Shown: positions 1 through 64,000 of the stretch, in pieces
Layout of the letters: every line of letters starts with the position of its first letter
How positions within the stretch are numbered: the first letter of the stretch is position 1
Source of the DNA: Lepidostoma basale
Taxonomy: Eukaryota; Arthropoda; Insecta; Trichoptera; Lepidostomatidae
Assembly (NCBI GenBank): GCA_022606425.2
Contig: JAHDVF020000524.1
Location: 1,178,001 to 1,242,000, forward strand
Length of the DNA: 64,000 bases
Direction of reading: 5' to 3'
Made by a program: the position numbers and the translations under genes
Notes under the pieces: generated by a model
Databases searched by the model: none
What the model was told of the DNA's origin: nothing
Seen by the model: only the letters and a program-made list of their open reading frames with translations

Positions 1-171
1 AAACAAACTGGAAACTGAATATGGATGATCAAGGTGTTTACAGGACTTATGACCTGTCATTGGTTGGGTTAAGCGCACGCTTTATGTAATTACAACATTC
101 CCCATTCCACCATTGTTATTATGATCATGCATGATACATTTTTGGAAGTTGTATTTAAAAATTTAAATTAA
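1..171 (+). repeat. Dispersed repeat P, partial copy at window edge
   Basis: Matches copies at 600-945, 17030-17412, 44868-44975, 46985-47352 and 52775-53100. A shared marker is the string ACAGGACTTATGACCTGTCA followed by TTGGTTGGGTTAAGCG. The left part lies outside the window. It has no coding capacity. It is probably a non-autonomous DNA element, since the opposite end in other copies starts with ATTGTATCTCAATAGAGACG and one copy (52.8 kb) has that end inverted on both sides. Confidence 0.6.
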
Positions 172-299
172 CCACCCACAGGTGAAAATCCAGGATTCGT
201 ATACAGATATAAGAATACATTTCACAAATACAAATAAAATAGTTTATAAGATACGTTCAAATTCGTTCACGTCTGCCGCACTATAGAGGTTAAATAAGA

Positions 300-605
300 A
301 AAAATAGACCATTGTTTTGGCCGAAAAACTATGATACTTCAACATTATTACTGTTAAAATTTAAAACACTGTTATAATATCACAATTTCTTTTTATTCGC
401 TGATTGTGTCGCGACAGCTGTTTCGCCAACCAATGTTGGTATCATTAGGTTTTACAATAAACTCACTAAACTACAATAAACTCTACAATACACTCGTTTA
501 TTGTAACACCTGTTGATGCCAACATTGGTTGGCGAAACAGCTGTCGCAACACTCTCAGTGAAGAAAAAGAAATTGTGATATTATAACAGTACATTTTAAT
601 TGGAG
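300..605. repeat. Foldback element D, both arms, with hammerhead-like motifs
   Basis: The two arms are inverted copies (about 345-435 and 520-600). Each inner end carries GCCAAC or its complement, then GGCGAAACAGCTGTCGC. Read outward, the plan is CTG-x-TGA, T, helix GCCAA/TTGGC, GAA, palindrome ACAGCTGT, C. The core is mutated in both arms (CTAATGA at left, CTGTTGA at right). Single arms occur at 5198-5345, 14675-14770 and 63243-63425. The outer part starts near TTGTTTTGGCCGAAA. The element is sandwiched between inverted P copies. Confidence 0.6.
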
Positions 606-945
606 AAGTATTCTCCTGGCGCTGTCTAGCAAATGTAGCCTTTCACATTGCATTGATAAAGGTTTTCTGCTTAGTGCTTACACCTATTCTTAAAAGATGG
701 CGCTAGTGTAGATTGAACTAAAAATGGGAAGTGTGGTGCAACATAGTAGCATATATTCAACTTCCAAAAAATTGTCAGACGTGGTGGTAGTAAGAAGGGC
801 GAAATGGGGAATGTTGTTAACATAAAGCGATCGCTTAACCCAACCAATGACAGGTCATAAGTCCTGTAAAAGCCTCGACCACCATATTCTGTTTCCAAAA
901 AACAATTTACATCTTCGTCTCTATTGAGATACAATCAATCATTAT
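600..945 (-). repeat. Dispersed repeat P, antisense copy
   Basis: Inverted relative to the copy at 1-171. It contains TGACAGGTCATAAGTCCTGT on the + strand and ends at the marker CGTCTCTATTGAGATACAAT. An open frame on the - strand (671-934) falls inside this repeat and is not considered a gene, because the sequence is shared with non-coding copies elsewhere. Confidence 0.6.
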
Positions 946-1071
946 AACAGTGTTTTAAATTTTAACAGTAATAAGAAAAAACAGTTATCTTAAAAAATAT
1001 TAACTTTTTTAATTATTCTTCTTCGGTTTATATTATACTTGGTCTAATATGATATTGCTTTTTTGTTTCAG

Positions 1072-1163
1072 GTAAGAAATCTCCTATGATGATAATATCT
1101 TCCTACGAAACTACCCAACTCATCAAATTAAGTGCAGGTTTTCCTTGTACCCAAGAAATTCAG
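1072..1163 (+). CDS. Candidate internal coding exon, gene A
   Basis: A 92-nt interval bounded by a strong acceptor (TTGCTTTTTTGTTTCAG) and a strong donor (CAG, then GTATGT). Two of the three frames contain stops. The open frame uses the first two bases to finish a codon, then reads KKSPMMIISSYETT followed by QLIKLSAGFPCTQEIQ, and ends exactly on a codon boundary. It therefore joins in frame to the candidate terminal exon at 18915. The product is not recognised: there is no clear domain, signal or membrane segment in 30 residues. An exon of this size can arise by chance in A+T-rich DNA, so the call rests on the two splice signals and the phase match. Confidence 0.42.
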
Positions 1164-2688
1164 GTATGTTTATTTGTATTCATGGCGTAATTTTATATAT
1201 ATTGTATGTAAGTTGTAGATTATTACAAGATTCGTAATTGATATAAGAAATTTCTTTACGGTTTTATATACGATAGATGTATGTAAATAATTCATCTCAC
1301 AAAGATCCGTCGTGTCTTTTTTCTATAGTTAACCATAGTCAAAAAGCAATGTTGTACATGTACATTGTACATGAATACACAATTTACTTTATAAGTAAAT
1401 TTAATTATAATTATAAAACAATAGTTTTCTACAACACTTCTAGCGCTTTATTTAGGTGACAATTTATGAATTATAACAGTATTTTCCACTTTTGAGTTGT
1501 TTTTTTCGATTATATCATGTCTTTATATGGCCATTGGCTTCATGTCTTAAAATATTAACAGCTCCCTTGCTAAAAATCAATAGCTTTAGTGTGATATACC
1601 GCTCCGAAAACATCCATGTAAACATATTTTCATAACCCATTAATCCATTAAGATCTTGTTAACGTTATGTCCCTGGTGCTCAATCTAATTTTAATTTGCA
1701 TACGTTACATTCTAAGATTATTGTATTTTTTTGTTTATATCATATTTCTGAGATATACGTGAAAAACCTTCAAAACATATCTAGAAAACATTTTGATAAA
1801 TAGAAAAGCAGTTCGTATTATCACAACACATCATTATTTTTGGAATTGCAAACATCGCACGCTTAATAGTAAACTTACCGATTATGGTTTAGGTCAAAAT
1901 TTAGTTACCATTAGACAGAGGCTTGTGTTAGCGCTATCCATCTATTTTTCACAATGTTAACGCTATCCGTTTGTACGTGTTTTTCGACTGTTTTTGTTAA
2001 CCTTTTGCACTCTGGCCATTTTTTCTCAGGACTGACCAGCTACTCTGAATTTTTTTTTTAACGTATTTATAAAATAAAAAATAAAAATTAGTTAAACGAG
2101 TGATAAACTTGCACATGTTTGGATTAAGTACACGATTTAATGAAAAATAAAACGTATATTTTGAATTAAAAATAATAAAATTGTACTGCTATTTATGGGA
2201 CACTCTGTTCGATAATTTGTGTGACCATTAATTTTTTGGTAAATTTCTCAAAATATGCTTGCTAAATCACACGTAAAGTAACAGAAAATAATTTGTGACT
2301 CTTCAAAATATTTTATTTTGATAATTTATTATATTGCATATCAATAATTGTGTATTATAAAGGTAATATATAATAATATTTAGATGTAAATTCTTGAATA
2401 AGTTGCTTTCTAATAATCTTGTACAGCGTAGCAACAGATTAACGCCTTCGTCTAAAAAGGTGTCGGCTGACTCTCGGCTACCTGTAGTTGTAAACATTTA
2501 ATTGGCTAGAGCCTTAAAGATAGTATGTCGTTTATTGTTTTGCATTGGTTAGTTTATTGACAAATTCGTCCCTCGGTCAGGAAACAAAAGCAAGAACAGC
2601 CCATAAGACATAAAAGAGGTAATATGGTTTGCAAACATTCTACACGGTATTTAAAAAATTGAGTCTTGTACATTTTATAATAAAAAAA
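1164..2688. other. A+T-rich intronic stretch, little recognisable
   Basis: No supportable gene. About 1965-2003 (GTACGTGTTTTTCGACTG) matches 42770-42808, and a short piece near 1480 resembles the outer arm of foldback B (CCACTTTTGAGT). The rest is unique low-complexity A+T sequence. The small open frames at 1277-1459 and 2303-2497 have no coding support. Confidence 0.4.
1965..2003 (+). repeat. Dispersed repeat Q, left segment
   Basis: Corresponds to 42770-42808. In that copy it is followed directly by the segment found here at 4240-4325. The two segments are about 2.2 kb apart at this locus and adjacent at 42.8 kb, so one locus carries an insertion or the other an internal deletion. Confidence 0.5.
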
Positions 2689-3168
2689 ACTAACTAACCT
2701 TCACGCCGTCTCTCCGAAGGGGTAGGCAAAAATAATGAACTGCCACACTTTTCTTTCCTGACATATTTCTTTCGATTCCTCAACATTCATAAATCGTGTC
2801 ATGCACGCGCGTCGATTTCTTTGACTCCTTACATGACCGACATTTAATATTTGATTTATTTGACCGTGCCACGTTTTCCTCGGTCTTCCTCTGTTTCTGG
2901 TTCCATTTACACCGTTAACATATATTTTTTTTACCATTCTTTCTTTTCTTATGTCCAAACTATCTTAATGATCCTTTCATTATTTTGTTCATAACACCAT
3001 CATTCGCACCGCATTCACTTTTTATATTTTCATTCGACACTCTATCATACACAGAGTATCCACACATTTGTCTAAGAGATCTCATTTCTACTGCATTTAT
3101 TCTACTTTTATCCTTCTTTTGCTAGTTCCATGCTTCGCTTCCATACATAAGGGTCGGTAGAAGAACAC
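2689..3168 (-). mobile_element. RTE-like LINE, 3' fragment of ORF2
   Basis: On the - strand it encodes the decayed C-terminal end of reverse-transcriptase ORF2. It starts (at 3168) around the tract PTLMYGSEAWNWQKKDES and ends with the tract RNRGRPRKTWH...QINQIL and AYPFGETA. The stop codon is followed immediately by a short GTTA repeat, the 3' tail typical of the RTE clade. It is 5'-truncated and carries stops and indels. It is too diverged to be active. Confidence 0.8.
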
Positions 3169-4190
3169 CATATTGTAATAATAAAATTTATAATATTATT
3201 TTTTATTTTACACAAACGAAATAGAGAAAATTACATATGATTGATATTGCATATTGCAAAAAATTCAGGAAATATCAAAACACAGACATAGAAACTAAAA
3301 CATATTACAATAATAATAAAATTTGATATTTATTCTATGAGGTAAAATGATGCATAATTAATTCCAAGAAAAAATCGAACTTTCTGGCAATTAAAATAAA
3401 GAATGTTGGTTTACCCAGCACATTGTGTTGGTTCTAACTGTCCCAATAATATTAAAATTTGATATTTATTTTATCAGGTATTATGGATTAATTTTTCCAA
3501 GAAAAATATAACTAAAATAACTCTTTTAATAAAGAATGTTGGTTACCCAGCATTTTGTGTATTTATTTTAAGAACTTTTTCGTAAAACATATTGGATTTT
3601 ATGTTAACTAAATATACAATACAAGAAAATTTATATATTACACATTATTTTGTTTTCGTTATTTACAGTGAACTTCTACCAAGAAATTTTAATTGACAAC
3701 ATTAATATAGGTATGACATTTTAGTTAAAGTTCCTGGGAAATTATATACAACACAAAAAATAAGCTAGTTTTGTTCTGCATGGTAATAATAAAATTTGGA
3801 AACGGCGTGGTGGCTATTATTATTATTATTATTATTTTCAATATCGCAAAATTAAGGAATATAATAGTTCCACAAAACTATAAAAAAATAGTCACAACAA
3901 GAGGGCGGGGCCTTGGAGAAACCCTCATAAATGCAGGGTAGCGACAGACTGTCCCAAAAAACATTACAGTATGACAAGTGTTAGATCAGTTAAAATCGTG
4001 AATCTTTTTTTTAACGAGTATATCCAATTAATGGTAGATTTAAACGAAGAAATGTTAGCATATCCAGAATCTTGCATTGTTTTAGTGTATTTGTGGCAAA
4101 AAAAATATGATAAAATATATTTGCGTACTTGAGAAATCGTCGAGTAAACTTATACCCGCGCTCGGCCACAACGTGTGGCCCACAGAGCTG
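3169..4190. other. A+T-rich stretch with a TTA microsatellite
   Basis: No gene seen. It contains a (TTA)n microsatellite at about 3817-3838. It also contains an internally repeated block: GAATGTTGGTT..ACCCAGCA occurs near 3402 and 3533, which suggests a local duplication about 130 bp apart. The block near 3900 (GAGGGCGGGGCCTTGG) is an isolated G+C-rich patch. Confidence 0.35.
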
Positions 4191-4198
4191 CCAACTAG

Positions 4199-4233
4199 AA
4201 CTCTGTGGGCCACAATGTCTGGCCCACAGAGTT
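4199..4233. repeat. Perfect 14-bp palindrome with 7-nt loop
   Basis: AACTCTGTGGGCCA, the loop CAATGTC, then TGGCCCACAGAGTT. A third partial copy of the arm (GTGGCCCACAGAGC) lies just upstream at about 4174-4187. It would form a strong hairpin. It sits next to repeat Q and could be its terminal hairpin. Confidence 0.6.
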
Positions 4234-4239
4234 GTAAGG

Positions 4240-4325
4240 GTTAAAATACCGACTAATGTCAGATTGAGCAAAACTGTTTTTTTTTAGTTAAGCCAGTGTT
4301 CTATTAAGCGTGCGATATGTTTCGG
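4240..4325 (+). repeat. Dispersed repeat Q, right segment
   Basis: Matches 42815-42895, including ATGTCAGATTGAGCAAAACT and GTTAAGCCAGTGTTCTATTA. It is non-coding. See the left segment at 1965-2003. Confidence 0.55.
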
Positions 4326-4445
4326 TCTTTCTTCTATGCACAAATTTGAATTAAAACTTGTGAATAGAAGATGTAATGTGAATATACAAAATGCTTTACT
4401 ATTTATTAAAAAATGTTAACGTTGTTATTGAAGTAAGAAAATTTT

Positions 4446-4610
4446 TAAATGTTGGTTATATTAGAAGTCGGAATTATCGACGTGCGTGTATGACTCGTTG
4501 TATGAATGTGGAGGAAACTAGAGAGGTTTGCCAGGATTGAGTAGTGTGGTGGTTCATTCTCTCTGCCTACCCCTGCGGGAAAACGGCGTGATGGTTTGTT
4601 TGTTTGTTTA
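4446..4610 (+). mobile_element. RTE-like LINE, 3' terminal fragment (GTTT tail)
   Basis: Encodes the very end of ORF2 (RRACMTRCMNVEET and the following residues, with a frameshift) and finishes with GTGATGG followed by four GTTT repeats. It belongs to the GTTT-tailed subfamily, like the copy at 6652-7173. Confidence 0.7.
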
Positions 4611-4689
4611 TAATACAATATTTAATATTTATAATGGTCTGGCAAATAGTATTCCAGAAATTCATAACATAACAGTTTACAAGGGCCAG

Positions 4690-4930
4690 TCTGACAACGC
4701 CGTAAAATCCAAGATGGCTCCCATCCGAGTCACGCAAGCTCCTTCCCAGTAGCCAATCACTGGCCGCCCGCTCCCATCCCGGAGGTGCAGTGTTAACCCT
4801 AGAGAAGCTAAATCATATCAAACTGGACACAAGTGGGTAGGCCCCGCTCGAGTACCTACGCATCCTGCTGAATCAATCTATTGTTCACAGAAGCCGTTCA
4901 ATTCTACCCAGCAATTATTCCCATACCCCC
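4690..4930. other. Isolated less A+T-rich unique patch
   Basis: Contrasts sharply in base composition with its surroundings. It carries CCAAGATGGC and AGCCAATCACTGG, sequences resembling YY1 and CCAAT motifs of promoters. On the - strand an acceptor-like site at about 4799 opens a frame that runs into the RTE fragment, which argues against a true exon. It may be a regulatory patch within the intron of gene A, or part of an unrecognised repeat. Confidence 0.25.
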
Positions 4931-5197
4931 GATGCAAAGATATTACGCAAAATTAAAACGCTAATTATTTCGTTTAAAGAAGATTTTACAATTCTATGGA
5001 TGCATTTTTGTACATATCAACGATGATTTTGTCAGGAAAGCCAAATAAAATTTTGCATTACTTGCATTTGTCACGATTTTTACGATCCAATATTAATAAT
5101 TAATACGAATGAAAACATTTGTATTCTAGAAGTTTCACTATATTTTACGTGTTTTGTTTGTGCTTTGCAATTAAATTATTGATAATTGTATAATAGT

Positions 5198-5345
5198 CCA
5201 TTGTTTTGGCCGAAACACTGTGATATTTTAACATTTTATAACTGTTAATTCAAAAACTTTGTTTTATATCACAAATTGTATTTATTTTACTTTACGACAG
5301 CTGTTTCATCAACCAATGTTGACATCATCAGTTGTTACAAACATA
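5198..5345 (-). repeat. Foldback D, single arm
   Basis: The same arm as 300-460. On the - strand the motif reads CTGATGA, T, GTCAA..TTGAT, GAA, ACAGCTGT, C. This is the only D copy with an intact CTGATGA core, although stem II has acquired changes. The partner arm is missing. Confidence 0.55.
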
Positions 5346-5485
5346 TATATCAAATGTCAAATTTTCGTAATTTTTCGAATCTTTGTGTATTTGTTCCTAA
5401 GTCAATTTGAATAATTTATCTGATATAATTTTGAAGTTCTTGCTGAAATTGAGCTAGGTGCTTTAATTATATATATTAATAATTA

Positions 5486-5590
5486 TATATATTTGATAAT
5501 GTCTTAGCATGGACAAACTTGACATTCCCATAAAATACAATATAATATAACTTCTGGAAAACAGACGTTTTCATTCATAATAATTACAAC
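5486..5590 (+). repeat. Foldback C, right arm
   Basis: Starts TTTGATAATGTCTTAGCATG and ends with the family-wide outer block AAAACAGACGTTTTCATTC. It is a decayed single arm of the commonest foldback family in the window. Confidence 0.55.
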
Positions 5591-6059
5591 AAACATATAT
5601 ACACATTATTATAAAACATATATATTTGTGTATATATTTTTTTAATCTTAATTCGTTAAAACTGTGGAATTTCATAATTATGACTTTTACATAAATTAAA
5701 GGAAGGTTTTTTTTTTCATTGTTGGGTATATTATTCGCGACATATTGCAAAGTTTTTAAAGTGCCTTCATCGTAGGGAGAATTAAACAAATTTACTAAAA
5801 TAAATTAAGTAGAATACTAGAAATGGACAGCATAAGAAAATTTATCAATGTTAGGGATATTTTTGGATCTTATTTTGGTTTTATAATGAACTTTTGCGAT
5901 TGATTTCTTACACTCTAAGTAACTAATGAAATACGTCGAAAAATATTTACTCAACAGTGAAAAAAAGGCAGTGATTTAATTTGTATAAAAACGTGTTTTT
6001 GTCTTTTACGTCAAACTTTTTCTTAAACACAGAAGAAAAAAAATGATCTAAAGAAAACA

Positions 6060-6330
6060 TAGCTTCTACATTAGATCTTTCTCTCCGGCTCAGATATCGA
6101 CATCCCAAATATATCTCGGACATTTATCGCGCAAGCTACATTCCACCTTAATGTGGAGAGAAAAAAATGTAGGGCTGCGGGCGAAAAGAGACCGAGACGG
6201 CAGATCTGAAATATCGCCCGCCGGAGGGAGACGGCACATGCGCGCCGGCGCAATTACGTATGTAAATTAGTTCAGCGCGCATGCAGTAGGTAGGCTCCCC
6301 GTGCCACCTATTCAAACTCGTTCCTTTTTT
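6060..6330. promoter_or_regulatory. CpG-rich islet with NRF1-like palindromes
   Basis: An unusually G+C- and CpG-rich 250-bp patch in A+T-rich DNA. It contains CACATGCGCGCCGGCGC and GCGCGCATGCAG, close to the NRF1 half-sites known from CpG promoters, and an inverted pair ATTCCACC...GGTGG-like near 6135. No open frame continues across it. A promoter or alternative first exon is possible but not shown. An A+T-rich, T-tract sequence follows. Confidence 0.25.
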
Positions 6331-6651
6331 AAACTTTTTACCTGTTCTTTTGTTTATTTTTTTTTATTTATCGGGATCTTTAGCAGTTTGTTGCGTAAGG
6401 ATGCTGCGATAATTGTACGAGATAACCTTTATGAGGGGTTTTATTCGTGATTGCGGTTTCGTTTTATCGGATTTCTTTAGTACCAGAGTCCTTTTGTCCG
6501 TGTTTGTTTTCGATGTTTTTTTTGTCATTATCTATATATTGATCGCATGCTTATTGAATACTTTTTTATGTATAGAGCCTGGCAGAAAAGATTTTGTTAG
6601 CGCATTACGAAGTCCAGAGCTTACACGCTATGTGCGGGAAACATCAATACA

Positions 6652-7173
6652 CGTTTTTTATGCCTATGATGGGACTTCTGGTCCCAACCCTAATGTATGG
6701 AAGAAAAGCATGGAACTGGCAGAAGAAGGGTGAGAGCAGAATAATTGCGATAGAGATGAGGTCCCTAAGACATATGTGTGGTAAAACGATATACGACAGA
6801 ATCTCAAATGCTGATATAAGAAAGGAATGTAGAGCGGAAGAAGGTATTATGAACAAAATTATGAAAGGATGGCTGCGTTGGTTTGGACATATGGAACGCA
6901 TGGATGGAGAAAGAATGATTAAGAAAGTATACGTTAATAATGTAAATGGGGTACTAAGTCGAGGCAAACCGAGGAAAACGTGGCGTGACCAAATTAATCA
7001 AATTTTAAAGGTTGGTCATGTTGGAAGTCGGAGGAATCGACGTGCGTGTATGACTCGTTGTATGAATGTAGAGGAGGCTAGAGAGGTTTGCCAGGATAGA
7101 ATAGTGTTGCGGTCCATTCTCTCTGCCTACCCCTGTGGGGAAACAACGTGATGGTTTGTTTGTTTGTTTGTTT
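6652..7173 (+). mobile_element. RTE-like LINE, ORF2 3' half (GTTT tail)
   Basis: Encodes about 165 residues of the reverse transcriptase C-terminal region in one frame. It starts near MMGLLVPTLMYGRKAWNWQ, continues through LRWFGHMERMDGERM and RGKPRKTWRDQINQIL, and ends in YPCGETT. The tail is (GTTT)n directly after the stop. The catalytic RT domain is absent (5' truncation). Compared with the copy at 25935 it has substitutions but a continuous frame, so it is fairly young. Confidence 0.85.
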
Positions 7174-7274
7174 GATGTTTTACTAGATTTTTTAAGTTTA
7201 TTTTTTCATATAAAATACAGCATTAACAATGTACATTTTGCGGTTTAAACAATATATCAAACCAAAGTGACAGA

Positions 7275-7555
7275 GTTGGCTCTGAGGATAGGCGGGCTGA
7301 AGTAGCGTTGGGGTGGACATATTTGACGGAGAACCGTCAGTCGATGGGGAAGGCGGGTTCTGGAGTGGAGACCACACACAAGATTCCGTAGAGTTAGACA
7401 TCCCTGGTTTCTTCTAACTGAGACAGCTAAAGCATATAAGGGGATATTTACCTATTCGAGAATCTAGGACCCTCGAAATTTCTTTTGTAGTGTCACGTTT
7501 AGATTATTGCAACGGAATGTACGCTGGATTGTCAAATAATCAATTAAGCAGAATC
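7275..7555 (+). mobile_element. Two LINE ORF2 scraps (other clades)
   Basis: At about 7275-7400 a frameshifted frame gives RRTVSRWGRRVLEWRPHTRF, typical of the C-terminal region of insect LINE reverse transcriptases. At 7467-7555 another frame gives ISFVVSRLDYCNGMYAGLSN, the conserved LDYCN region of CR1-like LINEs. The two come from different elements and are too short to classify. Confidence 0.6.
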
Positions 7556-7564
7556 AAAATGGCA

Positions 7565-7625
7565 ACAGATTAGCTACCTTTTACATGTCATGAGAATCAA
7601 TATAATAATTCTTCATATAAAGCAC
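7565..7625 (+). repeat. SINE-1, 3' fragment
   Basis: Contains GGCAACAGATTAGCTACCTT and ATGTCATGAGAATCAATAT, the post-tRNA body of the tRNA-derived SINE that is complete at 37878 and 63022. Confidence 0.55.
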
Positions 7626-7703
7626 TCACTTTGTGGATAGACATTTTAAATAATTATATAAATAAAATAACTTTGTATTTAACCACGGTAGGGTTATTAT
7701 ATT

Positions 7704-7745
7704 GATGCCAACTAGTTTCGCTTGGACCCAAGCTTCATCAGGGCA
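7704..7745 (-). ncRNA. Hammerhead-like motif, family E, intact core
   Basis: On the - strand: TGCC, CTGATGA, A, GCTTGG-GT-CCAAGC, GAA, ACTAGT, T, GGCA. Stem I TGCC/GGCA pairs, stem II is a perfect 6-bp helix, and stem III is the palindrome ACTAGT, so it would pair in a dimer. This matches the type I hammerhead plan (core CUGANGA, GAA, cleavage-site H) except for one extra A between the core and stem II. Activity is unknown. Confidence 0.5.
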
Positions 7746-7815
7746 GTATAATAACCCTTATAACCAGGGCAGCATGCATTATTAACCAGGGCAGTATAAT
7801 AACCGTTATTATAGT

Positions 7816-7856
7816 GCTCTAATGAAGCTTGGGTCCAAGCGAAACTAGTTGGCATC
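7816..7856 (+). ncRNA. Hammerhead-like motif, family E, mutated core
   Basis: The inverted partner of 7704-7745. The helices are the same, but the core reads CTAATGA. G5 of the hammerhead core is replaced, so this arm is predicted inactive even if the other is active. Confidence 0.4.
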
Positions 7857-8010
7857 AATATAATAACCCTACCGTGGTTAAATACAAAGTTATTTTATTT
7901 ATATAATTATATCAATATAATAGCTAAAATCAAAAACAATGTATACAGCATTGCATATTATATTGGGTTTAAACGACCTGTTTAATACAAATAAATGATA
8001 AAAAAGTAAA

Positions 8011-8490
8011 CTAACTAACAAACCACCACGCCATCTCTCCGAAGGGGTAGGCTGAAAGAATGTACTGTCACACTTATCTTTCCTGACATATTTCTCTTGC
8101 TTCCTCAACATTCATACATCGTGTTATGCACATTCGTGGCCGACATTCAATAAATGATTTATTTGATCGTGCCAGGTTTTTTCCGGTCTTCCTCTATTTT
8201 TAGTTTCATTTAAATTGTTAGCATATAATTTTTTTACCATTTGTTCTTTCCATGTGTCCAAACCATCTTATTGATCTTTTCATTATTTTGTTAATAACAC
8301 CATCATTCGCACCGTATTCACTTCTTATATTTTCATTCGACACTCTATCATACACAGAGTGTCCACACATTCGTCTAAGAGATCTCATTTCTACTGCATG
8401 TATTCTACTTTCATGCTTCTTTTGTTAGTTCCATGCTTCGCTTCCATACATAAGGGTCTATACAAAATCACCACTGTGCACTGCCATTTA
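8011..8490 (-). mobile_element. RTE-like LINE, 3' fragment
   Basis: An antisense copy of the ORF2 end with several frameshifts. It runs from the region of PTLMYGSEAWN (near 8450) to the tail at 8011, where the + strand shows AACTAACTAACAAACC next to CACGCCATCTCTCC. It is decayed. Confidence 0.75.
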
Positions 8491-8572
8491 AGCTTTATTT
8501 AAGTAATAAAATTAAAATCGTAACCAAGATTGTTATTAATAAAACCTGTAAATAAAAACACTTGATTCTTAC

Positions 8573-8613
8573 CAAGATGGAAATGTCTGTTCTTCTTTAC
8601 AAACGCCTACAAT
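8573..8613 (-). CDS. Possible small exon (weak)
   Basis: On the - strand an acceptor (TTAACTGTTTCAG) and donor (TTG, GTAAGA) enclose 41 nt with a single open frame, IVGVCKEEQTFPS plus two bases. It is phase-compatible with 8900-8935. Both intervals are very short, so chance is a serious alternative. Confidence 0.2.
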
Positions 8614-8899
8614 CTGAAACAGTTAATAATATATGAGTCATGGTAAACAAAATTAATTCAATTTTTTTACAAACATGGCTGAAACATTGTTTTACAGTAG
8701 CGAGAACTCGTTACATCTAAAGATCACATCAATTATCCAACTCATTATGAATTTAAATGCAAATATTATTGTACTGTGAGTCTGTATTAATCTAACTGCG
8801 AATATAATAATGCCCACCTCTCATCTGGTTGATCTCTGTAACACATTCTGACGTTGGCGTGAAAACAGTTAAAAGTTACATAAACCTCCAAATGCTAAC

Positions 8900-8935
8900 C
8901 TGATTCCGGCTTATCGTCCAATCATTAATGAACTG
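8900..8935 (-). CDS. Possible small exon (weak)
   Basis: On the - strand an acceptor (GATTTTTTCACAG) and donor (CAG, GTTAGC) enclose 36 nt reading QFINDWTISRNQ in phase 0. The frame is also open upstream to an ATG (MIFSQ...), and TATAAAT lies about 90 nt further upstream, so a first exon is the alternative. No known protein is suggested. Confidence 0.2.
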
Positions 8936-9106
8936 CTGTGAAAAAATCATCTCATTAAAATCACCGTTTTAGATTGCTCCGCTATAAAAACATAAACGGA
9001 GTTATCGTTGGATTTATAAGCAGCTCTTAGTGATTCAATTAAAAATAAATAACAAACTATACATCGCGTCTGTTTCTAGATTAGCAAATTTAAATAATAT
9101 TTTTGT

Positions 9107-9682
9107 CTATTGTTTCTTGAACAATGATGTAAAACTCCATCTTCTTCTTTAAGAGCCGTTGTCGTCCACTGCTGGACATAGGCTTCCCCTATACTTCTCC
9201 ATGTATGAAATGTCATACGGGGGTGGTTGGCATTACAACGCCACGCTTGCCAGACGGGTTGGCTTTCACATTAGCCTATGCATTAATATTATCCACCGAG
9301 GTTATTCACACTCAATCTCTAACATTTCACATAGTTTCCAGGGGAGACCCAAAGTCGAGGAGGTGTGGATATGTACTTGGGATCAGATCAATCCTCCAGC
9401 GTTGCATGGCCATAACCACGGCGATGGCCATGCACCGTTCGAAGAGTCAATAGGATCCCCCTTACTCCCTACATATTAAAACTCCATATTAAATCATTAA
9501 TATGAACGAAAACGTCTGTCTTCTAGGAGTTTTATTATATTTCAGATGGAATTGCATGTTTCGCCCTTCTATGGCATTATCAAATTATACATTTGATAAT
9601 GCCTTAGAAGGACGAAACATGTCATTCTATCTGAAATTAAATAAAACTCCCAGAAGAAAGACGTTTTCATTCATATTAATTA
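9107..9682. repeat. Foldback C with nested insertion
   Basis: The left end is TTGTTTCTTGAACAATGATG, then AAAACTCCAT at 9131-9140. A retroposon insertion (9141-9477) follows, then AAAACTCCAT again and the rest of the left arm. The arms meet at about 9585-9590, where ATTATCAAAT faces ATTTGATAAT. Each arm carries the GAAACATGTCATTC block next to CCTTAGAAGG. The outer conserved blocks are GAACGAAAACGTCTGT and its complement. Confidence 0.7.
9141..9477 (-). mobile_element. LINE 3' end inserted with 10-bp target duplication
   Basis: Flanked by direct repeats AAAACTCCAT (9131-9140 and 9478-9487). The - strand reading at the left end gives the QQWTT tract at the C-terminus of insect LINE ORF2. The + strand frame (NATLARRVG..., HGHNHGDGHAPFEES) is the antisense shadow commonly seen over this LINE type. 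It is 5'-truncated, and the clear target-site duplication marks it as a retroposition event. Confidence 0.65.
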
Positions 9683-9714
9683 AATATTGTTGTCTTTTAA
9701 TTTTAGATAAAATT

Positions 9715-9945
9715 AAGGCGTTAACACTGTGGAATTCCATAATGACGAATTTTTATGAATTAAAACACTGTTTTTTCCACTTTTGAGTTTATTTTTTCGA
9801 CATGTTTCGAAGGTTTACACCTTCATCATCGGGAGAACGATATAAACTTTATATCGTTCTCCAATGATGAAGATGATGAAGTTCTCCCGATGATAAGCCT
9901 TGTGTAAACATGTCGAGAAAAATAAACTCAAAAGTTGAAAAAACA
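9715..9945. repeat. Foldback B, one good arm and one rearranged arm
   Basis: The left arm (9715-9838) contains the shared outer block GTGGAATTCCATAATGACG, CCACTTTTGAGTTTATTTTT and the core motif. The right side (9855-9945) repeats AATAAACTCAAAAGTTGAA but the core region is scrambled by local duplication (GATGATGAAG, GATGATAAGCC). Better copies are at 33570-33790; a diverged copy is at 47630-47790. Confidence 0.6.
9792..9838 (-). ncRNA. Hammerhead-like motif, family B
   Basis: On the - strand: TTCTC, CCGATGA, T, GAAGG-TGTAAA-CCTTC, GAA, ACATGT, C, GAAAA. Stem II is a perfect 5-bp helix and stem III is palindromic. Core U4 is C here, unlike the intact copy at 33679. Stem I is partly paired. 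Confidence 0.4.
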
Positions 9946-9956
9946 GTGTTTCAACA

Positions 9957-10050
9957 GACCAGTCTGTCGATGCCAGCGAGCCTGGCGAAACCGGTCGCTG
10001 TCTAAATAAAGACAAAAGTGGAAGTAGTTAAAAAACATCGTTTTATTTAA
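9957..10050 (+). repeat. Foldback F, single arm
   Basis: Contains CTGTCGATGCCAGCGAGCC, then TGGCGAAACCGGTCGCTGTC, and the outer block AAATAAAGACAAAAGTGGAA. The helix GCCAG/CTGGC precedes GAA and the palindrome ACCGGT, the same layout as the hammerhead-like motifs but with a degenerate core (CTGTCGA). Other copies: 14044-14150, 14625-14665 (-), 25026-25125, 38980-39160, 42662-42760, 46250-46430, 46612-46690, 56225-56400. Confidence 0.6.
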
Positions 10051-10179
10051 TTATCATAAAAATTCTTTATTGTTGTCTTGTTAATTGAGCGTTTGTTACA
10101 TTTTATAATGTTTATAAAAAAATAATTTATAGAATTTATTTTCTTCTATACTCCCCTTCGCCTGTATGGCGCCTTTATC

Positions 10180-10685
10180 CCTCGTATGGCGTTGTATGGC
10201 ATTCTAGTATCATTCGAGAAAGCTCCAGCTCCAAATATTCAGCAGTAGCGTTAAAAACGTACTGCTGCACAGATGTGAGACTTGGAAATCTATCGCGGAC
10301 GTTATTTGGATACTCCAGGTGTTTAAAAATAGGTGCCTTTGCTCAATATTAAAGATCTATTGGCCCCAAACAGTGTCAAATGCCTTTCTCTGGACCATGG
10401 TAGGCGATAAGCCAATTAGAGAATAAGTCGCAGTGCAAATGGCAGTGGACCGGTCACACTCTGAGACGGAACCCAGCCTACATCCCTCAGGGTGAACTAG
10501 ACTGGTCCCCTATGGGGGAAAGAGGAAGCGAGGCAAACCTAGAGCCACCTGGAGAAGAGCCCTGCAGGATGAGGTTAAAGCAGCAGGCCTCACTTGGGAT
10601 GATGTAAGGCATCAGGCATACGATGAAGTCGGGTGGAGAAGGTTCATTGGTGCCTTATGCACCACTGAGGTATGACAGGACAAAG
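10180..10685 (+). mobile_element. LINE ORF2 3' end, degenerate
   Basis: Interrupted frames give KWTGHTLRRNPAYIPQG, then a frameshift around the KR-GRPRATWRR-like tract, then LQDEVKAAGLTWDDV and the end RRFIGALCTTEV followed by a stop. This is the conserved C-terminal block (WTGHTLRR, GRP..TWRR, W..F) of an invertebrate LINE reverse transcriptase unrelated to the RTE family here. Multiple stops make it a dead fossil. Confidence 0.75.
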
Positions 10686-10721
10686 AGAAGATGAAGATAT
10701 TCTCCTTCACATTATCGTTAT

Positions 10722-10952
10722 TATTATTTTGTTAAATCGCTGTTTAGGTACATCGTAACTGCGCAAGCCAAATCGATATAAAGGGTAAAGCTATCATAAT
10801 TTATTCTCGTGACATGTTATGAGTAGCTAATCTATCGCCATTTTATTGTCACGTGAATTCAACACCAGACCAGATAAAGTGTGACAATCACACTTCTATC
10901 GCAGCCAGGACCAGTTATAGCTCTTACCTTACGGCCACAAAGGTCGACATTG
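10722..10952 (-). repeat. tRNA-derived SINE-1
   Basis: An antisense copy. It reads from a tRNA-like head (GACCTTTGTGGCC, mutated A box) through CACGTGAATTCAACACC to a 3' end next to ATAATAATAACGATAATG. Decayed B box. Confidence 0.6.
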
Positions 10953-11119
10953 TTTTTAAAGTATCATATGAAAGTAAGTGATAGGGTTTGGTTTGCAGCA
11001 AAGTCTTTGCTTCGCTGATTCTTAAGATGTTACTTAGTCCATATTTTAGGACACTCCTTTTTTACCATTCATGTTAGCATGCAACAAATTATTTGAACCC
11101 AGTTACTTTATATATATTT

Positions 11120-11236
11120 TATTTATTTTGATTCTCATGATTCATGATAGGTAGCTAGTCTGTCACCATTTTTATTGTCACGTGAATTCTACCAGACCAA
11201 AGGCAGCGTGAGAATCGTACCCGGAACCTTCGGTGT
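11120..11236 (-). repeat. SINE-1, truncated
   Basis: Antisense middle portion, with TTGTCACGTGAATTCTACC and the start of the B-box region (GTACCCGGAACCTTCGG). The tRNA 5' part is missing. Confidence 0.55.
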
Positions 11237-11439
11237 GGTAATAATATTAATAATAAAAATATGCTAATTTTTAGGCGCCGTTTTTGTGATGAATTACCTC
11301 AAGGGCGCATTAAGACGTGTTTTAAAATTTAATGTGAACGCTGCATCTGATTTATATTCGCGATCGGTTAGAATTAAACACGTAGTCATAACTGTTGCCA
11401 CTATCCCACGAAGGAAGTCAATTATATGATTTATAAAAT

Positions 11440-11580
11440 ATTGATAATGTCTTAAACAGGCGAAACATGCCATTCACATAAATCATAATAAAATTTATAT
11501 GAAACAGACGATTTCGTTCGTATTAATTATTTATATAGAGTTTTACATCATTGTTCAAGAAACAATAAATAAAAATAAAA
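11440..11580 (+). repeat. Foldback C, right arm
   Basis: From ATTGATAATGTCTTAAACAG and GGCGAAACATGCCATTC to the terminal hairpin ATTGTTCAAGAAACAAT near 11570. It is a single arm. Confidence 0.55.
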
Positions 11581-11737
11581 TTATATAACCAAGATCATAA
11601 TAATCCAACAAAATTTTTGTTTGCAGATTATTTTAGAGTGTTTTTGAAAACGGAAAATATATAAGGCAAAAAAAAAAAACAGTTTTAGAACAAAAATATT
11701 AAAATAAATTCACATGATTTTTGTTGTTTATTATTAT

Positions 11738-11967
11738 TATTTTGTTAAATCGCTCTTTACATCATTACAGTGCGAGCCAAATCGATGTAAAGGGAAAAAC
11801 TAACATATTGATTCTCGTGACATGTGAAAGGTAGCTAATCTTTCGCCATTTTGTTGTCACGTGAATTGAACACCAGACCAAAGACAGTGCGGCAATCACA
11901 CTGCCATCGCCGGGAATTGAACCCGGGAGAGTCTAAGCACTTACCACTCGGCCACGAAGGTCGTCGT
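11738..11967 (-). repeat. tRNA-derived SINE-1, near full length
   Basis: On the - strand it begins GACGACCTTCGTGGCCGAGTG (A box), has the B box GGTTCAATTCC and the body TCACGTGACAACAAAATGGC, and ends in GATTTAACAAAATAATAAT. The tRNA-like head makes RNA polymerase III transcription plausible. Confidence 0.7.
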
Positions 11968-11983
11968 TTATTTTTATATTATT

Positions 11984-12229
11984 ATTATTATTTTGTTAAA
12001 TCGCTCTTTACATCATGAAAGCATGAGCAAAATCGATTGTAAAGGGTATTATTATAGCTGTCATAATGAGTCTCGTGACATATGATAGGTAGCTAATCTA
12101 GCACCATTTTTTTGGCACGTAAATTCTACACCAGATCACGACAGTGTGAAAATTACACTGCCATCGCCGGGAATCGAAAAACCGGGACAGTCAAAGCACT
12201 TACCACCCAGCCACGAAGATCGTCGTTTA
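11984..12229 (-). repeat. tRNA-derived SINE-1, near full length
   Basis: A second antisense copy directly next to 11738-11967, with the same GTCGTCGTTTAT flank at its head. The adjacency of two copies in the same orientation suggests tandem duplication or insertion of one SINE beside another. Confidence 0.7.
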
Positions 12230-12749
12230 TTGTAGTTAGAAAGTTGTAAAAGTTATTTTTTTAATATCGAATTCAGTTTGGAAAATATCATCTGGCTCAC
12301 TAGGAAACAAGCAGCAACATTTGAGAGAGGCAAAGTAGTTATAAAAACTCAGTAAATGAAGAGTACCCACCTGGTACAGTTATAATACAGACGAAGCAAT
12401 GGTCGTATTTCGTCTTTATTGTTTTTGATCACGGGGTTCTGCGGTATTGTATTCTCGTTTCACAATCGTTTAATGGTGGGCTCGCTTCTTGTTGTTTCTA
12501 TTGTAGACATCATCTTATTTTTTATGACTTTGATTCGACATTGAATATTCACTTCAAATATTTGGCACATTCCGTTTAATAAATAACGTAATGTTTATTT
12601 ATTTACTTGAAATAGTACACATGTACACAACACATGTTCTAATAAAAACAATTAAACATTCAATTATAATAATAACGTTACAATATAGTTTACAATATAG
12701 GTTACAATAAGGTTATAATATCTAATTCTGAGATTTGTTTTTTTGGTGC

Positions 12750-13313
12750 ACTTAAAGTTGTCATCGCAAACAAAAACCTATCCAAAAAAGCTAGAATGGC
12801 AGTGCACAATGGTGTTCTTCTACCGACCCTTACGTATGGAAGCGAAGCATGGAACTGGCAAAAGAAGGATGAAAGTAGAATAAATGCAGTAGAAATGAGT
12901 TCTCTTAGACGAATATGTGGATACTATGTGTATGATAGAGTGTTGAATGAAAATTTAAGAAGTAAATGCGGTGCGAATGATGGTGTCATGAACAAAATAA
13001 TTAAAGGATCATTAAGATGGTTTGGACATATGGAAAGAATGAATGAAGAAAGAATGGTAAAAAAAATTATATGTTAATAATGTAAATGGAACCAGAAATA
13101 GAGGAAGACCGAGGAAAACGTGTCACGATCAAATAAATCAAAAATTGAATGTCGGTCATGTGAGGAGTCAGAGAAATCGACGCACGTGCATGACTCGATG
13201 TATGAATGTTGCGGAAGCGAGCGAAATATGTCAGGAAAGAAAAGTGTGGCAGTCCATTCTTTCTGCCTACCCCTTCGGAGAGACGGCGTGATGGTTAGTT
13301 AGTTAGTTAGTTA
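12750..13313 (+). mobile_element. RTE-like LINE, ORF2 3' part (GTTA tail)
   Basis: A frame from MAVHNGVLLPTLTYGSEAW to LRWFGHMERMNEERMVKK, then a frameshift after a run of A, then the end with YPFGETA and four GTTA repeats. The flanks carry a duplicated block (TACTTGAAATAGTACACATG at about 12602 and 13334), so the LINE may sit inside, or have transduced, a local repeat. Confidence 0.8.
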
Positions 13314-13439
13314 ATGTTTATTTGTTTATTTATTTACTTGAAATAGTACACATGTACACAACACATGTTTTAATAAAAACAAAGAAACATTCAATTATAA
13401 TAATAAGGTTAGAATATAAGGTTACATTTTGTTTACATA

Positions 13440-13870
13440 TTTATTTAATTCTATTCCAATTTTTTTTATGCTCTGCACACTTTTGATATCCTCCGGTATA
13501 TCTTCATAAATTTTAAATGCTTTATATATAAGAGAATTCTGAGATTTGTTTTTTTTTTAATGGGAGCCTTAGTTTATTTTTCTTTCTTGTTTCATATTGA
13601 TGTTCATGTTGGTTACTTTTTATCTTCCTTTAAAATACTTAGGAAGTGTGCCCATTAACAATTTTTTGAATTAGTAATAAAACGTTGCATGTAATTATTT
13701 TTTTAAATGGCGTAATTTTTTGCTCTTCAAGCATCACTTTAATCGTGGCATATCTGCTTCTTCTCAAAATTATTCTCATTGCCTTATTCTGGAGTATGGT
13801 TAATCTTCTAATATTCAAATTCAAGAACCGAATGATTGTGTTTGTATAGAAATAATAATTATATTCTTCT
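13440..13870 (-). mobile_element. LINE (CR1/jockey-type) ORF2 3' end
   Basis: The - strand reads NIRRLTILQNKAMRIILRRS, then LLLIQKIVNGHTS, and after frameshifts YKAFKIYEDIPEDIKSVQSI. These tracts (LQNKAMR.I, DIP..I..) are the hallmark of the post-RT region of CR1/jockey-type LINEs. Frameshifts show it is inactive. Confidence 0.7.
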
Positions 13871-14161
13871 TCTTCTTCGTCAACATCTTTTTCAGCCTTC
13901 TTTCCTCCATCTCTTGCATTTCCCTTCACTCGTCTTTTCTGTATTCAGATCATTCCAGCTATTCAGGCTGTGTTGTTAGTCCATCTTCTAGGATACTCCT
14001 TTTTTCTATAAATAATTAATTATATATTCAGGACTACATTCTGTTGATACCAACTAGTCTGGCAAAACCGGTCGCTGTCGAAATAAAGGCAAAAGTGGAA
14101 GTTGGTATTATATGTAAAACATCGTTTGATTTAATTATTATTTAGATAATAATTAAATCAA

Positions 14162-14593
14162 ATATTTATATAATGAGATCACTAAGAAGAATGTGCGGGA
14201 AAACGTTGATTGATAGAATACCGAACGATGAAATAAGAAAGAAATGTAAGGCAGATGACTGCATCATTGATAACATTAAAAAAGGATCCCTGAAATGGTT
14301 TGGACATATGGAACGAATGAATGAGAGTAGAATGGCTAAAAAGTTGTACACAAGCAGTGTAAGTAGAAAAAGAAGCCGAGGACGACCGAGGAAAACAAGG
14401 CATGACCAAATCAATCAATTACTAAAAGGCGGTCACATTCGAAGTCGGAATAATCGACGTGCGTGCATGGTACGATGTATGAATGTAGAGGAAGCCCGAA
14501 AGGTATGCCAGGACAGAGCATTGTGGCGATCCATCTTCTTTGCCTACCACTCCGGGGAAATGGCATGATGGTTAGTTAGTTAGTTAGTTAATA
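14162..14593 (+). mobile_element. RTE-like LINE, diverged subfamily (GTTA tail)
   Basis: A continuous frame of 131 codons, MRSLRRMCGKTLIDRIPNDE to AYHSGEMA, ending in GTTA repeats. The sequence differs from the common type (KLYTSSVSRKRSRGRPRKT, KGGHIRSRNNRRACMVRC). The copy at 54405-54625 belongs to the same subfamily. It is 5'-truncated just after foldback F sequence and a short A+T palindrome. Confidence 0.8.
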
Positions 14594-14674
14594 AGTAAAT
14601 GAAAGGATGTATTTTTAACTATTTCCATTTTTTCTTTATTTCGACAGCGACCGGTTTCGCCGAGTTTTTATTTA

Positions 14675-14770
14675 TTTATTATTAACACCTGATAATGCCA
14701 AAATCGGTTGGCGAAACAGCTGTCTCAAAATTCTCTTTTTTTTATAATTTTTTATATTTTGTAATTGAAA
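14675..14770 (+). repeat. Foldback D, single right arm
   Basis: CTGATAATGCCAAAATCGG, TTGGCGAAACAGCTGTCTC: core CTGATAA, T, GCCAA/TTGGC, GAA, palindrome ACAGCTGT, C. G8 of the core is A. Confidence 0.5.
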
Positions 14771-14827
14771 AATATCCCGGTTAATGTTCAACATTTTATT
14801 TTATTAAAAAAATTACAATAAAAATTT

Positions 14828-14875
14828 TAAACAAGGCAATGTTTCGGGAGTGAGCTCCATCCTCAGGTGTAAATA
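14828..14875 (-). ncRNA. Hammerhead-like motif, family A variant
   Basis: On the - strand: CAC, CTGAGGA, T, GGAG-CTCA-CTCC, C, GAA, ACATTGC. The core CTGAGGA is intact (N7 = G) and stem II has four pairs, but there is an additional C before GAA and the palindrome is broken. Probably inactive. Confidence 0.3.
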
Positions 14876-15124
14876 TTATATATTATATTTATTTATTTAT
14901 TTATTGATCATTTACCAAGTACATGGTTTTAATACCTCCCAACTGGGGTAACCCGTTCTAGGGAGGCATTCCTAGTACTCTATATAATTTCAATATATAA
15001 TATAATTTACAAATTTAGGGAGCAGACAAGGGAAGCAACACATATCCTAAAGTGTATAACTTAAAATTATTTGACTTATATATTATATAACACTATTTAA
15101 ACACTATGTTGTCTTATATAACAC

Positions 15125-15635
15125 TATTTAAACTATTTACTTATTTTTAAAAATTATACTACATTCAAGCCGTCCTTTTTTTAATGTCTCCGTAGTTACA
15201 TGTTTTTTGTAATTGTGCATTGTCATTTTTTGTGGGTCGCTTATAGTTTTGTTAATTATGTTATAGAGTTTGGGTCCAAGATAGTAGAAATGTCTTTGCG
15301 CATAAGAAGTTTTAGTTTTTGGTACAAAATGGTTATGTTTGTTGCGTGCGTTGTACGTTTGTTGTGCTTTTAAGTGTCTGTCGGTGTCCTTGTGGTAGTG
15401 CACGACTAAATTTCTTATGTATAGTTGTATTATGTCCGGTACTTGAAATTCATCGTATAGTTGGTCTGAGGGATATCGATATGGTTTTTTGTTAATGACT
15501 CTAATTATTGTCTTTTGGGCTACAATGACTGGGTTTAGTGTAGTTATTGTAGTTCCTCCCCATCCTATTAAACCGTAGTTTAGGATGGATTGGACGAATG
15601 TATAATATAACTCAGTTACTCGTATATGATTTTTT
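15125..15635 (-). mobile_element. LINE (CR1/jockey-type) ORF2 3' end
   Basis: The - strand encodes SILNYGLIGWGGTTITTLNP, VIVAQKTIIRVINKKPYRYP, then after a stop HYHKDTDRHLKAQQTYNARN, RHFYYLGPKLYNII and a C-terminal KKGRLECSIIFKNK with a natural stop. This order (YG...W.G, LQ/AQ..I.R, YP, FV..T..G..S, GP.L.N.L) is the C-terminal part of CR1/jockey-type LINE ORF2. It is the best-preserved member of its class here and is 5'-truncated. Confidence 0.75.
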
Positions 15636-15639
15636 TTAC

Positions 15640-16290
15640 ATATACATATTTACATATACATATTTACATATACATATTTAGTAAATTATAAATGGAACGT
15701 TTTTCAATTTCAAAGTATTTATAACAAGTAAAGTGTTTATTAATATCCATACACGAGTTTTTAATTAAAAAAATAGTAAATCGGTTTTAAGTAAAATAAG
15801 GTTGGTAAAGCATAAAAATCTTAATATTCGCAATTCAATAAGCATTTTTTAAACATAAATAGTAATAAAATATAACCTCATTTTTATTTTTAATATACGG
15901 ATAATATGCTTTTTCTGAAAATATGTTAATATGAATTTCTGAAAATAGAGTAAAAAGGTATTCTTCAATTTCTTCTCTTTTATATTTTACTCTTCTGAAT
16001 AGAATAACGAAAGAGGCACCGACGATTGGTCAGAAACAAAACCTGATATTTAGTACCGTACGGGAACACGAATATTCATTTATAGCTTTTCATACATAAT
16101 GAATGAGAAACGTGCCTTCTATCATTTGTAATAATGTCTACACTAACATCTTGCTCACATCCTATCGTACGTATTGAACGAAAAATAATAACATCCTCTT
16201 TTTTAATTACATTTTAAAGTATAACGTATTAAACGTTCACGAAAAAAAACGTACATACTGTATTACATATATGTATATTATTAGTATTCT
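15640..16290. other. A+T-rich intronic stretch
   Basis: Begins with a short tandem repeat of ACATATACATATTT (about 15640-15680). Otherwise unique A+T-rich sequence with no open frame of note. A less A+T-rich patch at 16000-16180 has no recognisable feature. Confidence 0.3.
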
Positions 16291-16294
16291 TAAG

Positions 16295-16930
16295 GTAGAA
16301 TGAAACTGGCAAAAGAAGGATGAAATTAGAATAAATGCAGTAGAAATGTGATCTCTTAGACGAATCAAATCAATCAAATCAGTTTATTAAATTAATAGAC
16401 ATTACAAACAGGAAAATGTTTAAGGCATCTTTTAAGTACAGGTAAAATATCATAAAAATATTACAACAAAGTACCAGGAACGCATTAGAGATGGTTCGAC
16501 ATTAGGAAGACAAGATACTTTCTAAAGTCCGAATGTGTGATACTCTGTGTATGATAGAGTGTCGAATGAAAATATAAGAAGTGAATGCGGTGCGAATGGT
16601 GGTGTTATGAACAAAATAATGAATGGGTCAAAAAGATGATTTGGACACATGAAAAGAATGAATAAAGATAGAATGGTAAAAATAAGTATATGTTAACGAT
16701 ATAAATGGAACAAGAAAAATAGGAAGACTGAGGAAAACGTGGCACGATCAAATAAATCAAATATTGAATGTCGACCACATGAGGAGTTAGAGAAATCGAC
16801 GCGCGTGCGTGACACGATATATGAATGTTGAGGAATCGAAAGAAATATGTCAGGAAAGAAAAGTGTGGTAGTCCATTCTTTCTGCTTACACCTGCAGGGA
16901 GACTGCGTGATGGTTAGTTAGTCAGTTAGT
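16295..16930 (+). mobile_element. RTE-like LINE fragment split by another LINE end
   Basis: Fragments 16295-16361 and 16535-16930 are one RTE copy (GAAACTGGCAAAAGAAGG ... GTGATGGTTAGTTAGTC). The 16362-16534 insert is an antisense 3' end of the LINE seen at 24830-24985, with its oligo tail of ATCAA-like repeats at the left. The pentamer CGAAT repeats on both sides of the insert, consistent with a short target-site duplication. Both elements are decayed. Confidence 0.7.
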
Positions 16931-17029
16931 TTCTTATAACAAATAGCTCAGGTTAATTTTTAAATTTATATTATTGTATCGAATTTTAAATGCGTTTTTT
17001 GTATTAGTCATTCTTTATTTATTTCATAA

Positions 17030-17412
17030 CAATGCGCTAATGGCGGGGTAGCCTTTCAAATTGTGTTAAAAAGATGTTCTGCTTAATGCTTAATAAACAT
17101 AAATCTTCATAGATGGCGTTAGTATGTAGATTATATAGATTAATCTTAGAGATTAACATATATAATCAAATCTTCATAAATGGCGCATTGAAACTGACTG
17201 ATACTGATTCTGGTGTTGGACTTTAACATATATACAACTTCCAAAAATTTGTCAGACATGGTCATAAGAAAGGTGGAATGGGGAATGTTGTAATTACATA
17301 AATCGTGCGATTAACCCAACCAATGACAGGTCATAAGTCCTGTAAACACCTTGATCAACCATATTCAGTTTCCAATTTGCATCTTCGTCTCTATTGAGAT
17401 ACAATTAAGTCA
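17030..17412 (-). repeat. Dispersed repeat P, near full length
   Basis: Runs from AATGGCGGGGTAGCCTTTCA to CGTCTCTATTGAGATACAAT on the + strand. It contains a small internal duplication (ATAAATCTTCATAGATGGCG and ATCAAATCTTCATAAATGGCG). No coding capacity. Confidence 0.6.
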
Positions 17413-17440
17413 TTCTTTGTTTAGTTTTTATTATATTTTT

Positions 17441-17520
17441 ACACCTGAATATGGAAGTATCCTCCGAAACATTTCGTGTTTTTTTTAATATTTTGTGGAT
17501 TAAACTAAATTATTTTCAAT
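17441..17520 (+). repeat. Foldback A, single right arm
   Basis: ACACCTGAATATGGAAGTAT, CCTCCGAAACATTTCGTGT, then the outer arm GTGGATTAAACTAAATTA. The core is CTGAATA (G8 lost) and the palindrome is damaged. It is an inactive relative of 43862-43900. Confidence 0.45.
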
Positions 17521-18030
17521 TTCCTAAGTATATTGAATATTTCACTATAAAGAAAGATATCGGCTTTTTTTTTAATGTTTAAATGTTTTATATCCTTTAT
17601 TGAGACGGATTATATGTGCAAGTGTATATCTTGCAGTATAGGAATTACAAATAAGCGATTCCTTTTTAGTAACGAACAAGCCTAGGCGTTAATTTTATTG
17701 GTTAAGGTTTTTTTTATAATGCTCATTCCGGTAACCAACTCCTCGCCGTTGTTGGCGGAATACGATCCAAGTACCTACTCGTGTCTCGTATGCCCAAAGA
17801 AACGCATTTCCTACTGCACGCTTGCAACATTGGAATTTTCAAAGAACTACCTTTCCGAGAATGGCCATCATCCTGGAAAACAGAAATGTTCAAGTAATTG
17901 TGGGAATTTTTATGTAACCACACCACACCATAACCAATTTTCGTTACATTTAATGTCTTCGGATAATGACATTTTGTATATTAGAAATGCAAAGTGATAA
18001 CGTCTGTATGTTTGTTTCAACATTTATTAA

Positions 18031-18402
18031 CTATTTCTTCTCTTCTTCTTCTTCCTCAGCCTATTCCCGTCCACTTCTGGACAAAGGCCTCCTCCATTTG
18101 CTTCCATGTCATTCTGTCCTGTGCAGACTGCATCCAGGTTATTCCGACGTGTCTGTTCAGATCATCCTTCCACCGTAGTTGCGGTTGCCCTGCACTTCTC
18201 TTCGACGTCCACGGACTCCAAGTCAGCAGTCTTCTTGTCCATTTTTCATCAGAGCTTCTGGCTCCGTGACCCGCCCATAGCCATTTTAGAGTCGCTACTC
18301 GGTGGATGCGGTCAGTGACCTTTGTTTTTTCTCTCACCATATCGTTTCTGACTCTGTCTCTTAGGCTTATTCCTAACACGGCTCTTTGGGTCACTTTATT
18401 AA
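18031..18402 (-). mobile_element. LINE ORF2 3' end (second LINE family)
   Basis: The - strand open frame of 112 codons reads TQRAVLGISLRDRVRNDMVR, KTKVTDRIHRVATLKWLWAGH, RLLTWSPWTSKRSAGQPQLRW, DDLNRHVGITWMQSAQDR and ends FVQKWTGIG. This is the canonical C-terminal tail of a widespread insect LINE ORF2 (LRDRIRN, KW.WAGH, RR..W, WM..AQDR). It ends next to TTCTTCTTCTTCC. A second copy is at 30592-30856. Confidence 0.85.
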
Positions 18403-18458
18403 CTATTTATATGAATTGAATTTAGTTATATTTATTTGTTTATAAACAACACTTTATA

Positions 18459-18905
18459 AACTAACTAACTAACTAACCATCACGCCAAAATGAACTGTCA
18501 CACTTTTCTTTCCTGACATATTTCTCTCGCTTCCTAAACATTCATACATCGTGTCATGCACGCGCGTCGATTTCTCGGACTCCTCACATGGCCGACATTC
18601 AATATTCGTTGGGTCGTATAAGGATCACATTGGTTTGGATATATGGAACGCATGGATGAAGGAAGAATATTTAATAAAGTATACGTTAACGGTGTGAATA
18701 CAGAGTCGTGGGAGACCGAAGAAAATTTGGCATGACCAGATTATTCAAATTTTAAATGTTGGCCATGTAAGAAGTCAAAAGAATCGATGTGCGTGTGTGA
18801 CTTGTACGAATATGGAGGAAGCTTGAGAGGTGTGTCAGAATCGCGTATTTTGGCGGTCCAATCTCTCTGCTTACCCCTTCGGAGAAACTGCGTGATAGTT
18901 TGTTC
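18459..18905. mobile_element. Two RTE-like LINE fragments in head-to-head array
   Basis: 18459-18607 is an antisense 3' end (tail ACTAACTAACTAACTAACC at the left). 18608-18905 is a sense 3' end of the GTTT-type subfamily (GGAACGCATGGATGAAGG ... GTGATAGTTTGTTC). Their truncated 5' ends abut, as in twin-priming inversion or in two independent insertions. The second fragment ends immediately before the acceptor of the candidate exon at 18915. Confidence 0.7.
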
Positions 18906-18914
18906 TTATTTCAG

Positions 18915-19052
18915 CTATCTGACTCGGTTCAGATAGGACAGACTCTACCAAACTATCAGTACGTTGTGCCCGCCAACCAACAGTTATCTCCGGATAAAGA
19001 ATTGATTTTGAGAAGCGCAATTCCCCTTAAACTCCAGAGTGTCAATTTTTAA
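18915..19052 (+). CDS. Candidate terminal coding exon, gene A
   Basis: A 138-nt interval after the acceptor TTGTTCTTATTTCAG, open in phase 0 for 45 codons: LSDSVQIGQTLPNYQYVVPA, NQQLSPDKELILRS, AIPLKLQSVNF, stop TAA at 19050-19052. It joins in frame to the exon at 1072-1163 across a repeat-filled intron of about 17.75 kb. The residue composition and lack of repeats look protein-like, but the product is not recognised. Part of the polypyrimidine tract is supplied by the RTE tail just upstream. An internal GTACGT near 18959 could act as an alternative donor. No AATAAA lies in the next 150 bp. Confidence 0.42.
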   Translation, partial: LSDSVQIGQTLPNYQYVVPANQQLSPDKELILRSAIPLKLQSVNF

Positions 19053-19198
19053 CACAATGAGAGATAAATCATGTCTGATGTTCGCAGAAATTGCCGTTCC
19101 GTAGCGAGCGCCCTCTAAGGTAGCAAGATGAGAGAAATATTGCATTATCGATAGCATTCGTCCATTGTTAAAGTAAAATACAATATTCTACTCATTTA

Positions 19199-19500
19199 AA
19201 CTAACTAACTAACTAACCATCACGCCGTCTCCCTGAAGGGGTAGGCAGAAAGAATGGACTGCCACACTTTTCTTTCCTGACATATTTCTCTCACTTCCTC
19301 AACAATCATACATCGTGTCATGCACGCGCGTCGATTTATCTGACTTCTCACATGGCCGACATTCAATATTTGATTTATTTGATCGTGCCACGTTTTCCTC
19401 GATCTTCCTCTATTTCTGGTTCCATTTACATCGTTAACATATAATTGTTTTACCATTCTTTCTTCATTCATTCTTTCCATATGTCCAAATCATCTTAATG
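19199..19500 (-). mobile_element. RTE-like LINE, 3' fragment (GTTA tail)
   Basis: A continuous - strand frame of 86 codons from MERMNEERMVKQLYVNDV through RGRSRKTWHDQINQIL to AYPFRETA, with its 3' tail (ACTAACTAACTAACTAACC on the + strand) at 19199. It is truncated exactly where SINE-3 begins at 19501. Confidence 0.8.
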
Positions 19501-19835
19501 ATTAACTAACTAACTAACTTACCATCACGCCGTCTCCCCGAAAGGGTAGGCAGAAAGAATGGACTGTCACACTTTAACCGATGCGGCACTCCATCCTTCT
19601 CTTTTCGCCCCGCGGGAGACGCGGTGTGATGGGTTGCGAACCTCATCGCCACCAATAGGCATCTCCCGCGCACACTTCGATCTTATAACATCCACAAAAT
19701 AAATCTAAAACAAATAATATAAAATACAATGATATAAAATAAAATAACAAAATACAAAATACAAATAATTTAACACAAAATGTTATTTTTAGATGGTGCA
19801 CATATTGTCTGTTATATGATTTAATTAATGTTCCA
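19501..19835 (-). repeat. SINE-3 (RTE-tailed), copy 1
   Basis: The left end repeats the RTE 3' terminus (TAACTAACTAAC, CACGCCGTCTCCCCGAAAGG, AATGGACTGTCACACTTT). It is followed by a non-LINE body containing CGCGGGAGACGCGGTGTGAT and TCATCGCCACCAATAGGCAT, then an A+T-rich 5' part with GATGGTGCACATATTGTCTG. Copies at 50400-50680 and 55832-56165 share this body. It is a non-autonomous element likely mobilised by the RTE machinery through the shared 3' end. Confidence 0.7.
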
Positions 19836-20171
19836 CGTATCCACCTTTTTTTGATTAGTAGTAATTAGGCACTTAAAACCAACCCACACCAGCAAGAACT
19901 TTAAAAGAATATTGAAGAAATTATTCAAATTGTCATTGGAACAAATGAACATTTTATTTTTACACCTGTCAAGATTCTTTATATAATTTATATAAACGAA
20001 AAAACTTGTATAATTTTGACATCAAAACAGTACAAACATATTACGTGTCACAATTAACTATTATAAAGTGCGGCAACAATCAAATTGACCAAAACAATTC
20101 ACTTATACACGTAATTTCTCCAAATTTAGGGGAGCACCATATGAACCAAACCAAGTTTTCAAAATCAGAAC

Positions 20172-20368
20172 CCTAAATGATCCTTTCATTATTTTGTTCA
20201 TGACAACATCATTCGCATCGCATTCACTTCTTATATTTTCATTCGACACTCTATCATACGAGTACACAGACTATCGTATCCACACATTCGTCTAAGAGAT
20301 CTCATTTCTACTACATTTATTCTACTCTCATCCTTCTTATGCCAGTTCCATGCTTCATCTTCATCAAG
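20172..20368 (-). mobile_element. RTE-like LINE, internal ORF2 scrap
   Basis: Antisense fragment spanning the WNWQKKDESR to MNKIMKGSL region, truncated at both ends. It carries a small insertion (GAGTACACAGACTATC) in the CGYSVYD region. Confidence 0.6.
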
Positions 20369-21072
20369 GTCAGCATAAAATATGCGTGATTATAAACATA
20401 AACATCATATAAAAACTATGTATTGTGCGAGTGTTTTGTGTCTTCTCGTATGACGTTTCCAGTACTGTTTGTCCTGGGTGGCGTCTGATGGGACCCGAGA
20501 AAAATAAACTCTGTAAAAAGCCAAATATAAATCATCTCATAATCAAATGATGTTGACAATTTTTTTTGAAGAGTTACATATTGCATTATAATATACTAAG
20601 GAATGATATTCACATATGAATAAACAAAAATATGATACTTTTCAAAATGTATTTAAAATTTTGTAGTGATGGGTAATTTTTTAACAGTATTCAAGCAAAA
20701 AGTCTGTAATAAAAAAAAAGTTTAAATTCATTTTACAACCTTTCAAGTTAAAAAAAGAAAATATTACGAGTCACCTTTGTTTCGTTAATGCTGCAAGTCT
20801 TACGGAAACGACATCAACTTAAATATGGCATTTGTTATACCATATGTCATATTTATGGAGCTGACGCGCATATAATATGGTAAAGGAAAAAGCAGTTTAA
20901 TCTAAAGTAGGTAGATGGGACTCAACGGGTGTAGGAAATACTTACAAGATGTTAATGTTGTAAATTAAAATTTCTTGTCAAAAATTCATTGCAAATAATG
21001 AATTTAAAAAAATGGGTATAGACTTGCTGCCAACAAAGATATTTTTATTATTATTTACGTGTTTTTATTATT
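20369..21072. other. A+T-rich stretch, no gene seen
   Basis: Unique sequence apart from LINE-like scraps. Near 20455 an acceptor-like TTTCCAG precedes a short open frame. There is no supporting donor or stop context, so it is not called. Confidence 0.3.
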
Positions 21073-21380
21073 ATCTCTTAGTCGAATATGTAGTAAATCT
21101 GTATATGGTCTTAAATGCAAATTTAAGAAGCGAATACGGTGATGCATGGAAAGAATGAATGATGAAAGAATGGTAAAAAAATTTATATGTTAAAGATGTA
21201 AATGGAACTTGAAATATAGGAAGACCGATGTAAACGTGGCACGATCAAACAAATCAAATATTGAATGGCGGCCGCGTGAGGAGAAATCGACGTGGGTACA
21301 TGACACGATGTCTGAACGTAGAGGAAATAAAATAAGTATGTTAGGACAGAACAATTTGGCTGTCCATTATTTTAGTTGGT
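21073..21380 (+). mobile_element. RTE-like LINE, strongly decayed 3' end
   Basis: Recognisable by GCATGGAAAGAATGAATGA, GAAAGAATGGTAAAAAAAT, GTGGCACGATCAAACAAATC and ATGACACGATGTCTGAACG. Several deletions are present and the tail is lost. Confidence 0.6.
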
Positions 21381-21745
21381 TATCACGCACATTTTATATT
21401 TTTAATGACGCTGCAGAGTGATGGAAGAGACAATATGAGAGACCATCGGGAGACGCTGGCGGTTCCACTACCATCGTATTCTCCTGCTCTTAATACCTCA
21501 GAGTGTGTGGGTCCATGATTGAACTTTTTAGTCACATGACCCAAATTCATAAAAAAGACAGTTTTTCTTGAATACAAACGACAGACGATGATGACAAATT
21601 TCATTGTTTGTTCTTTGAAATCTATATTTACGTGTTTTTAAATGGGTTTTTTTCACTCATGAATTATTTAATTAATATCTATTGTATAAGGAAGATAGGT
21701 GAAGTCGAGGATGTAGTTAATGGGGAAGGCAAAATTGAAGATACA

Positions 21746-22470
21746 GGTATGCTGCCGCACTTAAGATAAACGCATTAACTAGGGTTTGACGCTTTTCGAG
21801 AAAAACGTGTTTAAACTTTTTCTTTTTATTTTGCTTGTATCTCAGAAACTAGATAAATACCAACATGAAAATTGTACCAAAACAAAGAAAAGCGGTTAAA
21901 AATAATAATAAATGCAAACAGATATAAAAATAAAATATAGTGTACAAATAATTTTTTAAAAGTACTTATCGCTAGCAGCCTTTAATGCTTTTAGGCCATA
22001 ATAACTAGTCATAAACGCATCAACTACCCTACTTGATGCATTTATGCTTAGTAAATCAATTTAATGCATTTTATATAGTAAGCTTATACCTCAATTCTTC
22101 AACAATACATATGATAAGTGCAACTACATCACATAATGCATTTATGTTAAGGAAAATAGCTATTTGAATACTAATATTGTAAAATCTTGATAAATTAGTG
22201 CGATTTCTCAAACATAGTGCATATATGACTAAAAAGCTATTGAATGCTAGAAATCAAGTCTGTGCTAACTACAGCTAGTGCGTTCTTGATAAGTAAAACT
22301 GCACTCGAAGTCTTAGTAAATGCGTTTATGAAAACTGAAAAACCGAGAAAATGAAGAAATCCTGAAATGTCACTTTGAGAAAGTTGTAGATCTCGTTTTC
22401 CTGATACCAGATAATGTAATAACTCAATTTCGATACTTGATGCGTTTATCGTAAGCGCGGCAGTATGCAC
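21746..22470. mobile_element. MITE-like element with about 30-bp terminal inverted repeats
   Basis: The left end GTATGCTGCCGCACTTAAG, then ATAAACGCATT, pairs with the right end GATGCGTTTATCGTAAGCG, CGGCAGTATGCAC with few mismatches. Inside, the motif GCATTTATG / CATAAACGCATC recurs at least six times in both orientations (for example near 22014, 22045, 22065 and 22137). The 94-codon open frame at 22237-22521 crosses the right terminus and is unlikely to be a gene. The superfamily is not identified. Confidence 0.55.
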
Positions 22471-22640
22471 ACGTGAGGAGAATGGATCCATCTTCATAGA
22501 CTTCTCTTCGCTGTGTTGCACGTGCTCCCCCGATGTAGACGACCCCCGGGCAGACCACCAAAGAGATGGATCGACAACTGGGAGTAGGGGGCCAATTCCT
22601 CTTAAGAAACATGCTCCAAGGTCTACACGCTAAGAAGAAG
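22471..22640 (+). mobile_element. LINE ORF2 terminal scrap
   Basis: A short frame reads RRPPGRPPKRWIDNWE and then a stop, the GRP-K-RW--D tract near the C-terminus of many insect LINE reverse transcriptases. It is flanked on the right by (ATA)n. Confidence 0.5.
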
Positions 22641-22659
22641 AAGATTATATATAATAATA

Positions 22660-23165
22660 ATAATAATAAATTGGATAATTTATAAAGCGCCATTTTTATG
22701 AATTACTCATCTCAAGGGCGCTGTAGAAGATGCTCCGTTTTATCAACTAGATAATAATAATAATAATAATGATAAAAAAAAATTAAAAATATTTAGTATG
22801 AGGGCTGCACCTGACGAAGTCGATCAGCCCTTCCTGTCAGGAAATGATAATTTGAAAAGGTGCGTTTTTAATCTCGATCTAAACTCTGATTGATTCTCAG
22901 TGCACTTAAGGTCTGCTGGAAGACTGTTCCAGGCTGAAGGGCCGGCTACCGCGAAGGCTCGGACAGCGTTTTGACACAGTCAATCTACCGATCGCAAAAG
23001 ACTTAGCTGATCGCAGTGTAGATTGTCTAGCATTCAGGTTCTCGTTGATGCAGAGTTCAGATATATAAGCTAGTGCCATTCCATGCAACGCCTTATAGAC
23101 CGTCCAGCAGAGCTTGTATTGTATCCTTTCTGGACATTTCAGCCAGTGGAGCTCCTATATGTTAT
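22660..23165 (-). repeat. Dispersed repeat R, antisense copy
   Basis: Inverted relative to 24230-24565. Shared blocks include GATCGGTAGATTGACTGTG, CCGGCCCTTCAGC-like and TCCATGCAACGCCTTA. It lies beside a GCGCC...GGGCGC-containing block with two (ATA)n tracts (22650 and 22751). It is probably the 3' part of a LINE whose protein is not readable. Confidence 0.5.
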
Positions 23166-23559
23166 CTATATGTTATCTATCTTTAACTAGATCACTAATT
23201 AAGTCGTCAATAGTCATATTAATATAACGACAAATTGCAACGGTACCAATTACGAGTAATTATCTAGAAAGCGGAGCGACAAAAAATCGGATGTGATTTA
23301 GAAAGAAATGGAATCTATTAGTGTTTCCGCTGTCCGTACGTCATTTGCTAAACGCTAACTGGATCCATTAATGTAACGATATGTAATTGTAAGATTATTT
23401 ATAGCTTTGGGAATGTGCATTAATTTTAAGTTGCAAAAAGAAAATGACAAATTGGACTTGACTTGAAATGAAATAATGGTATATTTTATTTCTCTTTTTC
23501 TTTTTTATATAATTTGTATATACAACACTTACATATGTTTGATGTGTTTTTGGGTAACA

Positions 23560-23935
23560 CCGTGTGATAACTCCATCTCGACCGACGTTTCGGAGATCGC
23601 TGCAGTCTCCATCTTCAGGTTGATGATCGTTGCAGTCAGGTAATGATCGTTGCAGTCTCCATCTTCAGGGTCATTACCCTGAAGATGGAGACTGCAACGA
23701 TCTCCGAAACGTCTGTCGAGAAGGAGTTATCACACGGTGTTACCCAAAAACACATAAAACATATTCAATATTTATATTTTGGGATCTCGGAAAAATCCGC
23801 GTATCTCGTCTTTCTGGACCGAAGTTTCGGAGATCATTGATCGGAATCTCCATCTTCAGACTAGTTATTACCCGGAAGATGAAGACTGCGACGATATCCG
23901 AAACGTCGGTCCAGAAAGACGAGCTCCGGTTATTT
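23560..23935. repeat. Foldback G, two nested pairs of hammerhead-like arms
   Basis: Four arms alternate: - at 23579-23620, + at 23676-23722, - at 23812-23862, + at 23868-23920. Each has CTGAAGA (or CGGAAGA), T, then GGAG...CTCC around an 11-14-nt loop, GAA, ACGT, C. The 23868 arm has stem I ACC/GGT. The outer flanks also pair (GGGTAACACCGTGTGATAA with its complement). The first pair is shuffled by a short tandem duplication of TGATCGTTGCAGTC. Confidence 0.6.
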
Positions 23936-23999
23936 TCCCAAGATCTTAAAATATTATACATATTGCTACCAACCATGAAAATCTACGCAATTATTCAAT

Positions 24000-24115
24000 C
24001 TTTGTTTTTTTTTATCGTACCACGTTTTTCTCGGTTTTCCTCTAGTTCCGTTTACATCGTTAACATATACTCTTATACCATTTACAATATTATTCCATGT
24101 GTTCAAATCACCTAA
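24000..24115 (-). mobile_element. RTE-like LINE, ORF2 scrap
   Basis: Antisense fragment recognisable from ATCGTACCACGTTTTTCTC, CGTTTACATCGTTAACATAT and CCATGTGTTCAAATCACC, covering the GRPRKTW to LRWFGHMER part in reverse. Confidence 0.5.
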
Positions 24116-24229
24116 TTTATCCTTGAATAAAACTACCATAGACCTGTATATCTTTATGTATATCTTTATGACGAAAATGAATAAATAAAAAAAATCGTTT
24201 TTTTTATTTTGTTTGAGTATTTATTTGAG

Positions 24230-24565
24230 TATTTATAAGGCTTTAAAGGGTTGCATGGAATGGCAATAGCTTATATATCTGATTTCTGTATCAACAAGAA
24301 CCTGAATGACAGATACACTTCGTTGCGATCTGCTAAGTCTTCTTGCGATCGGTAGATTGACTGTGCCAAAACGCTGTCCTAGCACAAACTTTGGCGACTG
24401 AGCCTTCGCGATAGCCGGCCCTTCAGCTTGAAACAATCTTCAAGCAGACCTCAAGTGCATTGAGAATCATTCAGAGTTTAGATCGTGACTCAAAACGCAC
24501 ATTTTTAAATTACCTTTTCCTGATAGCAAGGGTTGAACGACTGTGTCAGTTGCAGCCCTCATGCT
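24230..24565 (+). repeat. Dispersed repeat R, sense copy
   Basis: Inverted partner of 22790-23110 at about 1.2 kb distance. The intervening DNA holds foldback G. The region is not a gene: the 67-codon antisense frame (24233-24436) is not shared by the other copy. Confidence 0.5.
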
Positions 24566-24990
24566 AAATATGTTTATTTTTAACTGGTTCATAAAATGGA
24601 GAATTTTCTACCGCGCCTTTGAGATGAGTAGTTCATGGAGGGTGTTCGGCTTTTTCACCCTGATAGATATCTCTGACAGCGACAGCGTAGATTGTTTTAC
24701 CTACCGGCTGCCAGAACCAACTTGTCTCTGGAGACACTGGTGGGAAGAGCAATTAATCTGCTGAACGCGGTCTCCTCGGAGATCTACGTCTTTCATATTA
24801 GTGAAAGTACGTTCAAAAGGCAAATACTATTAATTCTGGAGAGTATCCTGTCTTCCTAATGTTGAACCATCTCTCATGCGTTTCTGGTTGTATACTATAT
24901 ACAATATATTATTTTATTTGTTCTCAATAGATGCCTAAAAATTTATTTTGTAATGTCTTTTGATGAAATAAAATGATTTGATTTGACGAA
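24566..24990 (+). mobile_element. LINE ORF2 3' end with TGATT tail
   Basis: Frameshifted frames read RTNLSLETLVGRAINLLNAV and SSEIYVFHISESTFKRQIL, a LINE C-terminal tract. The element ends ATGATTTGATTTGA. The same 3' end, antisense, is inserted in the RTE copy at 16362-16534. Confidence 0.6.
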
Positions 24991-25025
24991 TTTTTATGAA
25001 TCAAAATGAAATAAAACGATGTTTT

Positions 25026-25125
25026 TTAACTACTTCCACTTTTGTCTTTATTTCGACAGCGACCGGTTTCGCCAGGCTCGCTGTCGAAATAAAGACAAAA
25101 GTGGAAGTAGTTAAAAAACACAATT
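25026..25125. repeat. Foldback F, compact near-perfect palindrome
   Basis: The left arm TTAACTACTTCCACTTTTG, TCTTTATTTCGACAGCGA and its exact complement flank only CCGGTTTCGCCAGGC. The inner hammerhead-like half is deleted on one side, leaving a solo hairpin. Confidence 0.65.
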
Positions 25126-25934
25126 TTATTTAATTATTATTTAAAATGAACATCCATCAAGAGATTTCAGTAAAATCATTTGATTATCTTAATCAAAATT
25201 GCTTATTATGACTTAAATGAATTATGAATAAATGAATTAAGAATGAATTAATAAATGAATTAATAATGAATTAATAAATGAATTAAGAATGAATTAATAA
25301 ATTAATTATGAATTAAATTTTATGAATTTAAAAACATATTTTGATTTGATTTGATTTAATTTCATAAAATTGGCGCTCTATAAATTATCCAATTTATTAT
25401 TATTATTATTTTATAAGATAATATATTTTATTGTTAGTGAACCGCCAATGCACGTACAACTTGAGAGACGTCAATTACCGTTGATTATAATTCTTTAAAC
25501 AAAATAAAGGGCCATTATACCGTTTGCATTGGTATTATTTATTAAATCCAATCAAGCTGAAACGTCCCGAGCTAGCACGGTTTAATCTCGAAACAATACG
25601 ATCATCGATCCGGTCCGGTCCATTATTAACTCGTTCCCCACTTTCTTCTCCGATTGGAGAACATTGTCTCGAAATTCAATTAGTGCCATGAAAACATTTT
25701 TTGAAGTCTAATATCTCGCGGCCTAGCTGCGGGTTAGATAGGGAATGATTGGCGGTTTCGCAGTAGAAGGCACCTGTCATATACTAGAGCCAGTTAAGAA
25801 GGTTAACGGGGAACTAAACCTTTTTACTAAACACGATAACCGAAAATATATTTATTCTATATTCACCATCACTTTATGTAGCAGAATCTTAATAGTAACA
25901 TAACGCTGTATTTAAAATTAAAATTAAATTTGTG

Positions 25935-26580
25935 TATTTAGGTAGCATGTTCACAGCGGATGGCCGAACGGACAGTGATATTGAAAGAAGGGTTGGTGTG
26001 GGTAACAAAGTGAATGGAGCTTTAAAAGTAGTTATTGGAAACAAGAATTTATCAATGAAAGCGAAAATGGCCGTTCACAATGGAGTTCTGGTTCCAACCC
26101 TTATGTATGGAAGCGAAGCATGGAACTGGCAGAAGAAAGATGAGAGCAGAATAAATGCGGTAGAGATGAGGTCCCTAAGACGTATGTGCGGTAGAACGAT
26201 GTACGACAGAATCTCAAATGCTGATATTAGGAAAGAGTGTAGAGCGAAAGAAGGTATTATGAACAAAATTATGAAAGGTTCGCTTCGTTGGTTCGGACAT
26301 ATGGAGCGCATGGGTGAAGAAAGAATGGTTAAAAAAGTATACGTTAACAATGTAAATGGAGTAAGGAATCGAGGTAGACCGAGGAAAACATGGCATGACC
26401 AAATTAATCAAATATTAAAAGTTGGTCATGTCAGAAGCCGGAAGAATCGACGTGCGTGTATGACTCGATGTATGAATGTGGAGGAAGCTAGAGAGGTGTG
26501 CCAGGATAGAGTAGTGTGGCGGTCCATTCTCTCTGCCTACCCCTGCGGGGAAACGGCGTGATGGTTTTGTTGTTGTTGTT
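25935..26580 (+). mobile_element. RTE-like LINE, longest intact ORF2 C-terminal frame
   Basis: 209 codons without a stop: YLGSMFTADGRTDSDIERR, VVIGNKNLSMKAKMAVHNG, PTLMYGSEAWNWQKKDES, LRRMCGRTMYDRIS, LRWFGHMERMGEERMVKK, RGRPRKTWHDQINQIL, RRACMTRCMNVEEAREVC, SAYPCGETA. This is the region after the reverse-transcriptase catalytic domain of an RTE-like ORF2. It ends with TGATGG and GTTTTGTTGTTGTTGTT, a third tail type. It is 5'-truncated and cannot be autonomous, but it is the best reference copy for the family. Confidence 0.9.
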
Positions 26581-26747
26581 AAATAAAAAATAAACATTAA
26601 CACAAATATGTTACGGGACACAGATGCCCTTTGTCAGCGTAGTTAAATATTATACATAGAAAATAAATATTAAAACATGCTTATCCCGGTACATGTCTGT
26701 GTAAATGTTTATTTATTTATTTATTTGTATTTTAAATAAAGTTATGT

Positions 26748-26908
26748 AATATGAATGAAGAGAATTTGGAGCAGGTGAGTGAATTTGTGTATTTAGGTAG
26801 CATGTTCACAACGGATAGCCGAACAAATAGTGACGTCGAAAGAAGGGTTGGTACGGGTAACAAAGTGAATGGAGCTTAAAAAATTGTTATTGGAAACAAG
26901 AATTTATT
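26748..26908 (+). mobile_element. RTE-like LINE, internal scrap
   Basis: Covers the VSEFVYLGSMFTTDSRTNSD to IVIGNKNL region and extends about 60 bp further 5' than the neighbouring copy. It breaks off into foldback D-like sequence (TTGACATCATCAGATGTTAC). It is probably the remnant of an older copy. Confidence 0.65.
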
Positions 26909-27329
26909 TATATGTTGACATCATCAGATGTTACAATTATCTATTATCTAATTAATAATTTTATGTTTAAGATATTTCAATACGGTAATAAAATATTAAA
27001 TATTCTTGCGAATTCCATGTAAATCTTTTTCTAAAAAAACATTTTAGCTTATTTCATAAAATAATAACGAATAACAAATATATTGATAACAATTTTAAGA
27101 AAGGCATATAATGCGAATTAAACTTAAAAATTATTTATTATTTCGGTTTTCCTAAAAATCTATTTCATAGTTTCCATGGTATTAAAAGTTCGATAGAACC
27201 GTCGCAGAATCTAACATAAGTGCTCAATTAGCCTTTACGTTATCGAATTAATTATTCACACATCTCGTTCTAATTCCCTTGCTTATTGAGACACAACATT
27301 CGAGTTTCCTTAATATTAAAAGGTTCCAC

Positions 27330-27740
27330 GTACCTGCGTCAGATGATTGGCCTATCCCTCCACTCCTCACCTCTTCCCTTCCCTTCCCGCAGAACTCCAT
27401 CGCAATCCCGCATTATTATTACCTGATCCCTGATTTGCCACTCATCTCCGAAGGCGAGAGTCAATATCAAGACCGGCGTAAAAAACTGACCGACATATAA
27501 CCGCGTCCGATTGATCGGAAGAGCAATCCGAACGACTTCTTTACTCGTTGGCGTAAGCTGGAGCTATAGTTGTTTGTTAGTGTCCCAACTCACCACAACA
27601 GCTTTCTGTAATGACTTTACACTCAGTCACTATTACACCGCGTAAGAATATAGTCGCCGATCTCGCGGATTCTCATTAAAAAGTTTGTCTTTTCGCGGGC
27701 ACTAGGAATACGATCGAGTGAAGTGACAACTAATTTAAAC
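27330..27740. other. Unique, less A+T-rich pocket
   Basis: About 400 bp with no repeat similarity to the rest of the window and higher G+C. It contains the candidate terminal exon described next. On the - strand a strong donor (GCAG, GTACGT) at about 27345 gives the alternative of a first exon in the opposite direction. It is a likely host sequence rather than a transposon. Confidence 0.35.
27393..27500 (+). CDS. Candidate terminal coding exon
   Basis: The acceptor has a long pyrimidine tract (CCTCTTCCCTTCCCTTCCCG, CAG). It is followed by a phase-0 frame of 35 codons: NSIAIPHYYYLIPDLPLISE, GESQYQDRRKKLTDI, stop TAA. The phase would also fit splicing from the exon at 1072-1163, making it a possible alternative 3' end of gene A or the end of a separate gene. 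The product is not recognised. A + strand open frame continues upstream through the pyrimidine tract, so the acceptor is inferred. Confidence 0.33.
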   Translation, partial: NSIAIPHYYYLIPDLPLISEGESQYQDRRKKLTDI

Positions 27741-28424
27741 TACATATTATATTCGCTGTATACAAAACGAAAACTAGTATACAAAAGTGAAATTAATCAA
27801 ACAGTATTATTAATTTATTAATAATAATGTAAAAGTTAAGTGAATGATTATAAAAAAATAGTTTTAATGAATTGTGAAGTATTTTTAAACCATGTAAAAT
27901 TATTATACGCAATGTGAAAAATTGTATTTATAAGACATGCCCCAAAACACGTGTTCTTGGGGTTAGTGTTTAAGTGTATAAAAAAAGTGTTCAGTGAGTT
28001 TAATGCATCAAAAACCATGGATTATACGATGCAATTTAGTATTTTAGTCCACTAAGAAACTTGTAATTATTATTTTTGTTTTTGATTATAGATTAATATA
28101 GTTCTTACCCAATAGATTAATTTATGGAAGCTATCATTTAAATTAGATCGATGCGTGAAAAAATACATATTTAAGTGGTATATTTTTTCAGTTCATATCT
28201 CTAATAGATAGATAGAATTTTTTCTATAATTGTTTTTTTTTAATGTAGCGTTTGTCCATGTATCATATATTACCGATGGGAGTTCTGATGATAAGAAGAA
28301 AACCATAATGATTTATAACTATTTTACTATTTATTTATTTATTTACCGTATTCATTGATCGAGAGAATTTAAATTTTTTAATACTCCCGGGATATTTATT
28401 ATTAAAAAAAATTAAATAAAAAAA
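27741..28424. other. A+T-rich stretch, possible 3' UTR
   Basis: Unique sequence following the candidate exon. An ATG in good context (AAAACCATGG at 28017) opens only 12 codons. No repeat recognised. AATAAA-type signals appear only near 28405-28415. Confidence 0.25.
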
Positions 28425-28620
28425 TAAACACTAACCTTTTTAACCACGGAATGCTAATTATAATTGAATCCAACTGATTTCGTTTGCATCCATGCTTCTT
28501 CGGGGCAATATAATAATTTTCAGTTCTAATATAGCCCTGGTAAAGTTTGTGTGCAAGTGAAACTAGTAGGCTTCGATTTTAAATACCATTCTGTGGTTAA
28601 AATACAAAGTAATTCTTTTA
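28425..28620. repeat. Foldback E, diverged copy
   Basis: Left arm TTAACCACGGAATGCTAATT...CCAACTGATTTCG; right arm GTGCAAGTGAAACTAGTAGG...TCTGTGGTTAAAATACAAAG. Cores and helices are heavily mutated. It is an old relative of 7651-7908. Confidence 0.55.
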
Positions 28621-29554
28621 TTTTTTATACTTATAAATTTTAAATGTCTAACCACAAAATAAGCAATTCATTTGAAAACTTTAATTATTTTAATACTGAG
28701 CGGTCATAGCAACCTCTTTCAACCCCATTGATAAACTAAAACTATAAACCATTGCTGTTTCATATTACATATAACATGCAACGAAACTAACTAATATTCT
28801 TTTTATATCACAATTAGGCGGTTAACACTGGAATCACGTCAACATGAATTGCGTTGGAATTAAAACACTGTTTTTTTTCGCAAATGATTTATTATTAAAT
28901 AAATAAAACAGTGTTTAATATCATAACAAAATTCATAAATTATATACGGTTATGGAAATGCAAACTGTTGTATGAAAATAACTTCAACGCACGGATGAGA
29001 TGAAAACCTGTATTCCTGGCATATTGTAATGCAGTAATATTTTTTTACGTATTGTAATTTATATACATCCACACCTGACGACATTAACAAAATTTAATGT
29101 CATTTATGACATCGCTGGGTTATGCTTAAAATGCATCAAAATTCTTGAAACTGTATTGCAAAATTTATTATTTTAAATCTTAAATAACAATTGACTTGAG
29201 TAATTCTTCGTCTTTTAACGGTCAACTCCGATATAAAATATGCTTTTTTACATTCAAAATAAACACGCGGTATTTACATCTCGCCCTTAAGTGGAAGAGC
29301 GGTTAGGACATTTGGAATTCTTTCTTCGTTTATTCAGGTGTATTTGTGAAAGGAGTTAACGGAAAGAGCATTTTCTTGTATACGAGTATATTATGTTAAT
29401 AGTACGAAAGGTTTTTTTATACGTAAACATTTTCAACAAACTTGCTTGTAAACATTCAAAATAATATTGGTAATAAAAGCTCTCAGAGTTAAATTCGGAA
29501 TTTACAATTTTAAGAAGTTTTATGTTTCACTAATTAGACTGTACCTATAACCTT
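28621..29554. other. A+T-rich stretch, no gene seen
   Basis: Unique sequence. A short foldback B-like scrap (GCGGTTAACACTGGAATCACG ... TTAAAACACTGTTTTTTTTC) lies at about 28816-28880. No open frame or splice pair stands out. Confidence 0.3.
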
Positions 29555-30105
29555 TACTTACTTACTTCCTATGGCCATACGACTCTTGAAGAGTTTTAGC
29601 CTCCTTGATGATTTTTCGCCAAGCTCCTCGATCCTGCGCCTTTTTCTCCCAGCAGCTCGATTTGCCCAACCTAGTCAGGTCAGCCAGAACATTGTGCATT
29701 AGGCGCTGTCTAGGCCTTCCTAGAGGTCTTACTCCAGTCGGTCTAGACGCGTACAGGGTCTTGATAGCTCTGGTCTCTTTGGCTCAACATACATGCCCAA
29801 TCCATGCTAGGCGACCGGCTCTCACGGTGCTTTTTATTAGGGGCTGCTGGCTCATCGTACGGATCTCTTGGTTGGTCCTATGTCTCTGGTGTCTGGGTCC
29901 CAGGATAATTCTAAGTATTCTATTCTGAAACCAGTAGATTCATTGTTGTTCTTTTAGAGTCATTGTCCATAACTCAGAACCATATGTCACCATTAGCTTC
30001 ATGATGGTGTTATAAATATGCAGCTTGGTGTTTCTGGATAGAAGCTTGGACTTTCGGAACGTTGCCAAGGAAGCTGCAGCTCGTAGGCCTTTTTGAACCT
30101 ATAAC
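29555..30105 (-). mobile_element. LINE ORF2 3' end (third LINE family)
   Basis: On the - strand the end reads LTRLGKSSCWEKKAQDRGAW, RKIIKEAKTLQE, with many frameshifts further 5'. Upstream parts retain tracts such as IGHVC-type, RDQPRDP and TGFRIEYLELSWD. It is 5'-truncated and dead. Confidence 0.65.
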
Positions 30106-30494
30106 CTTTAACCACTCGTAATATATTTAACTTTGTTGAATATATTCAACTACTCGTAATATGTTTTATCTTTTGAAAAGATATTATCGACAATTTTACG
30201 GTATTTTAGTACAACACATATTACGGCATTATTTTTTGTTTATTTATCTCTTATTTTTATTCAACAAAGATTTACATTCTGATTTAAAATATTTTATGTA
30301 AGTATCGAAAGTTTTGGATACCTACATATTTTTTTAAACTAAGGTTTCTTAAAAATATATTTTAAACTTAAGTTCGAATAAAATACAAGCGCATTTACTT
30401 AATTACTTCCATATAAAGAGACAAATATTACCAAATTGCTTCAATTACGAATATAAAGTAACACTATTGTGGAATATTGCCAAAAAATAAACAT

Positions 30495-31301
30495 ACTAAC
30501 TAACCAGCACCCCGTCTCTCTGAAGGGGGTAAGCCAAAAGATTGGACTGCCAAACTATTATTTATATACAAACTTCTCGATTCAACAACATTCATCTTCT
30601 TCTTCTTCTTCTTCCTCAGCCTATTTCCGTCCACTCCTGGACAAAGGCCTCTTTTGCTTCCATGTCATTCTGTCCTGTGCAGACTGCATCCAGGTTATTC
30701 CGACGTGTGTTTAGATCATCCTTCCACCGTAGGTGCAGTCACCCTGCACTTCTCTTCGCCGTCCACGGTCTCCAAGTCAACAGTCTTATTGTCCACTTTT
30801 CATCTGAGCTTCTGGCTACGTGACCTGCCCATTGCCATTTTAGAGTCGCCATTTATACATCGAGAAGTGAATGTGGTGCGAATGAAAGTGTTATGAACAA
30901 AATAAGGAAAGGGTCATTAAGATGGTTTGGACACATGGAAAGAATGAGTGAAGACAGAATGGTAAAGAAGGTATATGTAAACGGCGTGAACGGAGCTGGA
31001 AATAGAGGAAGGCCGAGGAAAACGTGGCATGATCAAATCAATCAAATATTGAATGTCGGTACGCGAGGAGTCGGAGTAATCGACGTGCGTGCATGACAAG
31101 ATGTATGAATGTAGAGGAAGCGAGAGAAGTATGTCAGGACAGAACAGTGTGGCGTTCCATTATTTTTGCCTACCCCTCCGGGGAGACGGCGTGATGGTTA
31201 GTCAGTTAGTTTTAGTTTATACATCGAACAACATTTGTACATCGTGTCATCCACGCACATCGATTTTTCCGACCCCTTATGTGGTCGACAATCAATATTT
31301 A
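30495..31301. mobile_element. RTE fragments around a nested LINE
   Basis: 30495-30557 is a short antisense RTE terminus. 30592-30856 is an antisense copy of the second LINE family (its - strand reads VQKWTGI-type and MQSAQDRMTWKQ-type tracts). 30863-31215 is a sense RTE 3' end (MNKIRKGSLRWFGHMERMSE, NRGRPRKTWHDQINQILNVG, frameshift, tail GTTAGTCAGTTAG). 31226-31301 is another antisense RTE scrap. The mosaic implies several rounds of insertion into LINE sequence. Confidence 0.65.
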
Positions 31302-31899
31302 CCGTTTTTTTTTATGTGTGAAAAAAAGTAAATAATTTCCATAATCATATTAATCAAAGCTTTTCTTATGTATATAAATCTATCTTTAAGTAATTAATTA
31401 AAAAGATTTTTATAATTACTCTGTCAGAATAATAATTGAATTTTTCTTAGCAAAACGCATTAGGAAATAAACAATAATGTATAGTTATTGTACCGTGCAT
31501 ATATTAATTACTTCATGGAACAAAATAAACCTATTTATATCAAATACGTTGTTTCTTAAAAGAAGAATTTTAAACAATATTTCATTATTTTTCCAACGCA
31601 AAAAGTTTGAATACCATAATTATTATTCTTCATGCCTTTGATGTTTACAAAAACAATTACGCATATTTTTTATTTTTTTATTTTTTATTTTTTATTATTG
31701 AGGGTAACAAACAGCAAATACAGTGTATAAATATAAACACACAGAGACAACAAAACAAGGCCAATTACATGCTACCACAAATATTATATAACAACTGACA
31801 TAAGGTTAGGATAATATATAAGAAGAACAAAGTAACACTTAAGTTAAAGAGAAAACTAGTAGTACTAGTAATTATGAATAATTAAAGATGAAATATAAT

Positions 31900-32285
31900 T
31901 TTAAAATGTAAAAAAAAAAAAAGACAAGAAAAGAAAAAGTAGAGTAACTAGTTTCTTTCGCCCCGAAGGGTTGCTCCAACCATTTTTTTTTAAATCACTT
32001 TCGTTAAGACGGAACACATCGATGTTATTAAAGCACCTATTGTACATGTCGCATGTCCGGTACACCGCCGCACTCTGAGCGTAGCTAGTCCGATAAGCAG
32101 GAAGGTGGAATATTTGATTCTCAGTGTGTCTTGTGCGAAACATAGGAGTATTCCGTAATCAATTACTAAGAATAGCCAAATATTGCATTTGCGTTTTTTT
32201 AGAATGACTTAATGGTATTTTAAACCATAGTTCATTAGAAAGATTTTTTATTTTAAAATAAAAGATGTTCTTCAAAATGATGTCA
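31900..32285 (-). mobile_element. LINE (jockey/CR1-type) ORF2 3' end
   Basis: The - strand frame reads FRTRHTENQIFHLPAYRTSY, AQSAAVYRTCDMYNRC, NIDVFRLNESDLKK, the conserved R..H...F..P..RT......P..R....N block at the C-terminus of jockey/CR1-type LINEs. It ends near a poly-A-like tract (31911-31925 on the + strand). Confidence 0.65.
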
Positions 32286-32800
32286 TTTTTTATTCAATCA
32301 CGCGGACTTCTTTTTTGTAGAAAGGCTTCATTGAAGTGTAACACTTTTTCTTGTGTCAGTCATTAAAATAAATTATAAATCTATTTATTTAATTAATCTT
32401 CTTCTCGCAATGTCAAGTCGGGTTCTTACGACTTGAAAGAAGGCACATCTGTCACGGGCAAATACTAAGCAGCAATAATAATCCGATTAGTTTCACTTGT
32501 CTCATAATATGATAATTAATCCCGGATATCAGATGCAGCATTCATTTTTAGAATTATGGTGTTTTTGGGTCAACCCTTATGAAAAAGTGCAGCATAAAAC
32601 TGCCAAAAGATAGAAGAAATTTAAATAGACACTGTGCTGCTTAAACTTATAGTATTCAACGTATAAGAAGTGGAGGCAGTATGACCGAAAAGCGTTTTTA
32701 ATTATAGTATGAAAGAATTTATTTTATGTTCGCCATACTTTGTGTAGTAGATGTTTTATATTTATTTTTTCTCTTTTTTATACTTTATATAGGACACTAA
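32286..32800. other. A+T-rich stretch, no gene seen
   Basis: Unique sequence without recognisable repeats except a T-rich tract at 32760-32785. Confidence 0.3.
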
Positions 32801-32821
32801 TTTTTCAAACAAATTATGATT

Positions 32822-32867
32822 AAATATCAAACATGTTTCGGACTACCCGGTCCTCTCTCAGTGGTAT
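32822..32867 (-). ncRNA. Hammerhead-like motif, family K, partner
   Basis: On the - strand: ATACCA, CTGAGAGA, GGAC-CGGGTA-GTCC, GAA, ACATGT, T, TGATAT. Stem II and the palindrome are perfect. The core differs from CUGANGA by a swapped AG, and stem I has one mismatch. Confidence 0.4.
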
Positions 32868-32949
32868 TATTGACTTAAAAATGACTCAAAATTAATCCTC
32901 AAAACTGACCATATTTGTAAAAAAAATTATAATATTTTAAATATCATAT

Positions 32950-32995
32950 AATATCACTGAGGAAAGACCGGGTAGTCCGAAACATGGTTGATATT
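32950..32995 (+). ncRNA. Hammerhead-like motif, family K, 7-bp stem I
   Basis: AATATCA, CTGAGGA, A, AGAC-CGGGTA-GTCC, GAA, ACATGG, T, TGATATT. Stem I is seven perfect pairs, and the core CTGAGGA fits CUGANGA. Stem II has three good pairs (GAC/GTC); the inverted copy has the four-pair GGAC/GTCC. The palindrome is ACATGT in the partner but ACATGG here. The single extra A before stem II is present as in the other families. Confidence 0.5.
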
Positions 32996-33124
32996 TAATT
33001 TTAATTCATTTAAAAAGTTACTGTTGTATACATGGTATATAAAAAAGAAAAAGAAAAATATAAACAATGAATGGTTCATTATGACTGTCATTATGACACC
33101 AGAAGAGTATAAATACAGAAATAA

Positions 33125-33262
33125 TGCTGAAGACAGTATACGTTTTCGACATGGCACGATTAATCACATTATTTGTAGCCAATAGTCAAAGAATCGACGT
33201 GAGCTCATGATATAATGTATGAATATTGCGGATACAAAATGAGTATGTGAAAAAAGAACAAT
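33125..33262 (+). mobile_element. RTE-like LINE, decayed scrap
   Basis: Recognisable by GGCACGATTAATCACATTAT, AGTCAAAGAATCGACGTGAG and GATATAATGTATGAATATTG, in the HDQINQI to MTRCMN region. The tail is lost. Confidence 0.45.
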
Positions 33263-33569
33263 ATAATCTGTCAATGCCTATCTTAACGGTAAAACATTTT
33301 GAAGATTATATCGTAATTGGGTTAGATTTTTCCATCCAATTATGTTTTTTTTAATGGTTTTAGACATCCTATTTTAAAGCATAAAAGCACTCTTATAATT
33401 TAAAGATCGTAATTAAATATTAATTAATTAATTTGTTTGAGTACTACATGCAATAAGTTATTTATTGTTTCTTGAACAATGGTGTTAAACACCATATTGA
33501 ATAACCGACGATGAAATGTATACGAATGAAAACTTCTGTTTTTTAGAAATGTTATTATTATGAATTTTT

Positions 33570-33790
33570 TTATGAATTAAAACACTGGTTTTACCACTTT
33601 TGAGTTTATTTTTCTCGACATGAATAGAAGGCTTACACCATCAGAATAATGATATAAACTTTTATATCATTTATATCGTTTTCCTGATGATGAAGGTGTG
33701 AGCCTTCGAAATATATCGAGAAAAATAAACTCAAAAGTGGAAAAAAAACGTGTAATTAATTCATAAAAAAATCGTCATTATGGAATTCCA
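33570..33790. repeat. Foldback B, best copy
   Basis: The left arm (33570-33655) and right arm (33672-33790) pair through CCACTTTTGAGTTTATTTTTC and its complement. The outer right arm contains ATGGAATTCCACAGTG. It continues directly into a foldback C copy (33840-33950), so B and C arms are juxtaposed. Confidence 0.65.
33679..33724 (+). ncRNA. Hammerhead-like motif, family B, intact core
   Basis: TTTTC, CTGATGA (33684-33690), T, GAAGG-TGTGAG-CCTTC, GAA (33708-33710), ATATAT, C (33717), GAGAAAA. Stem I has five pairs including one G-U, and stem II five perfect pairs. Stem III is the palindrome ATATAT. The core is fully canonical apart from the extra T after position A9. Confidence 0.52.
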
Positions 33791-34301
33791 CAGTGTTAAT
33801 GCCTTAAGTTTATCTAAAAATAAATTTCATTGTGTTTTATGTGGATGATATTTGATAATGCATTATTGATAGGCGAACATGTCATCCACATAGAATGTAG
33901 TAAATTTTCTAGAATGCAGACGTTTTCATTCGTATTAATCGAATGCAATAAGGTTTTGCTGTAGTTAGTGTTAAGTTAAGTTATGTTACGATAGGTTAGA
34001 ATTTTGTACTTGGCAATAAGGCACGCTCCCATGTAGGTGCGTGTACTCTTATAAGTAGATATTCCCGGCGACGCGACGTATAGTGAAGCAGCGTAAGTTC
34101 TTCCTAATAGGGCCCGGACATGGAAGTAAAGGAAAGAGAAAGAGAAGAGAACATGATCAGATGCACGTACCAATTAGCATAAATCACACCGAGATATACA
34201 CTACGTGCTGCTAGGTACCTCAGACCAATACACATTCCTTTTCATTCACTCATAGTATAAAGAATACTCTTTTAGAGAACAGTTTTCTGTAATTAATTCA
34301 A

Positions 34302-35025
34302 ATGAAAATGTCTGTTTTCTAGAAGTTTAATTATAATTTTTGGGAATAGCATATTTCGCATGTCTAACGCATTATGAAATGTAACATTTGATAATGTCTT
34401 AGACAGGAGAGACATGGCATTCCCATAAATAATAATTAAACTTCTATAAAACAGACGTTTTCATTCGTATAAATGATTTAATATGGAGTTTACAACATTG
34501 TTCAAAAAACAACAAATAACAATATTACGATTTACTTAAACAACTGATACTTCAACCTACAACCCCCTTAAAACTACTTTTTATTTCTTCTATATTCAGT
34601 TTTTAATTTTGAACATTGAATAAGTGTTGTAGAGAAACCAAGTACAATTATATTTGATTCGAATAAATACGTCTGTTTTCTAGAAGTATAAATATATATT
34701 ATTGCAATGACAAGTTTTATCATTATCAAATGTGATTTCAACAATACATTCGAACGCGAAACATGTCATTCCTTTAAAACTTCTAGAAAACAGACTGTTT
34801 AACTTAATTTAACAATAAATAAGAATTTATATATATTCAATTTAAGTTTGTGTGTTTATTACGAAAGACACTCTTTAACAAATGAAGTCATGTAATTAAA
34901 TTAGTAATATTTATGACGATAAAAACGTATGTTTTATACGAGTTTTATTGCATTTTATTAGAGTGACATGTCTTAACTTGTTAGAATAGTATTAAAGGTG
35001 AAACATGTCACTATAGTGTTTAAAC
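34302..35025. repeat. Three successive foldback C copies
   Basis: 34302-34510, 34655-34800 and 34920-35025. Each has an inverted pair built from the outer block GTCTGTTTTCTAGAAGT and the inner GAAACATGTCATTC-like block. The first still ends in the hairpin ATTGTTCAAAAAACAA. Their cores (TTGATAA or worse) are far from a functional hammerhead. Confidence 0.6.
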
Positions 35026-35099
35026 GGTTTTTACATTTTTTGTTATTTTTCCGATAGAGTATGAGATGTACTTATATCACTTTAATTAATCTTTACTAT

Positions 35100-35590
35100 T
35101 TAATTATGTTTAAACTTATTGAAAGTTAAGCCATTAACGCTGTGGAATTCCATAGTAATATACTTTGGGAATTAAAAAACTTTGTTTAATCCACTATTTT
35201 TTAATATAAAATATAAAAAAACACGACATGTTTCGGAGGATAGCTCCATCTTCAGGTGAAAAAAATATAACAAAAATTAAACCAAGTTTTTTTCTATTAT
35301 CATCTTGTATTATTATTATATAATATTATTTGTTATTTCTTACTGTTAAAAAATATTTGTTAGTACCTACTTATAATAAAAAGCCCAGGTTAATTTTTAA
35401 ATTTGAATTATTGTATCGAATTTTAAATGCGTTTTTTATTAGTCTTTCTATATTTTGTTTTTGTTATATTTTTACACTTGAAGATGGAGGTATCCTACGA
35501 AACATGTCGTGTTTTTTTTAATATTTTTTATTAAAAAATAGAGGATTAAACTAAGTTTTTTAATTCTCAAAGTAAGGTATGGGTAAAAAT
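35100..35590. repeat. Foldback A, full-size copy
   Basis: The left arm runs from GCCATTAACGCTGTGGAATTC through AACTTTGTTTAATCCACTA to the motif at 35222. The right arm has the motif at 35470-35512 and the complement of the outer sequence (GAGGATTAAACTAAGTTTTT). The central spacer of about 200 bp is A+T-rich and carries an open frame with no recognisable content. Other A copies: 43690-43901, 58905-59145, 17441-17520 (one arm). Confidence 0.65.
35222..35258 (-). ncRNA. Hammerhead-like motif, family A, intact core
   Basis: On the - strand: CAC, CTGAAGA, T, GGAG-CTATC-CTCC, GAA, ACATGT, C, GTG. Stem I is CAC/GTG, stem II four pairs, stem III the palindrome ACATGT. Its partner at 35472-35512 has TTGAAGA and a broken stem II. 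Confidence 0.5.
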
Positions 35591-36110
35591 ATATTATTTT
35601 CCACTATATTGAATTGTACTAATATAAAAAGAAAATTATCACAAAGCAAAAAACTAAGTGCGCCTACATAAATTAAATTCTGTTACTATTTTTGAAATCG
35701 GACATAATCTTTATCCAGTTTGTAGTTATAAAAAAATGAGACAAAATGTTATTAACTCCTATTGTAGACAAAACGTGTCTTGATATTTCATAACATTCAA
35801 TTATGGCCATTGTAGCCCGCATATCAGTTTAGAAACATTTTTTGTTCCACACAATTAGCTAACCTTTTCGCTTTAGAAAGGACATTCACCAAGGGTTTGT
35901 TATACTTATATTGTAGCCCTCGAGGAATGACCGTGAGAACGGAAGTGGCTGTCATAATTAGACGTGTAATATATTTCCAATGAAAAGAAAGGACACACAT
36001 GATATATATATTTGAACGAATATAATTACAATCCCTAAAAATATTTAATTGAATTATATTTTTTAATAACGTCTTATTGTCCATATTAAGAATGTTACAT
36101 TTTATTATTA
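35591..36110. other. A+T-rich stretch, no gene seen
   Basis: Unique sequence. An 86-codon - strand frame (35824-36084) shows no recognisable motif and no splice context. It is not called. Confidence 0.3.
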
Positions 36111-36111
36111 T

Positions 36112-36455
36112 TGCTTCTTCTTTTTCTTTTTTTTGTTGTAGACCTATGTGGTCTATTTTTCAGGGTGTTGCTCCTTCTGTGAGGTAGATTCCCAGCTGTC
36201 ATTCCATATTTTAGGAGGTCTTCCACGAGGACGAATCCTATGAGGCTCATTATGTAGCGCAATATAGGGAAGTCTGGTGTTGTCCATTATTTGAACATGA
36301 CCGTACCAGTTCTTTTTTCGCTGTCTGCTCTATCTTATAATATCCTCAAGCTCACATATCTCCCTTATTCTGGTGTTTCCGCTCGCAATCTCTCAAAACG
36401 TTAATTCCTTACTGTGTATGCTCTTGCTTCGACCCCATGTTATTATCGGTCTATT
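36112..36455 (-). mobile_element. LINE ORF2 3' end (fourth LINE family), copy 1
   Basis: The - strand carries decayed forms of RPIITYGVEAR, IREICELEDIIR and WYGHVQ, and the GRPPKIWKDSWES tract followed by GEQTT. This type (TYG.E.RA, LRT.EMKTLR, IR..C....I.RW) is a common insect LINE. Better copies are at 41505-41910 and 48720-48905, with another at 40785-41022. Confidence 0.7.
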
Positions 36456-36599
36456 ATTATTTAAAATTTATAAATTTCGTTAAAATATAATAATTAGAAT
36501 ATCATCCCTAGATCAAAAAAACTATTTTATATTAAAATGTTTTTAAAACAAAAAAAAAACGTTTAGTGAGAGCTTTAGAATAGGTCCAAGCAATGTATT

Positions 36600-36995
36600 G
36601 TATTTTCATAATTAATACTAATGAAAACGTTTACTTACTAAAAAAATACTTTATGAGAATAACACGTATTTCTTTGGTAAGGCAATATCTAATATCAAAT
36701 GGCCCCTTGCCATTCATATGAAATAAAAGGACACCTCTATAAACAGATAAAACTCCACGTTAAATAATTTATACGAATGAAAACGTACGTTTTATGGAAG
36801 ATTTATTATAATTAATGGGAATAACATGTTTCCCCTATCTAAGGTATTATCGAATGTCACAGAGTGTGAAACACTTGATAATGCCTTAGACAGGCAAAAC
36901 ATGTTACTCCAATATATTATAATAAAACTTCTAGAAAACAAACGTTTTAATTCCTATTATTTAATTAACAGAGAGTTTTACCATTTTTGAAGAAA
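36600..36995. repeat. Foldback C, two partial copies
   Basis: A decayed arm pair at 36600-36750 and a clearer foldback at 36770-36990. The latter has GGGAATAACATGTTTCCCC at left, and TTGATAATGCCTTAGACAGG, CAAAACATGTTACTCC at right. Confidence 0.5.
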
Positions 36996-37196
36996 CAATA
37001 TGTATATTTTTTTAAATGAAAACAATATATACTGGTGTTTCAAATCATTTTTTTCCAATAGTGTTCTTTATATCATTTTTATAATCTAGCTTATAGTTTT
37101 GTATTAATGTTTAAAAAAGAAGGTTAATAGATTGAATGTATTTTATAGGGAAAAAAACCTATTTAAAAGCATCATGAATCATTGGTAAAAAATAGC

Positions 37197-37433
37197 CTAG
37201 TTCTCCTGGCTATTCGCCTTCTGTTCCAAGCAGCACTCACACATAGTAAAAGTATTAGCATATTTTTTTATGCAGTAACCGGTTTTAAAGAATTTCATAA
37301 TTTGTTCGTGTAATTTGTCGATTATACGCCGGATATGCTTAAAAGTCTCGTTAAAGTAACATGCCGTAGGTGATTTTCTAGTATCCAAAATTGCAGTGGG
37401 TTCACAAATCACAGATTGTTTATTCAAGATCAC
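37197..37433 (-). CDS. Hypothetical open frame, unrecognised
   Basis: 78 codons including SVICEPTAILDTRKSPTACY, FNETFKHIRRIIDKLHEQIM, KFFKTGYCIKKY, TMCECCLEQKANSQEN. The four cysteines near the C-terminus (MCECC) and charged helix-like middle look protein-like. No splice or promoter signals are evident. A hammerhead-like remnant (37524-37562) lies just upstream on the opposite strand, and foldback C sequence flanks it, so it may be the remnant of a protein-coding transposon. It could also be chance. Confidence 0.2.
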   Translation of the reverse strand: MILNKQSVICEPTAILDTRKSPTACYFNETFKHIRRIIDKLHEQIMKFFKTGYCIKKYANTFTMCECCLEQKANSQEN

Positions 37434-37523
37434 CTCTCGAAATTCATGACTTGATTATAGTATCGTATTCGAAAGGAGCAAAAAAAACTTTCATAGAAAA
37501 AATATGTCAATCTGTTTTGTTCC

Positions 37524-37562
37524 CCTGACGAAGCTCCAGTGAGAGCAAACCGGATAGCTTTA
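37524..37562 (+). ncRNA. Hammerhead-like remnant, family J-like
   Basis: CTGACGA, A, GCTC-CAGTGA-GAGC, then AAACCGG. The core and stem II match the general plan, including the single extra A, but the G of GAA is missing. It is a solo motif without a visible partner. Confidence 0.3.
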
Positions 37563-37564
37563 AG

Positions 37565-37705
37565 AATGTAAATTTGATAATGCCTTAGAAAAGCGAAACA
37601 TGGTATTCCTACAAACAATAATAATACTTCTAGAAAACAGGCGTTTTCATTTGTATAAATTACTAAATTAGGAGTTCAACATCATTGTTCAAAAAACAAT
37701 ATATA
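37565..37705 (+). repeat. Foldback C, right arm
   Basis: TTTGATAATGCCTTAGAAAAG, CGAAACATGGTATTCC, the outer block AAAACAGGCGTTTTCAT, and the terminal hairpin ATTGTTCAAAAAACAAT. Confidence 0.55.
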
Positions 37706-37877
37706 ACCTTTAATCAATTAATGTTATTATGTGAAATGTTAAAACCCACTAATGTTTATGTCTTCGGCCGGTTTCTGGTACCAGAAGATGGCAGCATTTC
37801 TAAAAATATATATTTTTAATATATGTTTTCATTATTTAAATATATAACCTATTCTTCTTCTCTTATTCTCATAAATT

Positions 37878-38127
37878 GACGACCTTTGTGGCTGAGTGGT
37901 AAGTGCTTTGACTGACACCCCGAAGGTTCCAGGTTCGATTCCCGGCGATTGCAGTGTAATTGTCACACTGTCGTTGGTATGGTGCAGAATTCACGTGACA
38001 ATAAAATGGCGATAGATTAGCTACCTTTCACATGTCACGAGAATTAATATGATAGCTTTACTCTTTATATCGATTTGGCTCGCGCTCGAATGATGTAAAG
38101 AGCGACTTAATAAAATAATAATAATAC
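37878..38127 (+). repeat. tRNA-derived SINE-1, full length
   Basis: The head GACGACCTTTGTGGCTGAGTG has an A box (TGGCTGAGTGG) and, about 40 nt on, the B box GGTTCGATTCC. The body includes CAGAATTCACGTGACAATA and GCGATAGATTAGCTACCTT. The end is AGCGACTTAATAAAATAATA. It is one of the best copies, with an internal RNA polymerase III promoter structure. Confidence 0.75.
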
Positions 38128-38365
38128 TATTCAAAATGTGTGCATAAACCTAATATGCATTTTTCTAGTGGTTGTTTAACTAAACAATTATTTAATCCTA
38201 AATACATCATTGCACGTGTCATCTTTGTAATTTTTTTAAATTTACTATTGTATCATTTTAAGCCATAAAAGCGAACAATGTATTATGACAAAAGTAAAAT
38301 AATTATGTCATAATAAATTATTTGACGTCTAAGAGCATCTTTGTAACTTAAAATTTTAAATAACC

Positions 38366-38530
38366 GGGTGGTGGTCTAGGGGATAGAACCCTTGGCTCCT
38401 GATCTAGGGGACTTGGGTTCGAGCCTGGACACGACCAGATTCCTTCTTCATAATAATGAGCTATTTTCTGCTCACATTGAAGATTGTAAAATAAATTCTA
38501 ATATCATTGATTTAAAATCTTTGATGTTAG
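38366..38530 (+). repeat. tRNA-derived SINE-2
   Basis: The head GGGTGGTGGTCTAGGGGATAG carries an A-box-like TGGTCTAGGGG. The B box GGTTCGAGCC lies about 35 nt later. The body continues CTGCTCACATTGAAGATTG to an end at TCTTTGATG. A 5'-decayed copy is at 42918-43062. It is different from SINE-1 in both head and tail. Confidence 0.6.
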
Positions 38531-38604
38531 TCTTTTTTAATTAAAAAAAAAAAAAAATTAATTAATTAAAAACTGTTTTTTTTACTAATCCTTTAAAATT
38601 CTCT

Positions 38605-38817
38605 TTAGGTGTACAATTGTGATTTACTTAATCGTTTAAAAGACGGCCATAAAATAAAAAGAAAAAAAAACGTGAACCAAATTGAAACCTTCGAATTCTT
38701 CGCGATCCAGTAGAGGTCCATGAAATCGCCTTTATCCGCTTTCTTGCCAGATAAACAGAATTGATCAACTGATCCCATCAACCCAAACAATGCACAGCTC
38801 GTATTATTTAAGGCCAA
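38605..38817 (-). CDS. Hypothetical open frame, weak
   Basis: About 70 codons open from a non-ATG start: NNTSCALFGLMGSVDQFCLS, GKKADKGDFMDLYWIAKNS, then a hydrophobic FTFFFLFILW from a T-rich tract. The first 45 residues look plausible as protein. No consensus acceptor is evident at the start. It is unrecognised and possibly chance. Confidence 0.15.
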   Translation of the reverse strand: MALNNTSCALFGLMGSVDQFCLSGKKADKGDFMDLYWIAKNSKVSIWFTFFFLFILWPSFKRLSKSQLYT

Positions 38818-38979
38818 CTATTACTCTAAGAGCGAATAAGATAAAGCGAACAAAAATAACTGTAGTTTTTTTTTAAATTAACAAATTAAATAATTAATAC
38901 ACATTTTAAAGTAAATTTATGTGTCGCCTTGCTAAGGGATGTTCATATTAAATATTATAATAATTAAATTAAATGACGT

Positions 38980-39165
38980 TTTTTTCTTAACTACATCCCT
39001 TTTTTGTCTTTATTTCGACATCGACAAGTTTCGTCTTTCTAGCTGGCATCGACAGACTTGTCTATCGATGGAATCGACTGTCTAGTCTGTTGACATTAGC
39101 TAGCCCGGCGAAAACAGTCGGTATCGACATAAAAATTTAAGCATTTATTTAAAAAAAACATTGTT
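38980..39165. repeat. Foldback F, diverged
   Basis: The left GTCTTTATTTCGACATCGAC and right AAACAGTCGGTATCGAC arms are paired around the GGCATCGACAGACTTGTC region. It has tandem CGACTGTC-like additions in the middle and degenerate cores. Confidence 0.5.
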
Positions 39166-39174
39166 TTTTATTTA

Positions 39175-39550
39175 TTGTTTCTTTAACAATGATGTAAAAC
39201 TCCATATTAAATAATTAATACAAATGAAAACGTCAGTTTTCTAAAACTTTTATTATATTTTATGGGAATGATATGTTTCGCCCTTCTAAGGTTTTATCAA
39301 ATGTATGTATGTACCTTCTAAGGCATTTATTATATAAACCAAATAAACGATGATGTAGGTACCAGATGATGACAGAAAGCTGCCGAAACCGCATACATAA
39401 TAATAAAGAAATTTTGTATCAAGTTTTTTTTGTTTTCATTATTATTAAATGTTATTACATTTGATAATGCCTTAGAATGGCGAAACATGTCATTCCCTTA
39501 AAATATAATAAAACTTCTAGAAAACTGACGTTTTCATTCGTAGTAATTAT
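39175..39550. repeat. Foldback C with nested family H motif
   Basis: C arms at 39175-39305 and 39452-39547. The spacer holds ACCAGATGATGACAGAAAG, CTGCCGAAACCG: core CAGATGA, T, a mostly paired GACAG/CTGCC, GAA, ACCG. A related block lies at 37757-37795 (GGTACCAGAAGATGGCAGC). So a second hammerhead-like family sits inside the first. Confidence 0.5.
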
Positions 39551-40784
39551 TGTTTTTTTTTATTATAATTTTTTCAACTTTTGCTGAAGTATTATTATAA
39601 TTTTCATAGCCACCAATATTGCCTTTTTTATGTAAAAGATAGATACATAGCTAATATAGTGAAATAATTACATTTTACCAACAACTTATTTTACAGTAAT
39701 GATAGATAACATAAGACTGTTTTTTCTTCACGAAACACTATTTAAATTTAACGTTTACTAAATCGAGATGTTGTAACAATATCGTATACTTATTATTTAA
39801 GTTTCATTTTAATATAAAGTAGTGTGCCGCCTTAATGTCAGCATTTGAACCCGAATCTTCCGATGACTGGGCGTAATGTAACAGACGGTTCTTCGGATTA
39901 TCTACAATGGACCATTATCCGGGGGAAACCTCGAGGAAGCGCAGTTTGACGTCTTGATGGAACCCTGGAAACTGTTGAACACATCTCAACGCCCCGGGCG
40001 TCTTGATATGTTGATCGATCGTTCCCTTTATAAGATTTCAAAAGGTTTTGTGTTAGGAAACCCTTCGTGCATTCCTACGGCAATTTTCGGTTCAACATAA
40101 TCACTCGAAACCCTAAATACCTCAATAGGGATTGAACCGTGTCTAGTCCGGGATTATATAATGACTCTTTTGATGGGGATGTACGAGTTTTTAGATCTAA
40201 AAATTCTTCTAACCTTCAGTGGCGATTTTAAATTTAATGATTTATAAACCATAATAATACAGAAAAAAAATATAAACAAATTTTACATGTTAAGTAGAGC
40301 ATAAAATAATGCCTTCTTTTTCTTTTCTGCTAGAAGAAGAAAAAGAGATGACTAACATTGTACGTAAATGTTACTGTCTATCGTTATGAATTGAACCTCA
40401 AAATTCCTAGAAAATTCAGTTGTAATGTAACTGTTTATTATTATGTATTGAACCTCATAAAATCATAGAAATTCAGCTGTAAATTTACCTATCACTCATC
40501 ATTAAATCTAAGAAAAACCTTAAAATTGTTTTGTTTAATAACTCAAAAATTTGCACTATATACTTTCTTTCCCACCCTTAAGATTTCTAAATTCAATATT
40601 AGGACATACTGTTTGGCGATTAGGTTTAGTTTGAGAATGCCCTCGCAAGGCGAAAGAAATTTGTCACAATTTATATAAATTAAATCCAAGTAAAACCACT
40701 AAACAATCGTGTTTACTATTGTATTATAAATAATTAATGGAGTTTTACAAAACTAATAACCATCATTAAAAATTTACTGTTTGG
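39551..40784. other. A+T-rich with a unique pocket at 39840-40180
   Basis: The pocket is unique and less A+T-rich. An acceptor-like site (CTTAATGTCAG) at 39841 opens a 35-codon phase-0 frame (HLNPNLPMTGRNVTDGSSDY, LQWTIIRGKPRGSAV, stop at 39947-39949). The pyrimidine tract is poor, so this is noted here rather than called as an exon. At 40615-40670 lies a family M arm (TTTGAGAATGCCCTCGCAAG, GCGAAAGAAATTTGT). Confidence 0.25.
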
Positions 40785-41022
40785 TTTGGTGTTTACGCCT
40801 CCTGTGAGGTGGTTTCATAGGTATCCTTCCATATTTTAGGAGATCTTCCACGAGGACGAGTCCCGTGAGGCTGATTATCTGTAATGTCCATTCTTTAGAC
40901 ATGATCATACCAGCCCCTCTTTCGTTGTCTACTTTAAAATCCTCACCTCACATATCTCTCTTATTCTGGTGTTCTTCTTGTGATATCTTGGTGTCTCTCT
41001 GCTAACATTCTCAATGTCTTCG
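40785..41022 (-). mobile_element. LINE ORF2 3' end (fourth family), copy 2
   Basis: Antisense. It contains the complement of the GRPPKIWKDTYE tract (TATTTTAGGAGATCTTCCAC) and of IREICE. The 3' terminus is truncated. Confidence 0.6.
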
Positions 41023-41039
41023 TCACTTCGGTAACTTAT

Positions 41040-41262
41040 TTGAATATTATATAAGGACAACCTGCATACAGCAGTAAAGAGTGTAAACATACAAACGGAC
41101 TGGGACCAGTTGGCAACCGATAGGGCGGAGTGGAGAAGAGTCGTTGCTGTGTACAAGGGGCTGGAAAGACGGAGAGGAAGGGCTCCAGCCTTAGGCGCAG
41201 AATATCCCTTCCCGAGTTGGACAAAGTCTGTCATTCAAGGATAGGACTATTTAGCCATTTCA
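41040..41262 (+). mobile_element. LINE ORF2 C-terminal scrap (another family)
   Basis: The + strand frame reads DNLHTAVKSVNIQTDWDQLA, TDRAEWRRVVAVYKGLERRR, resembling the DW..LA.DR..WR..V end of LINE ORF2 proteins. It abuts the antisense LINE at 40785-41022. Confidence 0.5.
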
Positions 41263-41372
41263 ATCTAGATATTTTTTGTGTTCCTTATGCTAGTACACAC
41301 AGGCAATGAGCAATTAACTTATTTGAAATATCATTTCTCAATGCTTATATTCTGATACCACAGTGATAAAAT

Positions 41373-42063
41373 ACTTTTGAAAAACATTTAATTTTCACAA
41401 TCATGTTTCGGATTGTACACATCCGTCTTCGGTGTAATAAATAATTGCTGTATTAAAAAATGTAATGAAAATACATTTACCGTTCACGTATTTTTTTAAC
41501 TATATCTTCTTCTTCTTCTTCTTCCTTGTTGGAGACCTATGTGGTCTGTTCTCCGGGGTGTTGCTTTTCCTGTGAGGTAGACTCCCAGCTGTCTTTCCAT
41601 ATTTTAGGAGGTCTTCCACGAGGACGAGCCCCTTGAGGCTGATTATACAATGCAATATAGGGGAGTCTGATGGTGTCCATTCTTTGGACATGCCCGTACC
41701 AGTCCCGTTTTCGCTGTCAGCTCCATCTTATAATATCCTCAACCTCACATATCTCTCTTATTCTGGTGTTCCTCCCGCGATCTCTCAGTGTCTTCATCTC
41801 GGAAGTCCTCAAAACTTGTTTGGTCCTTTGGACTGTGTCTGCCCTTGCTTCGACGCCATATGTTATTATTGGTCTTACGCATGCTTTATAGATTCTCATC
41901 TTATTCTTACTTATTTAAACATTTAAACTTTTGAAAAACATTTTATTTTCACAATCATGTTTCGGTTTGTACACATGCTTCGTCGATGTAATAAAATGTA
42001 TTTATTGCTTTATTAAAAAATGTAATGAAAACACATCAACCGTTCACGTATTTTTTTAACTAT
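41373..42063. repeat. Direct repeats flanking an antisense LINE end
   Basis: 41373-41503 and 41927-42063 are about 130-bp direct repeats (ACTTTTGAAAAACATTT, ... CGTTCACGTATTTTTTTAAC). Each contains a - strand hammerhead-like remnant: CCGAAGA, C, GGAT-loop-ATCC, GAA, ACATG in the first copy. Between them lies 41505-41910, an antisense 3' end of the fourth LINE family (RPIITYGVEARADTVQRTKQ, LRTSEMKTLR, NTRIREICEVEDIIR). The layout resembles terminal direct repeats with an insertion. Confidence 0.6.
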
Positions 42064-42660
42064 GTACCTCGTTTAAATCGCCAGGCTAAACTGTCATCAA
42101 ATTTTATAGCCGACATACCTAACGGAATTTCACATACAATAATATACAACGGCAAAAATTACCAAAGACAGATTATCAATACGATACTAAGTCAACTCAT
42201 TATATTTTAAATTTACAGTGATTAATTAAATCTACTATAATCATTAATCATATAAAAAAAATATTCCAAACGTTCTGCTGCAGAAGAAATTAGGTTGAAA
42301 AAATTACGTTTATCAAAGACGTTCTTGTTGTTTTCATAACGAATTATCGAACGATTCAGGTATGCAAGAAAACGTTAGATTAAATTCTTTAACCTGTGTG
42401 TTCACAGAGGAAGTACCACAGTACCAACCGAATAATTTTTTCATCCAGATATAAATCATAAATGTCTTACGTGTTGAAATGATTCTCAATAATCCATGGG
42501 TAGACTTCTTAAAATTCTAATTAAAAAATGGTTTCATTAATTGGTTAAATTAGTACCCGGAGAACGTAGTACATTTTGAAAGAAATATGAACAGTTAAGA
42601 TAATCAAATAATTTTACTGAAATCTCTTGATGGAAGTTCATTTTAAATAATAATTAAATA
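42064..42660. other. A+T-rich, small open frame
   Basis: Following the second direct repeat, 42064-42210 stays open and reads RQAKLSSNFIADIPNGISH, TIIYNGKNYQRQIINTILS. It is unrecognised and has no start or splice context. The rest is unique. Confidence 0.2.
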
Positions 42661-42661
42661 A

Positions 42662-42900
42662 AACGATGTTTTTTAACTACTTCCACTTTTGTCTTTATTT
42701 AGACAGCGACCGGTTTCGCCAGGCTCGCTGGCATCGACAGACCATTGAGTTAACATTGGACAGAATGGACCTATCCATTCGTACGTGTTTTTCGACTGTT
42801 TTTGTTAAAACACCGACTCATGTCAGATTGAGCAAAACTTGCTTTTTTGAGTTAAGCCAGTGTTCTATTAAGCGTGGGATATATTTGGTACTTAGATTTT
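42662..42900 (+). repeat. Foldback F left arm joined to repeat Q
   Basis: 42662-42760 is a clean F arm (CGACCGGTTTCGCCAGGCTC, GCTGGCATCGACAGACC). 42770-42900 is repeat Q, in which the segments seen at 1965 and 4240 lie side by side. 42918-43062 is a decayed SINE-2. Confidence 0.55.
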
Positions 42901-43179
42901 TAATTGTATATACTTAAAATGTGGAAATCTATGGGGCAGGATACTTGTCTCCTGATCCTGGAGCCTTAACCTTCTTCATAATATTGAATTTTCTGTTCGT
43001 ATTGGAGATTGTATATTAAATTCTGATACTATTAATTTAAATTCTTTGAATAAATCTTTTTATTAACAATTTTTTAAAAAATCCTACTACACAATGTATG
43101 CAGGTACCCGGGTAACTCTTCAATGAAGTAAAATAATGTTTTATACTGTGAACATGGCGGTTAACATTACATCATTAAA

Positions 43180-43345
43180 GTTCAGTTGATCTGATACCCC
43201 CACGTGGCACCGCGCCCGTCCGCTGTTACTGCATACGTCTCTGATGGCTCAAAAGTGGTCCAATTAAAGACTTATCTCCGATCTGTTTCTAGCAGCCATT
43301 AGCACCTTAGGACTTGAAAATGTGATACCGGTTAACCTTGTCAAG
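43180..43345. repeat. Unclassified repeat-like patch
   Basis: A less A+T-rich block (CCACGTGGCACCGCGCCCG, CTGTTACTGCATACGTCTC) with a 35-codon open frame. It has no acceptor at its start. It resembles the end of an unknown transposon more than an exon. Confidence 0.2.
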
Positions 43346-43689
43346 CTCCTATCATGCGCACAGGAGCGAACAAAAGTATGCACACATAATTTAAATACAT
43401 ATTTTTTATCCATTTCAAGTTTTCACCGGACTTGAAACTTTAAACGCATTTTTCTCAAAACTGTGTTTTTCAAATATTCCTCCATCATATCTCAAGAACG
43501 GTTTAACCGAATGACTTCAAATTTATACTGTAGACTCTTGAACTGACTTAGACTGACTTTGTTGAATGTTTTGGCATTAAATAATATTATTTGCCGAATT
43601 GTGTCATACCAAAATTTTACTTAAACAAATAAATTGATATGGATAAATGGATTTATTTTAAATTTATTGAACGCTAGGGCGTTAAAACT

Positions 43690-43901
43690 GTGGAATTCCA
43701 TAGAAATATACTTAGAAAATTGAAAATAACTTTGTTTAATCCACTAATTATTAAAAAATATTCAAAAATACATGTTTCGGAGGATACCTCCATCTTCAGG
43801 TGTAAAAATATAATATTAAATTTTTCACATCTTCAGGTGTAAAAATATAATATTATATTTTTACACCTGAAGATGGAGGTATCCTCCGAAACATGTCGTG
43901 G
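43690..43901. repeat. Foldback A, truncated at an RTE junction
   Basis: The left arm with GTGGAATTCCATAGAAATA, AACTTTGTTTAATCCACTA and a - strand motif at 43770-43805; a short tandem of TCTTCAGGTGTAAAAATAT; then the + strand motif at 43862-43900. The right outer arm is missing and replaced by RTE sequence. Confidence 0.65.
43862..43900 (+). ncRNA. Hammerhead-like motif, family A, intact core
   Basis: CAC (43864-43866), CTGAAGA (43867-43873), T, GGAGG-TAT-CCTCC (43875-43887), GAA, ACATGT (43891-43896), C (43897), GTG. All helices pair perfectly. The RTE ORF2 fragment begins immediately after the 3' strand of stem I. Confidence 0.5.
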
Positions 43902-44170
43902 ATGGAGAAAGAATGGTTAGGAAAGTATACGTTAATGATGTAAATGGAGTACGGAGTCGAGGTAGACCGAGGAAAACATGGCATGACCAAATTAATCAAA
44001 TTTTAAAGATTGGTCATGTTAGAAGTCGGAAGAATCGACGTGCGTGCATGACTCGCTGTGTGAATGTGGAGGAATCTAGAGAGGTGTGCCAGGATAGAGT
44101 TGTGTGGCGGTCCATTCTCTCTGCCTACCTCTACGGGGAAACGGCGTAATGTTTTGTTGTTGTTGTTGTA
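43902..44170 (+). mobile_element. RTE-like LINE, 3' fragment (GTT tail)
   Basis: 83 codons open, MDGERMVRKVYVNDVNG, RGRPRKTWHDQINQIL, RRACMTRCVNVEESREVC, AYLYGETA, then GTTTTGTTGTTGTTGTTG. The 5' junction is with the hammerhead-like motif of foldback A. Confidence 0.8.
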
Positions 44171-44212
44171 CAATGAACTTCTATCAAGAAATTTCAATCA
44201 ACAATATTCTTC

Positions 44213-44390
44213 TTCTTCTTCTTCTGCTTTATTTAGGACTGTGTCCTGTTATTTCTCGGAGCCTGATCCTGGGATACAGATGTCCAACTGTCTCGACATA
44301 TTTTAGGTGGTCTTCCTGCAGGTCGATTTCCTGTTGGTACTTTATTTGCGGCTATATTGATCACTCTTTTAGAACATGCTCTTTCAAATT
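44213..44390 (-). mobile_element. LINE 3' end, other family
   Basis: TTCTTCTTCTTCTTCTGC at the left is the end of an antisense LINE. The complement of a GRPPKICRDSW-like tract is readable (ATATTTTAGGTGGTCTTCC). Short and decayed. Confidence 0.45.
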
Positions 44391-44867
44391 AACAACAATA
44401 TTAATATTTTTAATTTTATATGAATTAATATGAATGTTTTCGGTGCCTTTACTTTTGACCGTTCTGTATAATACGGCATCTCTCCGGGCGGACCCTCCAA
44501 TGACTTGAAAACACTTTCAATCAAAAAGCATTACGTGCTATTCTTCGAAACAATGAGTAAATAATTATTACGTACGACTCTTAAAACATTTTGTCTGCCA
44601 ACTTTTAATCAGTTTAATTCAAATTTCGTGTCAGTATTGTGTTTGAATTAATTTTAAATTAGATAAGACTAACACTGAATAAAACTTAACGTCATTTCGA
44701 ACGAAAAGTAAAATCAACTATGCTGTAATGCTGTATCACAAAAAACTTAATCGGTATATGTCAAGTAATATGAACTTTCAAAGTAAATTAAACATGTCTA
44801 TGATAAATAACAATTTGTTTTTTTTAATGTATACAAATACTTGTAGACAAATACTGGATTTTACCCA

Positions 44868-45048
44868 TTGCGGGTTAATCATTTTTAAGGATTAATTGTA
44901 TCTCAATAGAGACGAAGATGTAAATTGTTTTTTGGAAACAGAATATGGTAGTCGAGCCGTTTACATTTAATCTTAATAGATGACGATCCTTCCTCTCTAC
45001 CTACCCCTCTCTGGGGAAACGGCGTGATGGTTAGTTAGTTAGTTAAGA
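44868..45048 (+). repeat. Repeat P scrap joined to RTE terminus
   Basis: 44868-44975 is the P end (GTATCTCAATAGAGACGAAG). 44979-45048 is the last 65 bp of an RTE copy ending in GTTAGTTAGTTAGTTA. Confidence 0.55.
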
Positions 45049-45064
45049 ACATGAGAAAACAATT

Positions 45065-45585
45065 CTTCGTCAGCTTGTCACCATCCACTGCTGGACGTAA
45101 GCCTCTCCACACCCACGCCATCTCTCTCGGTCTCTCGACAATGTTCTCCAGGCCGTTCCCGCCGTCCGCGCAATATCATCGCTCCATCTGGTTGGCTGTC
45201 TCCCGACACTTCTCCGGCCCAACCTTGGCCTCCATTCAGTAACCCTCCATCTTCCATCATCCTGTCGACACACATGACCAGCCCACTGCCACTTCATCCT
45301 CGCAATGCGTATCCCTATATCGGTGACCCTAGTGCGTCATCTAATCTCCGTGTTGGGTATATGGTCTCTAAGCGAGATACCCAACATGGATCTTTCCATG
45401 GCGCGTTGTGCAACTTTCTTTAGTTAACGTCCATGTCTCGCATCCATAGGTCATCACAGGTAACACACACTGGTCCAGCACTTTTGTTTTTAAATTTGTT
45501 GGCATGTCTGACATGAAGATGTTGCCCAGCTTTCCGAATGCAGACCGACCGAGATGTATTCTTCTATCAATCTTTTAGACTTGAC
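45065..45585 (-). mobile_element. LINE ORF2 3' end (second family relative)
   Basis: The - strand frame reads MKWQWAGHVCRQDDGRWRV, EWRPRLGRRSVGRQPTRWSD, DIARTAGTAWRTLSRDRERW, RGCGEAYVQQWM. Further 5' it retains complements of the RDH/RDHIPNTEIRRR-like tract with frameshifts. It is a canonical insect LINE ORF2 C-terminus and relatively young, because the last 75 codons are intact. Confidence 0.8.
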
Positions 45586-45599
45586 CCCCTCTTCCAAAA

Positions 45600-46240
45600 G
45601 CCAACAAAAGCAAACAATCTTTATATATTTCTAAATATCTGATTTTATATGGAGTTGTATATAATTATTAATGGTAAAGTAAATAAATACTTCGATTAAG
45701 ATGTCAGCATTTATCACTATCCTGACTAATTTTTCTTAGATCCGTTTCGCTGTGGCAAAACTATATCATTCTTTTAAACGAAACTGCATCATTTGTTCCT
45801 ACGTTCTCCTGGAATAATAGTTGCCCATTTATACAAATTGAATGAATTAGCTTAAAATCAATTTTTGTGTCCGTTTTTTGTGACTATAAATGTAAAAGCT
45901 CTTATTAAACCTGAGTATGATATACGAGTATAACGTACAGCTGCCGGATATACAACGTTAATTTCATTGGAAATGTTAACACCTGTACACATATACAACG
46001 GACATACTTCAAAAATTGTTCGAATTCTTAATTTAAATTTTGAATTTTGAGACAATCGATTGTCAAATGCATTTAAACGTTACTTTAATTAGAATTCCAT
46101 TTATCCCATTAAGATCACCATCGGAATACTTTGTACGCAAATATGTGAGCTCGATGAATTTTGAAGGTAGATTTATTTTTGTTACTGAGATAGAACTTAA
46201 AACCAAATTATAGTATTATAATGACCTGTAATTTATATAT
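45600..46240. other. A+T-rich stretch, no gene seen
   Basis: Unique sequence. A 65-codon - strand frame at 45858-46055 has no recognisable content. Confidence 0.3.
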
Positions 46241-46249
46241 TTTTTATTA

Positions 46250-46430
46250 ACTTCTTCCACTTTTGTCGTTACTTCGACAGCGACTTGTGTCGCCATCCTG
46301 GCTGGCATCGACAGACTGGTCAGATTTCACAGTCAAAAACTGATAAATAGACCAGTCTGTTGATGCCAGACAGACTGGCGAAAAGGGTCGCTGTCGAAAT
46401 AAAGACAAAAGTGGAAGATATAAAAAATAA
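46250..46430. repeat. Foldback F, both arms
   Basis: Left TTCGACAGCGACTTGTGTCG, CTGGCATCGACAGACTGG; right GACCAGTCTGTTGATGCCAG, GGCGAAAAGGGTCGCTGTCG. The right-arm core reads CTGTTGA. The outer block is TTCCACTTTTGTC and its complement. A further left arm lies at 46612-46690. Confidence 0.6.
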
Positions 46431-46984
46431 TCGTCGTTTTAATTCATTATTATTTAATAGTATAGTAATATTTTAAAGATTTAGCTCTGCCGTTAATTAT
46501 TTTATTATATTGTGTTTGTGGTAGTATATAATTGACCTAATTTAATTTTTTCTATGTGTTTTTATACTTATTACACTAAGTAAATAAAATAAAATATAAA
46601 TACCTTTTTTAATAACTACTTCCACATTTATTGTTATTTCGAGAGCGACGTGTTTCGCTAGGCTAGCTGGCATTGATAGACTAATATCTATACGATAATA
46701 TTTATTCACAGCAATTCACTTAAGACTTTATGGCTCTCATGTACGTGTCAATTTTGGATGGTGATGATTCATTTCAGCCTTCGACAAAAGACGGGTACAG
46801 ATTGACGGATTGAAACATTTGAATCTTAACATCTGGACAGTCCATCCGACGTCATGCTTGTAACAATTAAATATAACAAGTGGCAGGTGCTATAGGGTCA
46901 TGGCACGCGGGGAGATAGCGAGTGTGTTAGTTATGAAAGCTGTATTCAATAGGCGATCATTTAACAACTTAAATACAATTGGTT

Positions 46985-47352
46985 TAAGAATCAATTGTAT
47001 CTCAATAGAGACGAAGATGCAAATTCGAAACAGAATATGGTTGATCAAGGTGTTTACAGGACTTATGACCTGTCATTGGTTGGGTTAAGCGCACGCTTTA
47101 TGTAATACAACATTCCCCATTCCACCTTACTTTTTCTTATGACCACCATGTCTGACAAATTTTTGAAAGTTGTATATATGTTAATCTCCAACACCTCCCT
47201 TTACATGGTAGTATATTCAATCTGAATCTGAAATGAAGATTGTATTTTAAGCATTAAGCAGAAGATCTTTTTAACGCAATGTGAAAGGCTACCGCCATTT
47301 ACCGCATTGCTAGAAAACGCCTGGAGATGTCACTCCAATCTATATGAATTGG
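46985..47352 (+). repeat. Dispersed repeat P, near full length
   Basis: From ATTGTATCTCAATAGAGACG to GCATTGCTAGAAAACGCCTG. It is useful as a reference copy. No coding capacity. Confidence 0.65.
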
Positions 47353-47375
47353 TTTGATCTCAAAATCATTTTTAC

Positions 47376-47620
47376 GTAATTAATACGAATGAAAACGTCA
47401 GTTTTCTAGATATTTATTATATTTTATGGGAATGACATGTTTACCCTTCTAAAACATTATCAAATTCCTTAGAAGGGCCAGGTTTGATAATGCCTTAGAA
47501 GGGCGAAACATGCCATTCCCATAAAATATAATAAAACTTCTGGAAAACTGACGTTATCGTTCGTATTAATTATTTAATATGGAGTTTTACATCCTCGTTC
47601 AAGAAACAATACATATATTT
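47376..47620. repeat. Foldback C, well-preserved copy
   Basis: The left arm 47376-47455 and right arm 47487-47616 meet at a spacer with a partial tandem of CCTTAGAAGGGC. The right arm reads TTTGATAATGCCTTAGAAGG, GCGAAACATGCCATTCCC and ends with the hairpin GTTCAAGAAACAAT. Confidence 0.65.
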
Positions 47621-47629
47621 TTTATGGCT

Positions 47630-47800
47630 TAAAATAACGTTTTGTCCACTGTTAAGTTATTTTGCTCAACATGATTCGAACGCTATACACTTTCATCATC
47701 TGGAGACCGATATAAAATCAGTTTATATCTTTTTCCGGATGATGAAAATGTTAAACCGTCGAAACATATCGAAAAAATGAACTAACAGTAAAAAAATCTT
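47630..47800. repeat. Foldback B, diverged copy
   Basis: Arms around 47645-47710 and 47725-47795. The + strand core is CGGATGA, T, GAAAATGTT..., GAA, ACATAT, C, with weak helices. Confidence 0.5.
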
Positions 47801-48459
47801 TCACTTTATTGAAGGTTAAGGCGTTAAAATATTGACTTCTGGAAAACAGACGTTTTCATTCGTATTAATTTATCTTTATTATTTGTTCAACACGACCAAA
47901 TAAGATAAACGACAAAAATACGAGCTGTAGGATGCAATGTTCCATTATACAGAAGTTGTAAATCTTTCTCTTTTAATTAACTCTCCATTTTGAAACTAAT
48001 TTAAATACCTTAACCCGGACACCTGCTTTAAAGCCGTTGACCACGGATATTTAGTAGAGATCGACGAAAGCGCACAATGAGATTATTCCTTGGTATTTCA
48101 GAGGTAACGACTCCAGTTGATGGTTAAACTTCAACCGAATTATTAAGTGACTCGTTTAGTTAAACGGTTTCATGTTATTGAGAACTTAGTGTTGACTTAA
48201 TTGGTTTCATCTTCGCAACTCGAGAACCTACTCAATTTTAGTTATTTAATGTTAAAACTTAAAAGGATACGATATACGTATAATCTAGTTCAAACGAGTT
48301 ATCTTCAGAAATACAATTATTATTATTTTTCAAAGTTGAAGTGAATTTCAAAGATTAAATAATTAATTTGGTATCTAAATGAAACGTTAATAATCTAATC
48401 ATTGTGATATAACGTATATTGCATTATCTTCCGCACATATGTTTTAAAAAACAACTCAA

Positions 48460-48545
48460 TTACTTATTTATGGTTTCTTGAACAATAATGTAAAACTCCA
48501 TATTAAATAAGTATAACAAATGAAAACGTTAGTTTTCTAGATGTT
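48460..48545 (+). repeat. Foldback C, left end only
   Basis: TTTCTTGAACAATAATGTAA, ACTCCATATTAAATAAG, AAAACGTTAGTTTTCTAG. It is interrupted by T-rich sequence and the LINE at 48720. Confidence 0.5.
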
Positions 48546-48719
48546 TTGGAATTTTATGGAGTATTTTTTTTCCTTTATCTTCATCTTCTTCTTATTGTTC
48601 CTCTCCTATCGGGGGTTGAACAGCATCATGGCTATTTCTACTTCTCTAACCAAAGATATTGTGCTTCAACTATTGTGTTATTTCTACCTCTATAACCAAA
48701 GATATTTTGATACCTGTCT

Positions 48720-48905
48720 GTTTTATTTTATAATATCCTCAACCTCACATATCTCTCTTATTCTGGTGTTCCTCACGCGATCTCTCAGTGTCTTCATCTC
48801 GGAAGTCCTCAAAACTTGTTTGGTCCTCACTGTGTATGCCCTTGCTTCGACGCCATATTATTATTGGTCTTACGCATACTTCATAGATTCTCATCTTACT
48901 CTTAA
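48720..48905 (-). mobile_element. LINE ORF2 3' region (fourth family), copy 4
   Basis: The - strand carries LRTSEMKTLRDR, RNTRIREICEVEDII and the KMRIYE.C-type start, as in 41505-41910. The 3' terminus is lost. Confidence 0.65.
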
Positions 48906-49390
48906 TGGTCATGTCTTTGTTTTTGTTATCTCATATATCATATATCTCTGTATCAAAGTGTTTCCGCCAAAACTATGAATTATCTAATCGGTACATAATT
49001 TATTAAATTAATTCTCGATAAAGGTATTTTCATTGTACACAGCTTGGATGTATTATTATTTTATGCATACTTCATCGACCTTCGCTGTTCTTGTTCTCTG
49101 TCCCCTAATAGAGTCCGGTAACGATCGGCAATACTCAATACACCGCGCTATCTGCTTGTAATATTGCATTATACGGATTGTACTCCACGTAAAGCACGCC
49201 GAGCTTCGGTTAACCTCAACCCCTGTTAGCGGACGTAATATAAATTAGATAGCTGAATAAGCAGCTTCGTGCGCTGATCGCATGGGCCTAAGATTATTCA
49301 GGTATTCGTTTAAACAAGAGGTTCTCAAATTTATCCCCCTCGTATTTTGCACTTAAATATCATATTTTCAGACGTCATTAACTTCATTAG
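48906..49390. other. Unique stretch, no gene seen
   Basis: Mostly unique. A less A+T-rich portion at 49070-49300 has no acceptor and donor pair with an open frame that stands out. Confidence 0.3.
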
Positions 49391-49867
49391 TACAGTAGAA
49401 CGTCGTCTATCCGGACGTCAGTTAACCGGAACGTCAATTATCCAAGACAGTGGTAACAAAAAATAGTGAAGATGTTGAAAGCTCAAATGAGGGTATTATT
49501 TGCAAACCTGGCAAACTCCCTCATTAGATGTTTTGAGTAAATCGCAAAAAACTGATACGCTAATAAAATGCGCTTTTTTACGATATTTATTTTTTTCATC
49601 TCAACCAGTTAGTATTTTAAAAGTAATCAGCCATGAAATAATCATTATTATGTTGATAATTAAAGTCAAATAATGAATTTCATTTTGGAGTTTGCCAGCT
49701 TTGCAACACTCAAGTGGAAGTTGCCATGTTTGCAACAAACCCTTTATTTTATTAGCAAAATCCTTGAGAGTGAAACCGAATTTGAAACTGAAAATCAATA
49801 AAAATTGTGTGCAAATGTATTATGAATAAGATACAATTCATATCTCACTTTTGATTGTTGGTGGAGT

Positions 49868-50095
49868 TTGCCGGGTTCGCAAATAGTACCCTCAAATGTG
49901 GATGATGAAGGAAAACGAATAAGTTATGAAGAAGCCCTTATAGCATTAGAAACTGAGCTATCATGGTTTGAAGAGCAAGAGGAAAGCAGCTCAACTCAAT
50001 TGCTTTTATTAAAACGAATCCGCGATTTAGCTGCAAAAAAACGAGGAAATCTCGTTCAAAAAAATCTCTGATTATTTTTCCAGTACTGTATTAAT
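49868..50095 (+). pseudogene. pogo/Tigger transposase C-terminus, frameshifted
   Basis: The frame reads SNVDDEGKRISYEEALIALE, TELSWFEEQEESSSTQLLLL, KRIRDLAAKKRGNLVQKNL. The end ISYEEAL..LE......SS..LLLLKRIRDLAAKKR is characteristic of the C-terminal region of Tigger/pogo transposases. A run of A causes a one-base shift; the other frame continues KISDYFSS, the usual ending. The DDE catalytic domain and DNA-binding domain are missing. Confidence 0.7.
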
Positions 50096-50399
50096 ATGGC
50101 CGAGCCATAGAGGGCTCCCTCCGCTTACCCGAAGCTGTTATAGGCGCAGCGGCGCCCTTCGTCAGCTTCACTCGTGCACTCCCTAGGCCCGTCCCCCGTC
50201 CATGCGGAACTTACGTCAAAAAATAATAATCATATTATATGTATATTTGCAACCAAGGGGGACCCAGACCACATTTAAGCTATGCTACTCTTCCTCGATG
50301 TCCCGCCGTACACAAATAGCAATACAACAGCAAAAAAAATACACAACTAATACATAAATAATTATTTTATGTATAAATAATAATTTTTTACATATATAA

Positions 50400-50680
50400 A
50401 TATTTATTTTATTTTATTTTATTTTATTTTATTTTTATTTTATTTTATTTTATATCATTGTATTTTATAATATTTGTTTTGGATTTATTTTGTGGGTGTT
50501 GGGCGATCGAAGTGTGCGCGGGAGATGCCTATTGGTGGCGATGAGGTTCGCAACCCATCACACCGCGTCTCCCGCGGAGCGAAAAGAGAAGGATGGAGTG
50601 CCGCATCAGTAAAAGTGTGACAGTCCATTCTATCAGCCTACCCTTTCGGGGAGACGGCGAGATGGTTAGTTAGTAAGTTA
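50400..50680 (+). repeat. SINE-3 (RTE-tailed), copy nested in Tigger
   Basis: Begins after a (TTTTA)n tract (50401-50452), contains GTGTGCGCGGGAGATGCCTA and CGCAACCCATCACACCGCG, and ends AGTGTGACAGTCCATTCTA, CCTTTCGGGGAGACGGCGAG, ATGGTTAGTTAG. It is sense-oriented relative to the Tigger element, so it inserted after Tigger did. Confidence 0.7.
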
Positions 50681-50955
50681 CTACGTACGTACTTGGTTTT
50701 GCAGTAAAAATTTTAATTTTATAATCAATAAATGAGCCGAGGAAAGATTTACACCTTATTTTGCTGAAAGAATTAGCGCCCGTTTGATTATCCGGAAAAA
50801 TCGGTTTCCGGAACACCTTCGGTCCTAATTAGTCCGTATTAATGACATTCTACTGTACTTTTAAAAACAATATTTTTAATGTCAGCACAAAATCATGTGT
50901 AACGATGTAACATCATGGAATAAAAATTATTGATATTAACTATTTTTTATATCAG

Positions 50956-51132
50956 TACATAGGACGTTGTCCTGCCCGAATGTTTGCTTACCTACCATTA
51001 GCTGGTTCAGCAATCCTTTTTTCGATATTCGCGCCATCGATGGTAAACACACATTACTATGAATTATTCTCAGAAGGTCAATTATTCACAAACTTCCCAG
51101 AAGGTTTAAACGGTTATTTACCGGGTCCAAGT
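50956..51132 (+). CDS. Candidate internal coding exon, gene B
   Basis: The acceptor is ACTATTTTTTATATCAG; the donor candidate is CCAAGT then GTAAAT. The 177 nt are one open phase-0 frame of 59 codons: YIGRCPARMFAYLPLAGSAI, LFSIFAPSMVNTHYYELFSE, GQLFTNFPEGLNGYLPGPS. The frame stays open 25 codons past the donor into a sequence (CATCAAAATTGGTCTAGCCG) of the kind often found in insect repeats. Residues 9-30 are hydrophobic and might be a membrane or signal segment. The product is not recognised. The phase fits the candidate terminal exon at 59174. An open frame this long is uncommon but not impossible by chance here. Confidence 0.38.
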
Positions 51133-51239
51133 GTAAATCCAAACCATCCAGGGACCCACTCAAACACATGCAAAAATTTCATCAAAATTGGTCTAGCCGT
51201 TTAGGAGGAGTAATTATATATGTAAAGATGAAAACGCGA

Positions 51240-51300
51240 TTGCTGGTACAAATTTGTTTCGCCTTGCAAGGGCATTCTCAAACTGCCCAACGAAATATTT
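51240..51300 (-). repeat. Family M arm
   Basis: On the - strand TTTGAGAATGCCCTTGCAAG, GCGAAACAAATTTGT: helix GCC/GGC, GAA, then the 10-nt palindrome ACAAATTTGT. It has the same plan as the hammerhead-like families but a poor core. Relatives: 40615-40670 and 53455-53580. Confidence 0.45.
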
Positions 51301-51380
51301 CATTTACGAAACGTCTGAATGTAAATGAAGACTTTTTTATATACTGCAGGTCATTTTGAACCCAATTTAGCTATTATATT

Positions 51381-51537
51381 AATTCTCATAGAAACTTCTT
51401 TATCGCCATTCAATTGTCACGTGAATTCTATATTAGACCATAGACAGAGTGACAATCACACTGGCATTGTCGGGAATCGAAACCGGGACCTTCGGTTTGG
51501 CAGTTATAGATCTTGCCACTCTGCCACTAACGTCGTC
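51381..51537 (-). repeat. SINE-1, 3'-truncated copy
   Basis: Antisense. Tail side ATCGCCATTCAATTGTCACG; B-box side GGGAATCGAAACCGGGACC; head GCCACTAACGTCGTC. Confidence 0.6.
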
Positions 51538-51549
51538 AATTTTGACTTC

Positions 51550-52770
51550 AAGTACTTGTAAATGTTGGTTCACCCATATTAAAATCTTTTGGAATTAATT
51601 TTTTTATTTCGCTGGCATAAACCCTATTAAATCAGTATCTACCTGGTGGTCTATATAGAACATTTTGGGAATCTGTGACTTATACCCACGTACCATGGAC
51701 ATAATGTTATAGATTAACAATAACATAGTTAACTGAAGAAACTTTGAAACATTGTTGTTTTCTTTACGGGCATAGATTTAAAATTATAATTATACGTAAC
51801 TCAATATTTAATTCGAATGAAAACGTTTGCCTACAAGAAGTTTTATCATATTTTATGGGAATATGGGGTTTCTTATTCTTTCCTATGTACTTACTGGCAC
51901 TTTTTTTGGCGTTTTACCTTTATGTACTTGTATTTTTCTCCATTTCACTTTTCAACGAGATTTATTAGCTAAAAGATTAAACTGTGTTTGTGTCATATAT
52001 AATATAATATACAAGCGCCTACTAGTGATGTTTTAATTCAGAGCACAAATAGATCGCTTTAAATACCAAATGCGTACTGGCAATTTACGGACAGAGATAA
52101 TGTTATAAAAAACGAAAAGTTTTCCGCTTGACAATGCGTTGAAGTTTTCTAGAAAAAAGTTCACCGCAAATTAGACTCTAATGCTACTAGCGTTAGAGAA
52201 CAATTTACCATACACATTTATGTTTGCAGGGGTTACAATTTTTTTGAATCTTAGGGCAATTAGATTTATTTTCCTATAAAATATTCACTTCTAAATAATT
52301 AATTGGTGTTATATTTAAAAAATTACTTGAGTTGGTGATTTAAATAGTAAATGTAGTGTCTCATCGAAGTTATAAGATGCGCGTTTCATTCCAGATAGCC
52401 TCTGTAACGTAGCTGCCCGCGGCGCTTGCATTTAAATATAATCTCGGCGGGAACAAATAACCAGCACGATACAGCATACGCACTTTAAGCGATTACCAGG
52501 AGCCGAGGACCACTGCTTTATATTAAATATTCTCTGATCAATCTGCGGATAGCATTCATTATATATGGCTTCATTAATAACAGCCGCCGTCAGAGGGAGT
52601 TATCGGTGCCCTTACAAAGGTGTTTAACGTAAAACGAAGATATTATCACGAACTGAATACAGGACTACACCGACATGTAAATCTAAAATTAATATAATGG
52701 TAATTATAACATTTTGAATGTATGTTAATACTTGTAGACAAATACTGGATTTTACCCATTACGGGTAAAA
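51550..52770. other. Unique stretch with a less A+T-rich pocket
   Basis: No gene called. 51800-51880 has a foldback C-like scrap (GAATGAAAACGTTTGCC). The pocket at 52380-52640 (GTAGCTGCCCGCGGCGCTTG, GGAGCCGAGGACCACTGC) is unique and may be conserved non-coding sequence. Confidence 0.3.
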
Positions 52771-52774
52771 CCTT

Positions 52775-53100
52775 TTTAAGGATTAATTGTATCTCAATAG
52801 AGACGAAGATGTAAATTGTTACTTTTTTTTGGAAACAATATGGTGGTCGAGGCGTTTACAGGACTTATGACTTGTCATTGGTTGGGTTAAGCGATCGCTT
52901 TATGTTAACAACGTTTCCCATTTCGCCCTTCTTACGACCACCACGTCTGACAATTTTTTTAAAGATGTATATATGCTACCATGTTGAGAAACACTTCACA
53001 TTTTTAAGTTCAATCTACACTAGCCCCTGACGACCATATTCTGTTTCCAAAAAAAAAATACGTCTTCGTCTCTATTGAGATACAATTAATCCTTAAAAAA
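52775..53100. repeat. Dispersed repeat P in foldback form
   Basis: 52783-52985 is a sense P arm (GTATCTCAATAGAGACGAAG, ACTTGTCATTGGTTGGGTTA). 53022-53095 is the same end inverted (CGTCTCTATTGAGATACAAT). The other P copies are not foldbacks, so this locus gained an inverted end. Confidence 0.55.
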
Positions 53101-53454
53101 TATAAATATAATCATAGAAATTAATTGTTATATCATAATATAAATAGACAAAAACTAGATGTCGTCAAGAAATAGTATGAGAATATTTTGAATATAAGAG
53201 AGCGAAAGAGGATTCGATTCTCTCAGAAATTAATAATAGAAAAACTTTTTTCAAACATGTTTTTGTTTCGGTCCTATTTCAGTTCTTCTTCGATGCATAT
53301 TTTTTTTAATTTGTTTATCGAAGGAGGACCATAAAAAAAAGTATTGATGGTTTTGGTTCTAATTTGATAAAACTCCATTAATATACGAGTATGTGTTTAA
53401 AACGCCATTGTTTTTTTGTTTAACATTGATTTGTAAAAAATATATATATAAACA

Positions 53455-53580
53455 ATTGTAAAAAAATTGTTTCGCCTTGCGAGGGCATTCTCATTCGGAG
53501 TACACTCATTTAGGCATCTTCATTCAGAGTTGTGAAAATCCCCTCGCAAGTCGAAGCAAATATATCACTATTATTTATAT
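53455..53580. repeat. Family M foldback
   Basis: Left ATTGTTTCGCCTTGCGAGGG, CATTCTCA; right AAAATCCCCTCGCAAGTCGA, AGCAAATATATCAC. The core region is diverged. It borders the long inverted repeat at 53579-53845. Confidence 0.5.
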
Positions 53581-53845
53581 ATCGCACAGTGAGTGTAAAA
53601 CCGAAACAAGTGCAAATATACAGTTTGGAGATATGGGAGTTCAAAGACTTCATATTGCTTGGAAAACTGTTTTTTTTTTAAATAAACCAATGATTTTCGG
53701 TTTATAGGTTTATTATTTTAAACTGAAAATCATTGGTTTATTAAAAAAAAAACAGTTTTTCCAAGCAATATGAAGTCTTTGAACTCCCATATCTCCAAAC
53801 TGTATATTTACACTTGTTTCAGTTTTACACTCACGGTGCGATATG
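53579..53845. repeat. Long, nearly identical inverted repeat
   Basis: Arms of about 120 bp (53579-53703 and 53719-53845) differ by only a handful of changes and are separated by about 15 nt. Shared blocks include GAGATATGGGAGTTCAAAG, ACTTCATATTGCTTGG and ACCAATGATTTTC. A transcript would form a very stable hairpin. No member of this repeat was found elsewhere in the window. Confidence 0.8.
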
Positions 53846-54016
53846 TATATTTTAAATATAATAAAAAAATCAAAGCAAAACCATAAAAATCATCTCGTTT
53901 CTCATACATACTAGTAAAAAATAAAGTTTTATAAAATTACAAAGTGCTTTTCTATTTTTTCAAATTATGAAAGTTAGTTTTTGTAAAGCTTTGTACTTAT
54001 TGAACATATTTTCTAT

Positions 54017-54265
54017 TTATGCAGAGTTTAAAACATTAAACACAAAAATTGACAAATCTGAAAACAGATAGAAAGCATTTCCGTACAATAGTAAATGATC
54101 ACGGTTAAAACAGTTATAATCGAATGGACCAAAGATTGTATCTCCATTGTTCAATTTCAATGTTGAATGGATGTTGTAATGTTGTCTTAGAAACATTGGT
54201 TTAACAATATCCCGTAATAGTGAAAGACAACCGGCCGTAGTAACGGAATAGGTACTTACTTTCAA
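54017..54265 (-). CDS. Hypothetical open frame, unrecognised
   Basis: 82 codons on the - strand: STYSVTTAGCLSLLRDIVKP, MFLRQHYNIHSTLKLNNGD, TIFGPFDYNCFNRDHLLLYG, NAFYLFSDLSIF. The composition is protein-like. A GTAAGT donor-like sequence occurs at its start and a TTTTCAG acceptor-like sequence near its end, which could make this an intron instead. Unassigned. Confidence 0.2.
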   Translation of the reverse strand: MKVSTYSVTTAGCLSLLRDIVKPMFLRQHYNIHSTLKLNNGDTIFGPFDYNCFNRDHLLLYGNAFYLFSDLSIFVFNVLNSA

Positions 54266-54404
54266 AGTTTATTTGTGAATTTCTCCCCCAATCCGTACTT
54301 ACCTACAATGTTTAGAATGTATTATCTTCTGTCTGAAGAAATTTAATGATATTTATCAAATTCAATTGTTCTATAGTTATAACTATCTTATTATATACTA
54401 GAGA

Positions 54405-54625
54405 GCAGAGAGGATGAATCGCCACAATGCTCTGTCCTGGCATACCTCTCGGGATTCCTCTACAACATCGTACCATGCACGCACGTCGATTATTCCGACT
54501 TTGAATGTGACCGCTTTTTAGTAATTGATTAATTTGATCATGCCATGTTTTCCTCGGTCGTCCTCGGCTTCTTTTTACACTCACGCTGCTTGCATATAAC
54601 TTTTTAACCATCCCACTCTCATCAA
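54405..54625 (-). mobile_element. RTE-like LINE, diverged subfamily scrap
   Basis: The - strand reads MVKKLYASSVSVKRSRGRPR, KTWHDQINQLLKSGHI, RNNRRACMVRC, the same subfamily as 14162-14593. It is frameshifted in the terminal block and the tail is lost. Confidence 0.7.
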
Positions 54626-54763
54626 CCTTTGTTCGGGACCACGTCGTCCCTCAATTTTACCCATTAACATTAGTTGGAAATTCTCGTATTTTACGGATAA
54701 AAAGCTTTTTCGCAAAAACTTTGTTATCATATTAAAATATTTAGTTTCGTTTTTAATAATTAC

Positions 54764-55172
54764 TTAACTAACTAACGAAAGAATGGACTGCCACACTTTT
54801 ATTTTCTGACATATATCTCTCGCTGACTCAACATTCATACATCGTGTCATGCACGCGCGTTGATTTCTCTGACTACTCACGTGGCCGACATTCAATATTT
54901 GATTTATTTGATCGTGCCACGTTTTTCTCAATCTCCCTGTATTTCTAGTTCCATTTACATTGTTAACATATATTTTTTTTACCATTATTTCTTCATTCAG
55001 TCTTTCTATGGGTCCAAACCATCTTAATAATCTTTTCATTATTTTGTTCAAAACACCATTATTCGCACCGCATTCACTTCTCATATTTTTATTCGACACT
55101 CTATCATACACAAAGTACCACACATTCGTCTAAGAGATCTCATTTCTATTGCATTTAATCTACTTTATTATT
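54764..55172 (-). mobile_element. RTE-like LINE, ORF2 3' end (GTTA tail)
   Basis: 119 codons: YDRVSNKNMRSECGANNG, LRWFGPIERLNEEIMVKK, TGRLRKTWHDQINQIL, RACMTRCMNVESARDICQ. The tail remnant ACTAACTAACG is on the + strand at 54764. The terminal YPFGETA block is deleted. Confidence 0.75.
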
Positions 55173-55309
55173 ATACTTAATATTTTTTATAAATGTATTT
55201 ATTTATGTGTTACCTCTTACGATAATGAAATGAACCTTTCGATAAGTACAGCATCCCGGGCATAATTCAAGTGAATTAAGTTTTAATCTCTGCTGCAGTA
55301 AGATATTAT

Positions 55310-55394
55310 TTATCGCTGAGCAGATTGTATTGAGTTTTTATCTTGTCTCCTGTCTTGTAACAAGATATCGACATCTTCACATTCATCCACGGTG
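55310..55394 (-). CDS. Candidate terminal coding exon, gene C
   Basis: On the - strand the acceptor TAATTTCTTTATTCACAG is followed by one base completing a codon and then TVDECEDVDILLQDRRQDKN, SIQSAQR, stop. The sequence ATAAATAAATAC about 100 nt past the stop contains AATAAA, a possible polyadenylation signal. It fits in frame to 57098-57124 (AT plus C). The opposite strand also has an acceptor-like site and an open frame here, so the strand is not certain. The product is unrecognised. Confidence 0.33.
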
Positions 55395-55514
55395 CTGTGA
55401 ATAAAGAAATTACAGCAAATGCTACAAAATCACTACTTAAAAAATTGGCTAACTTTCATATTAGTATACTGATTTAAAATGTTTTTAATCTTTTCATTAT
55501 TTTTTTCTTAACGT

Positions 55515-55660
55515 AGCCCTCTTCGTCTATTTCTTGAGAGGGACTGACCTCATTCGAGGTCAATTACAAGCAGTTGGTATTTTTATTGGTCTTCCCGGGG
55601 GTCGTTTTTAGTAGTGAAGGCTGTGCAACGCAATTAGAGGATGTCCAGATGGATCTATAT
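55515..55660 (-). mobile_element. LINE 3' end scrap, other family
   Basis: The complement of an RPPGRPIKIPT-like tract (TTGGTCTTCCCGGGGGTCG) is followed by a CATCCAGGTTATTCCGACAT scrap of the second LINE family at 55676-55700. Confidence 0.4.
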
Positions 55661-55831
55661 TTATGATATGTACAGACTGCATCCAGGTTATTCCGACATG
55701 TGGATGGAATTTTGGCATTTGCACACCACCCTTGCCATGAAGGGTTGGTGTGTTTTATTTATAATATTATAACAATAGCGTGGTTAAATACAAAGCATTT
55801 TATTATTATATATCTATAAGTTTAAATATAT

Positions 55832-56165
55832 ATACTAACTAACTAACTATCACGCCGTCTCCCCGAAAGGGTAGGCAGAAAGAATGGACAGTCACACTTT
55901 GACCGATGCGACACTCCATCCTTCTCTTTTCGCCCCGCGGGAGACGTGGTGTGATGGGTTGCGAACCTCATCGCCACCAATTGACATCTCCCGCGCACAC
56001 TTAGATCATCCAACATCCACAAAATTAATCTAAAACAAATAATATAAAATACAATGATATAAAATTAAATAACAAAATAAAAGAATGTAACACAAAATAT
56101 TATTTTAAGATGGTGCACATATTGTCTAATCAATTTATGTTCCAAGTATTCACCTTTTTAAATAT
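55832..56165 (-). repeat. SINE-3 (RTE-tailed), copy 3
   Basis: Tail ACTAACTAACTAAC, RTE-like terminus CACGCCGTCTCCCCGAAAGG, body CCCCGCGGGAGACGTGGTGT, and A+T-rich 5' part GATGGTGCACATATTGTC. It is close to the copy at 19501. Confidence 0.7.
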
Positions 56166-56224
56166 ATACAAGATTATATTTTTTTTTTCATTAGTTATTT
56201 AGATTCTTAAATAATAATGAAATA

Positions 56225-56410
56225 AAACGATGTTTTTTTTATAACTACTGCCACATTTGTCTTTATTTCGACAGCGACCGATTTTGACACGCATCGACAG
56301 ACTGGTCCCTATCTGGGCCCAGTCTGTCGATGCCAGCGAGCCTGCCGAAACCGGTCGCTGTCGAAATAAAGACAAACGTGGAAGTAGTTATAAAAAAATC
56401 AATGTTTTAT
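56225..56410. repeat. Foldback F, both arms
   Basis: Left GTCTTTATTTCGACAGCGAC; right CAGTCTGTCGATGCCAGCGA, GCCGAAACCGGTCGCTGTCG. The arms are almost perfectly paired around GGTCCCTATCTGGGCCC. Confidence 0.65.
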
Positions 56411-56462
56411 TTAATTATTATTTGAATTGAACTTCTATCAAGATATTTCAGATAAATCATTT

Positions 56463-57080
56463 GATTAACTAACTAACTAACTAACCATCACGCCGTCTCC
56501 CCGGAGGAGTAGCCAGAAAGAATGGAACGCCACACTGTTCTATCCCGACATACTTCTCTCGCTTCCTCTACATTCATACATCTTGTCATGCACGCACGTC
56601 GATTTCTCCGACTCCTCACGTGACCGACATTCAATATTTGATTGATTTGATCGTGCCACGTTTTCCTCGGCCTTCCTCTATTTCTAGCTCCGTTCACGCC
56701 GTTTACATATACCGTCTTTACCATTCTGTCTCCACTCATTCTTTCCATGTGTCCAAACCATATTAATGACCCTTTCCTTATTTTGTTCATAACACTTTCA
56801 TTCGCACCACATTCACTTCTTATGCTTGCATTTGTCACTCTATCATATACAGATTTGCTACACATTCGTCTTAGAGATCTCATTTCTACTGCATTTATTC
56901 TACTTTCATCCTTCTTTTGCCAGTTCCATGCTTCACTTCCATACATAAGGGTCGGCACAAGAACACCATTGTGCACTGCCGTCTTGGCTTTTTTGGATAG
57001 GCTTTTGTTTGCGATGACAATTTGATTATGATTCTTGATAAGAAATCCAGTATTCCTTATTTTTTGTTGCATTTTCTTTT
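56463..57080 (-). mobile_element. RTE-like LINE, long ORF2 3' frame (GTTA tail)
   Basis: 194 codons open on the - strand: KKAKTAVHNGVLVPTLMYGS, AWNWQKKDESRINAVEMRSL, LIWFGHMERMSGDRMVKT, RGRPRKTWHDQINQIL, REVCRDRTVWRSILSGYSSG. The tail is (GTTA)4 (TAACTAACTAACTAACC on the + strand at 56465). It is one of the two longest intact frames of the family. Confidence 0.88.
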
Positions 57081-57097
57081 GTATCAGTTCCTCTTAC

Positions 57098-57124
57098 ATA
57101 TTCTTTTCCAGTCCAGTTTTCATC
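57098..57124 (-). CDS. Candidate small coding exon, gene C
   Basis: On the - strand G, ATG AAA ACT GGA CTG GAA AAG AAT AT is followed by a strong donor GTAAGAGG. Upstream is either an acceptor-like AGTTCGCAG or the end of a 5' UTR, in which case ATG is the start. It splices in frame to 55310-55394, giving MKTGLEKNI then TVDEC. At 36 residues the product would be tiny, so missing exons or a spurious model are likely alternatives. Confidence 0.22.
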
Positions 57125-57442
57125 CTGCGAACTGATTATAATGATCCACGTGCTCAGCGGCACGATCTACGAGTTATAAACACGGGGTAGCGTTCGAAAA
57201 TAACGTTTCCTTAATAGGTTCCGCAAATAGCCCATGGATATCGATGATCGCGTACAGCCTAGGTCACTCATAAGCGCGGTACCCTCGACCATAAATATTG
57301 ACAAAAACTCGGAAACTCGGCATATTTCAAAATTTCCAGGCAATTTTGTATTTGTGAATTTATAATTGTCATATTTGGATGAAGTTGGAAGGGATGGGGC
57401 GATATTGTTAGTCAGATTGCAGAGTCGAAGCGGAGGACAAGA

Positions 57443-58253
57443 CTATACTAGAGCCGTTTAGGATTGAGTCTTGGGGCAATAAATGTCAATAGAGATAAGG
57501 ATGGGAAGCGCGCCGGGACCGTTTTTTCATCGATTGATATACTATACAATCGACTATAATGATCTGTACGTTATGATATGTTCGATGATTGGTCTTTACG
57601 AAATGCAATTGCAGTGCGTGTTTTTTGCTGTAGATGTGTTTACAGCAATTATATAAATATATTCGTGTGTCACCACTCGTTGCGCTCTATGGATAGTTTA
57701 TTTTCTAACGTTGATTTGAAGAAATTACATGGCGATATTAGCCCTCAAACTCGAACAGTGATTCACAACGTATTCCTGTTTGTCAATGAATTGAAAAGTG
57801 ATACGAATAAAATGGTTTCTCTTTATTTCAACAAACCACGTGAAATGGCCGCGTTTATTTGTGGTGTGAGTAGAGCGACAGTGGACTTTTAAGGGCCGCA
57901 ATATGATCTACTTTGTTTCTTAAACTTAACTTTCTTTCTGTGTTTATAGACATACGGTACACAATTTTTAAAATTTAACAATTTTTCGGTTTATACTGGT
58001 ATTTAATTTAGTATCTTGTAGTCATAAATTTCATACGAATTCAAACGCACAGAAAACCAGTAAATAAAGTTTAATATCAAAACTTTGCTAACTCGTTAAA
58101 GTTTATAAACAAGATACGATAACAAACGTTACTTATCGATATATTTATTTTATTGTTACGCCCATCCTTAAACTGCTCCATAAGTGCAAGCGAGATAGAC
58201 ATAGGGAAATGATTTATGGTCCCAAGACTCAATTCTAAACGGCTCTAGTATAG
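57443..58253 (+). mobile_element. mariner-like DNA transposon remnant
   Basis: Terminal inverted repeats ACTAGAGCCGTTTAGGATT, GAGTCTTGGG and CCCAAGACTCAATTCTAAA, CGGCTCTAGT, each flanked by TA. It encloses 0.8 kb including the start of a transposase-like frame (57578-57892). The inner TIR portions also match loosely (AAGGATGGGA and CCCATCCTT). It is too short for a full transposase. Confidence 0.65.
57683..57892 (+). pseudogene. Transposase N-terminal fragment
   Basis: From about residue 38 the frame reads MDSLFSNVDLKKLHGDISPQ, TRTVIHNVFLFVNELKSDTN, KMVSLYFNKPREMAAFICGV, SRATV. An N-terminal helix-turn-helix of the form ...IHNV..F.......TA...GVS..TV is typical of insect DDE transposases of the Tc1/mariner-related type. 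It stops right after SRATVDF. The catalytic part is absent. Confidence 0.5.
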
Positions 58254-58329
58254 TTTTAGGCGATCAATGAAGGCTAAGGCTTGATATGGGCTGTAGGACT
58301 GTCGAAGAAAAGAATAATAAATTGACATA

Positions 58330-58650
58330 TTTATTATTTCGTGAACAATATTGTTTAACTCCATATTAAATAGTTGATACGAATCAAAACGTCGGTTTTC
58401 CAGAAGTTTTATTATATTTTATTTGAATGACATTTGACAATGCCTTAGACAGGAAAACAGACGTCTTCATTCGTGTTACTTATTTGTTAAGTTATCAATC
58501 ATATCAAAGTCGGCATATTTATAAGAATGTAAACGTCTGTTTTCTAGAAGTTTTATTATCTTTTATGGGGATGACATGTTTCGCCTTCCTATAACATGTT
58601 TCGCCTTACTAAGGCATTATGTCATTTTCATAATTAAAAACAGAAATAAG
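58330..58650. repeat. Two foldback C scraps
   Basis: 58330-58480 has both outer blocks (AAAACGTCGGTTTTCCAG and GAAAACAGACGTCTTCATTC) but a deleted centre. 58515-58640 is a left arm with a tandem duplication of ACATGTTTCGCCTT. Confidence 0.5.
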
Positions 58651-58904
58651 ATTATTAAGGTGAAAAATCTTTAAAACAAGTATAGAAAAACCATCTCAAA
58701 TGTTAAAAAAATTGTTTAAATTTACAAAAATCGTTTTGTGGTTTATGTATTAGTCAAGTGTTTTTTTTTTTGGAATTCTTTTTTAAATTCATATTGTTAT
58801 CCAAATTATTATTTTAACCATCTTATCCGAACCTTTTTAGTCTTAAAATTAGAATAAAAATAAACTTATTGAACGCTGTGGAAAATAAACGTTGTCGAAT
58901 TCGA

Positions 58905-59145
58905 TTGTAATATACGAGTACTTAGTAAATTAAAAATAACTTTGTTTAATCCACTAACTATTAAAAAAAATATTAGAAAAACACTAAAAAACACGACATG
59001 TTTCGGAGGATACTTCCATCTTATATCGGTATTAGAAGGTATCAGAAGATGAAGGTATCCTCCGAAACATGTCGTGTTTTTTAAAAATTTTTTTTAATAA
59101 TTAGTGGATTAAACAAAGTTATTTTTAATTTCCTAAGTAGAATAA
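58905..59145. repeat. Foldback A, compact copy
   Basis: Left ACTTTGTTTAATCCACTAAC, ACACGACATGTTTCGGAGG; right CTCCGAAACATGTCGTG, GTGGATTAAACAAAGTTAT. The right core reads CAGAAGA, T, GAAGG..CCTCC. Arms are close to identical, with a spacer of only about 15 bp. Confidence 0.65.
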
Positions 59146-59173
59146 AAATATGTTTTATACATTTTGGTTATAG

Positions 59174-59245
59174 GCGACCCACCCTGTAGTTACACCACAA
59201 CTTATCTTTACTGATAAAGAAGGTATCGATATCGAAGACGATTAA
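59174..59245 (+). CDS. Candidate terminal coding exon, gene B
   Basis: After an acceptor ACATTTTGGTTATAG the frame reads ATHPVVTPQLIFTDKEGIDI, EDD, stop TAA, exactly 24 codons in phase 0. It therefore joins in frame to the candidate exon at 50956-51132. The acidic C-terminus is protein-like but the interval is short. Foldback A ends about 30 bp upstream. The product is unrecognised. Confidence 0.3.
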   Translation, partial: ATHPVVTPQLIFTDKEGIDIEDD

Positions 59246-59745
59246 GTCCTGTGCCCGGGTAGTCCTCCTTGCCGACAGGACTAAAGGATGTATAGACGTA
59301 GATTGCAGGTCCATTTACAGGATGCGAATAACGCGCATATGTCCATTCCTCGCAGATACGTATCTGATAAGTTAATACGTACATGATCGATTTTCGCTAA
59401 GCGAGTAATGCATCCATTTAACTCAAAAGGGCCTATTAAAGCTCCCCTGGGACGTGATCTTGTGCTGGTCCATGGAATATACCGATGTTTAAAGTACGCG
59501 GGACTCGAACATAGATCATTCGAAGCGTTGATCGATTCTTAACCATTTAACTTGGAGCATAGAACGTGTCCAGAAGAAATGATGTGAGTTCTGAGTGGAT
59601 TCTGCAGTAATATCATAATCTTAGATTACATAATTAATCCGTGAGCGTGGCGGTCAGAAATTTATAGTAATCAAACGAAAATTCATTAAACTTTGATAAG
59701 AAGCCATTTTTTTGGTGGTTTGATGTATATTAAAATAAAATTATA
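59246..59745. other. Unique stretch, possible 3' UTR or intergenic
   Basis: Less A+T-rich and free of recognised repeats. No further open frames with splice support. Confidence 0.3.
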
Positions 59746-59749
59746 CAAT

Positions 59750-59840
59750 AATTAATACGAATGAAAACATCAGTTTTCTAGTTTTATTATATTTATGGGA
59801 ATGACATGTTTCGCCCTTCTAAGGCATTATCAAATGTGCC
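59750..59840 (-). repeat. Foldback C, left arm only
   Basis: ACATCAGTTTTCTAG, GAATGACATGTTTCGCCC, AAGGCATTATCAAATG. No partner arm. Confidence 0.5.
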
Positions 59841-60414
59841 GAAATTTCAGCTCGTTGATGTTTATATACACTAGTAAATGGAGCAGAATATTGTAATTAA
59901 CGAAAATTTATGTGACTCGATACATTTTTAACAAATAATTATTCTGGTTGGTCCAGAAATATTGGAAAGTGTTTCTTGGAACTCGTTGAGAAATTTTATG
60001 ACTATGATTACATAGTTAGGGGATACTAAATAATATTATATAAATCAAAAATAAGTTATTTGAGGTAGGACGAAATAAAGTGTTTCTAAGAAAACTTCTT
60101 CTTTCAAATTATTTACAAATGATTTTACATATTTCAAGGTGACTAATGATTCTTAGTATTATAAATAAAATAAAATCGCCATCCTGTGTGCCTAGACTCA
60201 ACCGATGTATTCTTCTCTTCTGCATCTGAAATGTGAAATAAATACAGTGCAGAATGAAGAGTTCTTTGAATCTAATTATATATCGGAACGACATTAAGGA
60301 GTGGGGATGAATATATGTTAGTTTGTTCATTAATTAAAGTTAAATTAGGGTTTGTGTTATGCTTATTAATTTATAATTGTTCCAATAGGTTGACAGTGTA
60401 CCATTTATTATGGA

Positions 60415-60560
60415 TGTGTAGCGGAACCACTTTACTGAGATCGCAACGCCAACCGGTTTCACTCTGTAGCGAGCTTCATCAGGGCTGTACGCAATCTGTT
60501 TGTATATAGCTCTGAGGAAGCTCGCTACAGACTGAAACCGTTTGGTGCTACTAACTCAAA
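60415..60560. repeat. Foldback J
   Basis: Inverted arms at about 60440-60487 and 60505-60548, about 15 bp apart, sharing AGCGAGCTTC/GAAGCTCGCT and the GAAACCG block. It is the only foldback of this family here. A related solo motif is at 37524. Confidence 0.6.
60443..60487 (-). ncRNA. Hammerhead-like motif, family J, intact core
   Basis: On the - strand: GCC, CTGATGA, A, GCTC-GCTACA-GAGT, GAA, ACCGGT, T, GGC. Stem I is GCC/GGC, stem II four pairs including a terminal G-U, and stem III the palindrome ACCGGT. The + strand partner at 60510-60547 has core CTGAGGA and ACCGTT. Confidence 0.48.
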
Positions 60561-61085
60561 AAAGTGATTATTACTTACTAGGGGAGGGCACTACATCGTG
60601 AATTGACTTGGGATTTTACAGGATTTAAGTATCCCCTAAGAGTTATCCATTGTTAAAATAAGAAAGCGCAATAACTAGCCAACGTATAGAAAAAAGCCTT
60701 TAAACTTTTCACTGTTGCTAACCAATATAATTGAAATTTCACCACTACATTCAATACGTGCGCTGCTCATCATAATTATGCAGATTTCAAAAGAGCCCCA
60801 CAAGACAGCGAAGAATAGAAGAGAAGAATAGAGGAAATTGATGCAAACCAATCCCAGGATTGAAACCAGTAAGAGAGAGATCAATACTTAGGTGGCTGTG
60901 TAGATAGCTTTCCTTTTCTATTTCTCTGGCCAGCTTGTCTCCGGTTCAAATCCCGCATCATGCGTTTTTTTAGTAAACGGAGATACTACAACCCTGTAAA
61001 ATCCCATCCTGAAGTCAATTTTCTCTATAGTGCCCTTCCCGTGTAAGCTAAAAGTGTTTAAACTATTTTAATTCATTTATAAAAT
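60561..61085. other. Unique stretch with a B-box-like element
   Basis: A possible tRNA-derived SINE head at 60889-60965 (GGTGGCTGTGTAGATAGC ... GGTTCAAATCC) has a good B box but a poor A box. No gene seen. Confidence 0.25.
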
Positions 61086-61087
61086 AA

Positions 61088-61480
61088 GCAGTGTAAATAC
61101 TCTGTGTATTATAGAGTGTTGAATGAAAATATAAGAAGTGAATGCGGTGCGAATGATGGTGTTATGAACAAAATAATGAAAGGATCATTAAGATGGTTTG
61201 GACACATGGAAAGAATGAATGAACAAAGAATGGTAAAAAAATTATATAAATAAGTTGGCGATGTAAATGGAACCAGAAATAGATAAAGACCGGGGAAAAC
61301 GTGGCACGATCCAATTAATCAAATATTGAATGTCGGCCATGTGAGGAGTCAGAGAAATCCACGCGCGTGCATGACATGATGTATGAATGTTGAGGAAGCG
61401 AGAGAAATATGTCAGTAAAGAAAAGTGTGGCAGTCTTTTTTTCGGGGAGACGGCGTGATGGTTAGTTAGTTAGTTAGTTA
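61088..61480 (+). mobile_element. RTE-like LINE, 3' end (GTTA tail)
   Basis: Frameshifted copy with GAAAATATAAGAAGTGAATG, GTTTGGACACATGGAAAGAA, CATGTGAGGAGTCAGAGAAA and tail GTTAGTTAGTTAGTTA. The terminal YPF block is deleted. The tail directly adjoins a foldback C arm (61480-61580). Confidence 0.7.
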
Positions 61481-61833
61481 TATTTGATAATATCGTAGCA
61501 AGTGCGAAACACGTCATTCCCAAAAAATATAATAAAACTTCTAGAAAACAGACGTTTTCGTTCGTATTAATTATTGAACAAACCATTAATGTTTCGTTGT
61601 GCCCGATGAACCCGCTAGACTGTGGACCGTGATTTTGCCGACGTTTTGTGTCAAACGAATGAATTACGCGAGCCGTGACGAAGCTGATGAGCACCGCAAT
61701 AATCCGTTGCCATTTGCCCCTAGCTTCGCGCTGTAAGCGGCCGAATTGCAAGGCCAATACCGTACCCATGGCAGTCACGACTCTCATTGTTGGAAGACTT
61801 ATCGTGTCTTCCTGATAGCATTACCACTGCTGA

Positions 61834-62075
61834 ACTAACTAACCACCGCGTCGTTTCCCCAAAGTGTTAGACTAAAATATTAATGGATAATCATAATAAT
61901 ATTTCCCGGCCTTCTGTCCCAACCCTTATGTATGGAAGCGAAGCATGAAACTATCAAAAGAAGGATGAGAGCAGAATAAATGGGGTGAGATGAGGTCTCT
62001 AAGACGTATATGTGATAGCTAAAATGGCAGTGCACACCATTATGTACTGCCATTCTAGCTTTTTTGGATAGGTTT
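61834..62075. mobile_element. RTE-like LINE scraps
   Basis: 61834-61876 is an antisense terminus (AACTAACTAACC, GTTTCCCC). 61915-62018 is a sense scrap (CCTTATGTATGGAAGCGAAG, GAAGGATGAGAGCAGAATAA). 62021-62075 is an antisense scrap (ATTCTAGCTTTTTTGGATAG). None retains a frame. Confidence 0.55.
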
Positions 62076-62124
62076 TTGTTATTGTTGCGATGTTATCTTT
62101 AAGTGCAATATTCACTTTATCAAA

Positions 62125-62320
62125 TATACACATTTGATAATGCCTTAGAAAGGCGAAACATGTCATTTCCTTAAAATATAGTAAAACTTCAAGAAAACAG
62201 ACATTTTCAATCTTAATAATAATATGATATAGAGTTTTATGCTATTGCTCAAGAAACAATAAATAAAAACATTTGATAATGCCGTAGCAAGGCAGAACGT
62301 GTTTTTTTCCCCTATTTTTT
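62125..62320 (+). repeat. Foldback C, right arm plus extra motif
   Basis: TTTGATAATGCCTTAGAAAG, GCGAAACATGTCATTTCC with a perfect GCCTT/AAGGC helix; terminal hairpin ATTGCTCAAGAAACAAT; then a second decayed motif (TTTGATAATGCCGTAGCAAG) at 62273. Confidence 0.55.
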
Positions 62321-62539
62321 TTCAATTACAATATTTGATCCTTGCGGGTGCTTATCTTAAGGATATTATTACGGTTTATGATAAACTTTACTTCTATATT
62401 CTATGTTAAAGCTGTACAGAGCTGACTCAAGCTCTGGAGTCCACGGGCTCTCTATATATGTTCCGACATTCGCGTTACAGCTAAGGAAACCTTGGAAAAC
62501 CTCAACCGGAACATTTAGGGTATGATTATTATAGAGAGA

Positions 62540-62760
62540 ATCTTCTTCTTCTTAAAGTGCCCTATCAGATCCCTCCGACGTTGGCGATCACTCTGGTAAA
62601 CTCTTCCCTATCCTGCGCTGTCCGGAATAGCCTCTTCACAGTTCCGATTCCCGTTCATTCCCTCACATTGCGCAGCCAAGAGATTTGCCTTCAACCTGCC
62701 CCCCTGCGGCCCTCTATTTTGCCTTCAAAATTAGATGCAGCAGGCGATATTTTATGGAGA
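62540..62760 (-). mobile_element. LINE 3' end, other family
   Basis: CTTCTTCTTCTTAAAGTGCC marks the end of an antisense LINE. Downstream is less A+T-rich and reads as the complement of a LINE C-terminus with frameshifts. The small + strand frame here (62557-62766) is its shadow. Confidence 0.4.
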
Positions 62761-62829
62761 GAATAAGAAGAAATAGTTAGTTAAAAGCAATCTGACTTTA
62801 AGTTCATATATGTACATAACAACAACAAT

Positions 62830-62950
62830 AAACCGTTTCCCTGAAAGCGTAGAGCGTCACATTATTATTTTCCGGACACAACTCTCTAGATCCCCCACAT
62901 TCATTCAGTGTACAAAGCCGACCTTCAACAAAGCCGACCTTCCAAATTTG
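62830..62950 (-). mobile_element. RTE-like LINE, decayed terminus
   Basis: AACCGTTTCCCTGAAAGCG, GCGTCACATTATTATTTTCC and CACATTCATTCAGTG match the complement of the RTE end with many changes. Confidence 0.45.
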
Positions 62951-63021
62951 AATTTAAATAAGGGTTAGATAAAAAAAAAACTCCGTTGTGATCCATACAT
63001 TTGTTACATATATGTTATATA

Positions 63022-63242
63022 GACCTTCGTGGCCGAATGGCAAGTACTTTGACTGGCACGCCTAAGGTCCCAGGTTCGATTCCCAGCGATGCCAGTGTGA
63101 TTGTTACACTGACTTTAGTCCGGTGTAGAATTCACGTGACAATAAAATGGCGATAGATTAGCTACCTAAATCATATCATGAGAATCAATATGATTTGGCT
63201 CGCGCAGTAATGATGTAAAGAGCGATTCAACAAAATAATAAA
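63022..63242 (+). repeat. tRNA-derived SINE-1, full length
   Basis: GACCTTCGTGGCCGAATGGC (A box), GGTTCGATTCC (B box), TAGAATTCACGTGACAATA, end GATTCAACAAAATAATAA. With 37878-38127 it is one of the best copies. Confidence 0.75.
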
Positions 63243-63425
63243 TTAAATAGTTCATTGTTTTTGGCCGAAACACTATGACACTTAAATTAAAAAAACATTA
63301 TTACTGTTAAAATTTTTAACACTGTTATGATATTATAATTTATTTTTATTCACTGAGAGTGTCGCGACAACTGTTTCGCCAACCGATGTTGGCATAATCA
63401 AGTCTTACAAAAAACTAAAGAAACA
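63243..63425 (-). repeat. Foldback D, single arm
   Basis: Outer end TGTTTTTGGCCGAAACACT; inner GCGACAACTGTTTCGCCAAC, CGATGTTGGCATAATCAAG. The core is TTGATTA and the palindrome is damaged (ACAGTTGT). Confidence 0.5.
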
Positions 63426-64000
63426 AATTAAAAGACTTACTATTTATAGGGCAAAAAGCTCATTAGTGTGGTTAGTCATAGTTAAAATTAATTATGCGAA
63501 ATATGTTGACAATTTTACAAACAAATATAACAAATGTGGGAAATAACAGTGATTAGAAAGGGCAAATAAATAGTAATGTTATAATAGTATATCCGCACAT
63601 CAAAACATTTTTGTATAATACTAATTTCACAACAATCAAATTTTATTCACAACAGTTTTTATTCCCTAACGTTGTACCTACTGGTTCATAGATTATAAAA
63701 CTTTCACGACGGTTCTCCAAAGAAAAGTTTTTTTTTATGTATTTACTCTACTTTTATATGCCTGCAACAAATCTAAAGAAATGCTTTAATTATCGTACTC
63801 CATTGAAAGATTTAATAACTCATCTCACATTACAGTGTGGCGGTTGTGTTAAAAAAAACTGTAAAACGTTGGTTATTCGTAGGCATATCAAAAAGTTTGC
63901 TTTACGAAAAATTTCTCTTGTCTCTTTTGATATATCCATTATATACAAAATTAGTGGTTATGTGCTAAGATGAGTGATCTGTCTGTAAACTGTCTGCTGT
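63426..64000. other. A+T-rich window end, unrecognised open frame
   Basis: A + strand frame (63737-63973, 78 codons) includes YRTPLKDLITHLTLQCGGCV, KKNCKTLVIRRHIKKFALR. An acceptor-like CTCACATTACAG lies inside it. It is not recognised and not called as a gene. Confidence 0.2.

Follow-up and report, generated by a model that had tools for sequence, protein, structure and literature searches.

In Adineta vaga, Penelope-like elements (PLEs) are described as bearing inverted pseudo-LTRs (pLTRs), mostly head-to-head, with a 31-bp tail optionally present on one of them and target-site duplications (TSDs) of 8–10 bp (PMC3846280). For PAc, a PLE of Anolis, two reverse transcriptase (RT) start sites are reported, both target strands are cut and extended, and a hammerhead ribozyme lies at the start of the ORF (PMC11167929). 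Minimal type I hammerheads are described as numbering thousands in many metazoan genomes, where most are dispersed and some lie in PLE pLTRs, and a near-absent stem III hairpin is given as usual for PLE hammerheads (PMC7761336). The mechanism of PLE insertion is still only partly known. We analyzed a 64-kb stretch of Lepidostoma basale DNA (hereafter the window) that is rich in small foldbacks with a hammerhead-like motif, together with related copies elsewhere in the genome. These share with the endonuclease (EN)-bearing Penelope/Poseidon PLEs, as far as the accounts of those elements go (PMC3846280; PMC11167929), an RT plus GIY-YIG frame, direct and head-to-head pLTRs, tandem copies, an optional tail of ~30–40 bp on one inverted copy, a TSD of ~10 bp and a hammerhead at the pLTR/ORF junction. 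They differ in that the window copies are one or two terminal pieces without coding sequence, that about eleven families lie together in 64 kb, and that the first ATG of the F11 frame is 77 nt 3′ of the hammerhead rather than at stem II. The foldbacks are not a new kind of element but terminal pieces of PLEs, a known type.

A first-pass annotation had proposed one hammerhead-like plan shared across foldback families, and the plan is borne out: about eleven families display, in this order, CTGANGA, one extra base, stem II, GAA, an A...T palindrome, a non-G base and the return strand of stem I, with stem I in exact register. The five copies it had named were located (hammerheads starting at 7704, 33677, 35219, 32950 and 60445 in Table 1). 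A scan for CTGANGA (at most one mismatch) followed by 0–2 bases, stem II and GAAA gave 25 sites in the window, one place being counted twice. The reversed sequence gave 5, and 30 second-order Markov sequences gave 5.5 on average. Exactly one extra base, usually T, separates A9 from stem II in 19 of the 25, and such a base is present in all families as aligned here. The cores that had been taken as intact are not canonical, a strict scan allowing no inserted base giving 0 sites in the window and 0 in 20 shuffles too; the extra base had been overlooked, as had the U3-A8 core of some families classed as having weaker cores. Once one inserted base is allowed, F3, F4, F5, F6, F7 and F10 each have one or more copies with the core CUGANGA...GAAA, A15.1-U16.1 and an H17 that is not G; the best F8 copy is imperfect on the 16.1 side. 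Stem I reaches 3–7 pairs in some copy of F2 (where the first pair is T-G), F3, F4, F6, F7, F8 and F10 and is weak in F1, F5 and the window copies of F11, while either stem I or stem III is weak in F1, F5 and F9. Of 11 family representatives chosen by hand, 9 have a perfect palindrome at stem III; that of the copy at 32950 (ACATGG) is imperfect. A stable stem III hairpin, one criterion applied for type I, is absent, its place being taken by a palindrome of 4–10 nt, so that the hammerhead would act mainly as a dimer, with stem III forming between two motifs, a mode of action reported for other PLEs.

Searched with a covariance model built from nine families, the window yielded 59 matches at E ≤ 1 and 40 at E ≤ 0.01, including the model's nine training copies. 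Rfam detected no hammerhead in the window, even at E ≤ 10. We give this little weight because Rfam at gathering was also blank on 12 phage loci with hammerhead-like motifs (a full hammerhead was checked in 6 of the 12). Given Rfam's silence on the motif in the window, counts of such elements in insect genomes may be too low.

The helices vary in sequence between families but keep pairing, as had been claimed, and register and swap controls now put numbers on this. Across 10 families and 41 copies, stem I pairing with its own rather than swapped flanks gave P values of 5e-6 (G-U allowed) and 1e-5 (Watson-Crick only), and the pairing sum was 17.7 in register vs. 1.5–3.8 after a slide of 1–2 bases. 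In a nine-family alignment, 81.9% of cells were paired vs. 28–47% when slid, both sides had changed in 9 of 12 pairs, and covariation was 0.581 vs. 0.063–0.171 when slid. Covariation, whose absence the annotation had named among what would count against its proposal, supports stems I and II. A conserved DNA-binding site alone does not account for the in-register pairing and the covariation between families. The families had also been called unrelated, wrongly, since F3 and F4 have a 3′ part in common (E 1.4e-8).

The whole genome holds 62 GIY-YIG matches, of which we analyzed 30 loci (two pairs of them overlapping). A sense hammerhead lies within 1 kb 3′ of the match in 24 of these, in 21 at a near-constant distance (17 of F2 type at 408–465 nt and 4 of F4 type at 357–401 nt) and in three at 99, 591 and 822 nt; in the remaining six EN loci none was seen over that span. 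Upstream, at 53–1195 nt, 14 of the 30 carry an antisense hammerhead, which is of the same family in 13. A 758-aa frame near an F2 hammerhead contains RVT_1 (1.4e-13) and an above-cut-off GIY-YIG in one frame, and all but one of the 120 homologues listed, of 1,343 found, have PF00078 and/or PF26215. In a second PLE group, an F11 hammerhead in sense orientation precedes the match by 293–295 nt in 11 of 14 loci, which occur in tandem (2,954 bp) and head-to-head orders; among 12 further PLE frames, 4 have no upstream hammerhead. Within the window, Pfam gave no RT or GIY-YIG in 40 of the 44 frames of at least 90 aa, a search that missed evident RT-like frames too. Direct ties to coding PLEs concern only F2, F4, F11, F10 (one sense locus) and, via the locus at 822 nt, F5. 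The assignment of F1, F3 and F7 to PLEs comes from the plan together with tails and ends held in common, that of F6, F8 and F9 from nothing but the plan.

The window contains 22 head-to-head pairs from six families (Table 1), with the tail on one arm in 15, on neither in 2, on both in none and not resolvable in 5. Of 23 F4 pairs sampled in the genome, 12 joined a long to a short arm, 6 had two short arms and none two long ones; in the other 5 an arm was truncated. The one-tail rule is therefore not strict: among resolved pairs, 2 of 17 in the window and 6 of 18 in the genome sample have no tail at all. Tails measure about 40–50 nt, and 3′ ends are discrete within each family in the window; in 40 F4 copies elsewhere in the genome the ends are bimodal, at +65–80 and +110–125, and 17 of these copies have no antisense partner in the ~500 nt upstream. 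TSDs flank some copies: the F7 copy, F4 at 59k and F5 at 0.4k have TSD-like words of 12–13 bp (each P 0.0017), and F1 at 39k and F2 at 25k have words of 9–10 bp. Support was obtained in 5 of 7 narrow flanks, defined after the words had been seen, and was not significant in 2 of 7; in a wider scan of 14, few were supported and most were not.

Table 1. Foldbacks, single arms and hammerhead motifs assigned in the window
Feature	Position	Strand	Details
F5 foldback (PLE end, head-to-head)	305..969		hammerheads 407-455(-), 503-551(+); long tail on left arm; right arm split by ~350 bp insert (about 591-940); TSD AATAAGAAAAAA at 293 and 970
F1 arms	5090..5586		5090-5151(-), 5488-5586(+); neither with tail; F5 arm nested between
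F5 single arm, tailed	5192..5338	-	hammerhead-like motif 5290-5338
F7 foldback	7608..7910		hammerheads 7704-7748(-), 7812-7856(+); tail on left arm only; TSD ATCAATATAATA at 7596 and 7911
F1 foldback	9101..9701		U3-A8 cores 9586-9626(+), 9547-9590(-); left tail split by ~330 bp insert (about 9144-9476); right without tail
F3 foldback	9692..9954		hammerhead 9793-9839(-); long left tail; right arm stops early beside F2 copy
F2 single arm	9957..10057	+	hammerhead 9957-10002, core CTGTCGA (U6)
F5 hammerhead-like motif	14682..14730	+	
F4 single arm	17438..17534	+	hammerhead-like motif 17438-17481
F6 foldback	23520..23777		hammerheads 23672-23723(+), 23575-23625(-)
F2 foldback	25008..25190		tail on right arm only; TSD AATCAAAAT at 24999 and 25191
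F7-like foldback	28410..28676		hammerhead-like 28530-28574(+); tail on right only
F8 foldback	32752..33066		hammerheads 32950-32995(+) (stem I AATATCA/TGATATT), 32824-32868(-)
F1 foldback	33458..33939		tail on left only; contains nested F3 foldback
F3 foldback	33564..33824		hammerhead 33677-33723(+), stem I TTTTC/GAGAA; tail on right only
F1 foldback	34290..34519		tail on right only
F4 foldback	35105..35574		hammerheads 35219-35262(-), 35471-35514(+); tail on left only
F1 foldback	36748..37006		full tail on right; left arm stops ~14 nt into tail
F2 foldback	38937..39192		both arms without tail
F1 foldback	39170..39548		U3-A8 hammerhead-like 39454-39494(+); tail on left only; TSD-like ATTGTTTTTT at 39160 and 39549
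F2 single arm, tailed	42594..42747	-	hammerhead 42702-42747, core CTGTCGA
F4 foldback	43655..43903		hammerheads 43860-43903(+), 43766-43806(-); left tail; right arm breaks at GAA+12
F2 foldback	46239..46457		hammerheads 46276-46321(-), 46350-46395(+); left arm truncated, without tail
F1 foldback	47355..47617		tail on right only
F11 motif	51239..51287	-	core TTGAGAA (U3-A8); same family as tandem-PLE hammerhead
F2 foldback	56207..56470		hammerhead 56317-56362(+); tail on right only
F4 foldback	58863..59137		hammerheads 59036-59079(+), 58989-59027(-); diverged tail, left only; TSD TAGAATAAAAATA at 58850 and 59138
F10 foldback	60425..60569		hammerhead 60445-60489(-), stem I GCC/GGC
F1 arm, tailed	62127..62268	+	U3-A8 core
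F5 arm, tailed	63233..63408	-	hammerhead-like motif 63360-63408

Because the hammerhead lies near the pLTR/ORF boundary, copies are head-to-head with a tail on one arm and TSDs, and F2, F4, F10 and F11 hammerheads adjoin RT/GIY-YIG frames, we conclude with high confidence that the foldbacks are minimal insertions of EN-bearing (RT + GIY-YIG) PLEs, each terminal piece carrying a small type I hammerhead whose self-cleavage is predicted. The earlier interpretation thus stands for the hammerhead plan and its covariation and falls for separate, under-described families, PLEs having served it only as a comparison. Each insertion comprises two terminal pieces (a pLTR end plus an optional tail) that are set head-to-head and have lost all coding sequence from between them, and the hammerhead sits within the piece, near the pLTR/ORF boundary. 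The PLE enzyme would cut and extend both target strands, with priming of each probably close to the 3′ end of the RNA, at one or other of two start sites, and the two short cDNAs would then be joined into the head-to-head form. The ribozyme may cleave the PLE RNA, possibly in need of the protein that the element encodes, as reported for one lizard PLE. Minimal insertions, of which there are thousands, keep both ends and therefore record where RT started on each target strand; the excess of one-long/one-short pairs and the lack of long/long ones (0/17 resolved in the window, 0/18 in the genome sample) limit how priming on the two strands can be modeled.

Other origins were weighed against this one. 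Inverted repeats, TSD-like words of similar length at some copies and conserved GAAAC blocks could describe MITE-like DNA transposons whose terminal inverted repeats (TIRs) hold a hairpin by chance, GAAAC and the palindrome being a transposase-binding site. However, stems I and II change between families yet pair in one exact register, in 15 of 17 resolved pairs one outer end has a tail that the other lacks, in breach of TIR symmetry, the motif adjoins RT/GIY-YIG frames, and single-arm copies occur, as in F4, which makes this origin extremely improbable. Animal retrozymes, which are small, lack autonomy and propagate as circular RNA, resemble the foldbacks in their type I hammerheads, small size and dispersed copies, and RNAs of ~170–400 nt are known for them in animals. 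By the description given (PMC7229834) they are tandem repeats, whereas the arms here, known from DNA alone, are head-to-head or single, have PLE-like tails and in some families lie beside PLE frames; a retrozyme origin is thus very unlikely as well.

A PLE origin could also be combined with a dead hammerhead, retained only through overlap with start-region and RT-template signals. Core changes in numerous families (U3-A8 in F1, U6 in F2), the weak stem I of F1 and the dispensability of the hammerhead for in vitro insertion of one PLE (PMC11167929) speak for such a relic. Near-identical F2 and F11 hammerheads beside coding frames nevertheless retain stem I, stem II and the palindrome, and the C3-G8 change is a double change that preserves a base pair; we regard a relic as unlikely, although with an appreciable chance of being right. 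Returning to minimal PLE insertions with a working ribozyme, we tentatively suggest, with confidence short of even, that a natural hammerhead with U3-A8 fixed in two PLE families of this one genome is still active as a protein-assisted dimer, and that a typical insertion draws once on each of the two RT start sites, a different one for each target strand.

Core positions 3 and 8 are C-G in 21 of 41 copies, U-A in 11 and other in 9 (one misregistered), with U3-A8 replacing the core C3-G8 pair in F1 and F11; the F2 core has U6 (CTGTCGA). The F1 pattern has 5,706 matches in the genome, and the 100 matches listed comprise 96 U3-A8, 4 U3-G8 and no C3. In intact-looking tandem PLEs, F11 has a perfect stem I (TCAGT/ACTGA), stem II and a 10-nt palindrome. 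The U3-A8 and U6 cores found next to coding elements provide natural experiments on what hammerhead core contacts can be exchanged.

Minimal dimer-cleaving PLE hammerheads (Cervera & de la Peña 2014; Lünse et al. 2017), going by the descriptions that cite them, have the same core, near-absent stem III, dispersal and PLE pLTR sites; the extra base between A9 and stem II, U3-A8 (F1, F11) and U6 (F2) would set the present ones apart. As far as checked, U3-A8 and U6 are new, although they may already be in print in those two studies. Among natural CUGANGA variants, one account (PMC7151607) includes A6C in a phage hammerhead, active with Mn2+, and U3 with G8 in halophiles; here, by contrast, the changes are A6U (F2) and the double C3U/G8A (F1, F11), and they occur in retrotransposons. 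Phage hammerheads from IMG/VR share CUGAUGA-U-GGC...GCC-GAAAC with the extra U, a likeness imposed by the search pattern, but differ in having a full stem III hairpin. Stem I of at least 4 bp together with stem III of at least 2 bp was present in 72 of 120 unique IMG/VR matches.

The window is AT-rich and crowded with retrotransposon debris, and an inverted-repeat search of it returned 38 pairs with arms of up to 132 nt. The arms share a recurrent motif consisting of CTGANGA, one added base, a stem-loop, GAA, an A...T palindrome, a non-G base and the return strand of stem I, this 3′ strand pairing with the bases that precede CTGANGA. Visual sorting of the copies gave eleven families, F1 to F11, with a poor fit for F9. 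A strict scan for canonical hammerheads gave no match in the window, nor in 20 shuffles, because the copies have an extra base; a relaxed core scan gave 25 sites, 19 of them with exactly one inserted base, compared with a mean of 5.5 for Markov sequences and 5 after reversal of the window. Given that the motif copies were selected by us, we relied on a register control, which guards against selection bias. With palindrome length held fixed for each family, contiguous Watson-Crick pairing in stem I summed to 17.7 in the hammerhead register (10 families, 41 copies), and to 1.5, 2.1, 3.5 and 3.8 at offsets of −2, −1, +1 and +2, respectively. Swapping 3′ flanks among families gave P values of 1e-5 (Watson-Crick) and 5e-6 (with G-U). 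For the comparison of stems and palindromes, family representatives were picked by hand. In an alignment with a single row for each of nine families, 81.9% of cells are paired, both sides have changed in 9 of 12 pairs, and covariation reaches 0.581, versus 0.063-0.171 for slid structures. The stem I register test and this covariation bear out the claim of the first-pass annotation that the helices covary between families. A covariance model built from the alignment found 59 places in the window at E ≤ 1. Rfam reported no hammerhead there, either at gathering or at E ≤ 10, its weak matches being mostly to miRNA-type families, several of them on foldbacks; since it is equally silent at gathering on 12 phage loci with hammerhead-like motifs, little can be drawn from this silence.

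A Pfam scan of 40 of the 44 window frames of at least 90 aa found no RT or GIY-YIG frame. Across the assembly (768.8 Mb, 1,572 contigs), PF01541 has 62 matches, of which we fetched 30 loci, two pairs of them overlapping. In 24 of the 30, the GIY-YIG domain is followed by a hammerhead in sense orientation, at most 1 kb to its 3′ side (17 F2-type at 408-465 nt; F4-type at 357-401 nt in four and at 99 and 591 nt in two; one F5-type at 822 nt), while an antisense hammerhead lies 53-1195 nt upstream in 14 of the 30, of the same family in 13. In the other six loci no sense hammerhead was found within 1 kb 3′; two of these, L304 and L306, overlap stretches with bacterial-looking frames. Such frames in the stretches L336 and L337, which from their translations we take to be permease-like, UvrC-like GIY-YIG and transporter-like, suggest that some bacterial DNA, perhaps from a symbiont, may be part of the assembly. 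One locus, L334, has a 758-aa frame with both RVT_1 and GIY-YIG, nearly identical in L335; named relatives of this frame come from Phthorimaea, Euphydryas, Schistocerca and Diabrotica, among others. A second group of Penelope-like elements (PLEs) comprises 14 loci, whose frames span 742-861 aa (829-834 aa in 11 of them), arranged on contigs C308 and C502 partly in tandem, in 2,954 bp steps, and head-to-head. In 11 of the 14, a sense hammerhead lies 293-295 nt before the match (L346 at E 0.014); those of L345, L346, L347 and L349, when read out, are of F11 type, and the remainder of the 11 score the same. Of another 12 PLE frames, 8 are preceded by a model match at a distance of up to about 1 kb; this match is antisense in seven cases, and in the eighth it is sense and F10-like.

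Copies in the window end at two discrete 3′ positions per family, which, counted from GAA, are about +65-73 and +110-114 in F1, +70-78 and +124-127 in F2, and +73-75 and +119-143 in F4. The stretch between the two ends matches the published PLE “tail,” which excerpts of PMC3846280 describe as an extension that one inverted pseudo-LTR (pLTR) may carry, located between two RT start sites (also PMC11167929). In a recount with long templates, for which pairs were taken from the arm list and split or nested arms were merged visually, the window holds 22 head-to-head pairs from six families of known tail: 15 carry the tail in one arm, 2 in neither and 0 in both, and 5 have a truncated or undetected arm. 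In the 36.8k pair, counted as one-tailed, the other arm stops about 14 nt into the tail. The 3′ ends are likewise bimodal among 40 F4 copies taken from the contigs that head the genome list. For 23 of these copies, an antisense arm lies no more than about 500 nt upstream; these pairs are long/short in 12 cases, short/short in 6 (the second arm being more than 400 nt off in 2) and long/long in none, with a truncated arm in 5.

Foldback pairs of the window recount without a one-arm tail, and assembly stretches with bacterial-looking frames
Feature	Location	Description
F1 pair	5.1-5.6k	tail-less
F2 pair	38.9k	tail-less
F1 pair	34.7k	truncated or undetected arm
F2 pair	46.3k	truncated or undetected arm
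F3 pair	9.8k	truncated or undetected arm
F3 pair	47.7k	truncated or undetected arm
F4 pair	43.8k	truncated or undetected arm
L336	G000:C102:20001-23200	bacterial-looking frames
L337	G000:C729:135301-138400	bacterial-looking frames

Words resembling target-site duplications (TSDs) were compared with random 28-nt pairs, in narrow windows fixed after inspection of the words. P was 0.0017 for each of ATCAATATAATA (F7), TAGAATAAAAATA (F4 at 59k) and AATAAGAAAAAA (F5 at 0.4k), 0.003 for ATTGTTTTTT (F1 at 39k) and 0.006 for AATCAAAAT (F2 at 25k), and two other foldbacks tested in this way showed no significance. A wider scan of 14 foldbacks gave real support for F4 at 59k and F5 only.

Most probably, PLE RNA holds the hammerhead near the boundary of pLTR and ORF, and the PLE enzyme nicks AT-rich DNA and primes within this RNA at one of the two start sites, with both target strands open to such priming, as shown in vitro for the Anolis element PAc (PMC11167929). 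If both cDNAs ended early and were joined, a head-to-head foldback would result, with the RNA 3′ parts outermost and with TSDs; the form so predicted is the form observed. Snap-back self-priming, put forward in an excerpt of PMC3846280, might account for the head-to-head form as well, but both outer ends coincide with the two family ends, and we therefore favor two-strand priming. The literature suggests that the putative ribozyme would, as a dimer, cut tandem PLE RNA into units. Four whole foldback transcripts are predicted to form long hairpins (−177, −90, −74 and −110 kcal/mol); such self-folding would hide the ribozyme, so that most window copies are probably inert.

The 5′ ends of F1 alignments in the window cluster at −21 to −27, at the hammerhead core, in contrast with the spread expected from random 5′ truncation. 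Two inserts divide foldback parts: one of about 350 bp (591-940), a dispersed element flanked on both sides by ATTATAACAGT, in the right arm of the F5 foldback, and one of about 330 bp (9144-9476), flanked on both sides by AAAACTCCAT and resembling another short dispersed element, in an F1 tail.

The extra base after A9 is present in all families as aligned, mostly as T in F1-F6 and F11, where it spells ATG, and as A (F7, F8, F10) or C (F9), which give no ATG. PAc (PMC11167929) prompted the idea that this base is purely the PLE start codon (A9-U-G10.1), which we kept in part only: F7-F10 are without ATG, frames from the hammerhead ATG stop early in most families inspected by eye, and in F11 elements the first ATG of the frame lies 77 nt 3′ of the hammerhead, so a start codon cannot by itself account for the extra base. 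IMG/VR viral contigs (L003-L122) contain at least 120 matches to a hammerhead core in which an additional U follows A9. Among the matches listed for the pattern CTGATGATGGC...GCCGAAAC, which itself required the extra T, 72 of 120 unique ones combine a stem I of 4 bp or longer with a stem III of 2 bp or longer, and Rfam at gathering found no hammerhead in six of the loci with the extra-U core. At the level of sequence, these matches lend independent support to the view that hammerheads accept an extra base. When the insect-family patterns were themselves run against IMG/VR, we obtained 2 matches resembling coding phage DNA, 17 for another pattern, and 0 for the remaining ones.

The core itself also varies. 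F1 has TTGATAA, with C3 to U accompanied by G8 to A in each of the 9 window copies used; its pattern YTGATRATGCCTTAGAANGGCGAAACATG has 5,706 genome matches (0 when reversed), and the 100 listed comprise 96 with U3-A8, both pair members changed, 4 with U3-G8 and 0 with C3. F11 in the tandem PLEs has TTGAAAA; its stem I is TCAGT/ACTGA, its palindrome is ACAAATTTGT, and the predicted cleavage site (H17) is A. According to an excerpt of PMC2837043, C3 and G8 form a Watson-Crick pair. In PAc, cleavage is partly restored when the two are exchanged for each other's partners (PMC11167929). F1 and F11 may have in common a single ancestral double change. We did not find the U3-A8 variant in a literature search, which did not extend to Lunse 2017 or Cervera & de la Pena 2014. 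In F2, position 6 is U, and the hammerheads with this base that adjoin the endonuclease domain are nearly identical; a natural A6C phage hammerhead is described as active with Mn2+ in an excerpt of PMC7151607.

RT-like frames recur in the window (6579-7151, 12679-13074, 14149-14565, 25902-26558 and 56491-57090); Pfam gave no match for them, and several end in GETA/GETT-like residues. The 219-aa frame at 25902-26558 has 69 related proteins, and those assigned to a named organism come from moths and butterflies (Lepidoptera).
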